In this document: in pieces, positions 1-64,000 of the stretch
Layout: each line of letters begins with the position of its first letter
Numbering within the stretch: the stretch's first letter is position 1
Source: Owenia fusiformis
Lineage: Eukaryota > Annelida > Polychaeta > Sabellida > Oweniidae
Direction: 5' to 3'
Assembly (NCBI GenBank): GCA_903813345.2
Contig: CAIIXF020000001.1
Coordinates: forward strand, 22,031,915 to 22,095,914
DNA: 64,000 bases
The notes under the pieces: generated by a model
What the model was told of the DNA's origin: nothing
Seen by the model: the letters and a program-made list of their open reading frames with translations, nothing else
Databases searched by the model: none
Program-made: the position numbers and the translations under genes

Positions 1-807
1 AGAACATTTTTGTGCATGGCAGAGATGGTCTGAGTATTAGAATGGAATAAACCAAGGTATTAAAGAATCTTAGCATCGCATCATTGGAGATTTGGTCCAA
101 GTTTTTTTCAAACGTCATGGAAAATGATTAAAATGACATACAGTAACTGTATAAATCAAAGTTATTCTTGCGGAAAACTTTTCATTGAATTCAAATATGC
201 CATTATAAAGAAAAAAAGTTAGTTAGAGGTTAGAAGTGCAAATCTCTTAAAATCACACGAAAAACAAGAATTGGCGAGATTTCAAAGCTATATGGAAACT
301 CGTCTATTGAACTATATCAAACTTTCCCGCATCGAACATTTTGATCATTCGATCACCTTTCTTAATTAATAAAAAAAATAAAATGAACTATTTGATCACG
401 AAAGTAATAAAGCATGCTTTCCATAAAATTGCCATTATCTTATCAGCTACTAATGGAATCATCCCCTTAATATACGGCCATGTATTGTTAAATACAATAG
501 AGCATGTCATTTTCTATTCCATTGATTTTAAAATGTTATATCATTGTAGATGATTAATAATATCCCAATTTATATTTTCCAAATTCAATTTTCTCATCGA
601 ACGCTTTTGGTAGGCCTAACTATATAATGCGCGAAACACTTTGACTTTCAACTTGAAAAATCACGCTCTTTATAACAGTGCGTTTATAATATCAATTAAG
701 AAATTAACATATTTGTTAAGAAAGTATAAAGCTAAAAGTTAATCTACATTTTATCGTATAAACTATAGCAATGTAACCGACTATAAATATTACAGTTAAC
801 CTGTGGG
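1..807. other. 5' flank of first SRCR gene, no gene seen
   Basis: No convincing coding exon is visible. Roughly 330-550 aligns in direct orientation with 20290-20480 upstream of the second SRCR gene, so it belongs to the duplicated unit. Roughly 100-312 matches 17077-17290 in inverted orientation. A TATAAAT sits at about 783-789, close to the proposed start codon, and a similar TATAAAT lies just before the second gene's start. It is too close to the ATG to be accepted as a promoter without transcript data. Confidence 0.55.
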
Positions 808-1051
808 ATGATCAATATGAGTAGGTACGTACATTTTATCTTGCAATTGTCTATAGGTCGTTGTCGTCATTATTTAAACATCTTGTGATGTCAACATGCG
901 ACGTTCGATTTTTTACAGTAGAGTTGGACATATGTTCTATGTTCATGGACTTACCCGTAATTATATCATAGGTTGAGTTATGTATGGTTGAGTTGTGTAT
1001 GTGTGGTGCTACTTCAGCTGATAATATGTCGGGCTGCTGGCCCAGGTTCTG
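808..1051 (+). CDS. Signal peptide exons 1-2 of first SRCR gene
   Basis: Exon 1 (808-824) holds only five codons and two bases and ends at gtacgt. Exon 2 (972-1051) supplies a hydrophobic core rich in V, L, I and C, followed by a small-residue CRAAG region suited to signal peptidase. The two exons together give residues 1-32. The paralogue has the same arrangement (17-nt first exon, phase 2 to phase 1) with a diverged but equally hydrophobic sequence. That match is the main support for such a tiny first exon. An alternative donor six bases earlier in exon 2 keeps the same phase. Confidence 0.75.
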
Positions 1052-4000
1052 GTATTTACTTATATTTATATAAATTAGAATTAATCGTCTGGTAATTGGC
1101 CGATAACACGAAAAGAAGACGTTTCAATTCTCAGTTATCAAATAGCAATCATAACTGCTTTAACTATGGATGCAATTCCCACACCCCATAATATTTTAAC
1201 ATTGGCACTGCAGGGTGTGTGATCCGACTCTCATTTGAAGACGTTCTGATTTTACGACAAAATAAATACAATATTGAAATAAAAACATAAACGTCAATCG
1301 AGTTATGAACATTAATGTCAATTTATGGGCATATTTGCTAACGCCATTCAGCCGTTTGATGCTATTTCGATTAAATATTGATCAACATAGGCTAATATCA
1401 TGAAAAGTAAGATACTCCGGCATTAGATGTTTAATAGAAGCAATGCTGTTATTTAAAATACATAAATCAAACGTTCATATAAACAAGAAACAGAGTGATA
1501 TTCGCAGTTAAAGAAGATAGAATGATTTTATTTACATTATATTTATTTTAAATCCCAGCTTGAAAATGATAAATATGAGTTGTTATCATATTGAGATGGC
1601 TAGTCAACAATACAGAAATACTTGGCCACATTTTTAGTATCCCGTCCACCCGTTTAAGATACAATAAATAAAATATAGTGAAAATAGATATCAGGATATT
1701 GGGATGTCCAAGTGACAGAAAGAATTAAATGCATATTTCAATCTCCGATTTAAGGGCCCTTTACGAGTATTCGTTTGACCAGGGCACGTAAAGGGCAAGC
1801 GGGTCTCGAAGGACAAGTCGAGTTGTTCTTTAACAATAGTACAATAATGATACCCCAATGGGGCGTAATATGCGGGGATTTTGATGACAATGCTGCGAAG
1901 GTTGTTTGTCGAGAGCTCGGTTTTCCAAAGGGCACCAGAGCAGTTCCTCTGCTTGTAAGGATTCTATATTTCTATAACATTTCATATTTTAGCTATCATT
2001 CATACGTTGTTTCGGTATGATTTCGAACATACATCAAAAACACTTTCCGACAGATAAAGTCACTTTAGTGACAATTTTTGAACGTTTTTTATCCTTAAAA
2101 CATTCCATTAATTGTTTAAAGGATTCTCATTTCGGAATAAAAGATAAGCAGACTTTCATGCACCTCCCCCCGAATGCATGTAACGGTACAGAGAAGAGGC
2201 TGGTCGATTGTCAACATTCGCCTATCCTTCATTGGCCTCCAGGTACCGTGTTTATAGCATCATATTCTCGCAGATTACTGAGCAAACTGAGATTAATTGG
2301 GCAAAATAAAATGAAAAGTGCCCTTGTACAGTGAAACCTGTTAAGTGAAACAGTTCTCTGTTTGGGGAAAACTTCAGAGTAAAAAGATCAACTGACTCAA
2401 TGTTAAATGAACCTCTATAAGTGGAACACCTCCCAAGGGAACACTTTTTAGGCCCTAACCATGAGGTTGCGAGTTCGAGACACGTGTGCTCCTTGTGTTT
2501 ATTCATTTTAGGCTTTTACTGTACTTAAAAGTGTAACTGTCGATCAATCTAGGATAGCAGACTCATTATACTCATTGTTTGATATCTTTGTTAAAGATAC
2601 CATCTTAGATTTTCAAGGTATGATGTTTTCATATTGTTTGAAAATCAAACTGGGAAACGAGTATGTAAAGATACACCACTTGTATGAATTTTACATATTC
2701 CAGGAATTTCATGTAAGCGCACAAATATCCACAGGGACAATAAGGACGGTTCTGAGAACATCATTGGCGTCTCGTGTGAATCTGAACCAGATATTGAAAG
2801 TGAGTGCAAAGAACACCCTTCATAGGCCAGAACCTTACATAGTCCATTTTATAAGTATTACTTTTGAGTATTAGTCTAGCCACAAGCCCTTGTGAGCCCC
2901 CTCCCCCAACTACACGCCTCACCTGTTGTGTACGTTCGTGTAGGGCTCCATAGTCTTGAAGCAAGACTATTTGAATTATGATTTCAACCTATTGTTAGGG
3001 TACACCGACACCCATAATATGTTTGATTTTGAAATCCATTGTGAATTGACTAGAATCCTACACATACGCTTTTCACCATGCTCTTGAAAAATATCTATAT
3101 AAGTAATTATAGACATTGACTTCAATTGATTTTTTCTATTTCAATTTTTTTATACACACTACTCGTACTATTGATTGTTAATTGTAAATATTGTTTGGAG
3201 GGCATTATATTACTGGTCTTGGTCATTGTTTGCTCATCCCACCAAAAGGAAACAAAGGTTATTGAACAAATACTTTTATATGGTACAGAAAACAATCTAC
3301 ATATAATATATTCATATACACTACTGACCAATCATGTCATTTCAGTTCGACTTGTTGATGGAATAGACAACACAGAAGGAAGGGTGGAACTCAGCTACTA
3401 TGGTACATGGGGCACTATATGTGACGACTCCTGGGATGACAACGATGCCAAGGTCGTATGTCAACAGCTGGGTTTATACCAGACCCATGGCAAAGCATTT
3501 AGCATGAGGGCCGCCTATTTTGGAGAGGGCCAAGGTGCAGAGTAATTTATTTAACGTTATGACCATCAATCCTCAAACTCAATGTATTTTAGGCACTAAA
3601 ATAGCATGATTTGGTACGTTGAAATAGCATGAAATTCCCGGCATATTGCTGCAATGTAGACCTCCTCATAACTTTCGGGATGCTCTCTGTATTTCGAGTG
3701 CATTTTTCAAATTCTCCAGCGTCATTAATTAAAGGATCAGATAAGATAGAGAGGAGATAAGTGAAAAAATTGTTGGGAGATTTAAAAATTATTATTCCTG
3801 GATAAATACTTTTGCAGCATTTTCGAGTGTAGCTTTATCGAGTCCAATCAATGCATGACCGCCATCTTGAGCCACACAAGCGCCATTCATCATTGCCGCA
3901 TCATCAGAGGCCAAAAACGCGATCAATTTTGCAGTTTCTTCAACCGATCCGACTTTTCTTATCGGTACCACTTTCTCGCAGTTGGAATACAGCTCGACTT

Positions 4001-7000
4001 GTTCCTCTTTAGATAATCCCAAGTTTTTTAAATTGTTAAAGTTTTTCACAAAACCTGGACACACAGCATTTACACGAACCCCCTGAGCTCCAAACTCAAG
4101 CGCTGCACATTTGACAAACATATTCAATCCTGCTTTTACAATGCTATCAAAAGGAGCGATGTCAGTTGCATTTGTAGAATATAAATCCGAAGTACAGACG
4201 ATGTTTCCTCCACTCTGCTTCAGAGCTGGGAAACACAACTGCGACAAATGCATAGGAGCACGAAGCATAACCTTCACCTCCAAATCAAATGCTTCCATTG
4301 GGCCTGTTGTTAAATCATGCGGTTCATAATACCCAGCGTTGCTGACTAAAATATCAATCCTTCCAAATGTTTTAATAGCAGTTTCTTTGATGTTTGCAAG
4401 GGTATTCTCATCCATTACATCCCCTTGGACATAGGGAAACATGGCATTCTCGGTACTGACACTTTTGCATTCAGCGACAGTTTCGTTAATGCCATTTAAA
4501 TCTCGCCCATGAACCAGAACACTTGCGCCCTCTTTAGCCAGTAACATTGCAGTAGCTCTACCTATACCACTACTAGATCCAGTAATAATCGCGCACTTCC
4601 CCGAAATCTCATGATGACTAGATCCCCTTTATTTCATGCACTATACGAGTATATACGAGTGTATTTGCAAAGATGCTCTATATACAAGTCATTGACATGT
4701 AGAAATTCTATTCATCTGACATGAACTTTGAACATGCAATGAATAGACATGGCCAGGTTTAAAATGTTCACTATAAACAGGACTGTGCAATAATAAATTA
4801 TATATGTCGTACATTAACGGTCTAGTTTGACACCAACAGACTCATGAATAGAGAAAAAATGTCGGAAGTAAAGTATAATTCATTTCATGCCAAATTGAAA
4901 TCAACGTTTATTGTAAGGTGGATACTGTTTTATATGTACAATCCATGCCATTTAATCTCTGTATTAAAGGTGCAACAATTAGTGCAAATGGGCCATTCAA
5001 CGATCAGGGACCAGTGTCAAAATATATTTAAGTTTGGATATTTCATCCAGACTAACATATATTTTTATGATCTACAAAGAAACCCCAAGGATGAACATTA
5101 TTTCAGCTGATATTCCACTTGTAACGTCGTGGATCTTAAAACTCTATAAGTGGGACTCCCTTTATAGAAGCTTTGAATTTGCACTTCTTAATGCTGAAAT
5201 TGATAGTTTACCCATATATTTTAAGAAAATAGGTATGTCAAAGAGGATGTTAAGCCAAATGTTGCCCTGATAGCTCAGAAAAAATAAAAAATTTCGAATT
5301 TTCTCTCTACAGTCCTTGTTGCCCCTTTAACCATTTGGGAATAAACAAATGACTTTTTGTTGAATGGTCGCCTAAAACACAATTCATTACAAAATTGATG
5401 AAAATATAAATGGATTGTTACACTAATGATAGATGTGTCTTGATGTGATGGTTGTTACTATAGTAATAGTGCCTTCGAGATTGAAATAAATCGCTAGACT
5501 TAAATGGTGGAGCTGACGGTTTAAAAACTGAGCAATACACTGTAAGTAACCTTTCGTCTCCTATTTTAGTTCCTCATGTGTTCATGAATAAAGTTGCCTG
5601 CAATGGTAACGAAGATAAGCTCCAAACGTGTGGGCTTGTCAAGTCTGTTGGAACCTGCCTTAAAAGTAAAGATGCATCCGTGTCATGTCTGAGAACGCCT
5701 ATCCGAAGTAAGTATATTGTTATACGAGTATTAAGAAAATTCAAATATTCGATCGATTTGATATTCGAATATTATTGCAACTGAAGTCCATGTATTGTTA
5801 TTTACCGATTTTACCTAGAATACATCTTCAAAATTCAATGTTAACGTTGTTTCCCGTAGATAGGGTCAGATTGGTAGGAGGGTCAGACTACGCAGGTAGG
5901 GTGGAGGTTTACCATAAACACAAATGGGGAACTGTTAAAAGTAGCAACAGACCATTCGGAATCGACCAACATGCTTCAACAAATAACTTTGAAAGAGTCA
6001 TATGCAGACAGCTAGGCCTTACATCAAACTTGGATAGTGCGACGAGGTAGGTTAGTTTAACTTGCTATGTTCAAATAAAGGCGAGGGCCATCGCGATTAT
6101 TACTTTTATGTATCATCAATGTTGTCGCTGTGATCAATGTAATGTTGCCAGCATTTGCCTTGAATTTCAAGGTACCTCGGATCACCATTTGGTTATGGAT
6201 CAGCCAGATCACTACCATACATCAAATGTTTTGGAAATGAGTCATCGGTTGAAGATTGTGTGCTTGAATGGTCCTCTAATCGTTATTGGCGTGCCCCAGG
6301 GTGGTTCCATTTATCAGATGCATCTTTGTCGTGCAAACCGCAACCGCTAGAAGGTATGATACCAAATGTGGCTTTATTTGCCAGAACAGCGTTATTCTTG
6401 GTCAAATTAATATTGAAAAGGTCATTGGTGTCTCTGAATTCCCATGGCACAGGGTATACTATCTATGTGACGTAAATTAATAAAGCTTTCTATTTCATAA
6501 AATTAGTGAGACTCGCTGATGGTGCCAAAAAGTCTCAAGGTCGTCTTGAGGTTAACTTCAATGGTATTTGGGGAACCGTTTGTGATGATCTAGTAACAGT
6601 TTCTGATGCTAGAGTCGTATGTAAGATGCTTGGGTACAACGACAACAGAGGTATTGTCGTACCAAGGGGAACTTTCCCTCCAGGTAAACAAAAAGCATCA
6701 ATTCATTTATCATGTTACTTACTTTCTAAAAATCACAATTTCCCCTTCATTTAAATCCAATGCATATTTTGTACAATCCCAAGTGACCTAGAAGGTCTTG
6801 GTAGATATCAGAATAAATTATTTTACCTCAATAGCTTTATAATTAATTGAGCCTGTTACCCGTTGACAATATTTTAGTCTAGCTACAAGTCTTTGTGGTC
6901 CTCCCCTACACACCTCCCCTCTGTATGAGTTTCATACATTTGAAGTCAAATAATGGGAGGGGGGTTAACAGGGGCTTGTAGCTAGACTAACAATCTTTTA

Positions 7001-10000
7001 GGAGATGGAATTCGAACATGGCTCTCAGCGATGAGATGTAAAGGATCTGAGACGATTATTGATACATGCGACAGAAATAAGATATTGCAAAAGTTTGGGA
7101 AGAAATGGGAATGTGGACATTCAGAGGATGTTGGAATAGACTGCGACCCTCCAATATCATCAGGTGAGGATCATTTGTAGATTAAACGAACGCAAAACAT
7201 AACTGATAAATGAATCAAATCAATATTCTTAATTTGAAAAAGTTATCTTAAGAATAAACACTAACCAAATGTTTTTTTCATTAGGAATTTAAATTATCAT
7301 AAAACGTGTTACTTTACATATTATAAATACTTTAACACGCGGTACTAACTTCGACCGTTAATTTGAATTTTTGACCTACCGGATGTTTGAAAGTCAAGGA
7401 TTACGGGTCTCGTACAGCACCGTTTTTCTTCAAACTTTCCATTCAAAGCATAACAAAAATCCCTTTCTGTTGGTACATTATTCTCTTAAACAGAGTCCCT
7501 ACTTCCAGCGGCATTTTGGTCCCCAGCTGTAAGAAGGCCTTCTAACAGCTGGGGACCAAAACGCTGCTAGAACGAGAGACTCTTTACAGTAAAGTAATGC
7601 ACCGACAGAAAGGCAATTTTGTTTTGCTTTTAATGGTATAAGTTTCAAGAAGAACGGTACAGTATGAGACTTGCAATCCTTCATTTTCGAGCATCTGGTA
7701 GGTCAAAAATTCAAATTAACGGTCGAAGTTAGGACCGCGTGTTTAAGGCCCCTACTAAATAATTTATGTTATCAGAGTTATGGAGGCTTTCCGGTGCGGG
7801 AGAAGGCGTCGGTGTGGTGCAGTACAACTATAATCTTACTGGCTTATGGGGAGTAATTACAATATTCGATGTTAATATAAAAAAGGCACTCGCCCCGCTA
7901 ATTTGCGATCATTTCGGGTACGATCCCGAAAATGCAAAATCACTGCGAGATTTTGACTACTACGACTCTAGTAAAGGTCTTCCCGTTATTTCAAACAAAA
8001 TCAGTTGTCCAACCCCAACGACTTCACTGCGTGATTGCAATGTCTCTCTTCTTCCACAACCCTCATTCTCATCACCACATAGGAACATGCTCATCGTATC
8101 ATGTATACCAGAGGACACAGGAAGTAAGTCACAATAACCAACATTCAAACGTCTTCTTCGATTTACACTATTTGCGCAAATACCAATTTGAAAGCAATAT
8201 TGAAATGTCAATCTTTGAATAAAATAGGTCAATATTTTGAAATAGTCAGGCTAACCAGTTGGAGCAAAATGATATTCCGAAAATGTACATCGACAACCAT
8301 ATACATGTGAATGTTTCAGTTCGACTAGTTGGTGGTAAAGATGACACGGAAGGGATGGTGCAAGTTAGGGGAAAGGGTATGTGGGTAGGCATGGGAGAAA
8401 CAGTATCCAGTCAATTCAACGACAATCATGCAGCTGTTGTTTGTCGACAATTGGGCTTCAAAGATACGTCAGAGGCAACGTCTTTAACAGGTAATCGCCT
8501 TTTACATTCAACAGAGAATATAGAACACAAATATGCAAAAAATATGGAGCCAATTATGAACATAAAAACAAACCCTGAACACCCAAAGCACGAACCAAAG
8601 TACAATGAATCAGCGCATTGCCGTTCATGTAGGTTTCATTTTGGATTTTCAGAAGCCTACTTTTCTAAAATGGATGTTTCAAACCCGATTGCGTTGCGAA
8701 TTAACGATAGAAATTGTCCGTTGGAGACAAATAAAGACATTATGAGCTGTATATATTCTGCGTGGTTTATCAATACATTTCCACCGGTGGAGCCTGCCGC
8801 CGTATCTTGTGTTAAACCAGCACGTGGTAAGTGAACATTGAATTCAGTCATTTACATTAATGAATTATATAACGGTTCTCATCTCTAGTTTTTGTGTCAC
8901 CACCGAAAGTGCCAACACATTGTTAGTTGTTACAGTCTCCAACTTTTTTGTGTTCGACAGTCTGCGTTCGGCGCCGGTCGGCGCCTCAGTACAAACTCTT
9001 ACAACTTCCAATAACCATTGCTGGTAAGTCACCAATCGTTACATAGGCCTACTTTATATAGACTCTTCGTTTAGAAACAATAAGACTCAGTGGAGGATCT
9101 CATTCATACGGCAGATTGGAAGTGTTGTACAAAGGAGAGTGGGGGACAGTTTGTGCTGCTGACTGGAGAGAACGGCAGTCCATTGTTGCATGTAGACAAC
9201 TGGGCTTTGGGAGCGCGTTCGCCCAACAAATACAATCTGGTATGTCTTTCTTTAGTAAAGAACAGATCGGGAGCGAATTCAGCTGGAATCAGCATCCTCC
9301 GAAAGCAGGGCTCCAGATATCATCCCCCGGGGTATCATCCACTATTGTTCCTCATTCATCCAGGGATTCAGGTCAATACTTCCTTTTTTGTGGAGAGAAA
9401 AAAAGAACAAAGTGGATGAAGTCTGATGATGTCTGGACCCCATACGTTCGGAGAATGGAATATCAGTCTTAAAACTATGACACTGTCCATACCTGCTATG
9501 ATAAAAGTAGGGAGAGATTCATAAAAAAGTGTTACACACAAACATGAAGTCGTGTCCCATGGTCCATTGGGAGGAGCATTTATTCGAAATTTTTGCCCAA
9601 TTAATCATTTCTTCGTGGCTTCAATAATATAACAACTTCTTCAGTGAGTGGCAAAAGCTTAACAGCAAATTGATATCCATTTTATATTTCTTGATCATTA
9701 GTCAAGTCATGTCTTATTGTAATTTCATTTCCAATGCAGGAACGTCAACAAAAGAAAATGTTCCTGAAAGGATTTGGTTGTATGACGTTGATTGTACTGG
9801 GGAAGAGAAAAGACTGGAAGGATGTCGACATAACGGTTGGGGTTGTGCTCCTTGTGAGCATGCGGAAGATGTTGAGATTACATGCGAAGAAGTTCTGGAA
9901 GAAGGTACGAAATATACACATTGTACAATAATATTAACAGTGTGATGATGGGTGATGTTATATTTCTCCCAATACCTTCCTCTTTCTGATTCACGCGTAC

Positions 10001-11340
10001 GATACTGAGTTGTCCAACTCCTAAACAGTGTCTGATTTCTCTAAATCCAACGTTTTTTTTATATTAGTTCGTCTTGTGGATGGAATCGGTCCCTACACTG
10101 GTCGGTTGGAGGTAAAACATATGGGTGAATGGAAGTCTGTGTGCTCCTACAATGGATGGGATAATAAACTTGATTCTAAAACTGTATGCAATCAACTAGG
10201 CTATACAACTGATGATCCAAACTTTATTTACGCTGCGCACAACGGTTGGTTTATAAAATGGAGAAATGGGTACCATTATTATCGTGAATCATTAAAAGAT
10301 GTTCAAATATTACATTTCGAAGAATCTGAATTCACATTCACAGTGAACGAAAATGTCACAGTTTCAGATTTATTATTTCAGAAAAGATCCGCATGGGAAC
10401 TGATGAAGAATTTTCCATGGTGAGGAGCAGGGTAACTTGCGACGGGACTGAGGACAACCTCGGACGATGCAGTCATCTACATGGATTCCTTTCTTTTGTC
10501 GAAGTTACTCCCTCCAGTCTCGGCAGTGCTTTGTATAATTGGTGCGTTCACGAAGACAACTCTGTGTGGATCTACTGCCCAACTGAGACACCACGTATGT
10601 TCCTTATTGTACTAACATGATTGAATTTAAACATCCATCTCATGTGAGAGGACCTCGTTCAGCAGTCCAAGGTGCAGATGCAAAAGTGCCAGAATCATGA
10701 AATCGTCTTTAGCCGAAGAGGGACAACGTATATTTGGATCTTTGGTACACCGAGATGTTTTATTTTTGATCAGACACAAAGGCCTATATACCGATACATA
10801 TTTCCCTTTCATCTTACAGTTGTAAATCCGACGGCTGAGTCCTGTAGCGATGGTTGGTTCCTTGAGAATATTGTGACTGATAAAATGGTTTGCGCAAAGA
10901 AAATAATCATGGAAGATTGTTCTGTAAGTTAATCAATTGAGCCAATGTATGGACGAAATTGAATCGACCATTTGTTTCTAACTGAAATACTAGACCAATC
11001 ATGGGCGTAGCCAGGGAAGGGGGAGGGGGTACAGTGGGTGCTACCCTTCCCCCACAAAAAAGTAATTTTAGTATGTCCCCGACTAACTGTCAAGCGTGAC
11101 ATATTCATCACATTGTGATTGTGTCTATCCATATCAAGTATTCTAATTTATTTTACCAACCAGGCAGCTGGACGCCTCACAGGTTATCCACTCATGTGTG
11201 AAGATGACGCAGGGAACATATCTATGACGGGGTTGAAAAGTGTTGACGGCTGTCCAACAGGTTTTGTGACAACATACGATACGTTTGATGAAAGCGATAT
11301 AGACTGGATGAATGATGTTATGTCAGCATATGGAGATTAG
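808..11340 (+). CDS. Secreted protein with eight SRCR domains (first paralogue), 20 exons
   Basis: Exons: 808-824, 972-1051, 1755-1954, 2122-2242, 2704-2799, 3346-3534, 5570-5707, 5860-6046, 6172-6353, 6507-6683, 7002-7163, 7776-8123, 8320-8490, 8653-8826, 9075-9239, 9740-9904, 10068-10244, 10382-10594, 10820-10923, 11164-11340. They sum to 3243 nt, an unbroken frame of 1080 residues plus stop, with matching phases at every GT-AG junction. The product has a signal peptide, SRCR domains A-H and a tail with five cysteines; no membrane span or anchor is seen, so secretion is inferred. Domain-defining motifs such as VRLVGG, WGTVCDD and VCRQLG recur. Most domains start and end at phase-1 junctions and are split by an internal intron, which fits group A SRCR genes. 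SRCR proteins generally bind microbial or protein ligands; the ligand here is unknown. A tandem paralogue lies at 20688-39553. The exon 1 start is inferred from the paralogue. Confidence 0.9.
1755..2799 (+). CDS. SRCR domain A, first paralogue (three exons)
   Basis: Exons 1755-1954, 2122-2242 and 2704-2799 encode residues about 33-171. All six group A cysteines are present: WGVIC, VVC, NAC, DC, ISC and VSC. Unlike the other domains it has two internal introns (phase 0, then phase 1), the same in the paralogue. The domain starts IRLTR, with extra residues before it, and lacks the usual VRLVGG opening. Confidence 0.88.
2871..2965. repeat. Partial short foldback repeat in intron
   Basis: Begins ttagtctagccacaagccc, as does the foldback at 6876-6990, and ends near a tagtcttgaag segment that is roughly its reverse complement. 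A further fragment of the same family lies near 21885-21925 (cacaagggcttgcagctat). It looks like a decayed small MITE. Confidence 0.4.
3346..5707 (+). CDS. SRCR domain B, first paralogue (two exons)
   Basis: Exons 3346-3534 and 5570-5707 encode residues about 172-280, with the canonical VRLVDG start, WGTICDD, VVCQQLG and four further cysteines (AC, TC, TC, SC). The intron between them holds the antisense dehydrogenase frame. Exon 3346-3534 shares about 67 consecutive identical bases with its paralogue, whereas exon 5570-5707 is clearly diverged. Confidence 0.9.
3792..4628 (-). CDS. Short-chain dehydrogenase/reductase (SDR), intronless, antisense in an SRCR intron; probably inactive
   Basis: One open frame on the minus strand covers a full classical SDR fold. 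From the N-terminus it shows the nucleotide-binding ITGSSSGIG (about 4590), the NAG motif (VSNAG), a Ser in the CTSD strand, KAGL after the catalytic site and the CPG loop, ending at TAA 3792-3794. Length (about 278 residues) is normal for the family. Two defects are visible. An in-frame ATG-AAA is followed at once by TAA (4629-4631), and the next in-frame ATG (4547) lies after the cofactor motif. The YxxxK motif reads DxxxK, so the general-base tyrosine is aspartate. Lack of introns and antisense placement suggest a retrocopy, but no poly(A) tract or flanking duplication is seen. An upstream exon supplying the start is possible (weak acceptor ctag near 4620). The paralogue's equivalent intron has no such gene. 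Confidence 0.75.
   Translation of the reverse strand, partial: RGSSHHEISGKCAIITGSSSGIGRATAMLLAKEGASVLVHGRDLNGINETVAECKSVSTENAMFPYVQGDVMDENTLANIKETAIKTFGRIDILVSNAGYYEPHDLTTGPMEAFDLEVKVMLRAPMHLSQLCFPALKQSGGNIVCTSDLYSTNATDIAPFDSIVKAGLNMFVKCAALEFGAQGVRVNAVCPGFVKNFNNLKNLGLSKEEQVELYSNCEKVVPIRKVGSVEETAKLIAFLASDDAAMMNGACVAQDGGHALIGLDKATLENAAKVFIQE
5860..6353 (+). CDS. SRCR domain C, first paralogue, lacking one disulfide pair
   Basis: Exons 5860-6046 and 6172-6353 encode residues about 281-403. The start VRLVGG and the VICRQLG core are intact, but the WGTVC cysteine is lysine (WGTVK) and the cysteine normally before the final VSC is also absent. Four cysteines remain (VIC, IKC, DC, LSC). The internal intron is phase 2, unlike the phase-1 introns inside B, D, F, G and H. 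Confidence 0.88.
6507..7163 (+). CDS. SRCR domain D, first paralogue
   Basis: Exons 6507-6683 and 7002-7163 encode residues about 404-516: VRLADG, WGTVCDD, VVCKMLG, then [18 protein letters not shown]. All six group A cysteines are present. The second exon begins about 12 bases after a small foldback repeat (6876-6990). Confidence 0.9.
6876..6990. repeat. Small foldback repeat (about 115 bp) in intron
   Basis: Left end ttagtctagctacaagtc and right end cttgtagctagactaa are reverse complements, with a C-rich left arm and G-rich right arm. It sits directly upstream of the acceptor of exon 7002-7163. Confidence 0.65.
7332..7747. repeat. Foldback element (about 415 bp) in intron D-E
   Basis: The outer arm reads aacacgcggtactaacttcg on the left and is mirrored on the right ending at cgaagttaggaccgcgtgtt. 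Pairing continues inward through tttgacctaccgg/aga to a central palindrome at about 7506-7570, containing ggtccccagctg and its complement. It ends about 28 bases before exon 7776-8123. No transposase frame is visible. Confidence 0.75.
7776..8123 (+). CDS. SRCR domain E, first paralogue; single exon, divergent
   Basis: One 348-nt exon encodes residues about 517-632, making this the only domain with no internal intron. The start [11 protein letters not shown] replaces VRLVGG, and WGVIT replaces [18 protein letters not shown] and VSC remain, so there are four cysteines. The cysteine that pairs with the missing WGTVC cysteine is also absent ([10 protein letters not shown]). The paralogue shows the same state. 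Confidence 0.85.
8320..8826 (+). CDS. SRCR domain F, first paralogue, lacking one disulfide pair
   Basis: Exons 8320-8490 and 8653-8826 encode residues about 633-747. The opening is [11 protein letters not shown]. The first-cysteine strand reads [11 protein letters not shown], with no cysteine. VVCRQLG, NC, SC and VSC are kept, and the cysteine normally preceding the final VSC is missing (PVEPAAVSC). Four cysteines, as in the paralogue. Confidence 0.87.
9075..9904 (+). CDS. SRCR domain G, first paralogue, with one extra cysteine
   Basis: Exons 9075-9239 and 9740-9904 encode residues about 748-857: [38 protein letters not shown]. Six canonical cysteines are present plus a seventh in NGWGCAPC; the paralogue has phenylalanine there. 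The extra cysteine could be free or form an intermolecular bond. Confidence 0.9.
10068..10594 (+). CDS. SRCR domain H, first paralogue, with long C6-C7 loop
   Basis: Exons 10068-10244 and 10382-10594 encode residues about 858-987: [28 protein letters not shown], then 24 residues before [13 protein letters not shown]. All six cysteines are present, with an enlarged loop between the fourth and fifth. The donor after 10244 is gttggt, weaker than the paralogue's gtaggt. Confidence 0.9.
10820..11340 (+). CDS. C-terminal cysteine-containing tail, first paralogue
   Basis: Exons 10820-10923 and 11164-11340 encode residues about 988-1080, ending at TAG. Five cysteines lie in the contexts ESCSDGW, MVCAKK, EDCS, LMCED and DGCPTG, followed by an acidic end ([13 protein letters not shown]). 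I do not recognise the fold. It has no hydrophobic span or GPI-type signal. It is among the best-conserved parts between the two paralogues, so it is probably functional. Confidence 0.85.
10999..11062. repeat. Fragment of a GCGTAGCCAG-type MITE
   Basis: The sequence tgggcgtagccagggaaggg followed by a G-rich stretch resembles the ends of the CAGGCCCGTAGCCAG elements at 52116-52252, 52291-52489 and 58503. It lies in the last intron, between the two tail exons. Confidence 0.35.
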
Positions 11341-11440
11341 AGAAACGTTTAGAAAAATATAACTTTATAAAAGTTTTTGCAAACCTCTCTTTTTGTACAG
11401 TTATATTCCATAGAAATACATACAAAGAACTCCAGACACG

Positions 11441-12160
11441 AGCTCACCCTATGCAGACAGAGCATGTGGGAAATATTGGGTGCGGAGCAAATGAGCGGAG
11501 GGTGCGGAGCTAACGGTTATTTTTGAATTTAAATTTGGGATATTTCTGAAACTAAGCCGTTTTGGGACTTCAAATATACCAAGATATGTGTATTTGACAC
11601 CAAATATCAATACAATTGTGAAAATAGTAGCGCAGTTCATTCTATAGCGACGCAGTGTGCCTTAAACCTTTCCCAGACCTATATATTTTGAAATTATCCT
11701 TTTAATACTGAGTCCCCAGCATTCATAAAAAATGGTGTTCAAGGTGCACTATCTATACAAATTATTTTTGCATCTTGGAAGCCAGGCAGTATCTGTGTGA
11801 TTTTATAAAAATTCTGAAATTTTTTCAGATATGAGCCCCCTCTAAATATTGGGTGCGGAGCAGCTCCACAAACGTAGCTCCGCACCCAATATTTAGAGGG
11901 GGCTCATATCTGAAGAACATTTCCGAATTTTTATAAAATCACACAGATACTGCCTGGCTTCCAAGATGCAAAAATAATTTGCATGGGTAGTGTATCTTGA
12001 ACACCATTTTTATGAATGCTGGGGACGCAGTATTAAAAGGATAGTCTCAAAATATATAGGTCTGGGAAATGTTTAAGGCATACTGCGTCGCTCCGCACCC
12101 TCCGCTCATTTGCGCCGCACCCAATATTTCCCACAGGCTCTGTCTGCATAGGGTGGAGCT
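11441..12160. repeat. Foldback element (about 720 bp) rich in GTGCGGAG
   Basis: The left end agctcaccctatgcagacag and the right end, which reads tgtctgcatagggtggagct, are reverse complements. Arms of roughly 350 bp pair through ggaaatattgggtgcggag to a centre near 11870 (gcggagcagctccacaaacg). A short acgag occurs at both edges and could be a target duplication, but it overlaps the arm. No coding capacity is seen. Confidence 0.8.
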
Positions 12161-12204
12161 AAAACGAGACGAATAATGGATATAACGCAAGAAAACTTGC
12201 AGAA

Positions 12205-12598
12205 TATATAAAATGGCTGGCCATCTGAATGTATCGTCATACTTTTAAGCCCTCAAAATTGATTTTACACCGTTAAAAATCACTTTGTATGCCGTCGAAA
12301 ACGATTTCATACGCAGTTGAGAATAACTTTGTACGGCGTCAATATCAATTTTGAAAGGCGTCGAAAATAATTTTGTACAAACAATCGAAGCAATGATTTC
12401 AAACTTGGCTGCCATCCAAGACGTAATTTACGTGTCACATACAATTTTTGACGTGGTTCAAAATCATTTTTGACGGCGTGCAAAATCATTTTTGACGCGG
12501 TAACTCAACCGCGTAATTGTCGTTTTTGATTGGATTATACGTGCGGTGTTAAAAGTATGACAATAGTTTCGTCCAGATGGCCAACCATATATATCACT
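12205..12598. repeat. Foldback element containing 22-bp repeats
   Basis: The outer arms atggctggccatctg and cagatggccaaccatat, plus gtcatacttttaa/ttaaaagtatgac, are inverted. Inside, about five degenerate units with a 22-bp spacing (gcgtcgaaaataattttgta and variants) run one way from about 12262 to 12375. Similar units (gacggcgtgcaaaatcattt) run the other way from about 12450 to 12510. It is probably a non-autonomous DNA transposon with subterminal binding sites. Confidence 0.7.
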
Positions 12599-13119
12599 CA
12601 TATTTACGACCTTACATGATTATTATCATGATGATATGGTTGAAAATATGGCCAGGTTTCCAGGACAAAAAGCAGCTGATAAATACCGCGATTCATTTAT
12701 ACAATAAGTGAGCTGATATCATGAATGTGACCTTTTCTAATTCCATAAAATGACTATGAGGCTCATGGAGCCTGGAAATATCATGTAGAGCTTATTTTTA
12801 TTTCAAATATAACATACTAGACAAATAACAATTTTATGCTAAACGGTATTGATTTCACTTAAAGTAATGAGTTCATAACCTGATAATCATTATCTTGTAA
12901 AATAGAAACTGACGATTTTGGATATGTAAAGCAGGCATGTAATCAAACCTTTGTACACAGCCAACCCACCTCCATATGGAACCCATGCCGCTATCCACGT
13001 GATATCCGCGTAAAAAAGTTGACTTATCTTTCTTTCTTTTTTTTTTTATAATAATAATAATAATAATAATAAGATTTTATTTCATATAAGGCCTCTGGCC
13101 CATTGTGTACATAGTATAT

Positions 13120-16100
13120 TTACAATAGTGTAATATTGGTTGCTTCAATAATTAATAGTGATAACTTCTTTAGGAGGATAGCATTTTTTGTTTTCATCAA
13201 TTGGATGAATTGATCTGTGCTATAGTTTTCTACAAAGGTAATGTCAAGACTTAATCTAATATTATGGTATCTAGGACACTTACACATTACATGGTACTCA
13301 TCCTCTATTATTATGGTACAATATTTACACATTCTATTGTCTCTTACAATATTACGGTGTCTTCCCGTTTCAATTTCAAAACAGTGGTTCGAAACTCTAA
13401 ATTTTGCTAGAGCTTTAATACATCTATATTCTAAATTACATAATAAATAAAATTCAGGCTCTAAAATATTTTTAAATTGCATATATGTATATAATTTGGG
13501 GCTTTCCCTGAGTTTCCCTAGCCAAGCTTGGCTGTACATATCCTGAAGTCTTTGCTTAAATATAAAAATAAAATATAATTGGTTCCCTACACTTTGCTCA
13601 AACCATGCATGTCCAAATCCCAGTGAAAAAAGCAAATATTTGATTTTTGATGCCCGAGTTGTTTTTCCCGATTGATCTAGTTGATAAAGCATTGTATAGC
13701 ATGATTTAGGATGTCTATGATTAGGCATTTCTGTTAATTTTATCCAGTATTTTATGGTTTTAAGCATATAAGTGGTACAAAGTGGAAGTCTGCCACATTC
13801 GCCTAATGCTGCTGCATCATTTGATTGTGGTCCCACACCTATAAAATATTTACAAAACTGAGCTTGTGTACATTCAATTACATTACACCATTCATATCCC
13901 CACATCTCTGAACCATAGCACAAGATGGGTGTTACCATGGCATCAAACAGAGAGAACATAAGTTTAAGTGGTATTCTTCCACACTTTTGGTTAAGTTGTT
14001 TGAGTAAAATAATAGATTTCTTTGCTTGTGAAGCAAGCTGACTTTTAGCTGGAGACCAGGAGAGTCTTGTGGAAAATAGTATACCTAGATATTTATAATA
14101 TGATATTTGTTCTATCTCTGCTCCTTCAAAATAAAATTTTTCATTTTGCCTGAGGGGACCACCATTCCTGAACACCATCACATTTGTTTTGGATAAATTT
14201 ACTTTCATTCCCCATTTACGTGAAAAGCTACCTAAGGTATCAAGTTGTTTTTGCACATTTGGTACAGTGTTACCTATACAATTTAAGTCATCCACATAAC
14301 ACAATGCCATTATATTAGGGGAACCTTCTACAATATGGATTCCTTGGCAGTTTTGTTCCCTCAGCATGTTAAAAAATGAGTTTACATACATAATGAACCA
14401 CGTTGGGCTGAGTGAATCTCCTTGAAATATACCCTTTGTACATGGAAAAAAAATTGTAATTCCTTTTACATGTTTAATAGTATGGATATCTTGCTCTATA
14501 TTTACATTTATCTCGCATTTAACACAGCATTGAAGTTTACTGTACATCGATTGATATAGTTTTAACACGTTACCATGGATACCTGTAGTCATCATTTTAT
14601 AAAATAGGTGGCGGTGGGGTATATTATCAAACGCTTTTGAGAAATCAATTAAAATACAATAGAACCTTCCACCTGGTGTTGACAAATGTTTCTGGGTCAT
14701 TGCTGATAAAGTGAAAATATTATCAATTGTACTGTACCCTGGTCTCGATCCCGCTTGGGATTCATCTATAACGCTGTTACCTTTACTCCAATTTAACATC
14801 CTTATATTGAATATTGAATTAAACATCTTTGCTAAGGTCTCAAGAAGTGAAATACCTCGAAAATTTGAACATATATAGGTTCCCTTTTTATGAATAGGGC
14901 ATATTATTGCTTTGCACCAGTCATCAGGGTAAATCCCTGACTTTAAAATCGCATTATACAGTTCCACCAATTTAGGGGTAATGATGTCCTTTGTATGTAC
15001 AATAAATTCATTTAAGAATCCACTCAGTCCGTGTGCTTTGTCATGTTTTAGTTTATTTATACAGAATGTAACTTCCTCCGTTGAAATTGGATCATTTAAT
15101 ATATCTGGGTCATTATTATCACATTCAATACACAGGTTGTCATGGAGTTGCATGGTATGATCTATCCGTATTTTAAATTCCTGGTCAATATTTACAGTTT
15201 CATCATTCAGTAGTGAATTGAAATAGTCTTTCCAATCATTAGGGTCAATATTGATATTAGGTTGTTTCTTTCTTAACAATTGTTTGATTGTCGCCCATTT
15301 ATTGTTACGGTCTTGTATTAGTCCACACATCTTTGCTTTCAGTTTGTTCTTCTTAAGTTTAACTGATGTCTTGAATTGATTCCTGTATGTTGTATATTGT
15401 TCGTAATCGGTTTGGTTGCGTGTTGTCCTGAAAATGTTCAATTGGCGGTATTTCTTGGCTTTCAGTTCCTGTAGTTCATTATCCCACCATTCTGGTTGTT
15501 GGGGTTTGTTTTTTGCCCGTTTGCTCGATGATTTTTGTTTCATGCTTGCACCTGCTCTTGTGTATATATTGTTCAGGACATTTATACTTTCATTGATGTT
15601 GCCATCATTTATCAGATGTGAAAAGTTCTGCAGGAGAGCTTTTGTTTCATCATCACACATTGTTCTCTGAAATGTTGGTTCTTTATCATGTTTCCATTTA
15701 TAGGAATCGGTTTTTATTATTTGCGGGTTTCGGTTAATGTCTTGTTGCTGTTCATGGAGGATATTAATGTTTAACTGCAGGAGTGTTGGGTAATGGTCAG
15801 ATTCGTCAATTGTTAGTACAGAAAAATTTTCAATTTTATCAAATAATGAATCTGGTGCTAATGTGAGATCTACTTGGCTGAGTCCATCATTTGATATACA
15901 TGTGAATTCTCCTTCTGGGTCACCCTTTGTTCTTCCATTTACGATGTGAATGCCAAATGTTTTACATATATCAATAAGAGATCTGCCATACTGGTTATCT
16001 ACTGTGTCACGGTTTGCTCTTGGTTTTTGAAAGTTGTCAAGGTTATATAGTTCAGGAAAAGGGATATTCTCTGCTGTGTCTGGTGTGATATAGTCTCGCA

Positions 16101-16584
16101 ATTGTGCAGTTCTACAGTTTGTATCACCACTTAATAATATGTCACATTCTGGCACTTTCTCCAACAAATGGATGATTTTTGTTTCCAATAGAGATATTCC
16201 GTCCTCTTCATGGTTATAAAGTGAAGATCTTTCTGGAGCTACATATATGCACAATAATCCAATATCTTTATCTTATCCGAAGTAATGTTTACTTAGTTTA
16301 AAGGCTACAGATTCTTTTAGGTTATGACATACACGTTTGATCCCATCTAATAGTGATTTACGAACGAATACACATATCCCTCCATGGTATCTGCCTCTTG
16401 ATTTAGTTTTAGGTCTGCTTAGACCAAAGCATTTATGCGTATCAAGTAAATCGTCAAAATCATGATTCGTTTTTGCCCAAGTTTCACAGATATTTATAAT
16501 GTCATATGATTTGAAACGTTCAAGTAGTTCCCCTTTATTTGTATGTTGCGATAGACCATGTGCATTCCATTGTAATATAGTCAA
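13120..16584 (-). pseudogene. LINE ORF2: endonuclease-reverse transcriptase, one in-frame stop
   Basis: About 1154 codons in one frame, interrupted only by TAA at 16273-16275. The N-terminal apurinic-type endonuclease shows LQWNAHGL, the acidic ICETW, the GDTNCRT strand and ESDHYPT. The reverse transcriptase follows with SRPGYSTIDN, LIDFSKAFD, GIFQGDSLSP and the catalytic YVDDLN near 14290. The C-terminus carries a CKYC...HVMCKC zinc-knuckle-like motif. Length and domain order are those of a complete ORF2. No ATG is visible in frame between the ORF1 stop and the endonuclease, so its natural start is unclear. The single stop suggests recent inactivation. Confidence 0.88.
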
Positions 16585-16623
16585 TATTGTTTGGTTTGTT
16601 TGTTTCGGGCCTTGGCCATGCCC

Positions 16624-16930
16624 CTATCTGTTTTTATTCAACTTGATAACTTCCGATTTCTTTTCATCATATGCAAAATATTCGCCATCTATCACTAGTT
16701 TGTCGTAGTTAAATGTGGCCTTTTGGTTTTCCTCTTTGGCCTTCTTTAGTGTTGGTAGCAGCTTTTTACGGATGTCTCGTACATGTTTTGACGGGTCCTC
16801 GTGAATGTAGACATTTGGTGCGCTGTTTTTCAGTTTGAATCTTGAGTTCCAGATAGTTTGTTTACCTTTGTACTTCGTAAATTTTACTATGATAGGTTTT
16901 GGCCTGATATTTCCAAAGTTTGTTTATCTT
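16624..16930 (-). pseudogene. LINE ORF1 C-terminal fragment
   Basis: A minus-strand open frame of about 100 codons ends at TAG (16624-16626). It includes RPKPIIVKFTKYK, YIHEDPSKHVRDIRKKLLP and YDKLVIDGEYF. This pattern is typical of the C-terminal region of LINE ORF1 proteins: RNA-binding, with a basic helix and IVKF strand. Its stop codon is in the same frame as ORF2, 14 codons upstream of position 16584. The 5' part is missing. Confidence 0.75.
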
Positions 16931-16935
16931 CAAAT

Positions 16936-19729
16936 AGCAACAGGACCAACAAAGTTCATATTCACTCTACTGCAAGGATGTGCCATCTTTAATTTATTAA
17001 TACTAGTATTATATTTAATATTCTAATACAACAATGTTTGAATGCGAGCACTGTCGATTTCAGGGCCATTTATATAATAGAGGAGTTTCCATATATTGCT
17101 TTGAAATCTCACAAATTCTCGTTTTTTCATGAGATTTAAAGAGATTTGCACTTTAAACCTCTAACAACCAAGCTTTCTTTCTTTTAATAGCATATTTGAA
17201 TTCAGTGAAAAGTTTTCCCCAATAATATAGCCTAACATTGATTTATACAATTATGTCACTTAATCAACATACGTTTTAAAAATATTTGAGCCAACACGTT
17301 GACATGGTCATCCCACAGTCAGTCAAGTCGAGTAACTAAGTCAACATTCGAAAATAAAAATCTCAAAAATCGTACATCTTCGATTTCCAAAATAATTTGT
17401 GAGGTGGTTATTAAGATGATAATACACATTTTAACGTATTAATTTTGAGTACATCTCGAATCCATTCTCAACAAAAGCGTTCTCGAAATAAGTATTCGAA
17501 ATATTTGAGTTCGGTATGATAAAAGTACATTAAGATATACCGCTCCTTAACAAACTCCTTTGGGACCAAGATATAGAATCAAATGCATATTCTTCTTATT
17601 TACTCCCTGGCACATGCCAACGAATGTTACATACGTAAATATCTCCGTTTTAAATAATTTTGTTAACGTTGTTTTCTACAGGTGCCATTTTTATAATTGA
17701 AAAACAAAATTGAACATTTTGTTTTTCTAAATTGATAAGTTTCTTAGAATACAACTTAACCGTTAACGATTTAAGTCATTAATAATATTTCCCTTAGTGA
17801 TCCCATGCTAAATATACAGTAAGTAGGTCATTGTTTTGTGGCTTTTAAACATGAGTCGACAATTATGTAGGGAATTTCAATTCCAAATGTAGGCGTGTCA
17901 ACTCATGTTTTTGCACAAAATTTAGCCTTTTATAATGATAGATCGCCAAAATCTGCATGTACCTCTCAATGAGGCAACACGTTTTTAAATTTATAGATGC
18001 TGAGCTATAAACTCAAACAAAAATTAAACCACCCGCTATTATTTTGATTACACAAGACGAAATTTCCACTCCCGGGGAGCACTGTGGTAACACTTTGAAG
18101 GAGGATTCTTGAAATATCGTTCGAATTTTCTCAAAAGGTTTCACGCAATTTTATTGCTTTGTTTAAGCCCCGACTAATATCATACTCAAATCCGATACCA
18201 TAATTATAAATTAAAATGAAACATTAAACTCACCAGGTTAAATAATAAACCGTTTCGAGAATTGATGATTTGAGTTAACTGTGGATATTTATATAAATGT
18301 AAGTCGGCATGTATTCGACAGTTAATGTACACACATGATGTATGCATCAACGTGTGACTTAAATATCGATTCGTGACAATCATATTTGGTTTTCAAAAAT
18401 TAAGTTGGAAGTTACAGTGGTTGGAGATTAACGAAAACGTCAATCACATCCAAATATCAGAACGACGTCAAGTATGAACAATACACTTTTTGTGCATCTC
18501 GAACAAGGCAAGGTTCTGTAATCCAGCAATGTGCATTCCGAAAGAAAAAATTCACAAATATCAACAAATCCCATTGAGTTGGATATTACATTCAAAATCA
18601 CAACTTTCGAAATATTTGTTTTAACCAAGAATTGTAAGAACTTGAAACATGTTGTTAGTTCTTCAAACCGCATATCCTCATTTACGTTCTTTGACAAGGA
18701 TAAATTCATTTAAAAACATGGATTTTCTTGATTATTCTTCAAAACTACCCTTGAAATATTAGTAATTGGGATATTACAGTGTAAATTGACACGCATTTGT
18801 TTGCTCCATATCATGAAAAAATAAATGCAGTACCATCTTTCAATATTTGAAAACAGAAAGTTCATTCTTTATGTAAACAAGAAAAATTACATTTATGGTT
18901 GATTCATAATGAAAAATGACAAATAACATACATCTTTTGAAGTAGGGGTATAGTGGGACATAGTGGAAATTCAGAAATTTAGGCAATATCCCAAAGATTG
19001 CTTCACCAATATGTAACAGAACATCAAATTTATCATTTACATGTTTGCTGATAGGTTTATTGAAAATAATTAATCAGAGGTTTACTTTAATTATGGTACC
19101 ATTCTTAGTTAATATTGATGAACATAGGAATATCGAATGTTGACTAAGTTACTTGACTTGACCGAGTATGCAATTTGAGTTTCAGACAGTTTCAGCACTT
19201 TTTCATAAATCATTAAATTAAGTGACTATTGCAAGTTTATAAAATGGCTATGGCAGGCTATGGCAGTCTGGCTCAAGCAAAACGAAGAATGACAAAGGTG
19301 ACATCTATTATATCAGCTTTATTCCATTCTGATTTATCAGAGTCCCTCTTTACCTAACGTTTTTGAGAGAACTATTCCAAAAGGATAGTAAAGGCTGTGG
19401 ATCCCACAATGGCTTTATTCAGCTATTTAGAAACTATACTATTAGGACCAATCCTATTGGTATAGCACTGGTGCATCTCATTTTTCCAGTCAATTTAGTA
19501 ATCATTTCATCTGAAGATGCTGGCGTGTCAAAGATTAATATCAGGTCTTAAAGTGAAAAATTAAATGGGATGTTCACCATTATGGTATTCATCACTTATA
19601 TCTGTTTGCAATTAGCTATTAATATCCTCGGGTTGAACTGGGTTCATTCATCGACGCTAATATCTGACAGAAGGGGTGAAACTTTCTCAGTGTGCTGGGC
19701 CAAATCGAAAGTACGAACCCATGGCATTC
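16936..19729. other. Intergenic region without recognised genes
   Basis: I see no coding exon with homology or consistent splice structure. From 17077 to 17290 lies an inverted match to window positions about 100-312 (shared tttccatat, gaaatctc, agagatttgcactt, catatttgaattca). The rest is AT-rich single-copy-looking DNA with short inverted motifs, such as aacatgagtcgaca/tgtcaactcatgtt near 17850-17910. Confidence 0.5.
17077..17290 (-). repeat. Inverted copy of the first SRCR gene's far 5' flank
   Basis: Read on the minus strand it follows 100-312: atgtcatt/atgacata near one end, then cagtgaaaagttttcc, catatttgaattca, agagatttgcact and tatggaaactc. It lies between the LINE's truncated 5' end and the second SRCR gene, in opposite orientation to the direct 5'-flank match at 20290-20480. 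Confidence 0.7.
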
Positions 19730-20049
19730 CACTGGCGGATTAGGGGGGGGGGGGGGGGGGGGGGGGGGCTGGGGGCCCAAGGGGGGGCTCAGAAAAAAAA
19801 GTTGGACCCAAAAAAATTGTGGGCCAAAAAAGGCCTTAAGGCCCCATAAAGTGGGCCTTTTTATCATTTCTGGGCCTTTTAAGGCCTTATTTTTTAATTT
19901 CAGGCCAAATTTTGAAGAAAATGGGCCTCAGAATTTCAAAATGTGGGCCCACTTTGGGATTTTACGGGCCCAAAATTTTTTCCCGCGGATGTTTTTTTCT
20001 CTGACCTGAAATTTGGGCCCCCCCTTGTTGGTTTCCAGATCCGCCCCTG
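19730..20049. mobile_element. MITE (320 bp), CACTGGCGGAT terminus, 5-bp target duplication
   Basis: The termini CACTGGCGGATTAG and (reverse complement of the right end) CAGGGGCGGATCTG are similar inverted repeats. CATTC flanks both sides (19725-19729 and 20050-20054). The interior is unusual: a run of 26 G (19743-19768), then many GGGCC/GGCCC and GGCCTTAAGGCC motifs. A second copy in the opposite orientation lies at 51745-52078. hAT-like in its CA...TG ends, but the class is not certain. Confidence 0.8.
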
Positions 20050-20132
20050 CATTCTAGAAAGAAATTGATAGAACGCTGATCAGACGATGGTACATGTTTC
20101 CTTTTTACAGTTATCAGAAGCAACGCTGGATA

Positions 20133-20217
20133 TAGCCTTGCCCAAGTCGGTCTCTTTTACTTATCTTGATTTCTGTTATGACCAGATAAGTAAAAAATAC
20201 CGACTTGGGCAAGGCTA
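20133..20217. repeat. Short hairpin repeat (about 85 bp)
   Basis: tagccttgcccaagtcgg...acttatct on the left pairs with agataagt...ccgacttgggcaaggcta on the right. A second, less perfect copy lies at 34147-34228 in intron G-H of the second SRCR gene. Confidence 0.7.
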
Positions 20218-20687
20218 CGCTGGATACAGCATCAACCAGAACTGAGGACAGACGCCGAATATGAAATTACATTTACCATGTTGATCACGATGCTTTAATT
20301 AATAAACACGATGCTTTAATTAATATTGTTTGATCACTGGGGTAATAAAGCATGTATTTCATTCTCTTGTTAGTAGTATTTTATCAGCTGCTGGAATCAT
20401 GCTTTTAACAGTCGTTAAAACTGCAAATACAATAAAGCGTGTCATTTTCCACATCAATTGCTTTTGTGAATTTGATTTAAAATGTCTCCTTATTGTTATA
20501 TTTAGATGTTATGTTTACATATATTTGTGAATGCAAATTTTAATATTTTGATCAAGTGGTGTTATATTCCGAATATGTTAACGCATCATTTGGGCACTTT
20601 GAAGTCATGCAGTTAGAAAATAAAAGTGAATTTGTTCTTTATTGTACGAGCATATATCCGGCTTGAACTATAAATGTTGACTGATAG

Positions 20688-20902
20688 ATGATCACGATGG
20701 ATCGGTATGTAAAGATTAAGTCTATAATATAGACTCTATATAGGTCATTCTTCAAACCATATAGCTATATATTATATGTTGGTATACAACGTTATTTTGT
20801 TATTCGTGGACTTAACGTGGTTTTACGTTCATCATTGCAGGTTGTGTAACGTATGTGTGCTACTACTTCATCTCATTTGGTGTGCTGTTGGTCATCATTA
20901 CG
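20688..20902 (+). CDS. Signal peptide exons 1-2 of second SRCR gene
   Basis: Exon 1 (20688-20704) and exon 2 (20841-20902) give residues 1-26: a short charged start (MITMDR), then a leucine-rich core ([10 protein letters not shown]) and CAVG before the mature chain. Junction phases (2, then 1) match the first gene, although the hydrophobic sequence differs. Confidence 0.8.
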
Positions 20903-23900
20903 GTATTAATTACATTTACAAACTTTAATATTGATCATCAGATTTCTTAATGGAGCTACATGCATATGACACAGTTCGAAATTGAATATCATTATTATTG
21001 TTAGCTGTTACATCTTCGTCCTTGGTTGTTACTGTTTTTGCTTTTGAAAATCAGGCAGTAAAACTTGCAGGAATGGTAAAACCCCGTTAATATAAAATCG
21101 TATTTGCTGACAAAATGCTGGACTGTTTAAACCACTTCAGCTAAATACATCATTGATATCAATATCATATTCTTAGAGATAAATACTCGTATCAAGAAAA
21201 CGATCGAATCGTATGTCCATAGCATAAACATGTAAGAATAGAGAACAGACTGCTGAAAGCAAGTATCGTGAAAACTTAATGTGCATATTTTAATAATCAT
21301 GTGCGCATTAAAGGACTTGGACCAACAAACGCAGACATTACAAGTATTCGGCTAACTAGGTCACGTGAAGGAAGAGAAGGTCTTGAGGGACAAGTCGAGT
21401 TGTACTTTAACAATAGTGCAATAATGACACCCCAATGGGGCGTGATATGTGGGGATTTCGATGAAAATGCTGCCAAGATTGTATGTAGGGAGCTCGGTTT
21501 CCCAGTGGGCACTCGAGCAGTTCCACTTCTAGTAAGAATAATAACAATTTTAACTAGTAGCGTGTATTATGACTTTTGTTTGAACAAAATGCAAACGTTT
21601 TGGGATAAGTTCGTCAACGGTGCACGTCAATTTCTTCTGTGGTCATTATCAATTTTCATATTCTGAAAACTCCCACCATTAAAGGATTCTCATTTCGGAC
21701 TACAAGATAGGCAGACGTTCATACATCTTCCTCTAAATGCGTGTGCGGGTGATGAGGAAAGGCTGATAGAATGTCAACATTCGCCCATCCTGGAGGAACA
21801 TTGGCCCGAAGGTACTGTAGGAAGTATTAGAGTTGCTTCAAGTCTTTGGACCCCCTCTATCCCCTTTACCACAAATGGAACTGGTAATGGAGGGTCACAA
21901 GGGCTTGCAGCTATCTCCAGATTTCTTTAGTAACTTGAAGCATGAGTTTCCGAAATAATTAGATGATTTCAGCATGTTCAACCTTTTCATCACACATCCC
22001 GTCCTCTTAGTTCTTCATAAGTCTCTCTGGGGCCTCGATCGTGTGACACAAACATTTTTCACACCTCTTCGATTCCAGACATTTCATGTAATCGTACGGA
22101 CATCCACAGGGATAATGAAGACGGTTCCAAGAACATCATTGGCGTCTCTTGTGGTTCCGAACCCGATATTGAAGGTAAGTGAAATGAACAATAAAGTTAC
22201 AAACTTGATTAGATAGAATTTTGAGTTAGATTTAGTTTATAGATGGCCTATAGGCCATCAGCTTCACCCCAAAATTTAGGTTATCGGTACCAAGTTAGGG
22301 GAATAAGCCTCATTGTGATTTTTGGCAAGGTAAATACCTCTAGAGTAAGAAATTATATGATAGCATTGCAGGAGTGGCAGCTAAATGGTTGTTATCACCC
22401 ATTTTTCAAAATGGCCGCCGGTGCACTTACTACCAAATAAAAGAAGTTATATCAAAGCACACTGAGAGACAAAAACAGTGATTTTGAGGTCTATTTCAGG
22501 GTTTTAGGGGTCAAGGATTTCATTTAAGTCAAAATCTAAGTCATCAAAGAATTGGAAATCCAAGATGGCCGCCATAATGGATGTCAAAACAAATATGTCA
22601 CTATTGATATAAGTTCAAAAAGCTCAAAGAATGGTTAAAAAGTGACTTTGGAGACCATGAAAAGGTTTAAGAGGATAGGGATTTTATTTGTCTCTAAATC
22701 TAAATAATAATCAAAGAACTACTTTACATAGAAATCCAAAATGGCCACCAAAATGAATGTCAAAATGAATACGTAACTATTTATGTAAACTCAAAAATGG
22801 TTGCTTTTGCAGACCATGGTAAGTTTAAATAGAGGTTAAGGATTCCATTCATGTATAAATTGAAGTGATTAAAGAATACCTTTATACAGAAATCTAAACT
22901 GGCTGCCAAAATGGCTGCAAAAATGAATTTTTAAGCACATAGAAAAATTAGAATAGTTATGTTATAGATATCTGAGACTGGGTTTCAGGAGAAAATGGTT
23001 TCAATTTACCTTTACTTAAGTTATCTTAACCTTTCCTCATATTAAAATCCAAAATGGTCACCAAACTGGCTGCCAAAATAAATTACAACATTCACATGGA
23101 GCATGACTCAACCATCTAACCTATTTCCTTTATTTGCCATCTTGAAGTCCACAGGCTGCAGACCTAGTTCTCTCAACATGATTTTCCGAGAAGAACATTG
23201 GAAGCCTCTAAAGCCTACATGAACTGGGAAGTGTCTCACCTTCCACCCTTTACACCTTACTTTGTCAATGAGGTCTTCATTCTCGGCACTCTTCAGTCTA
23301 TCCGAGATATTATCTTCTGTGTAATTGTAGACTTGGATTGAGTCTGTCCTTTCTTTACAGACCTACGGCCCTCGGGCAGATATATTATATTGGCCTTGGG
23401 ATAATCCCCATATCCTGAACCTCATATAGGATAATCTCTATGTACCAACTCCCTACATTGCTAAGGTCAATAGCTTTCATCCACTTTTCTAGTTCTCACA
23501 GATGCTGTTGTTGGGACCCATCAAAATATTTTGCCAAAATATATTCAATTCTCTCATCATGGATAGTATGAAAAAAAAACATTAGCTTCATTTGTTACTC
23601 TGCTTGCAGAGTCTAGTTAAACTAGAGATGAAGCTCTCTTTTCTGAAGCGAAGTCGAATTAATGCAAAGGATATTCCTTTGTATACCACTCAGTTGAAAA
23701 GATTCCTGGGATTGCACTACATATATCTCATCTTCTCCAAGCAGCTTAAAATCCGTTATGCTCCAGGAAATGACTAGGTCATAACATTAATGATGTCCAA
23801 AAAGGCTAGGCAAGAAAGATGTCTTGTATCATCATTCCCTTTGAGACCTCCATATTAGGACTCTTCTGCTTTCATAAACCAGTTCATTGTTTTGATGAAG

Positions 23901-26900
23901 AGAGTACAATTGAGATGGTACATCACATCAGGGCCATCTTTGATATCCAAATGAATATGTTCCAAAATTAATTATTCATTTTGGCAGCCATTTTGGTTGC
24001 CATCCTGAATATCCAAATAAAAGAATTATTTGATGACTTAAAGTTCTCAACCATTTAAACCTAGCCATTGACTTAAAATTATCGACCTCTGAAACCTAGA
24101 CATGGTCTCCAAAATCACTTTGTAATTGTTCATTGAGCTTATATAAATGGTAACTTATTCATTTTGGCATCCATCTTGGATTTCCCTTCAAGTTATTCTT
24201 TGAAAACTAAGACAATAAAATTATTGATCCCCAAACCCTTTCATGATCTACAAAACTACATTTTAGCTATTCTTTGAGCTTACATTAATAGTTACATGTT
24301 CGTTTCGGCACCCATATTGGCGGCCATTTTGGTTTTCTATGAAAAGTAATTATTTGATTACTTAGACTAAAATGAAGCATAAGTGAAATCATTAACCTCT
24401 AAACCCTTTCATGATCTATAAAATTGCTTTTTATCTGTTCTTTGAGCATGTATCAATACATGTAGTTACATATTCCATTTGGCACCTATTTTGGCGGCCA
24501 TCTTGGATTTACATATAAGGTAATCCTTTGATGACATAGATTTAGACATGAATAAAATCCTTAGGCTTGAAAACCTCTTCTAAAACTCTTCAAAATCATT
24601 TTGAAACGTTTTAGCTTGTATCATTAGTTACATATTTGTTTTTGAACCAAAATTGGTGGCCATCTTGGATTTTCGTATGAATTTATGTTTTGATGACTTG
24701 GATTTATGCATAAATTGAATCAGTGACTCCTAAAACCCAGAATTAGACCCTAAAATTACTGATTTTGCTTCTCAGTATGCTTAGATATAACTTCTTTCAT
24801 TTGGTAGCAAGCGCACCGGCAGCCATTTTGAAAAATGGGTAAAAACACCCATTTAGCTGCCACTTCTGCAATGCTATCACATATTTTCTTACTCTAGGGG
24901 TGTACACCTTCCCAAAAATCACCATGGCCATTATTCCCCTGATTTGGTACCGACCAACCCCCCAGGCTGATCGCCTACTACGAGAGGTTTGCAAATGCAA
25001 TAATATTATAAAAATTGAGACTGTTCAATGCTTTGTTGGTGAAATACATCATAAGTTAATTGTTGCTTGCCTTAAACCAAAACAGAAGGTCAAGATTTAA
25101 GGCTAGGACATAATCAACGATTGTTTTAGCACACAAAAAGCACACAAAGTCAAAACAACCGTTCATCTGCATGCTGTAAAGTGTAGAATGACTTTTTTCC
25201 GTTTTGATTAGCCGAAATGTGATATATCATGCTTAATGAATACACAATGCATCCATATCAAACTCTCATATCCATACCCAATTATAGTTCGACTTGTTGA
25301 TGGAAGAGACGAAACAGAGGGCAGGGTCGAAATGAGTTACTATGGTACCTGGGGTACTATATGTGACGACTCTTGGGATGACAACGATGCCAAGGTCGTA
25401 TGTCAACAGCTGGGTTTATACCAGACCCATGGCAAAGCATATAGCATGAGGGCCGCCTATTTTGGCGAGGGCCAAGGTACCTAATTTAATAATTTCCTCC
25501 TATGAAAATATACATGTGAATGTGCAAGGGGCATCCATGTACAGGATCACCAGAGACTGATCGATGGAAATATCTTAAAAATATTCAAAGATCACTGAAT
25601 TCAACAATTTGCATTCGAATTGTTCACACTTGTCATAATAATGTTATACGTGGTTTTTGCCACCTATTAATGATTAATTTAATGTTTGAATTGTTTGGCT
25701 GTATAATATGAAATGCTTGGCTGTGACATGAAAATGCTTGGCTGTGAGAGATATTTAGATCGTCTAGTCTTACCGTACTCGCAAATATGAATAACGAATA
25801 TAAGTTACATAATACAATTACTTTATTATTGTGTAACCTTTAATCAACTGTGAACGTGTAAACAATAATATGTACGTTAAACCATTTCACTTTCGTTTAC
25901 CTCGAATACAATGCTATATGTCTGTCAGACCAATGTTAAATTCGGCATCCTCGATTACCTAGTTTTCTCCATTTCCTTTCCTCGGCTCCTTGACTTATTT
26001 TCCGACATCATGACGATTGTAAGTTTTCAGATTCTTTTCCGCTATCTTCCCACCATCTTTCCACTATCATTTTCTTCACCCTGATCTTACATTCATTCAC
26101 AACTTATATACCATTTGAAACGTTAACAAGACGCATCTCATCATTGACTCTGATTGGTTACTTATTACATAGAGTTCTAAAGATAGAAATGATGTCATTG
26201 TCAGGATAATGCAAGAACAGACAAACGTTGGACCTTCGTCATGCACCTGGCTATAATTGATTACTGGAAAGCTGATTTACATATTTAGATCCAGTCATAT
26301 CAGGAGCATGTTTATAAACAGAACTGACCTCAGGATGTACCTAATAAATCTTGAGCTGTCAGCATTGTGAAATACTGTTCTCAACACTAACATGAATTGA
26401 ACCTACTTTACATTCTTCCTTTGCAGTGCCTCACGTATTTATGAATAATGTTGCTTGTGATGGGATTGAAGATAAAATAGATGAGTGTGGTCTTGTCAGG
26501 TCTGTGGGAAACTGCCTTAAAAGTAAAGACGCATCAGTGTCATGTTTGAGAGAACCTGTTCAAAGTAAGTAACCATATCCTGATATCGTGGACAAAGAAT
26601 TAGAAAACCACTGAGTCACGTGGAATAATCTACTTGTTAAGGGCTTTTTTACCAATTAACTGTACCGAAATTGTGTAAACAGATGTTATTTCCTCTTATA
26701 ACGATATGATGTTGAAAGGAGCACGTAGGTTATCGCAAACAATTTCAAACGATTCTAACTTGAATTATGAATATTTTCTGATCATGAACATGGATGTATC
26801 TTTTAGATCCATTCATTATCTTCAAGAAAAGTATATATAATGATAATTTAGTTAATCAGACCTAAGTGATATTGAAGGGGCAATGGACCAATCAACATAC

Positions 26901-29900
26901 TTTTTCAAAAATGTTGACCTAATTTTCACCAAAAATGCAACCTATTATTATATTGTTGAATGCATAATTAGAATGTGCTTTGAGACATGTTCAAAATCCT
27001 AAAAGGAAAATTTGATTGCTCCAGGGACTTTAAAGATATTCAATTTGGATGACCAAAATGAACTGAAACAAATGGATAGCATGAGATTTTTCAATGGAGA
27101 AATAACATGGGGAACTCTTATCTTAATGCAATTAAGTTTTTCTTTCAAGAACTGTTTGATACATCAAAATAAAGAATAGTAATGCATTAAACATTGTAAA
27201 AAATGATTGCATTTTTGGTGAAAATGGGGTCAACATCTTCAAAATGGGGTAAAAAAGTGTGTTGATGGGTTAATTGCTAGTTAAATATCTCCGAGTTTGT
27301 TTGAATTTATTATTACTGTGCATAATTTTCATTGAGATAATGAATTGATCTAAAAGATAAACTTGTCTTCATTGTCAGAAAATAGTCATAATCCAAGATA
27401 TAACCTTCTGAAATTGTTTGCGATAACCCACGTGCTCCTTTCTAAATGTTATGCCAAAAGACAAAGCAAATAATAAATAAATAAATACTTCCTGTAGATA
27501 GGGTGAGACTAGTAGGAGGGTCAGAGTACGCTGGTAGGGTAGAGATTTACCATAAACTTAAGTGGGGAACTGTTAAGAATAGCGACAAACCATTCGGAAT
27601 CGACCAACATGCTTCAGCAAATTACTTCGAAAGAGTCATATGTAGACAGCTTGGTTTAACAACAGCGTTGGAGAGTGCTGTCAGGTACTATCGTATGCAT
27701 TCGTTCAATTTCGCTTCTTAAAACTAGATTTAGCGCGCAGGGTAGTTATCATGAAACTACTCAATTCATATCAGTAACTGTGACGTTTACGACCAGGTCA
27801 TTCATATTTGTTTTATATTAATGTTCATATGACCCATTTCTATTTGCTAAAGATACCGTGGATCCCCGTTCGGTTACGGATCAGATAGATCCTTACAGTA
27901 CATCAAATGTTACGGAAATGAATCCACGATTGACGACTGTGTACTTGAATGGACGTCCAACCTCTATTGGCGTGCACCAGGTTGGTTCCATTGGTCAGAC
28001 GCATCAGTGTCCTGCAAACCACATCCTTTAGAAGGTAAGACGTCCACGTCCATAATGTTATGTTCGAACATACATTTAAGTAGCTACTATAGTAGTATAT
28101 GATCTCTGTAAAAAACGTTGTATTTGACAATGTCTGAACTTGTGTTTTGAGGGAGGGGCGAAAACCAGTCATCCTTGCCTATAGGAAAATGAGCTAACTT
28201 TTTTTTAGAACAGTGATATTAGCGTGTTCACTGGTGATCCACTCGATTACGCTGGTTACCAAAACGAACCGTTTTGGTAACAAAATGTCGGAACATCCGG
28301 AAGGTACGATTTTTCTCGTTTCCTTATTTTACACGTTGTAGGCAGAATTCCAACGACATTTTTTAACACAAACGTGTATCAGTATCATATGTTTAAGAAA
28401 GTGTACATATTCGCGAACAAATAGTTCAGAAGACAACAGAATCGTCGATTTACTTCCTCACTTAAGTTACATAAACGGTTTGGGTTAAAAGTGCAGATCT
28501 TAACTGTTTTTCGAAAAACCGTTTATGTAACTTAAGTGAGGAAGTAAATCGACGATTCTGTTGTCCTCTGAGCCAATTTATTGCAAACATGTACATTTTC
28601 TAAAACATATCATACTGATGCACGTTGTGAGAAGAAACGTCGTGGGGATTCTGCCTACAACGCGTGAAATAAGGAAAAAAGAAAAATCGTGCCTTCGACG
28701 TTCCGACATTTTGTTACCAAAACGGTTCGTTTTGGTAACCAGCGTAATCGAGTGGATCACCAGTGGTGTTTTTATTTCATTTAATTAGTGAGACTTGCTG
28801 ATGGTGCCACGGCATCACAAGGTCGCCTTGAGGTTAACTTTAATGGTATTTGGGGAACCGTTTGTGATGATTTGGTAACTCCAACTGATGCTAGAGTTGT
28901 ATGTAAGATGCTTGGATACAACGACGGCAGAGGTATTGTCGTACCAAGGGGAACTTTCCCTCCAGGTAAACAAGAATCATCAATATATTTGTTTCTCATG
29001 TTTCAGAGAATTTCATCATTCCCTAATGCATAACAATATTGTCTAAACTCTGGTTCATCAGATGGTTTTGCAAGATATCTTGATAGGGAAGATCACCGAT
29101 AGCAAAATTAATGTTCCTATTAAGGCATATGCTTCAGTCTTGCACTTGGTCTAATATCCAAAAACCGTTGTTTAACTTGATGTGTCACCCTGCTGTCTCA
29201 ATTGATACAAAAACTATGAATTTCTTTACAAGGAGACGGTCTTCGAACTTGGATCTCGGCGTTGATGTGTGGGCCATCTGACACGATCATCGATAACTGT
29301 GACAGAAATAAATTAAAATTTGGCAAGAGATGGGCATGTGACCATTCTGAAGATGTCGGTATAGACTGTGACCCGCCAACATCGAAAGGTGATCGGTTCA
29401 AATTACATAGTAGCCGAGACAACACAAGTCCCAAGTCTGTATATTTTTTCTCATTTCTCCACTTTTAAAAGTTAAGTCACCACATTTTGCATGCACATTC
29501 CTTGGAGAAATCCTAACATAGAATTTTATTGGTTTTGATTATAATTTATTTGTTAAATATAGGGAAACATTTGATTTTGACTGGTCTATAATCAAAATTT
29601 TCCATTTTGTGTAACAAATGCAACATTTTGACATTATTAATAAAACTCCAAGTTATAAATGACAGATATAATATGGTGACTCTAATCTTATTGACAATAA
29701 CTAATTAACTATCACTAGTTAATTTTTGCCAGTCATCAGATCATGCAATGGAAGTGTACCTCAATAAGAAATGCATTCATTGATTGTGGCAAGTAGTGAA
29801 TTGTCAAAAGAATGTTGGAGTTGCACCATTATTTTGCTGCATTTTGGTGCTTCTTTTTCCATTAAGGTCGTTTTGGTACCACTGTGATGTCATAATATAT

Positions 29901-32900
29901 AATTTGATGTCATAATATGGGTACCAAATTGAATCACACATTACAAGCTTTAGGATGATACCAAATATGCCATCATTCATTTGATTAAAATGGTAACTGG
30001 AATAAGCTCAAAAGGTATGCCACTCCCCTATCCCATCCATTTTTCAGGTCATTGAAACATGCCAAAATCTCAAATAGTGCAGGCATCTTCATGGGTCGTT
30101 TTTGGCCCCGTTTTATTTAAAATATCATGTTTCTGCATGTCATTTTTCTCGGAAATGTCTCAACTACCTAAAACAGTTACATTTGTGCTGAATAAGAAAA
30201 CATTTGGTCATTTTCGAGTTATTACATCAAAAGTAGAGACTTTTATTAATTTTATCAAAATGTTGCATTTGTTACAAAATGGCAAATTTTTGTTATCGGC
30301 CAATCAAAATCAAATGTTTCCCTATTTTTAACAAATAAATTATAATCAAAACTAATGAAATTCTATGTTAGGATTCCTCCAAGGAATGTGCATGCAAAAT
30401 ATGGTGACTTAACTTTTAAAAGTTAAATATGTAAGTGTAAGTTGAACAAACCAGAATTGAAGTTCCAATTTTACTTGTATTTTTATAGTGTAAAATCGGT
30501 CTTAGTGAACACCCCCTCTCTAGTTACCATCGCTGTAGTGGACACTTACCAACACTGAACATTATTTTCTTGGCAAAAAATGTTCAATTTACAGACAGAG
30601 TATCGATTGTTTTAATATTTTCCAAACTACATTAAAAATATGTTTGACATCAGATCTTAAAAGGGGGATGTTAGATGTGTGTTACCCATGCAATGAAATA
30701 ATATTAATATGCATATACCATTTGTCTAATATTTTGTATCCTCCAACACACTGGTTAAATTAACATTGCTGGTGCATCATTTGTTTAAGATTTCGCCAGA
30801 AAGTGCCTTTAAGGATTACCTCTTAAATGACAGACAAACACCAAACAAAATATTGTTATTTTTGTACCTGGATCTAGGTTTTGCTGTCCAATATTTGGTA
30901 TATATATTATTTGGGGCACTTAAAAAAAAATCACATTTTCTGAGCTATATGTTGACGAGACATTTTTATACAACTCATATTCAAGATACAATACCTATAT
31001 TGCTAGATCATAACGAGAACATTTTTTGAATCTGTAGTTCTCATGCGATATCTAAGGGGGGGGGGCTATCTACCAACTGTGTTTACAAGAATAACAGATT
31101 GCGTGATCTCTGTGTTGCAGAGTTGTGGAGGCTGGCCGGTGCAGGGGAAGGTGCCGGTGTGTTGCAATACAACAACAATGGCATATGGGGAATATTTACG
31201 ATGTTCAGTACTAGTACAAAGGCTTCACTCGCCCCCCTTATTTGCGAATATTTTGGGTATGATCGCAAAAATGCAAAGGCACTGCGAGATTATGAATACT
31301 ACGATTCCAGCAAAGGATTCCCTGTTATTTCGAACCAAATCAGATGTTCAGCCCCTAGGATTTCACTACGTGATTGCAAACCATCTCTTAGGACACCTTC
31401 ATACAAAGTAGCACATAGGAATATGCTTATCGTGTCATGCGTGCCAGAGACAGAACCGGAGGATACAAGAAGTATATTGTTCTTTTTTGTGTATTTACTC
31501 TCTCCATTCCTCTAGTTTATAATTTCTTTCTTATTAGAATTGATATTGACATTTGTTTGAAATGATGCACAAGTCTATATCGAGCTAATAAAAATCAAAA
31601 TTAAACAAAGAACACATCATCTTAACGCCATCTTTATTATTCAATCAGCGTAATAATCCGGAGCCCAGAAAACACTACTGTACATTGTACCACGATATTA
31701 TTATGCCACCACCCCAAGTGATAACATATCTCCAACTTTTTTGTGACGGCGTTAGGCGTCTGTGATCGAAGATCGGCGCGTGCAACAAATGGCCGGTGGT
31801 GACATTTTGCATGTTAATTCCACGTTCATTCGTATTTCAGTTCGACTAGTTGGTGGTGAAGATGATACTGAAGGTATGGTGCAAGTGAGGGGTAGGGGTA
31901 TATGGGTAGGGATTGGAGATTCTCCTACTAGTCATTTTAACGACAATCACGCTGCAGTAATTTGTCGACAATTGGGCTTCAACGATACATCAAATGCTGC
32001 TTCATTAAAAGGTACTTTGTTTCTGTGCGTATCTATTTAGGCTACTGAATGCAAATGTGATCTTAACCCTATAATGACTAATAAATGCATGTTTTCAGCT
32101 AGTACAATAGATCATGTTTATATTTAAATGTCTTTCATTACTTTGATAAAAATACGATTATTTGTCCTAGACTTGACGTGTGTTTCATTTCAAACTTTTC
32201 AGAATCCTACTTTTCTAAAATGGATGATCCAATAGTGTTACGGATTAAAGATAAGTTTTGTTCCCTGGAAACAAACATGGATATCAGGAGATGTACATAT
32301 CCTGCCTGGTTCATAGATACATTTCCAACTATGGATACTGCGGCTGTATCGTGTACAAAACCAAAACGCGGTAAATTTTCGTTATTTGAATCATTTACAC
32401 CGATAATGAGATTGTTTTCAGGACTGGCATGTCCTTCATCGACATGGGTTATTTTGCCATAGTAGTGTTTTCTGTCAATTCATATATTTACATGAATATA
32501 ACTGCTTCTCATACATTATACAGGGTTAACAAATTGATACCTATAAATTACGTTTTCAATTAAGTTTTTGCTCCTCTGTATTAAATCCATTTTGTTTAGA
32601 AACGTTAAGACTTAGCGGGGGTTCTGATTCGTTCGGTAGATTGGAAGTGTTCTACAAGGGAGAGTGGGGGACAATCTGTGCTTCAAACTGGAGGCAACAA
32701 CATTCCATCATTGCGTGCAGACAACTTGGCTTTGGCAGCACCTATGCACATAAAATACCTTCAGGTACCTTTGCAGGCAACATTAGGGAGGTCAAGATAA
32801 ACGTTTTTAAAAAATTGTACGTAAACGTAGAATAATGGTCCCCTGTGCGTTAGTTCTCCCATTTGTTCTGTTCAGCTGTACCTGTGTTGCTGATTGCGTA

Positions 32901-35900
32901 TAATGGTTTATCCCATACTTGGACGTGTTACGGGTACATAAAGCCGGTTTATAAAAACTTATATTTTCATCAGCGGGCAGATATAGCTTTACGTCCCGCT
33001 TCGAGCGGGCAGATATACTATATCTGCCCGCTACGTCATAATCGCTGTTCCCGTATTGGTTCTTTTTTGTAACGTTCGCATACTGTAAACGCGACAATGG
33101 AGAAAAAACGCAGACAATCTCGACCTGTTTGATGCTTTAAAGAAGGGAAGGAGCAGTATACCCCGTTAATAATCAAAGATTTGAGCAGGAAAAGAAACAA
33201 GAATACAAAACATGAATATTTAAAAATAATTCCACGATTGGTTGCAAAGTTTCTGAACTTTGGCCAATTGAACAATGTGATTGGTATGGGATAAACAGAT
33301 CATCCTATAGTCGGTTCAGGATATTTGGATTATCCCTTGGCCAATATAATATATCTACCCTCGGGGCCTACGGCCCTCGGGCAGATATATTATATTGGCC
33401 TCGGGATAATCCCAATATCCTGAACCTCATATAAGATAATCTCTATATACGGAAAATAATTGTAGTGACGTCCCTGGAAAGATGAAATGAGAGCGGAACA
33501 GTAACCTCGTTTGTCGAAATATTGCATACTCGTACAGGTTCTCTTTAAAACGTATAACTTAACCCCCCTAGCATTGCTCTGGACAGTTTTGTTCCGTATT
33601 TATTCGGAACAACATTTCAAGTAAATTGTTTCCATCAACATTTCCATTTTCTTGACACCATCACAATATATATATTTATACTAAAATGTACAATTTATAC
33701 TAAAATATACAATACAATACAAGTGGTGACATATATTGTTAAAGTCTCCCACTCTTTTGTGAACGGTACTAGGTGGTCGAATTTGGCGGTATCAAATGGA
33801 AGGTGGTGACATTTTGCATGTTAACGCCTTGTTAAATTATTCATAATTACTATCATCTACTGACAAATGCAAGTGTTTACCGTTTACACTATAGGAACAT
33901 CAAGAAGAGAAAACGTGCCAGATAGAATATGGTTGCATAATTTAGCATGTACTGGGTCTGAGAAAAGACTGGAAGGATGTCGACATAATGGTTGGGGATT
34001 TGCTCCTTGTGAGCATGCGGAGGATGTTGAGATTACATGCGAAGAAATTTTGGAAGAAGGTACGATAACTTACTACAAAATATTGTATTATGTAGTCCCA
34101 TTATAGTATCACCTTCATCCTTTGATATCACGATAGCAGTCCTATACCGGTCTCTTTTACTTATCTTGATTCCTATTATGATTCAAGATCAGATCTAGGT
34201 AAAAAGTACCGACTTGGGGCAAGGCTATCCTTTACCAACAGTGCCGGGTTCCTTTAAATTTAAAACGTTTTTACACATTTATTAGTTCGACTCGTGGATG
34301 GTATCGGTCCTTACACTGGTCGATTGGAGGTAAAACATGTGGGCGAATGGAAGTCTGTATGTACCTACATGAGATGGGATAGTAAAAACGATTCGAAAAC
34401 TGTGTGCAATCAACTAGGCTACAAAACTAATGACCCAAACTTTATATACGCTGCGCATAACGGTAGGTTTATAGAATTCTGAAATGTGTACCATTATTAT
34501 CGTAAATTATTTCCGTTGATTTTGTATCCAAACTTTATTTACGCTGCGCATAATGGTTTGTAGTTCATTTATGTGCCCTTCTCTCATTTTCATCAGGCAT
34601 ATCTTTTTCATCGATGCTATGACAAGTAAGCTTAAAGTCAAATGGAGTGCAAAAATAGGTTTTTACCATTTCAGAAAAGATCCGCATGGGAACCGATGAC
34701 GAATTTTCCATGGTGCGAAGTAGGTTGACTTGCGATGGGACAGAAGATAATCTTGGGCGATGTGGTCATCAGCATGGATTCCTTTCCTTTGTTCCTGTAA
34801 CACCGGCTAGTCTCGGAAGTGCTTTGTATAATTGGTGCGTTCACGAAGACAACTCTGTGTGGATCTACTGCCCAACTGATACGCCACGTACGTTTCTTTA
34901 ATGTGATTTTTGTACATTTATACATGGTCATCCTTATTGGTGGTAGTTAAAAACATAACGCCACTCTGTGCAAGCAATACCAACCAGAGCCCTCATTATC
35001 CGGTCAGCGCTAAATTAGCGTTGCGATTTGCGTTGCGCTTGCGAATCAACATTATTCGCAAGCGCAAATCATGGTTTGCGTCGTATTACGCGCTTCACGC
35101 AAACGCAGACGCAACGCAGACGCAACAGTATGCTAATCGCAAATAAATTGGAAACGCGGGAAATTTAAACTTAGAGCTCAAAATAGATATCGATTTTTTA
35201 ATGTCTATGTATGTTTACGCCAGTGCGGATGTGTCAATCCCATACTTGGACGTGTTATAGGTACATAAAGCTGGTTTGTAATTAGAGGTTATGTCACTAT
35301 GACGTGAAATATGCCTGAGTTCTCCCAATATAGGCCGACCTTGGGAGGCTCTATATTTGGGCAAGAACGAAGGCATATTTCACGTCATAGTGACATAACT
35401 GATGTATTACATGCCTTTGTTCCCATGGTTACTTTGTATCAATGACGTGACGTCATGATATTATCATGGTTATTAAAGAAATCTAATATCAAAACGAGGT
35501 AAGCGGGCTATATCGGGGTAATCGGGCAATATCGGTGGATATAGCTCGCTAACTTTCCCATTGACTTCCATACAAATGCTTCGCTAGGTATGTAATACAA
35601 ACTTTTATTCCATACTTAGTAGTGTTATAGGTATATAACATGCGGGAATATAACTGATATGTGACGTGAGCGGGAGACATATATATCTACTGAGCCAGGG
35701 GACTTTGCTATTATTCCTAACAATCTACTAAGTATAGAATAAATCAGTTATTAAATGCTCGATTTTTGATACAGGGTATATCCCTCGGTAAATACAATAT
35801 ATCAACCCTCGGTCCCTACGGTCCCTCGGGTTGATATATTGTATTTCCCTCAGATATACCCTGTATCAAAAACCTCCCATTAAATAACCTCTATATATTT

Positions 35901-38900
35901 TCATCAGCGGTCAGATATAGCTATACGTCCCGCTCTGAGCGGGCAGATACAGTATATCTGCCCGCTGACGTCATAATCGCCGTTCGCATATTGGTTCATT
36001 TTTGTAACATGAGCATAATTACTGTAAACGATAATGGAGAAAAGGCAGACAATTGCGATCTGTTTGAAGGAAGGAAATGAGCGTATCCCTGTTAAACAAG
36101 GATTTCAGAAATAAATGTGGATGAATATCTGAAAATCAGGCTATTCTAAATGAATTCTTACGGTTGGTTGGACATTTTCTGAACTCCGGCCAATTGAACA
36201 GCGTGAACAAAATGACCAAGATTGGTATGGTATAAACAGATCATCCTATAGTTCAATATCAAGGAGGATTGGCTCCCAGAATGCAACACCGATATTCTGC
36301 AAAACAATCACCTAGCGATAGCTTTGTTGGAGAGTATCGGGTCATTCTCCATGCAGTCGTACAAATTATACAGACACGAATAGCAAATGACGCATGCGTG
36401 GAGATTAAAGAATATCGAGTTGGAACCCTGGCTTCCAATCCTCCTTGGTTCAATATCCTGAACCTCATATATGATAATCTCTATTTATCCCATGATACTA
36501 CTAATTCCCGATGAATAACCGGGATTATTCCATAATACTACTGTTTTCCCAGGGAAATATGAAGGAATAAAAATCGTATTGAATCGTATTACATGAAAAA
36601 ATCGTATTGTCCCCGGGAAAAAAATCGTATTGGAGCGTATTACATGAAAAAATCGTATTGTCCCCGGGAAAAATCGTATTGGAGCATATTAACCTATTTT
36701 CGGTTTCCCGGTTATTTTTTCCCAGTTATCTGCATTATCCAAATGTAGCATTTTAGAGGGGTGTATTATGGAATAAATAGGTTATTTCTGGTCGGAATTG
36801 AATATGGGTTTTATACCTCGGAAAATATGATATTGACCTTGGGCTATATGATATTGACACTCGGTCGCTGCGCTCCCTCGGTCAATATCATATTACCCTT
36901 CGGTCAATATCATATTGTCCCTCGGAATAAAACCCATATTCAATCCCTCCTAGTAAATAACCTATATTTATTCCATAATAACATGTTTTCCCTGGGAAAA
37001 TAACAGGGAATAAAAGTGTTATTTGAAAAATCCCGTATCAGATCCCGTATCAGCCAAAATCCCGTATCAGATCCCGTATTGGATCCCGTATCAGCAAAAA
37101 TCCCGTATCAGATCCCGTATCAGAAAAATTGAAAAAAAAATATTATGAAATAAATAGGTTATTGATGGTCGTGATGGAATATGGATTTATTCCTTGAGAA
37201 AATATTTTGCCAAACAAAGCTTCCTCTTTCAATCAGTTGGGTCGATATAGCATGCTAAAATGATGTTCTTATGTGAAAAACGAATTCCAGTTTTATCATC
37301 ATCGCTCTGACACAGACAAAAATGCTTACGTATTGCTGAATGTTTTGATGTTGATGTGTTTATGTTACACATGTACAATAATTTTTTTATATTTAAAAAT
37401 ATCATAAAGCTAAGTCATATTTTCTTGATTAAATATACCATTTTTTCATAGAAAAATCTAACTAATGATTTTATGAAGACAGTTATGAATATCATGGAAT
37501 AAAAAGCTAATTTACTGGTCGGGATTAAATATGGGTTTATTCCTCATGACAATTTGATATTTCACATATTGTGAGGGACAATTTGGTATTTCACTCTGAC
37601 CCTCCAGGCTCTCGGTAAATATCATATTGTCCATCATAATACAACCCATATTGAATCCCTCCCACTACATAACCTATATATATCTTGCGAAAATCTAGAT
37701 CTGTCACTGGAAGGCAGCCCATCTTGAAAACAAGACACGGTGTCTTTGTAATTAGTCCGACTGATATAGCCTACCTAGAGAAAACCGCCGATACCTCAGC
37801 AACAATGTTCGAAACAGTAGGTTGGGATACCCCGAATATATCTCCATTTATCATTTGCATACAACCTGTAGCATATCGTAATGAAATGAATACTTTTAGC
37901 TGACATGAAATTGCCTGAGGATTCCTTGTTCTTGACGCTAGATCCCCATCTAATATATTAATCAACTCAAGAATGAGTGGCCTCGGCATGCGATATCTGT
38001 TTAATATCTCATCGTCAGTCATCTCTAACGGCTGACTCCTGTCTCTGAATAAGCGTAAACCTCTTCTATTGTGAACATCCTGGAATAATATGCGCCACAT
38101 TTTCCAGCTTGATCGAACCCTAATATTTTAATTTTAGCAGACGATATTTGCGAAATGGAATTGCAATATTTATTATAGATTTCACAAAACCAAGGTAGCA
38201 TAATCGTGCACTTTCAGACTTGATTTTGATAAGTTTTGGTTATTTGTGTCTCTAATGTTTTCAACCTATTTTTAGTTGGAGGTCTCAAAGGGCACTTCCT
38301 AGATTTCTACAACGATAATGTTAATTTAAATAGGAAAACTATCAAGATTCTTGATGATATGTTTGCGATTTATATTGCGGCAGGGTCAGGGATGCCGCAA
38401 ATAAAGTGGAGTTTGCGACATAAAAATCAACTGATTTACGTGGACGCAACTGTGCGATGACTGCATAATACCAATTTGCGTGCGGTTAGCAGTATATTTG
38501 CGATGCGAAATGAAAATAGCGATGCGTCTACCGTGTAATAAGAAAACTGCGATTTGCGCTAAAGACGCAAAACGGCAATGAATTTGCGCTAGAGTGCCTT
38601 TGAGATGACCTCATAATATCGTTTTGCGTACGATTCGCTAAATATTTACGTTGCGATTGCGATTTGCGGTGCGTCGACCGGATAATGAGGCCTCTGTTCG
38701 CTACGCTCTCTTGTCTCTTGGCTAGGGAATATTGATATCATCTCGATCTTTGATAAAAATGGTATCCTCAAAATCATATGAAAGCATATTATGACATAAT
38801 TACAGTGGTTAGTCCGACGCCTGAGTCCTGTAGTGATGGTTGGTTTCTTGAAAATATTGTGACTGATAAGATGGTTTGCGCAAAGAAAATAATCATGGAA

Positions 38901-39553
38901 GATTGTTCTGTAAGTTGCTCATTATCAATCTTACCTAGTGTCAAAATTCGTACTACGTATGCGATTTTTAGAAATAAGTTCACTAAATTAAATTGATTTT
39001 GTATTTATATGTAATAGACTATAAGTCTATGGATAAACATCCTCCAATCTGGATATTGAGATTATCTGCTCGGGAGCCGGATATTTGGATGGATATTCCA
39101 AATATTCTGATCTTCCTGTTGGAAGATCTCTACCGATATACACTAACTGATCATGAAGAATGTTCCATCTGTCTGCCATCGTGGGCTGTTCATTGACATT
39201 ACTCATTCGAGTACTCTATGTCATAGTTTTGTGTGACACATAGTATGTCCCTCACATTCATGAAAACGATATTGGTCCAAACATGGTTAGAATTTAGGAG
39301 CACCTAGTCCCAAGTTTCTTAACACTAGATGTTGATAGACCAATATTTTACGATTGAACAGGTAGCTGGACGCCTCACAGGTTATCCACTAATGTGTGAG
39401 GATGAGGAAGGGAACGTCGTATCTATGACGGGGTTGAAAAGTGTTGACGGCTGTCCAACAGGTTTTGTGACAACATACGATACGTTTGATGAAAGCGATA
39501 TAAACTGGATGAATGATGTTATGTCAGCCTATGGAGATGAGGAGACTCTTTGA
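20688..39553 (+). CDS. Secreted protein with eight SRCR domains (second paralogue), 20 exons
   Basis: Exons: 20688-20704, 20841-20902, 21314-21531, 21685-21811, 22079-22174, 25288-25476, 26427-26564, 27498-27684, 27853-28034, 28789-28965, 29233-29388, 31121-31471, 31841-32011, 32203-32370, 32600-32764, 33895-34059, 34286-34462, 34675-34887, 38806-38909, 39362-39553. They sum to 3255 nt, an unbroken frame of 1084 residues plus stop. Exon count, phases and domain order equal those of the first gene. The gene is nearly twice as long (18.9 against 10.5 kb) because of transposable elements in its introns. Signal peptide at the N-terminus and no membrane span, so a secreted product is inferred. An AATAAA lies just after the stop (about 39556) and another near 39998. 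Role as for the first paralogue; ligand unknown. Confidence 0.9.
21314..22174 (+). CDS. SRCR domain A, second paralogue
   Basis: Exons 21314-21531, 21685-21811 and 22079-22174 encode residues about 27-173. All six cysteines are present (WGVIC, IVC, NAC, EC, ISC, VSC). The first exon carries six more codons ([10 protein letters not shown] region) ahead of IRLTR than the first paralogue, and the second has two more near EEHWPEG. Confidence 0.88.
23108..23364 (-). pseudogene. Unidentified coding-like fragment inside the foldback element
   Basis: A minus-strand frame of about 85 codons, bounded by stops, reads with non-repetitive composition and includes [34 protein letters not shown] and [11 protein letters not shown]. 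The VGxRGF-type motif after a basic/aromatic stretch recalls the C-terminal part of retroelement polyproteins seen in aquatic animals. I cannot confirm this without a search. It lies near the centre of the 22243-24990 element and could be captured or ancestral coding sequence. Confidence 0.35.
23365..23445. repeat. Half copy of the CCTACGG hairpin family
   Basis: cctacggccctcgggcagat...ttggccttgggataatcccc...atcctgaacctcatatagg is the right half of the hairpin at 33312-33428, beginning at the hairpin centre. The left half is absent. Confidence 0.6.
25288..26564 (+). CDS. SRCR domain B, second paralogue
   Basis: Exons 25288-25476 and 26427-26564 encode residues about 174-282: VRLVDG, WGTICDD, VVCQQLG, VAC, EC, NC, VSC. 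By my count 15 of 109 residues differ from the first paralogue, and 11 of those are in the second exon. The 950-bp intron is free of the dehydrogenase frame found in the first gene. Confidence 0.9.
26714..27442. repeat. Foldback element (about 730 bp) in intron B-C
   Basis: Ends gaaaggagcacgtaggttat and (reverse complement of the right end) gaaaggagcacgtgggttat are inverted repeats. Pairing continues inward through cgcaaacaattt, cttttagatc and ttttcaccaaaaatgcaa. No coding frame. Confidence 0.75.
27498..28034 (+). CDS. SRCR domain C, second paralogue, lacking one disulfide pair
   Basis: Exons 27498-27684 and 27853-28034 encode residues about 283-405. WGTVK replaces WGTVC. VICRQLG, IKC, DC and VSC are kept; the fifth canonical cysteine is absent. 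The loss and the phase-2 internal intron are identical to the first gene, so the change predates the duplication. Confidence 0.88.
28229..28765. mobile_element. Foldback element (537 bp) with GTGTT target duplication
   Basis: Ends cactggtgatccactcgatt and its complement aatcgagtggatcaccagtg are perfect over at least 20 bp. GTGTT flanks both sides (28224-28228, 28766-28770). A subterminal palindrome (accaaaacgaaccgttttgg) occurs in each arm, and arms pair to a centre near 28500. The right end lies only about 23 bases before exon 28789-28965. Confidence 0.85.
28789..29388 (+). CDS. SRCR domain D, second paralogue
   Basis: Exons 28789-28965 and 29233-29388 encode residues about 406-516: [38 protein letters not shown]. 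All six cysteines are present. It is two residues shorter than the first paralogue (the ILQK/LK region). Confidence 0.9.
29461..30425. repeat. Foldback element (about 965 bp) in intron D-E
   Basis: Both ends read acttttaaaagttaagtcac inward, and pairing continues through gcatgcacattccttgga, aacatagaatttcat/tattgg, atttgttaa and gggaaacatttgattttga. The interior is AT-rich with no convincing gene. The first gene carries an unrelated foldback in the same intron (7332-7747). Confidence 0.8.
31121..31471 (+). CDS. SRCR domain E, second paralogue; single exon, divergent
   Basis: One 351-nt exon encodes residues about 517-633, starting [11 protein letters not shown]. It has WGIFT in place of WGTVC and four cysteines (LIC, IRC, DC, VSC), and no cysteine before HRNMLIVSC. 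The same single-exon form and cysteine set as domain E of the first gene. Confidence 0.85.
31841..32370 (+). CDS. SRCR domain F, second paralogue, lacking one disulfide pair
   Basis: Exons 31841-32011 and 32203-32370 encode residues about 634-746: [11 protein letters not shown], then [11 protein letters not shown] without cysteine, [11 protein letters not shown], and AAVSC. It is two residues shorter than the first paralogue near KMDDP. Four cysteines only. Confidence 0.87.
32600..34059 (+). CDS. SRCR domain G, second paralogue
   Basis: Exons 32600-32764 and 33895-34059 encode residues about 747-856: [38 protein letters not shown]. Six cysteines; the extra cysteine of the first paralogue is phenylalanine here (NGWGFAPC). 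The 1.1 kb intron contains a repeat at 32905-33445. Confidence 0.9.
32905..33445. repeat. Dispersed element copy 1 (about 540 bp), ending in the CCTACGG hairpin
   Basis: Begins tcccatacttggacgtgtta. It contains a strong stem of gcgggcagatata arms near 32973-33030, and ends with a hairpin at about 33312-33428. That hairpin's arms pair from ttcaggatatt through ggccaatataatatatct to the centre gggcctacggccc. A second, interrupted copy occupies 35232-35282 plus about 35890-36490. Confidence 0.7.
34147..34228. repeat. Second copy of the short hairpin at 20133-20217
   Basis: Shares ggtctcttttacttatcttg and the complementary right arm ccgacttggggcaaggctat. The loop is longer and the stem less perfect. 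It lies just upstream of exon 34286-34462. Confidence 0.65.
34286..34887 (+). CDS. SRCR domain H, second paralogue
   Basis: Exons 34286-34462 and 34675-34887 encode residues about 857-986: RLVDGIG, WKSVCTY, TVCNQLG, TCDG, RC, a long loop, then [13 protein letters not shown]. The final 60 or so bases of the second exon are nearly identical to the first gene. The intron holds a partial duplicate of the first exon's 3' end. Confidence 0.9.
34528..34562 (+). pseudogene. Duplicated relic of the 3' end of the domain H first exon
   Basis: ccaaactttatttacgctgc-gcataatgg, inside the intron, repeats the last 30 or so bases of exon 34286-34462, including the splice region (ataatggtttgtag). At the one variable site it matches the first gene (tttattt) rather than its own neighbouring exon (tttatat). 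Too short to encode anything. Confidence 0.7.
35283..35889. repeat. Nested palindromic insert splitting a dispersed element
   Basis: Bounded by ttagaggttat and ataacctcta, it interrupts a copy of the 32905-33445 element. Inside are two hairpins. One (35283-35400) has arms atgtcactatgacgtgaaat. The other (35764-35866) has arms tttttgatacagggtatat and centre ggtccctacggtccctc. Confidence 0.65.
36260..36447. mobile_element. Nested MITE (188 bp) with 9-bp target duplication
   Basis: Ends caaggaggattggctcccag and (complement of the right end) caaggaggattggaagccag are inverted repeats. GTTCAATAT flanks both sides (36251-36259 and 36448-36456). A related end (aagaaggattggctcccatg) appears near 44983. 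Confidence 0.78.
36550..36715. repeat. Tandem repeat of aatcgtatt units
   Basis: Units such as cgtattacatgaaaaaatcg and tattgtccccgggaaaaa recur about 65-70 bp apart, with shorter aatcgtattg repeats between them. At 37020-37130 a different short array repeats atcccgtatcag about eight times. Confidence 0.65.
36775..36975. repeat. Hairpin element of the CTCGG family
   Basis: Arms aaataggttattt/aaataacctatatt at the ends and aattgaatatgggttttat/ataaaacccatattcaatcc inside. The centre is ctcggtcgctgcgctccctc, with repeated ggtcaatatcatatt. Related copies: 37490-37682 and the right half at 60360-60445. Confidence 0.7.
37490..37682. repeat. Degenerate hairpin element of the same family
   Basis: gggattaaatatgggtttat on the left mirrors acaacccatattgaatccct on the right, around a centre near 37595 (gaccctccaggctctcggta). 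Less perfect than 36775-36975. Confidence 0.6.
37771..38100 (-). pseudogene. PIF/Harbinger (HARBI1-like) transposase fragment
   Basis: A 109-codon minus-strand frame shows the N-terminal signature of Harbinger nucleases: [56 protein letters not shown] (helix-turn-helix-like). It stops after VFSR at TAG. The same position reads as a possible donor (TCTAG then gtaggc), but I find no following catalytic DDE exon, so it is probably a truncated relic. It lies inside the 34988-38694 element. Confidence 0.75.
38806..39553 (+). CDS. C-terminal cysteine-containing tail, second paralogue
   Basis: Exons 38806-38909 and 39362-39553 encode residues about 987-1084, ending at TGA. The five cysteines and the [13 protein letters not shown] end match the first gene. 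It continues four residues further (EETL) because the first gene's TAG is absent, and has one inserted residue (NVVSM). About 82 consecutive bases are identical to the first gene, silent sites included. Confidence 0.87.
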
Positions 39554-40937
39554 AAATAAACTAAAGTCTAAGCTTGTATTCGCGGATGCAAATAACAGCT
39601 TTCGGCTAATAGATTAACCCACTTTTGTATGGCAAACAAAAATATATGAACTGAATAGTGGCAGGCGACTATTCATATTAAAAGGAGTTGCCCATAAAAT
39701 AATAGATTAATCCGGTAGCCGACAGTCGAAAGTTGCATTTTGATATTTTCAGCTTGTTTTCATTTTAGAAGTATATGTAGAATGTAATTGTGCTTGAGAT
39801 TTGAATGTAATCGCATAACATGCCTTGTTTATAACCAGGTGACACTTATCCACATATTTCAAACAATGTTAGATTAAAAGGATCAACAAAATAGATAATT
39901 GAAGTGAATAGTTTATTGCATTTTTGGGGTTTCTTTTTTTACCATGGGCTTTCAAGAGACTTTTTGAAAGCCCAACTTTTACCTAACCTGTAGACAGACA
40001 ATAAAGTTATTATTTGTTAAACGAGGTTAATATTTACTAAAACAATGTCACTAATGTTATATACTAAAATATATAATAAAAATGTATAGTATATCAAATG
40101 AAACATTGGATAAATATCATATTTCAAAATTATACATGATAATGCAACTTTTAATTGGTTTGATATGTTCAATGGAAAATTACATTTTTTGGATATGTCA
40201 ATTTGAAATTACTTTTTATGACAACATTACAATATTGACCAATGGATCATTTACAAAAACTTTTTCAAAGTTAGAATTTCTAAATCAAGTGTTTTGAACG
40301 TAGATATAATGATCGCAAAGTAAGAGAACACAAACTTTTATATGAGTTCCTAACTTGAGGTTTCTGTTAATAGACTCTTAATTGTTCTCAAACTATGACG
40401 TCATTATGTCCATGGTTACAACATTAACAATTTATTAATTCAACAAAGTTTCTGTTAATGGTCACTCAAAGTTCTTCAAAAAAGCTTAGCTCCACTAACA
40501 AATCCAAATCACATGTATCCAAATCACAGATGTTTGCATATCAAATTACTGTTGTACATCCAATTATTTTAAAAACTTAAACATATCCATAAAAAACTAA
40601 ACAGATAGAGTTTGGTTTAAATCCTCATTATATAAAAGTATAACAACTAAAAAATCAAAAATTAATTGATGGTAACACATACAATTAACTTGTAGGGGCC
40701 CACGTCCCACGTGTTAATTGCTTATTTAACACAATATGAATTCATGTGTTACATGGTTTTTCTAATTTGGTCATTTTCCAGGGGAGAACTCCATACATTG
40801 CCACATTACACTGCATGACCCAAAAGTGAAACATTTTCGAGAACTTAGATACCCTATATAGTCCCTAAGATATCCTATAAAAATAAATAAATACTACATA
40901 GTTCTATATGAGACAAACACATATAAACATTGTACAT
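39554..40937. other. Intergenic/3' UTR region between convergent genes
   Basis: No coding exon is recognised. Plus-strand AATAAA motifs at about 39556 and 39998 could end the second SRCR transcript. TTTATT at about 40433 is an AATAAA on the minus strand and could end the sorting nexin transcript. The DNA is AT-rich with no clear repeat. Confidence 0.5.
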
Positions 40938-43900
40938 CTAGCATATATCGGAAGATATATGTGACAAAATTTTGACTTTGGGCTGACTTTGTCGACCAGC
41001 TGAATTTATCTGAAGACTGGGTTTTTCAACAATTTGAGCGACAGTTACTTCCTTAGAGAATGATACTCGCTTGTTTTTGTTCCTGTTCTTTTTGGTAGGA
41101 TTTTGTGACTGAGGACATAGACATTGTGACTGTTGCTGTAATATATGTTGCAAGTTAGTTCCTCCTACAAAACATTCCTCTGGTTTCTCAGTTATTTGAA
41201 TAGTATTTTCTGGATCGCCATTTATATTGAGTTGTCCCATGTCAACTGGTGTACTAGATGCCTGAGGGGGAATTACTACACTTGTTGTCCTTTCACCCCC
41301 ACAGTTTTCACATAAACTGGTCCCATCTGTGCTGTCTATGGTAATGGTAGAGTCTGAGTCTGAACAAGGGGTGGAAGGACCAGGCATTACATAGTCAGTA
41401 TCTAGGGAGTTTGGCACTGTCATGGGAGATGATCCACTATCAATACCAGAGTCATCAGATCCGAGTATGTCTAGGTTATCATTGGAACTCCTGCAAATCA
41501 AATAGGTATACACATGTACTGAGGTATATATCAAAAGTTCACTGATTACTTTATTTATATGAATTTACACATATCCGATTCCATGGTGGGAATGAGGTCT
41601 TAATTTCAATAAAGAGTCAACGAAAGAAATCAAGAATTTTGTACAATTTATTTATCAACTTAAAAGCTGCTTTATCTCAGACAATATAAACCACCTCAAT
41701 TGATGGAATTAAAATCATTCTACAGGAATTTTGTTGGAAGCTATTTCTGATTCAAAACAAAGTTAATGAAAATGGAGCAGATGTATTATACTCCCAAGTA
41801 TTTTTTATAACATATACAAAAAAGGTATAGTCTAAATACCGAGTAGAGCATTTACTATTCCAAATTCATATGCCGCCACTTTGTTTTGTTTTTAAATATT
41901 TTTTTTGGGCTGGAGAGCTGGAGCAATAGATTTATATGGGATAATTCAGAATGACAACAATATTCTCACCTCCCGTGTTAGAGTGCTCAAATTCGGGAAC
42001 AGATTTTTTAAATCCAGTTTTTTTCCCCATTAAAATACGTATACAAGGTCCGATTTTGAACACATCATTTCAGTTTTACTTGACATTCCTCTTCACATAT
42101 ATTCGCACAATCAACAAGGCACAGGACGTGAACGAGATCACACCATCAAATAGGCAGAGACTATGAACCAGGAAAACTGTTCTCCTATTATGTTTACAAA
42201 TTTCAAGAACAAGAAAACAAGATGGCCGCCCAAAAGTTAATCACCTCTAGTACTTGATATCCTCTATCATTTGTGTAAACTTGAAGGAAATCCGATGAGC
42301 GGTTTTCCTGAAATGGCGATGACAAGATTTTTCGAAAAACCTTCAAAATGGCCACCAGAAAACAAGATGGCCGCCCAAAAGTTAATCAGCTCTAGTACTT
42401 GATATCCTCTATCATGTGTTCAAAATGGCTGCCAGAAAACAAGATGGCCGCCCAAAAGTTAATCAGCTCTAGTACTTGATATCCTCTATCATTTGTGTAA
42501 ATTTGAAGGAAATCCAATGAGCGGTTTTCCTGAAATGGCGATGACAAGATTTTTCGAAAAACCTTCAAAATGGCCGCCAGAAAACAAGATGGCCACCCAA
42601 AAGTTTATCAGCTCTAGTACTTCATATGCTCTATCATCTCTGCGAATTTGGAGAAAATCTGATGAGCAGTTTTCCTTAAACGGCGATGACAAAAAGCGGG
42701 ACGATCACGATCACGACCACGACCACGATCACGACCACGACCACGACCACGACCAGTATGACGACTATATCCCACCGATGGTGTGATAATAAAAATATAG
42801 GTCCTTATGACAATCTGCAAAGCGTTTTCACAAATATTTTTTGAAACTGACGATAATCATGAAATGTTCTACCATGACATCACTGACTTAGTTCCCGAAA
42901 GCTGAGACAGGATGACTCGATATGAAACAAGAAGCAAGTTCTTGTGTTTATAATGTGGGCTTGATTTCATGTTTATATATGTTTAACTTAAATCAATATA
43001 CTATATGCGAATAGAAATAATCTTGATTTACGTCATTAAATATTCAAAATTCAGTCAAAGTGATGTCATATTTGAAATCTATATGTAAAAGTACATCTAG
43101 AAAAATGGTTTCGAAAATTGTTTATCAACTTTGAAAATTTAATTTTTTTGAAAATGTGATTTCTAGCTCAGGTTGATTCCTCATAGACCCCATGTTACAA
43201 AATCACAAAAAGTGAAATATCTTTTCTTGTATTGGACAGATAACATTTTCTTTTACTGGACATATCTTAATTTGCATAACTATTAGATACATAAGGGTTA
43301 TATAAAAATTGATCCACTAAAACAGATGTAATTTAAGTTAAAGGGAACTTTCTACCATACCCGCCATGCTATCTGACCCGAACGAGCCACCTGGTGGCGA
43401 AACTTGTGACTACCTACTCGCATCTGCGTTATTGTCAAGGTTGTAACTTGATTAGTATGACCTTTATCATCCCGAAAATATGCAAAAACATGGTTTTAAG
43501 GTTTGGAGAATTTGGTTTAATCAACAGACCAACGGAAATTTGTTCCACTTGAAGTGATGCAGGAGGTATTTATGTTAATGATCATGTTTTCATCTAACAC
43601 AAATCAAGTCTATTAATCTGCTCTGGTTAATAACCAATAAATATTTTATGAACTGAAGAACATCTGCGCAGGTTTTCAATTCAATAACTTTGTATTGGAT
43701 CAAACTGGCTTCCGATATAAATTAATTGTGTTACGTTCCCACCATGTAAAATACTTTTGTATATGTAATAATACTTCTTTGGAGTCATAAATGTTTATGT
43801 TTATCAAAGTTAAATCAGATTGTGAAACGTGTTTGTATTTTCCCTGACTGCCACGTGCCACATTTTTAGGTAGGACTTACCCAGGCTGTGAGGAACTATA

Positions 43901-46900
43901 TTTGAGTATTTCTCCTTCAACACCATTTCCCTTATGTCCTTCTACGACAGCGGTGATGTCGCTAGGGGACAGGCAGGTCTGCAGGAACAAGTGTACGTAG
44001 CTGTCGGAAAGATACTGGGTCACCTCTACAACCCTATAGCAAACAAAACACTCATCAGACATTGAGTATAATTATAATGGGTATTTTTAGCTAAAAAATG
44101 AATAATTGTTATTTACATCAGTAAACTACTATGCTGAAATGTAGTATGTATAAAGTGAACACCTACGGAGTCACAAAAAGTGTTCACTGTAGGTAGCTGT
44201 TCACTACAGAGGGGATTTTATACAGGAGTCAATGTTTGTTGAAGTGGTGTCCATGAAACACAGGTGTTCACAAGAGAGAGGTGTTCACTAAGATTATGTA
44301 AAACTCACTTATCTAGAAACTGTTTTAGGCCTGGTATTCTTGAAGAGACCACCTGCTCACTGAATCTGTTGAACCAAACACTTTTAGGAAGGTTTGGAAC
44401 AGTCCTGGAAATAATAAAACAGAGCCTTACAAGTCAAATGCAGATTATGACATAACCCCATCATGTAGATAATATTCTAAAATAAAGAGCAGCAGTAGGT
44501 ACAAGCTATAGACAAAACAACTGTAGATTTTGACATAACTTTATACAGACTTGCCAACCTCCCGTTTTTTTACGGGAATCTCCCGTAAATTTTTTGTTTT
44601 TCCGTAAAAAATACCAAACTCCCGTACCGTTTTCTCCCGTAAAAACTCCCGTACTGTATTTCTACTAAACTCCCGTACTGTATTTCTACTAAAATATCCC
44701 GTAATTTTTTTGAAAAATATGGCCGTAAAATCTCCCGTATTTTTGCTGAAATCTCCCGTAAAATCTCCCGTATTCTGGTATAACTCCCGTAAAATCTCCC
44801 ATATTCTTGGTATAACTCCCGTAAAATCTCCCGTTTTCTGGTATAACTCCTGTAATATCTCCTGTATTCTTGGTATAACTCCCGTAAAATCTCCGTTTTT
44901 TGCTGTCGAAATCTACCGAATTTGACAAATTTGTGACCTTGATTATTGCAGGCACGCTTCTTCATTGTCTTTCTTTTACTCCAAGAAGGATTGGCTCCCA
45001 TGGTTCACTATCGATACTTTCATAAATAACTTAAAAGTACTTCATTCCCTTGATTCAAATTGCTTCTCTGCTATCAGTTCGGTATAAGTTTGCACACCAA
45101 ATGTCCAAAAACGGGGCCAGTTCATATTCTGTTGTACTTCTGTCAGGAGAATACATTTTGTTTTTATATGGCGCTAAACAAAATATTCCCGCAATATAAG
45201 GCGCATTATGGGTAGGGACTGCTGTGAAATAATGAACTAGGTGACATCTATCTTAGATTATAAGTTCTAATTAATTTATTAACTGCGCATGCGTCATAAT
45301 AATTTCAACCAATCATAAACCTACCGTAAGAACTCCCGTTTTTTTCCGAAATCTACCGTAAAAACTCCTGTTCTTTCAAAATCGACCATAAAAACTCCCG
45401 TTTTTTCAAAATCTAAAGTAAAAACTCCTGTTTTTTCAGAAATCTACCGTAAAAAACTCCTATTTTTTCAAAATCGACCATAAAAACTCCAGTTTTTTCA
45501 GAAATCTACCGTAAAAACTCCATTTTTTTTTAAAAATCTACCGCAAAAACTCCTGTTTTTTCAAAACCTACCGTAAAAAACTCCAGTTTTTCAGAACCTA
45601 CCGCAAAAACTCCCATTTTTTTCTGAAATCTTCCGTAAAAAAGTCACATTTTTTTAAAATTTACCGCGAAAAATACCTTTTTTAAAAAATCTCCCGTAAA
45701 AACTCCTGTTTTTTTCAAAATCTCCCATAAAAACTCCATTTTTTTTTCAAAATTTACCGCAAAAACTCCAGTTTTTTTAAATCTCCCGTAAAAACTACTG
45801 CTTTTTTCAAAAATCTCCCGTAAAAACTCCCGCTTTTTTCAAAAAACTCCCGCAAAAACTACCGGATTTTGAAAAAAACTCCCGGAAAAGTACCTCAATT
45901 TTTTTTAAATCTCCCGAAAATTTCTCATTTTAGGTTGGAAAGTCTGTTATACAAAGTGGCTGTAGGCTATGATTTGATGAAAAACAAAGAAACTTTTGAT
46001 AAATATAAAATAGGGCCAAAATATCAATGTCAAAACCAATTACACTTTGAGGAGGAAAGTGATTCATATTCAAGATTCAATTTCAGTGTTATTCAGTTTT
46101 GTACAGAAAGGGGCATAAATATTTTTGACAGATTTTTGAAACAACGTAGAAAGACAAACCAATTTAAATATATGGTACGTTCATTCTGTATAAACTGAAC
46201 AAGACTAAAGTAGATCACACTTTGTTTACAAAAAATTGCCATCTACATGGAGTTCAACATCATTTATCTAATGATGCCAAAGTGGTTTGCTCAACTCATA
46301 TTGTTTAAAAATGAGAGGTGAATGAGAAGTTTGTCAGCCTCACAAGAATGTCACAACAACATGTGATAAATGAGCTTTGAGATGAGACTTAATATTAGCT
46401 CTATGATCTATGAGAGTTTATCTATTAAGAACAATTGTTTTACCTCAAGTGCACTTAAGTGCTTGTTTAGTACCAATTTAACAGACAACTATCATGTGAT
46501 TACCACAAGATGGGAATGCCATCATTAGACCTACACATGATAATATTGAACTTGCATCCATGACTTTTTACACGTTTTTAGGTCTCCACCTATTTACAAA
46601 TCATGCGATAATATTTTTCATTTTGAATTCGATTTTGATTTTTGCCATTTTAACAATAAAAGCTAAGATTTTTAGATCATCACATTTTTTACTTTTTTGA
46701 ATAATTGTTAAACATATTATTTTTTAGCACCACTGAACATACTGAATAAATGTTACAATAGTACATGTATAACCATTCGATTTCATTTTCATTACACAGC
46801 TTCAATTTTATAGCAATTAGCTGTTTTCTTATGGCATGATGCCATGACATACATGACATAAGGATGGTGGTTTTGTATTCAGAAAAAACCAAATCATTTT

Positions 46901-49784
46901 CACAACAATTTTTTCTGTGTATGCTTAAGATTCTAAAATGACTCTTGTACATGTGATTATATCACCAAAGTATGCATTGCATTTTATTATGAATGGGCTG
47001 GATTTCATTTCTACTTTTTAAATCATGGCAAGTGCATCTGATGAGTTCATATCATGAGGTAAACATTAAAAGGTGGATTGGATCGAGTGGATTGGATTCA
47101 TGTAAAAGGTGGATTGGATCGGGATTCTTCAAAATATGGATTTTCCTTAAAAAAATTATATTGATCTCCCATCAGACGATTAATGCTCTTCTCACTTCCA
47201 CAATGTCAAATAATAGATGATATCATTTTGCTTGGGTAGACTAGAAAGGTGACCTGATACACAATCTTATTCATTCCAAGGGTAATTTTAGACATTTCAC
47301 AAATCATAAGGCAGACTTTTCAAGTCGAAGATCCATATCATCTGTTTTAAATTCAAACAGAACATGGCAGAATGTCTTGGGAACACCCACACATCAATTT
47401 GAATGACAGCTTTTATCTACCGATCTATGTTTATTATGTCTTACTAATGTTGATTTACAAGGGAGAGCAGTTAAATGCTTTAGAGTATCTATCAACTAAT
47501 TGAAGGCTGTATTTGTCATTGCTTTGTCAATTCCTTAAAGGGACCCAAGTATTACCACAAAATACTTTAGGCCGGAGGAAATTGCTTAGAGGGAGATCAG
47601 CTAAAAAATCCATATTTTGAAGATTCCCAATCCAATCCACCTTTTACATGAATCCAATCCACTCGATCCAATCCACCTTTTAATCTCTACCTATCATGAA
47701 GGTCGAGTACATACTTTTCGATCAAACTGTACTTGAATGATAAACGAGCAATGACCAGCATAAATGACTAGGAACATACACGTACATGTATGTACTATTA
47801 TTAATAAGGGAGATATGAAGCTGACTGGTACAAAGTCTAAGTTAAAAACAATAATGACATATGGTACTAATAATTTTGAGAATTTATCCAAATTCTAGTT
47901 TTACTACATTTGGAAGCTGTTTACTACAAATAGTTGGAAATCATCCAAATATCGTAAAATCCTAACATTCAAGTATTGTAGTAAAATAACTTTTGCTCAT
48001 ATATTTTAGTGAATTATAAATAAACATGTAGATCAAACACACAAATACTTTTAAGGCTGCGTTAAAGGACAAGAAGTGAAATATTGCACTTGAAAGAAGA
48101 GGTCCAAAGTATAAAAATGAATGTTATTAAGTCTTTTTAATGTCACCAAGTACAGATAAGAATTGTTATTTTAGTAAAACTTCAATATGATTTAAAATTC
48201 ACATGCATTTTTATCATTGTAACTCTATTGTTATTAGTGGTGAACAAATATAAAACACAATGTGATACTATTTAAGATTCTGTAAGGAATTCTATGTCTT
48301 ATTGTATAACTAGTTTAGATTAAGAAGTAGGTAAATATTTGCCTTTCACTGTCAGCACATGTTTCAACATGCATTGATTGTATGTGTTCCAAATGCACAT
48401 GATTTAACATACATGCACATTCCATAAGGGGTAAGGCAGCAGGCTAACTTTAACAATCATTATTTCCGACTAATGCCTCAGTCACATTTGATCTACAGCC
48501 ACTGTATGGCAGCAATAACTTCTCAAAATCGAACAAAAAGCAATACAATGTAGATTTTTCATATCGATTTTGTGAAGCTACGCCCATGAGTTATTATGGT
48601 ACATTGAAATTAGAAGGTCATGTTAACATAATGAAATGCTGTACCACATGGAACATTGAAATATTGTCAGTCCATACAATAGACAATCAAGCCAATGTTT
48701 TTGCATACCTTATAGGTGGCATGAAATGATCATAAATTATCCAAATCTCTGAAGGACAACAAAACATTTAAACTCTATCAGACAACGCTAGTATTTTTGC
48801 ATTTTAATGCTGATTATCTGATTTTAAGTACACACCACATTAAAGTGCTGGACATGTATATGAGAAAACAACTTACACATCAAAGTGTTGGTCATATAGA
48901 TGTTTTCTGAGCCAAACAAAGTCAGAGTACCTCCGCCTCACTATAGATTCCCCAACTGAGAATGCTCTGTTGCGTGTCTTAAAAGAAAAGAAAAATCTCA
49001 TCACTATATGTGAAGGAATGTAATTTGCTCTGTTATAATGTTACCAAGTATGTCTTGAAACAAGAACATGTCATGAAATGCATTTTGAAAACAAAACAAT
49101 AAGCTACGAAATCTGACTTGAATTATTTTTCTCACTAAAGGATATCAAGTTATGAGTAATGAGTCCAAGGATTTTAGTTTGGATATCTAGGATATCCTAG
49201 GTTATACATATTGAGCCAGGCCAAAGGAAAAGGGGTCTTATCACAGATTTTATCAATGTTTTGATTTTTTGTTTTTCATAAAAAGCGCAAAGAGACCTTT
49301 CAAATGAGTCATGGCTTGTGTCTTAACAATTTTTCCTTGCAGGTATAGTCCAAAAAGACTGATTTGAATTTAGCACATTTTCCTCTATCTTGGGCACATT
49401 TTTGGCTCTGTAGCACAACTTAAATTTTTGTGATAAGACCGGTTTTCCTATGGCGAGGCTCATATACTGAACGGTTCCATAGTTTTAACAATTTAATCAT
49501 TACTGTCAATACATTGAATATGATATGAACTTATTTGCACAACTGTTAAGTTCCACCCGATGTGTGAAACCAAACATCCTTCTTGAAGGAGTTTCTGGGC
49601 ACTAGGAAACCAATTAAAGGTAAACTACTAAACTTGCATCAATTCATTGTATTGAGATATCTGTTTGAAGTCTAACCTTTATATGAATCTCATATGTTGT
49701 AAATTTTCCCTGGTCCCAGGTGTTGTGTGTTATAGGATTTCTTACTATTACTGTAATGTCATCTTCTGCCATTCTGGGCTTCAT
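40938..49784 (-). CDS. SNX10-like: PX-domain sorting nexin, SNX10/SNX11-like, five exons
   Basis: Exons in transcript order: 49784-49677, 48977-48877, 44404-44309, 44033-43881, 41490-40938. They sum to 1011 nt, 336 residues plus stop, with consistent phases (0,2,2,2). Residues about 9-130 form a PX phosphoinositide-binding domain: ITVIVRNP, YEIHIKTRNRAFS, the lipid-binding VRRRYSDFVWLR, VPNLPKSVWF, LKQFLD, then LSDSYVHLFLQ...LSPSDI, which is characteristic of SNX10/SNX11. These proteins act on endosomal membranes. The C-terminal 180 residues look disordered, Ser/Asp-rich (SDDSGIDSGS), with a basic KKNRNKNKRVSFS segment. The protein is longer than I recall for vertebrate SNX10 or SNX11. An acceptor at 49797 may precede the ATG, so a 5' UTR intron or earlier start is possible. 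Introns hold minisatellites and foldbacks. Confidence 0.83.
42215..42700. repeat. Tandem repeat, 'aaaatggccgccagaaaac' units
   Basis: At least three units of about 75-190 bp, each containing aacaagatggccgcccaaaa, gctctagtacttgatatcct and gaaatggcgatgacaag, lie in the last SNX intron. They lead straight into a (cacgac)n run. Confidence 0.8.
42700..42752. repeat. (CACGAC)n/(CACGAT)n microsatellite
   Basis: About nine hexamers of cacgac/cacgat. They follow directly on the preceding repeat units, so they are probably part of the same element family's 3' end. Confidence 0.85.
44560..44910. repeat. Minisatellite of 'ctcccgtaaaa' units, array 1
   Basis: Units built on actcccgtaaaatctcccgt, alternating with tattcttggtata at about 41-bp spacing, give a minus-strand frame of REILRELYQEYGR-type repeats that is a by-product. 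It lies in the large SNX intron. Confidence 0.8.
45320..45930. repeat. Minisatellite of 'ctcccgtaaaa' units, array 2
   Basis: About 20 degenerate units near 30 bp each (accgtaaaaactcctgtttt and variants with c/t and a/t run-length changes). It is separated from array 1 by about 400 bp of ordinary sequence, which includes a MITE-end-like aagaaggattggctcccatg at 44983. Confidence 0.8.
47046..47702. repeat. Foldback element (about 650 bp) with 'ggtggattggatc' arms
   Basis: The left arm (attaaaaggtggattggatc, then gagtggattggattcatgta) is mirrored at 47609-47687 (tacatgaatccaatccactc, then gatccaatccaccttttaat). Each arm itself contains two ggtggattggat units. Flanking atcatgaggta/tacctatcatga extends the symmetry. 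Confidence 0.78.
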
Positions 49785-50070
49785 TGTGTCCCATTCCTAT
49801 GAAATATGGTAGCATAAAGGTCAAATTGACATAAGTCTGGTCAATATTAAAACATATAAAATCAAAACTGGCATTTTATTGAAATTGGTGAAATTTCATG
49901 CGCTGCCCTGCTGATGAAGGGCTATGAAGTACCATTATGTTATCCCGAGTTTAACTAATAACTCTGTGACTTAATTGGACAATGACATACACTTTGTATG
50001 TCATCTTAGATTACTCACTTTGAGAGCCATGTTAGATTTTGAAACTTATGGCTCTCAAACGGAGAAGTGA

Positions 50071-50549
50071 ACAGCTGATCAATAGTGACCTTTGAAATTG
50101 AATTAAGTCGATCCGCGGCTTACTTTTGGTCTCTCACTGTGTCTTACATCAGTATCATCAATCAGTGTAAGTATTGGAGCGCTGGAGTACTTCTTTTTCG
50201 ATCAAGACTTGTAAATTGTTCATCGAGTTAAAGTTTTACAGACCTATTTCCAATATGGCGGTTTGCTAGGTGCGAGATACGCAACGAACGAAATGAATTT
50301 TGAGAATTAGTTAGGTTCGGACAACCTCCGGAGATTTACGAAAATGTCCGAGCAGAAACCGCCATATTGGAATTTGGCAGTAAAACGATTCCCTCGACTA
50401 ACAATTACAAGTCTTGATCGAAAAAGAAGTACTCCAGCGCTCCAATACTTACACGGATTGATGATACTGATGTAAGACACAGTTAGAGACCAAAAGTAAG
50501 CCGCGGATCGACTTAATTCGATTTCAAAGGTCACGATCATTGAGCTGTC
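50071..50549. repeat. Foldback element, 194-bp arms with about 91-bp loop
   Basis: Left arm 50071-50264 and right arm 50356-50549 are near-perfect inverted copies (acagctgatcaatagtgacc, gatccgcggcttacttttgg, ggagcgctggagtacttctt, ccaatatggcggttt). It lies about 290 bp upstream of the SNX-like start codon, so it sits in or near that gene's promoter or 5' UTR region. Confidence 0.85.
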
Positions 50550-51430
50550 CAAATGCTCCGTGGGAAAGCTATTATATCAAAATCCAAATAGCTTTCGCAG
50601 GAAGTAAATCTTAGAGACATCAAATTTTTATACCAGGCCCATTTTCCAGAAAACATTTTTTAAGATTTGTTTCTAATGGTACAAATATGGCTCTTATAAG
50701 CTCAGAATCTTCCAGAGAGGGTTTCGATTTAATTCTGAGAGGTCAGACCCCCCTTGCTTGTGGCACTCCATGCCAGCGACGCTTTATGTGGACTCCGGAA
50801 CGTGGACACACATTCTGCTTACCTAGTGTGTCGGCGACACAACTCATCTTAAATTTGTACTCAAAAGTAGTTCCTCCGAGGCACCCCTGCCAATGAACCC
50901 CTGCTCGTGAACAAAAGTTGGAATATGAATCGAAACAAGTGGGTTCTACTTCAAGTATCTAATATAGTAGATCTAAGCTATCTATGTGAGATTGCATGAA
51001 CTCAACTATATGTAGATAAGGTAAGCTTACAGGCTAGACGAAATCTAACTTCTAAGGTTGAATTAGGCTATTTGAGAGATTTTTTGAAAAAAGAGATCCT
51101 CCTCTAAAAGCTCAGTCTGCCTACTGCATTGATCAACTACTTGAACTATTCGTTTACTTACGTGTATAGAAAATGAACTTCCGATTAAGCCTAATACCAT
51201 GTTGCAGCTCTCTCATTTAGAACGTAGATTTCAATAATGAAAATAAAATTTGCAACAAATGGTTTTGTTGACATTTTGAAATCATATGATGAAATTGTAT
51301 CACGTGACAAATTATAGCGCCATCTATAGTAAAACAAGCAGAGATTAATTGATTGATTGCGCTGCCATCTTTAATTGAAAATTATTTCTACTGGTCTTTA
51401 CTGCTTTTATTTTGCCAAGTAATGGAAAAT
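50550..51430. other. Intergenic, nothing recognised
   Basis: No exon, repeat or RNA gene could be supported. Open frames are short and lack family resemblance. Confidence 0.45.
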
Positions 51431-51744
51431 CCCGGTGGGATGTTCTCCATGCTTAAGGGTGCGACCCTTTTACACCCCCAAGGGAATGTTTTTCCTTTTT
51501 TCATTGACTCATACACTTTGAAAGTACCCAGAAAGCACCAAATGCTGTATTTTCTAGGGGGAGTGGTCCCGGAGTGGTCCACCCCTCACACCCCAACAAA
51601 ACAATTGAAAAGTTCTGAAAATTATTTTTTGTATTGTCTCACACTTTTAAAGTGCAGAGACATCATCATATAGCTCCTTGATATAACCTACAGGTAGTCA
51701 TGATATAGTCAATGTTTCTGAGGGACTAACACTTGCTCCCCCTC

Positions 51745-52078
51745 CAGGGGCGGATCCAGGAACCAACAAGGGGGGGGGGGGCTAAATTTCAGGTCAGAGA
51801 AAAAACGTCCGCGCTTGCGCGGAAAAAAATTTTGGGCCCCTAAAATCCAAAAGTGGGCCCAAATTTTGAAATTTTGAGGCCCATTTTCTTCAAAATTTGG
51901 CCTGAAATTAACAAATAAGGCCTTAAAAGGCCCAGTAATGACCAAAAAGGCCCACTTTTTGGGGCCTGAAGGCCTTGTTTGGCCCAAAAATTTTTTTGGG
52001 CCCAATTTTTTTTTTCTGGGCCCACCCAAGGAGGGGGGGGCCCGGGCCCCTGGCCCCCCCCCCCCTAATCCGCCAGTG
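51745..52078. mobile_element. MITE (334 bp), second copy of the CASTGGCGGAT family
   Basis: Ends CAGGGGCGGATCCAG and (complement of the right end) CACTGGCGGATTAG. CCCTC flanks both sides (51740-51744, 52079-52083). The interior of GGCCC/GGGCC and aaggccttaaaaggccc motifs matches 19730-20049 in reverse orientation. It interrupts a unit of the local tandem array. Confidence 0.85.
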
Positions 52079-52115
52079 CCCTCTGGCAACCTCGACCCAC
52101 CTCCAACTTTGGCAC

Positions 52116-52252
52116 CTTGCCCGTAGCTAGCTGTTACCAGGAGGGGGAGAAAAATTCTCAGAATGGTGAAAAACTGCATGATTTTGAAAGAATTTCTGGC
52201 CAGGGGGGGGGGGGCAGAAGCTCCCCCAGATTCCCCTCTGGCTACGGGCCTG
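52116..52252. mobile_element. MITE of the CAGGCCCGTAGCCAG family
   Basis: Left end cttgcccgtagctagctg and right end ctctggctacgggcctg are inverted. Flanks ggcac and ggcaa may be an imperfect 5-bp duplication. The interior (ttctcagaatggtgaaaaac, aaagaatttctggccagg) matches 52291-52489 in inverse orientation. Confidence 0.72.
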
Positions 52253-52290
52253 GGCAACCCCGCCCTCCTTTAAATTTCTAGGGAAGTAAT

Positions 52291-52489
52291 CAGGCCCGTA
52301 GCCAGAGGGGGAGCTGGGGGAGCGGAAGCTCCCCCCCCCTGGCCAGAAATTCTTTCAAAATCATGCAGTTTTTCACCATTCTGAGAATTTTTCGCAATTA
52401 ATTTCGCAATTAAAATTAGCAAAAATTGTGAAAAAGCCCCCCCCCCTGGAAAAAAGCTCCCCCCTTGGTAAAAGCTGGCTACGGGCAAG
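52291..52489. mobile_element. MITE (about 199 bp), CAGGCCCGTAGCCAG, GTAAT duplication
   Basis: Ends CAGGCCCGTAGCCAG and ggctacgggcaag. GTAAT lies on both sides (52286-52290, 52490-52494), within a unit of the tandem array (ctagggaa-gta/ggccacc). A fragment of the family is at 58503-58650. Confidence 0.78.
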
Positions 52490-53760
52490 GTAATGTAGGC
52501 CACCACTCACATCCCCCACAAAACAATTTAAATATTCTGAATTTATTTCATGTATTGCCTCGTGCCCAGACTTCATCAAATAGCACCTTGACATGGTCAA
52601 TGTTTACAGAGGGACAAACACTTGCTCGCCCTCTGGCATCCTCATCCCACCTCCCCCTCTGCCCCCATTGGCACCCCCCCTTTTTTAATTGGCTCATACA
52701 TTTTGAAAGTGCCCAGAAAGCACAAAATATAAATAGCATCTTAAAATTGTTAAATTTTCTAGGGAAGTAGGCCACCCCGCACATCCCCCACAAAACGATT
52801 GACAAAAATTCTAAATTTATTTCATGTATTATCTCAGACACTTCATCAAATAGCACCTTGATATGGTCAATGATTATTGAGGGACAAACACTCGCTGACA
52901 CTGATACCCCGACTCCACCTCCCCCTCTGGCACACCCCTTTGACACCCCCCCCCCCAAAATAGTATTAAAAAAATTATGATTCTTTCAAAAAAAAAATTA
53001 TTGACTCATGCACTTTAAAAAATGCCCAGAAAGCACCAAATATCATCTTAAAATTGTAAAATTTTCTAGGAGATTGGGCCACCCCTCTCATCCCCTCACA
53101 AAACAATTGAAGTCTGGATTTCATGTTTTGTCTGACACTTTTAAAGTGACCGGACATCATCAAATAGCGCCTTGATATGGTCAATGTTTCTGGGGACAAC
53201 CCTTTGCTCCCCCTCTGGCACAACACCCCACCCCGTCCCCAACCTCTCATCCTCTTTGACACCCCCTCCAAAAAACAAAAAATATTGGCTCATACACTTT
53301 GAAAGTGCCCAGAGAGCACCGATAGCATCTCAAAAGTGTAAAATTGTTTAAGGGTAGTGGAAAAACAATTGAAAAGTTTGGAAATTACATTTGTTAATCT
53401 AAACACTTTAAGTCACCAGAAAACACTAAGTGACATAATGAAATCATAAAAGTTTCTGGTACTCCACCCCGAAAACTAAAGCATTCATTTACTCAAACAC
53501 ACCAAGTACTCAGAATTAACCGGACAGCATTTTGAATTAGTAAAATTTTTCGAAGCTGCCCCCTCGCTCCCCTAAGAAGGAATCTAAAAAATTCTAATTT
53601 TCTTTTAATCGGTTCTATTGATAAAAGTGTCCAGAAATAATTGACTGTGATCTTGAACTAGTAAAAGTTCTTGGGTAAACATTTATGCCCTTCTGGCACA
53701 CCCTCCCCCTATTCCAATGTTTCTCCAAATCCCTCTTACAATATATAGTCTAAATTGTCT

Positions 53761-55543
53761 ATATTGGCAAAGATAACAATTTTATATTCTCTTTACTAAA
53801 AACCGCACCCCCTTCGGGAGAAAAGTGTCTTACGGGCCTACGTGGGTAAACCGATATGGCGCCACAGGGAGCACCGGTGGATCCAGAAGCTGACAAGGGG
53901 GATGGGGGCTCCTAAATCGAAATATTTGGATGGGTGGGTGACTTAAGCCCCATGGCTTTTTAGCCGAATTATATGCAGGCCTAACAGGCCCTAAAGTTTA
54001 GGGCCTAAACCCAGATGCGAGTAGGCAGTTTTACCACCAGGTAACTAATTCTGGCCAGATGACATGGCAGGGTATTATTTTTTAAAATTTAATTTAAAAT
54101 AGACAAATTCAAAGAAGAAGAAATCTGAATGAAAATCTAAATTCTAAAAAGAAAATTTGCGTCCATTCGTGGATTTCAATTAGTTTTGATTTGTTATATC
54201 ATGTCTATATATTGTATATATCATGGAATCGATGGAATCCAGAAGAGTACTACAATTCAAGCACTCCTTGGGTTAATGACGTCAACGAGCACTGCAATGT
54301 AATTATTTGGATTAGATATTGACTAAACACAATTAAGATGTGGGTGCTGGATAGAATTTCAGATACGATGAATTAATAAATGTCAATAAAATAATAAAGT
54401 CAAGTTAGAACACCAGTGTTCCTTTTCACCATCTTATTAATGCTTGCTAAATTGCTACTGTTTTATCATATTAAACTGTAAACAATATGCAAAAAGCATC
54501 TATTTTTTGTAGGAATATGAACTTATGATAATTCAAGCTCAACAAGTCAACATTAAGATATTTGTAGACCCAATTGACCCCACATCCTTCGAAAGACACT
54601 GAGAAAATGGGCTATACAAGTTGTTATACATAGTTTAATAGTACTCCTTGAGAAGTGGATAACAATATCCCCGGTGTCCTCTAAAGGTATGATTTCGGGA
54701 ATTAAGATAATTTGTAAAAGGAGACCAAGTTGTAAGCATATCTGGAAGGTAAGTGTGTCTTATGCCATTCTGTTTAAAAATAAAATAAAACAATATAAAA
54801 CAAAATCTCACAGAGTTCGACGCTGATATTTTTTTGACTACCTATCTCAAAAAGATGATCAGATGGAATACAGCTCGAGCTATGAGAACAAACCAATGAT
54901 GAGTTTTCTCTGTTTCACAAGACAAACGAAGATCATGCCAGTTGAAGTAATTGGGCAAATAATATGTGGATTCTCATTCTATTGATTCATTTACACAGGT
55001 TCGTTAGTTTCTCACTGATTGCCAGAGGCTTTCCTTTAATTCTAATAAACCTCTGACACATTGATGGCATGACTGATTGAGACAAGGATAAGACAAATCA
55101 CTGAAAAGAACATTTCTAGCAAAAACTTGTGGCCAAGAGCATTTATAGATAGGTGAGTAACAAAAAATTGAATTAGATTAGAAATTTTAAGTGGCAATGT
55201 TCAGCGTAAGCAAAGTATAAATTGAAATGTACATGTCTTGAAATATGCCAGTGCTACCATTGGAATAATATTTGCATACACTTTTTAGTGAAAACATCAC
55301 CAAGCTCGGTAAAATACGCTTTGAATGTTTGAACTTCTAATTTAAGGATTTTAAACGTCTAATATAACGATTTGTTCATCTCAAGCTGAATGCGCAGAAA
55401 CCGACCAAATCGGACCTCAATTAACTTAGAGTGTAATCCCTTTGACCATACTGGCACCACTGAAACATTTGGGAAAGATCCGATTGGTGAACGGCTAGCA
55501 CTCATAGCTTTTAAATGCATGTGTATAGCTTAACTATAGCCTA
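53761..55543. other. Intergenic, 5' flank of the transporter gene
   Basis: No exon is recognised. A short stretch near 53875-53905 (caccggtggatccagaagct, gacaaggggg) resembles a decayed GGCGGAT-type MITE end. An upstream non-coding first exon of the transporter could lie here, but I cannot place it. Confidence 0.4.
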
Positions 55544-58500
55544 ATGATGGACCGGCTTTTTCAGATCAAGATGTCACTCGGCCTCCTCACCTCATACATG
55601 AGGGTGCTAAAGAATCTTAAGGGAACTGAATACTATGATGCAGTCATTAACAACATCATGGCAAAAGAAGGAGACGATTTCGAACATATCCACAAGCGAA
55701 AAAGTCGATTCCAACTTGCTCGGATAAGCGCAGTTGTGTGTGGGATTGAGTTTTGCTATGCCGCAGAGACAGCCTTTGTTAGCCCAATACTACTATCAAT
55801 CGGGGTGCCAGTGTTATACATGACGCTGGTTTGGTGCTGCAGTCCCCTCCTTGGATTTTTCCTTGCACCGTTGCTTGGTTCCCTTAGCGATAGATGTTCA
55901 TTTAGATTAGGTAGACGAAGGCCGTTCATACTGTTACTATCACTTGGAATCGTTCTCGGACTTATTTTAGTTCCCAATGGAAAAGATATTGCTGAAAGTT
56001 TTGGAGATTCATATAATAATTCGAGGCTGAATGTATCAAACAGCAATGGGAACACTTCCATACAATTGCAAAGTCTTAAAGATAACACAACATTTGATCA
56101 TGAACTCGTTGAAAAAGAACAATTTTATATAAAGCCCCATGTGCTCAGTATCATCATCACAACCATTGGTGTAGTTCTGTTAGACTTCAGCTGTGACGCT
56201 TGTCAATCGCCTAGCCGGGCCTATATGCTGGATGTTACAGTACCAGAAGATCACTCCGCGGGCCTAACCACATTCACCATCATGGCCGGACTAGGGGGCT
56301 CGCTCGGGTACCTTCTTGGTGGCATTGATTGGTCGAAAATCATGTCTACTAATTCTTTCATCGGTGGCCACGTACGGTTTGTGTTTACCTTTGTTCTTGT
56401 CATGTATATAGTTTGTCTTCTTGTAACAATATCAAGCTATAAAGAGGTGCCTTTGAACAAAATCAGTGGCATTGCAGAACAACTTCAGAAGAAAAACAAA
56501 AGCAAAAAAGGGGGAACGTATCATAAGTTTACAAACGAAGAATCTCCTGAGAAAGAGTCAAATAGCTTAGTTTCGAATGGAGGGCAAGGAGAAATGTTTG
56601 AGATGACTGAAACTAGAAATACTTTATATAAAACGTTCGATATGAAATCAAATGGGGAACTTAACAGTAACTATGAGGCTAATCATGTCACTAATGCAAC
56701 GGTGGAGGAAACATGTGAATCCCGACAAAGCTTCTCCAAGTCGGAGCCAGTTATCTTGCCAACGGAGGTATCACTAAAAACATATTTGAAGTCTATAATA
56801 CAGATGCCAAAATCAATAGGAGTTCTATGCCTAACTAACTTATTTTGTTGGATGTCTCTTGTATGTTACTCTTTGTATTTCACCGACTTTGTTGGCCAGA
56901 GTGTCTACGGAGGTCATCCTTCTGCTCCACTGGGATCAGAGATGCGACGTAAATACGAAGAGGGGGTACGGATGGGTTCATTCGGGATGTCTTTATATTC
57001 ACTATCGTGCTCCATATACTCTCTTTGCATAGAAACCCTGGTTAGAAAATTCAGTAAGTAGAACATACGGTGATATTGCTTTTATCTTGAAAATATTTCC
57101 TCGGTAAAATACAAGACAATTAGTCGGAATCAACACTTAGTTGTAATGAAAAGGAATCAGCTTATTTTAATCCTCTGAATTTTCCCATTTATCAAATACC
57201 AATATAGCATTGGTCATGTTTCTATTTTGATTTCGAATGGGAATTAATAAGCCTATTGCTTTAGATGTAATAATGTAGAAACAATAACGGGCCCTAATCA
57301 TTTTACGATGCCTGAAAAGCAGATGTTTCATGTCGACAGTAAAATAATCTAAAAATGCTGTGAACAGAAAATCATTGAAAAAGTCGGGGTAATGACATTC
57401 ACTTCCTTCAAATCAATGAGGTTTCCGAGGGATTAGATCCCGGAGTAAAATCTTATTGAAGGCTTGTTTCCGTCCCCGATACTTGATCCGATAAGTCTTA
57501 ATTTTAGAGATCTGTCGAAATTACTTTACGTAATCTGTTTGTATTTTGGTGTTATTCAAATTGTTTATCGATGTTTGCTGCATTAATTATTTAAACAATC
57601 ATTAAATTCTACATTGTGCGCATGTGTAAATTTGATGAGGGGGAGTAAGATTAGACTATTTCAGTTACCTAACCCTAATGTAGACAATGTTTTTCATTAG
57701 TTTACGAACGTGCACGACAGTCAGATACCACCCCTCGCCAGTTGAAGAATCATCCATGGTAGAAAGCTAAAAATAGCTTAAAGGTCACGTGCAAAGTTTG
57801 AAAATATAGTTTGATTAATCAAACATTAGTTTTTATGACTTTTTGAAAATGAGACATTTTTGAAAATATGACTTTTGATTAAAAAGTTGTTCATCTTATA
57901 ATTTTCAAATATTTCTCGCCATTTTAGAAACAACAATTTAGACTTCAAAACAATTCTAACATACATATTCAACCTTGTTTAAAAATCCTTTAAGGCCCCG
58001 TGTAAAGTTTGAAAATATAGTTTAATTATTCCAACATTAGTTTTCATGACTTGAGACATTTTTCGAAAAATATGACTTTTGAAAAAAAGTTGTTCATCTT
58101 ATTTCAAATATTTGAATTCCTCGCCATTTTAGAAACAACATTCTTGATTTTAAAGCAATCTTAAGATATTTTCAAAAGTAAAAGCCAAATTCTGCTACTT
58201 CAAATTTTGCGTTTTTTTTGTCCGAAAATGATAAATCACCATAACTACTTAATCAATTTCATGTCATTAAGGTATCGTATGCTACGTATATCATTACTTT
58301 TCAGAGGCTAAGCCAGTTTATATACTTAGTCAGTTGGTTTACACGGTTGGAATGGTCATTATGGCCACTGTTCGTCATCCAGTTGTTGTTGTTCTTCTCT
58401 CGCCGACTGCAGGGGTGATGTACGCCACCCTCTTCACGATGCCATACATCATCCTAGCGCACTACCACTCCAATGATACGGTGAGTAGTATGCAGTTATT

Positions 58501-61500
58501 TCAGGCCCGTAGCCAGATCTTGTAATGGGTGGGTCCAATGAACACAGGGGGATAGGTTAAGTTTGTCAATTTTGGCTCTAAATCACTAGTTGAAAAGTAT
58601 TAAAAACGATGAAAACTGCATGATTTTGAAACAAGTTTAGGTCAGAGAAGCCCCAGAGCCCCCTGGGGTCGTTCCCATAAATGTCGTTTCCAGAAATGTC
58701 ATAGATTCAATTGTGTTTTCACGATTTTGAAAAAATCCCGTTTCCAGAAATTTGTCGTTAACCTCCTTCGACAAACTACAAACTACATGACGTTTGAAAA
58801 AAACTTGTATGATGCAATGTTGACATGCGCGTAGTTTGTCAGTGTTACAAACTGCGTGAATAGTATGCACGCGGTTTGAATGGCGCGGCGTGAATTTGGC
58901 CTACGTTTCTGAATACTTGTCCATATTCGAAAGATTCTCAAATACTTATAACACCCGAGAGGTTGATTCTCCAGGGGTGAAAGGAATATTGAAATAGACT
59001 TGAACTTGAATGGCAAAACATGATATTTGCGGTATTCAATTCTTGTGGCCATTGAGTGTACAAACGTTTAATTTTTAAATTATTTATTGTTCCATTGGTG
59101 TCATTCAATGTGAACCCAGTGAATACATAAGTTTTCACAATAAAAAGGGAATATGAGCATCTATAGAAAGAAATGAAAAAACGATCAATTGATTTACATC
59201 CATATAACCTCTATCTAACGGAGCTTTTCTGATAAAATGAATACATTAACTCTATTTATTTTGTAGGAAAGCATAAATTACATTTTAAAGATGTGCTAAG
59301 GGAATTCTAGCCCTTACTAAAAGTGCAAATTAAATAAGTGAAAATGAGTGCGCATAAAAAACAATCCAATGCTCTAATATAAAATGGCTCTTTCAAAATA
59401 TGTTCAATTATACACTGTTTTGTCAATGTATGAAAATCAAACGGTAGATTCCAAAAAATGAATTTCAAAATACAAAAACGGTAAAAAACTTGCGTATACT
59501 TTTGAAAGTTAATGCTCTTTATTAAAATGCATAGGTCTAAAAAAATCTTCACAAAAGTTAATTTAGCATCTCTCACTGGGGGGTATCGTGATGCAACAAC
59601 ACCGTGTTGTTGCATCAAGATGGCCAGACTTCCGCTGATAGATTTTCGTACGATATTTTGTTTTCCCAATTTAAACCCATTTCTAGGACGAGTTGCTCAA
59701 TAATCATACACATGCAGTTAGCTCATGATCTATATTTAAAAAAACTCTCATTAGTATGCATGTACCATCATCAAGAAGCGAGAAATTCGCGGTTTTAATT
59801 CCTCACTATTGATGCAACAACACCAAACCGAAGATGCAACAACACTCCTCTAGATTTGAGCAATGATGCAACATCACCAATTAATAGTATTATTTCAGAA
59901 GACCATATATCTCGGGAGGAACAGATTTTTAAATGCTACTATTGCAACACCGGGCCAGTACCCATTTGCGTTCTTCTCAGGCATTCAAAATACACGTCCT
60001 GTGGGCAAAGATTCTTTATATGTATTTTCAAAAATTTATACTTATAAATATCATAATGTACTGGAAGTTGTTTTATAACATAGTTCAATCACCTTTAACA
60101 TTGCAAGCTATAGTAACCCATCTATTTTCATAAACCCCTGTTCCATAGCTTGATGACCCTGATACCAATTAGTATCATTCAAAATAGTGGACAAACATCT
60201 TTCGTTCTCGGTAAACACGACGAACTTTTGGAAATTTTGCACGGCGCACATGTAGAAGTATTGTTCTCTTTGGATTCGTTCTCCACGATTGAGTAAAAAG
60301 GTAGGTAATAGGATTTAGGTTCCGAAAAGGTAAATTGATAGGGGTACAGTAATCCCAGATTCCCCCTGGGCCCTCGGGAAATATCATAATGTCTCCCGGA
60401 ATAAAACCAATATTGAATCCCTCTCAGTAAATAACCTCTATATAATAGCATTGTATAACTGCAATATCATTAAACCAACACTCATCGGAAGTTATGGCGT
60501 TTTGAAAACTCAAAATCGCTAAAGGTGCCCCATGTAAAGTCAATGGGAATTTTTTCTTTGAAGTGTAAAATACGACATATATACGACCGAGTACAGCTTA
60601 ATTTAATGAAAGCCTTTAAATGAAGGGTACCTCAAAAGCAATCTAGCTTCAAAATTTGGACACAAAAATGTCTAGGTCAAAATCTAGGTCAAATTCAAAG
60701 TTTTCCTTATTTTTGTGATTCTGACACTACACTTCAATTATATTCTTCGATATTGTGTATACTTGTAGCCAAGAATGTACTAATAGTGTTAGCCTTTTGC
60801 CGTCAGAAAGTATTTTAACCCACTTTTGTCCAAAAAGTAGATCAAAATAAAAAAATTCTCCAAATTTAACGTTTGAGTTATGAATAAAGAATATAATTTT
60901 CTCAGGAATCAGAATCTGCAAACCAAATTTCGATCCGACTTCCGGTTCGGAAGTTATGGCGTTTTGAAATTTCGATAAAAATCGATCTGATGGTATCCTG
61001 ATAGAAAGTCAAGAGTAGCAAAGAAAATGTTGAAAAATCCATCCATCCTTCAATCCATCCTTCCTATCCTATCATACTATTCTATCCTATCGTTCCTTCT
61101 TATTCTATCCTATCCTTCCTATCCCATACCTTTTATCCCTATCCGTTCCTTCCTATCTATCCTTCCCATCCTTTCCTTCCTATCTTATCCTTCCTTGCTT
61201 TGCTTTGCTATCCTATCTTTCTTCTCTATTCTCTCCTATCGGTACATCCTATTCTGTCCTATCCCTCCTTTCTATTTCATCCATCCATCCATCTTTTTCT
61301 GGATGACTCGGCTTAAAAAAGTCTAGATCTGGAGTCTGAAATTGAACTTGTTCAATTTCCAAAGTCTAGTTATATTAGTACTTTGTAAAGAATTTCCATA
61401 CTATACGGTAAATCAAGGGGATTTAATTTAGAAAATGAATAATCTTTATTTTTCAGATACAATATCAATGAGGTTGGCTCCCGGGGATTCAATACTTAGC

Positions 61501-64000
61501 CTATGTATTTAGTTTACCTTGTATATCCTTTTAACTTTGATAAAGACAAATACATTAAGGAACCAAACAAAATACGTTTCATTCATGAACCACGCACTCA
61601 CGCGTTTTATTCATTTCCCGACCAACACCTATAAACAGAACATAAAACAGTTTCTCTAGATATTCAATGATACATTATATTGGCGTTTTTGCATCAGCAC
61701 ATCGGTGTTGTTGCATCATCGATAATAAACAGAGTGGTGTTGTTGCATCAATAGTGAGGAATTAAAACCGCGAATTTCTCGCTTCTTGATGATGGTACAT
61801 GCATACTAATGAGAGTTTTTTTAAATATAGATCATGAGCTAACTGCATGTGTATGATTATTGAGCAACTCGTCCTAGAAATGGGTTTAAATTGGGAAAAC
61901 AAAATATCGTACGAAAATCTATCAGCGGAAGTCTGGCCATCTTGATGCAACAACACGGTGTTGTTGCATCACGATACCCCCCAGTCTCCAATTCACATTG
62001 ATTTTATATAGGCCTGGGGTGGTATTTTTTGGCCTCTGTTCAGGTATCAGGTATCACTGCTCAGTATCAAGAGAAGGTAACGGTCGTAACCGTCGCATCT
62101 AAGATGGCGGACTGTTACGCTATTGGCGATTTCGATATTTTTAGTTTTCATCGAAGTAAACTACTTTATAATTGACGTTATGCTTTGACTTATATGACAT
62201 GAGAACTCTGGAGTATGATAATTTGTTCATATATCATGCGTGGGCGCCACAGTTCAACGATATCTTCTACCGCATAAGGAAATGTATGATACGTTAAACG
62301 GTCATGTTTTCAATACACGGTAACTGGGCATCTTAGCTCTCCATTATAGACTCTCATAACGTTACCGCATCACCGCACCACCGCATATCTGTTATCGTAT
62401 CATCTGTAAAACCAAAATCCCAGTTACCTTCCCTAAAGCGGTGGAAGATATCATTGAACTGTATTGCCTATGCATGGCATATGAACAAATTATCCTACAC
62501 TTAGTGTACTAAATGTATAATAACTTAAAAAATAAATTTGATATCTATTGGCAAAATAAATAACCGGAGGATATCGCCACGATAAACTCCGGCAAACCAA
62601 TATGCGGAGGATATCGTGGCGCGTCGTGAGTGTCATGATGCAATAATTATTATATTCTTCAAAAATATTTGCTATATAATATTCCACTATTGAGTAGCTT
62701 ACTGTAAGTTCATAAGGTGATCACAATTCAAACACTCCTCTATTCCAAAGTGTTTATTCGAATGAAATACCTATTGTCAAACCGAGTCAATACTTGAAGA
62801 ATTGCATGTTTCAGAATTTCATGTTGATTTTTTAAAAGATCCCTAGAATACTATTTAACGATCGGCACCAATATTGCAAAAACCGCGGCCCTGAGATATG
62901 TTGAAAGTCGATAAAATATCATCCATTCAATCAAAGAGGACAGATATGAATTCATAATAATATTTATTTTAAATTATGAAAATGATTTTGAAAAATTCAA
63001 TATTAAACAAGTTGATCAATTGACCAGGACCAGGTATGGTATATCACATGGTTTAAGACAATTCAATGACTTACATGTACTCCTGGAAAAAATCATGGAT
63101 TGCCATGCCATGCCACACCATTCCGTGCCGTACCGTACCATGCCGTACCGTACCGTACCATATCATTCCATGCTTCAATACATGTTTCAAAATACTAGCA
63201 GTATAACACAGGAACATTTGAACCAGTATTTAAAGAGTTGCATATGTCTTGATATTTTTTTAGAAAACAAGTTGCTGAAAAAACTTCACTCAAGATTTAT
63301 TCACCGTTGGGATCTTTTGTTTTAAAACAGAATCCTCGGTGTTATAAAGTCTTAAACACCGCTTTTCTATTGTTTTTAAAGAATTGACACTTGGCAAGCT
63401 ATCCAAAACCAATGTGGCACAAAATACGACTGACTTAAAATTGGATCATGGGCCATTTACCTTTCATAACTGTGTCACTGTTGGGTTTAAGTTAAAAAAA
63501 GCCATTCGTACTGGGTTTTACGAGAACTAATAGCCTCGAGCCAATGCCCTCGGCTATTCTTGTAATGCCTGGGTCACAAATGCTGCGATTCATCGGCCGG
63601 CGCCCGGCCGATTGAGTATTTTGTTCAAAATTGAATACATTTTTGAACAGAATACTCAATCGGCCGGGCGCCGGCCGATGAATCGCAGCATTTGTGACCC
63701 AGGCATAAGCCCAGTACAGTTTATACATATAACTGAAAGTTTACTTTCGATTTGTTGCAATTTCTACTCGCTTTATTACAATGTATTATGTGCTTGCACA
63801 CTTTGTATTTTAGTTTGACGACATCGTATCTAAAGAACATAGGATAAAGCAGGTACGGGGACTGGGGACCGACATCGCTCTGCTAAGCAGTATGGTGTTT
63901 GTTGCCCAGCTAATCCTTTCTGCAATGATGGGGAGTATAGTTCACTATATTGGAAGTACAGTCGCAGTGATAGTGGCTGCATCCGTTCTCAGTTTTTGCG
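55544..64000 (+). CDS. SLC45-like: SLC45-family proton-coupled sugar transporter, 5' part (runs off window)
   Basis: Exons: 55544-57053 (503 codons and one base), 58305-58480 and 63814 to beyond 64000. Donors and acceptors are canonical and phases fit (1, then 0), giving 624 residues so far. A major-facilitator fold is expected at the plasma or vesicle membrane. Family marks are the GRRRPF loop motif (residues 123-128), SDR before it, TIMAGLGGSLGYLLGGIDW (about 246-263), then NLFCWMSLVCYSLYFTDF, GVRMGSFGMSLYS and, in exon 3, RGLGTDIALLSSMVF. A loop at about 150-195 carries four N-glycosylation sequons. The long hydrophilic segment, residues about 300-415, is the cytosolic loop between the two halves. 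Members include SLC45A1, A2 and A4; I do not choose among them. The C-terminal helices lie outside the window. Start chosen as the first ATG of the open exon; ATG-ATG at 55544/55547. Confidence 0.9.
57054..58304. other. Transporter intron 1, with a tandem duplication
   Basis: Contains two tandem units (about 57782-57990 and 57993-58165) sharing gtaaagtttgaaaatatagt, caacattagttttcatgact, aaaagttgttcatctta and cgccattttagaaacaaca. The rest is AT-rich with nothing recognised. Confidence 0.7.
58503..58655. repeat. Fragment of the CAGGCCCGTAGCCAG MITE family
   Basis: Begins caggcccgtagccagatctt 23 bases after the exon 2 donor and contains aaaaactgcatgattttga, as at 52291-52489. The right terminus is not clear. 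Confidence 0.6.
60360..60445. repeat. Half copy of the CTCGG hairpin family
   Basis: ccctcgggaaatatcataat, then ggaataaaaccaatattgaa, ccctctcagtaaataacctc, corresponds to the right half of the hairpin at 36775-36975. The left half is missing. Confidence 0.6.
61040..61290. repeat. Pyrimidine-rich (TATCC/TTCCT)n microsatellite
   Basis: About 250 bp of almost uninterrupted pyrimidines plus A on the plus strand, built from tatcc, ttcct and ccatc pentamers, inside the 59575-61985 element. Confidence 0.85.
62200..62508. repeat. Foldback element (about 305 bp)
   Basis: gataatttgttcatat...ttcaacgatatcttctaccg on the left pairs with cggtggaagatatcattgaa...atatgaacaaattatc on the right, arms near 70 bp. 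At 62555-62620, just outside, ggaggatatcg occurs twice as a direct repeat. Confidence 0.7.
63101..63172. repeat. (CCGTA)n-type microsatellite
   Basis: Degenerate pentamers (ccatg, ccgta, ccata) over about 70 bp. Confidence 0.8.
63565..63706. repeat. Near-perfect GC-rich palindrome, 67-bp arms
   Basis: The left arm atgcctgggtcacaaatgct...cggccggcgcccggccgatt...gagtattttgttcaaaa and right arm are nearly exact reverse complements around a short AT loop at about 63632-63639. Each arm contains its own cggccggcgcccggccg palindrome. It lies about 107 bp upstream of transporter exon 3. Confidence 0.85.

Follow-up and report, generated by a model that had tools for sequence, protein, structure and literature searches.

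Paired absence of cysteines C2 and C7 from three of eight SRCR domain types in two paralogous genes of the annelid Owenia fusiformis

Introduction

Group A SRCR domains carry three disulfide bonds, C2-C7, C3-C8 and C5-C6. They have six cysteines and are encoded by two exons (PMC3100851). According to PMC11058800, the C1-C4 and C3-C8 pairs tie the ends and the helix together and close the SRCR fold, and the other two pairs steady the loop-rich region. The residue numbers printed in that source are inconsistent, with Cys35-Cys99 assigned to two pairs. Domains with six, seven and eight cysteines are described in PMC10855680, and the SRCR domains of sea cucumber described in PMC13228809 are mostly, if not all, of group A. 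The SRCR domain of MSPL is reported to have two bonds and has been placed in a "group C", with reference to Ojala 2007 (PMC8046417). For TMPRSS2, a homology model pairs Cys172-Cys231 and Cys185-Cys241 in the SRCR domain (PMC7535071); the spacings of 13 and 10 residues fit C2-C3 and C7-C8, so C5-C6 would be the missing bond there.

The absence of a bonded cysteine pair has also been documented in a Kazal domain (PMC1236909) and in the 7C/6C inhibitors of the potato PI-II family, for which positive selection was inferred by the authors (PMC3073943). In the minus-C odorant-binding proteins a cysteine pair is likewise absent, perhaps ancestrally and not through loss, and the direction of change is disputed (PMC5034290). 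Among the matches listed in the open-licence literature, we found no description of an SRCR domain without C2-C7. Here we describe six such domains, in two neighbouring genes of O. fusiformis, and weigh how and how often the pair may have disappeared. The starting point was a sequence-only reading of this locus, which had proposed that one disulfide was lost in domains C, E and F of both paralogues.

Results

Two SRCR genes with eight domains each

The window analysed is a stretch of 64,000 nucleotides, and all positions given here are counted from its first letter. It is animal DNA with introns, and a DNA comparison of two of its stretches yielded conserved blocks whose translations are SRCR half-domains. 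From the splice sites, two genes were rebuilt by hand, both on the + strand. Each has 18 coding exons and encodes eight SRCR domains (A-H) followed by a five-cysteine tail (T). The features relevant to the following sections are:

1755..11340, + strand: SRCR gene copy 1; 18 coding exons, A1-H2, T1 and T2; first exon not found
5860..6353, + strand: copy 1 domain C; two exons (5860-6046, 6172-6353) with an internal intron in phase 2; four cysteines; C2 replaced by K, C7 by W; 26 residues from W to C3
6507..7163, + strand: copy 1 domain D; six cysteines; the three positions of cation site 2 filled by D, D and E, as in no other domain type
7776..8123, + strand: copy 1 domain E; one exon; four cysteines; C2 replaced by T, C7 by S
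8320..8826, + strand: copy 1 domain F; two exons (8320-8490, 8653-8826); four cysteines; C2 replaced by G, C7 by F
10820..11340, + strand: copy 1 tail T; two exons, five cysteines; no Pfam match
21335..39553, + strand: SRCR gene copy 2; 18 coding exons, arranged and phased as in copy 1
27498..28034, + strand: copy 2 domain C; two exons (27498-27684, 27853-28034); four cysteines; C2 replaced by K, C7 by W
28789..29388, + strand: copy 2 domain D; six cysteines; cation site 2 likewise with D, D and E
31121..31471, + strand: copy 2 domain E; one exon; four cysteines; C2 replaced by T, C7 by V
31841..32370, + strand: copy 2 domain F; two exons (31841-32011, 32203-32370); four cysteines; C2 replaced by G, C7 by F
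38806..39553, + strand: copy 2 tail T; two exons, five cysteines

The limits set earlier for the affected region, 5860-32370, are exact: they coincide with the start of exon C1 in copy 1 and the end of exon F2 in copy 2. In each gene the frame stays open up to a single terminal stop. All 34 introns are of the GT...AG type, which is partly so by construction because the splice sites were chosen by the analyst, and the intron phases of copy 1 equal those of copy 2. Domains B, C, D, F, G and H are each encoded by two exons, E by one and A by three. The internal intron is in phase 2 in C, absent in E and in phase 1 in F; intron layout does not follow cysteine class.

A profile of the 16 domains was compared with the stop-to-stop ORFs of the window in all six frames (ORFs of at least 20 residues, E up to 10). 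It matched 29 ORFs, every one of which holds an exon of the two SRCR genes, and missed the two short A3 exons. A signal-peptide exon was sought upstream of both genes, with no candidate for copy 1 and three candidates, none convincing, for copy 2. By analogy with other SRCR proteins, the product is probably exported.

C2 and C7 are absent together

Four cysteines are found in C, E and F of both copies and six in A, B, D and H of both copies, with G having a seventh cysteine in copy 1 and six in copy 2. Set against the six cysteines of group A (C2, C3, C5, C6, C7 and C8), C, E and F thus fall short in either copy. The cysteines C3, C5, C6 and C8 are kept in 16/16 domains. Both C2 and C7 are absent from all six copies of C, E and F and from none of the other ten domains, no domain among the 16 lacks just one of the two, and no extra cysteine occurs in C, E or F of either copy. 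The rebuilt genes and their alignment therefore confirm the cysteine count first read from the raw sequence, and the motifs quoted with it (WGTVK in C, WGVIT/WGIFT in E and WVGMG/WVGIG in F) are correct. If losses and domains were independent, the chance of hitting the same three of eight domain types at both positions would be 1/56. The paired absence supports the pairing of C2 with C7 in the ancestor.

In an alignment of 19 rows, the C2 column has C in A, B, D, G and H, and (copy 1, copy 2) K,K in C, T,T in E and G,G in F; the C7 column has C in the same five types, W,W in C, S,V in E and F,F in F. The 16-row alignment differs, having F,F in E and V,P in F in the C2 column. It also places N,D in the C7 column of domain A, which nevertheless has six cysteines, because the C7-C8 spacing of A is 21 and not 10. 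The C5-C6 spacing is 10 in A-E, G and H, and 11 in F.

Along the protein, the cysteine counts run 6-6-4-6-4-4-6(7)-6. The four-cysteine domains had been described as alternating with canonical ones, which does not hold: E and F are adjacent, as are the six-cysteine domains A and B, and G and H.

Mis-joined exons or missing micro-exons were considered as a cause of the absent cysteines and rejected. In each of C, E and F, the conserved W lies in one exon with C3, and C6 lies in one exon with C8. A splicing artefact is excluded because both missing positions fall within single exons, between kept landmarks.

Inheritance and number of losses

The tree of the 16 domains pairs every domain of one copy with the equivalent domain of the other (ultrafast bootstrap 91 to 100). 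The simplest history is therefore one in which all eight domains were in place before the gene was duplicated, and each domain then accounts for no more than one loss. The presence of the loss in both genes had been cited as support for removal of the bond over decay; the pattern is indeed true of both copies, but the argument is weak, as the domain pairings point most simply to one inheritance.

Two trees were compared, one from 16 rows and one from 19 rows (the 16 plus three CD163 domains, and the columns for C2 and C7 left out). In both runs, two changes are required on the best tree. One ancestral four-cysteine domain copied within the gene would reduce these to a single loss, a history that is rather unlikely. 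A clade of C, E and F is not rejected in either tree (p-AU 0.253 with 16 rows and 0.217 with 19), nor is a clade of C and E (0.476) or of C and F (0.193) in the 19-row tree, where E and F, which are neighbours in the protein, form a weak grouping (77/78). Against a single loss, one change suffices in only 4% (16-row) and 0% (19-row) of 200 bootstrap trees each, and the internal intron differs among C, E and F, although intron changes are needed on either view. There were also long-branch warnings, for D with G in the 16-row tree and for E and F with A in the 19-row tree, in which one CD163 row is long.

Branching among the domain types thus stays weak, and one to three loss events would fit the trees. 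The sequence-only reading had counted three losses, which are not established, although three lies within the range that fits and the best trees need two. It had also suggested checking whether the four-cysteine domains form a clade among other SRCR proteins; with the CD163 rows included, such a clade is not rejected, and the best tree has two changes.

Relatives were sought with two copy 1 domains. Domain C gave 28 pattern matches in genome contigs, none of them confirmed, and domain B gave none in viral contigs; these searches, with C and B only, returned no orthologue from another species.

Evidence for the fold

Pfam SRCR (PF00530) was scanned against the eight copy 1 domains and copy 2 domain E, and all nine matched with 27.3-91.8 bits, above the cut-off of 26.1. 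Domain C scored 45.2, F 40.7 and the two E domains 29.0 and 27.3, the lowest values. Against SRCR_2 (PF15494, cut-off 27 bits), C and both E copies gave no match and F reached 16.7; among six-cysteine domains, B (28.0) and G (27.4) barely pass. Domains C and F of copy 1 match SRCR chains in the PDB by sequence, with CD163 as the best match, and a phmmer search of the PDB with copy 1 E alone gave no SRCR match up to E 10.

Structure prediction, which had been put forward as a check, was run for E with a divided outcome. With 16 rows, of which 14 cover the N-terminal half only, an SRCR fold was obtained (mean pLDDT 68.8, pTM 0.61); when the input was cut to the two E rows, the model was poor (mean pLDDT 45.3), and this drop indicates that the other SRCR rows carried the model. 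In the 16-row model, C3 (residue 44) lies inside a helix (33-46) and C8 (residue 110) just after the last strand (107-109). Foldseek returned 86 matches to this model up to E 10, of which the best 50 were considered; two are below 0.001, both SRCR, and the best has an E of 1.8e-4. Judged by title, which in complexes need not describe the matched chain, the best 17 of the 86 are entries of SRCR proteins, namely CD163, neurotrypsin, LOXL2, SCARA1, TMPRSS2, factor I and hepsin. Domain E is thus likely to have the SRCR fold, a modelled assignment that leans on its relatives and is of modest confidence.

Constraint between the copies

Between the two copies, dN/dS (Nei-Gojobori) is 0.148 in A, 0.168 in B, 0.112 in C, 0.184 in D, 0.316 in E, 0.178 in F, 0.158 in G, 0.092 in H and 0.182 in the tail. 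Pooled values are 0.188 for the four-cysteine domains (349 codons) and 0.147 for the six-cysteine domains (597 codons; one-sided permutation p 0.136). Amino acid identity between the copies is 66.4% in E, 70.8% in F and 76.4-88.5% in the other SRCR domains. Purifying selection acts everywhere and is somewhat weaker in E.

It is very improbable that C, E and F are in decay and on course to be lost. Domain E does have the top dN/dS, the lowest identity and the lowest Pfam scores, but the upper bounds of dN/dS are 0.19, 0.58 and 0.30 for C, E and F, the frames are open to the terminal stops, and neither copy has lost any of the four remaining cysteines. The earlier view that a bond was removed, as opposed to the domains decaying, is upheld by the paired absence without a leftover cysteine, by dN/dS of 0.11-0.32 and by Pfam SRCR scores above the cut-off. 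That view had left removal as either tolerated or selected. Removal stands; the two causes are not separated by these data, in which no domain has a dN/dS above 1 and dN/dS gives no sign of positive selection.

Cation sites and loops

The SALSA sequence, which we take to fit the published numbering, would place an acidic pair after C2, with N1081 and E1086 flanking C7. As given in PMC7043408, cation site 2 of SALSA consists of D1019, D1020 and E1086, and site 3 of D1020, D1058, D1059 and N1081. We located the equivalents in the two genes by counting from W and from C8, a count that is shifted by one residue in H owing to the C7-C8 spacing of 11 in that domain. Only B and D have DD after C2, and the full D, D, E set of site 2 is confined to D among the eight types. 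The six-cysteine domains A, G and H are without the pair, A and G having one acidic residue each. None of the three site 2 residues occurs in C or E, and F is acidic at two of the three positions (E,E in copy 1 and D,D in copy 2), its loop alignment being uncertain. The distance from W to C3 is 26 in C, 19 in E and 20 in F, and 16 in A, 17 in B, D and G, and 19 in H.

These sites bear on the idea that C, E and F form a distinct functional class, in which removal of the C2-C7 clamp freed and lengthened the ligand loops and produced selected, cation-independent binding modules. The longer W-to-C3 distances speak for it, as would an adjacency of the SALSA residues D1019, D1020, N1081 and E1086 (named in PMC7043408) to C2 and C7, which the fit of the SALSA sequence to that numbering suggests. 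The idea is nonetheless improbable, as H reaches a distance of 19 with both cysteines kept, dN/dS is not significantly raised, and the ligand-site state does not track the cysteine state: the six-cysteine domains A, G and H are without DD, and the four-cysteine F is partly acidic. With no alternation of the two kinds either, the two functional classes of SRCR units proposed earlier are not supported.

Cation-site loss was also considered as an explanation for the cysteine loss, and this is not borne out; the site residues do not sort cleanly by cysteine class.

Discussion

The explanation we favour, and regard as likely, is that C, E and F descend from group A SRCR domains and lost the peripheral C2-C7 bond long ago, most simply before the gene duplication and in one to three events. 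The remaining cysteines would pair as C3-C8, joining the helix to the last strand and closing the core, and as C5-C6, within a short hairpin of near-constant spacing; these two bonds would suffice to hold the fold. Once one bonded cysteine is gone, its partner becomes a liability in an exported protein, and loss in pairs is therefore expected. The loop that bore C2 differs in length, most clearly in C. After the loss, purifying selection continued to act on C, E and F as on any other unit of a multi-SRCR protein.

Loss of the bond was probably tolerated at these positions, with no functional class defined by the loss alone; C, E and F are a modest variant and not evidence for a new functional class. 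It is a long shot that release of the bond beside the cation site, together with a longer C2 loop, made a cation-independent binding surface, which would give a module defined by the missing C2-C7 and one protein with both kinds of unit.

Taken with the TMPRSS-type domains, which by spacing lack C5-C6, the C, E and F domains of O. fusiformis suggest that C3-C8 is indispensable and that either peripheral bond can be dispensed with. They also advise caution where surveys of invertebrates recognise group A by its "six cysteines".

Among known systems, the closest are the group A SRCR domains such as those of MARCO, SCARA1 and LOXL2, which share with the present domains the fold family, the match to PF00530, the cysteines C3, C5, C6 and C8 and, in six of the eight domain types here, the two-exon structure. 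Unlike these, C, E and F are without C2 and C7, and therefore have at most two of the three group A bonds. The SRCR domains of hepsin and the TMPRSS proteins, a family that includes MSPL, resemble C, E and F in keeping the SRCR fold with two bonds, fewer than in group A, the pairing in C, E and F being inferred. The retained cysteines differ, however, as hepsin and TMPRSS domains would by spacing have C2, C3, C7 and C8, whereas C, E and F keep C3, C5, C6 and C8. The seven-cysteine "Group C" domains, described mainly from sponges (PMC10855680), are also an invertebrate departure from six cysteines, but one with an additional cysteine and none lost. In families unrelated to SRCR, the potato PI-II inhibitors and the minus-C odorant-binding proteins lack a cysteine pair as C, E and F do, and the positive selection reported for the former means that neutrality of a paired loss is not the rule.

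Divergence between the SRCR copies

The C-terminal tail of the two paralogous SRCR genes (10820–11340 in copy 1 and 38806–39553 in copy 2) has a dS between copies of 0.18, as against 0.50–0.92 for the SRCR domains. This higher copy-to-copy likeness of the tail may reflect gene conversion at the 3′-end of the SRCR genes.

Other differences between the copies lie within individual domains. Domain G has a seventh cysteine in copy 1 only (9740–9904), where the motif is WGC, compared with WGF in copy 2; this residue could be a free or inter-chain thiol. The intron between the two exons of domain F (F1 and F2) is 162 bases long in copy 1 (8491–8652), a multiple of three with no in-frame stops, such that domain F would gain an in-frame segment if it were retained. 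The corresponding copy 2 intron is 191 bases long and contains an in-frame stop.

Other open reading frames

ORFs were also observed within copy 1, between the two copies (LINE-like, 13120–16623, − strand), and elsewhere in the window:

3792–4628, − strand: short-chain dehydrogenase ORF without introns, inside the B1–B2 intron of domain B in copy 1 (Pfam adh_short_C2, E 1.1e-46)
13120–16272, − strand: LINE-like, reverse transcriptase and endonuclease match
16273–16623, − strand: LINE-like, weaker endonuclease match, slightly below the cut-off
55529–57061, + strand: single 510-codon ORF, Major Facilitator Superfamily match

Comparison with group A SRCR domains

Domain A contains an extra, third exon (2704–2799 in copy 1 and 22079–22174 in copy 2), and its C7–C8 spacing is 21 rather than 10. 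Both the third exon and the longer spacing represent a further departure from group A SRCR domains.
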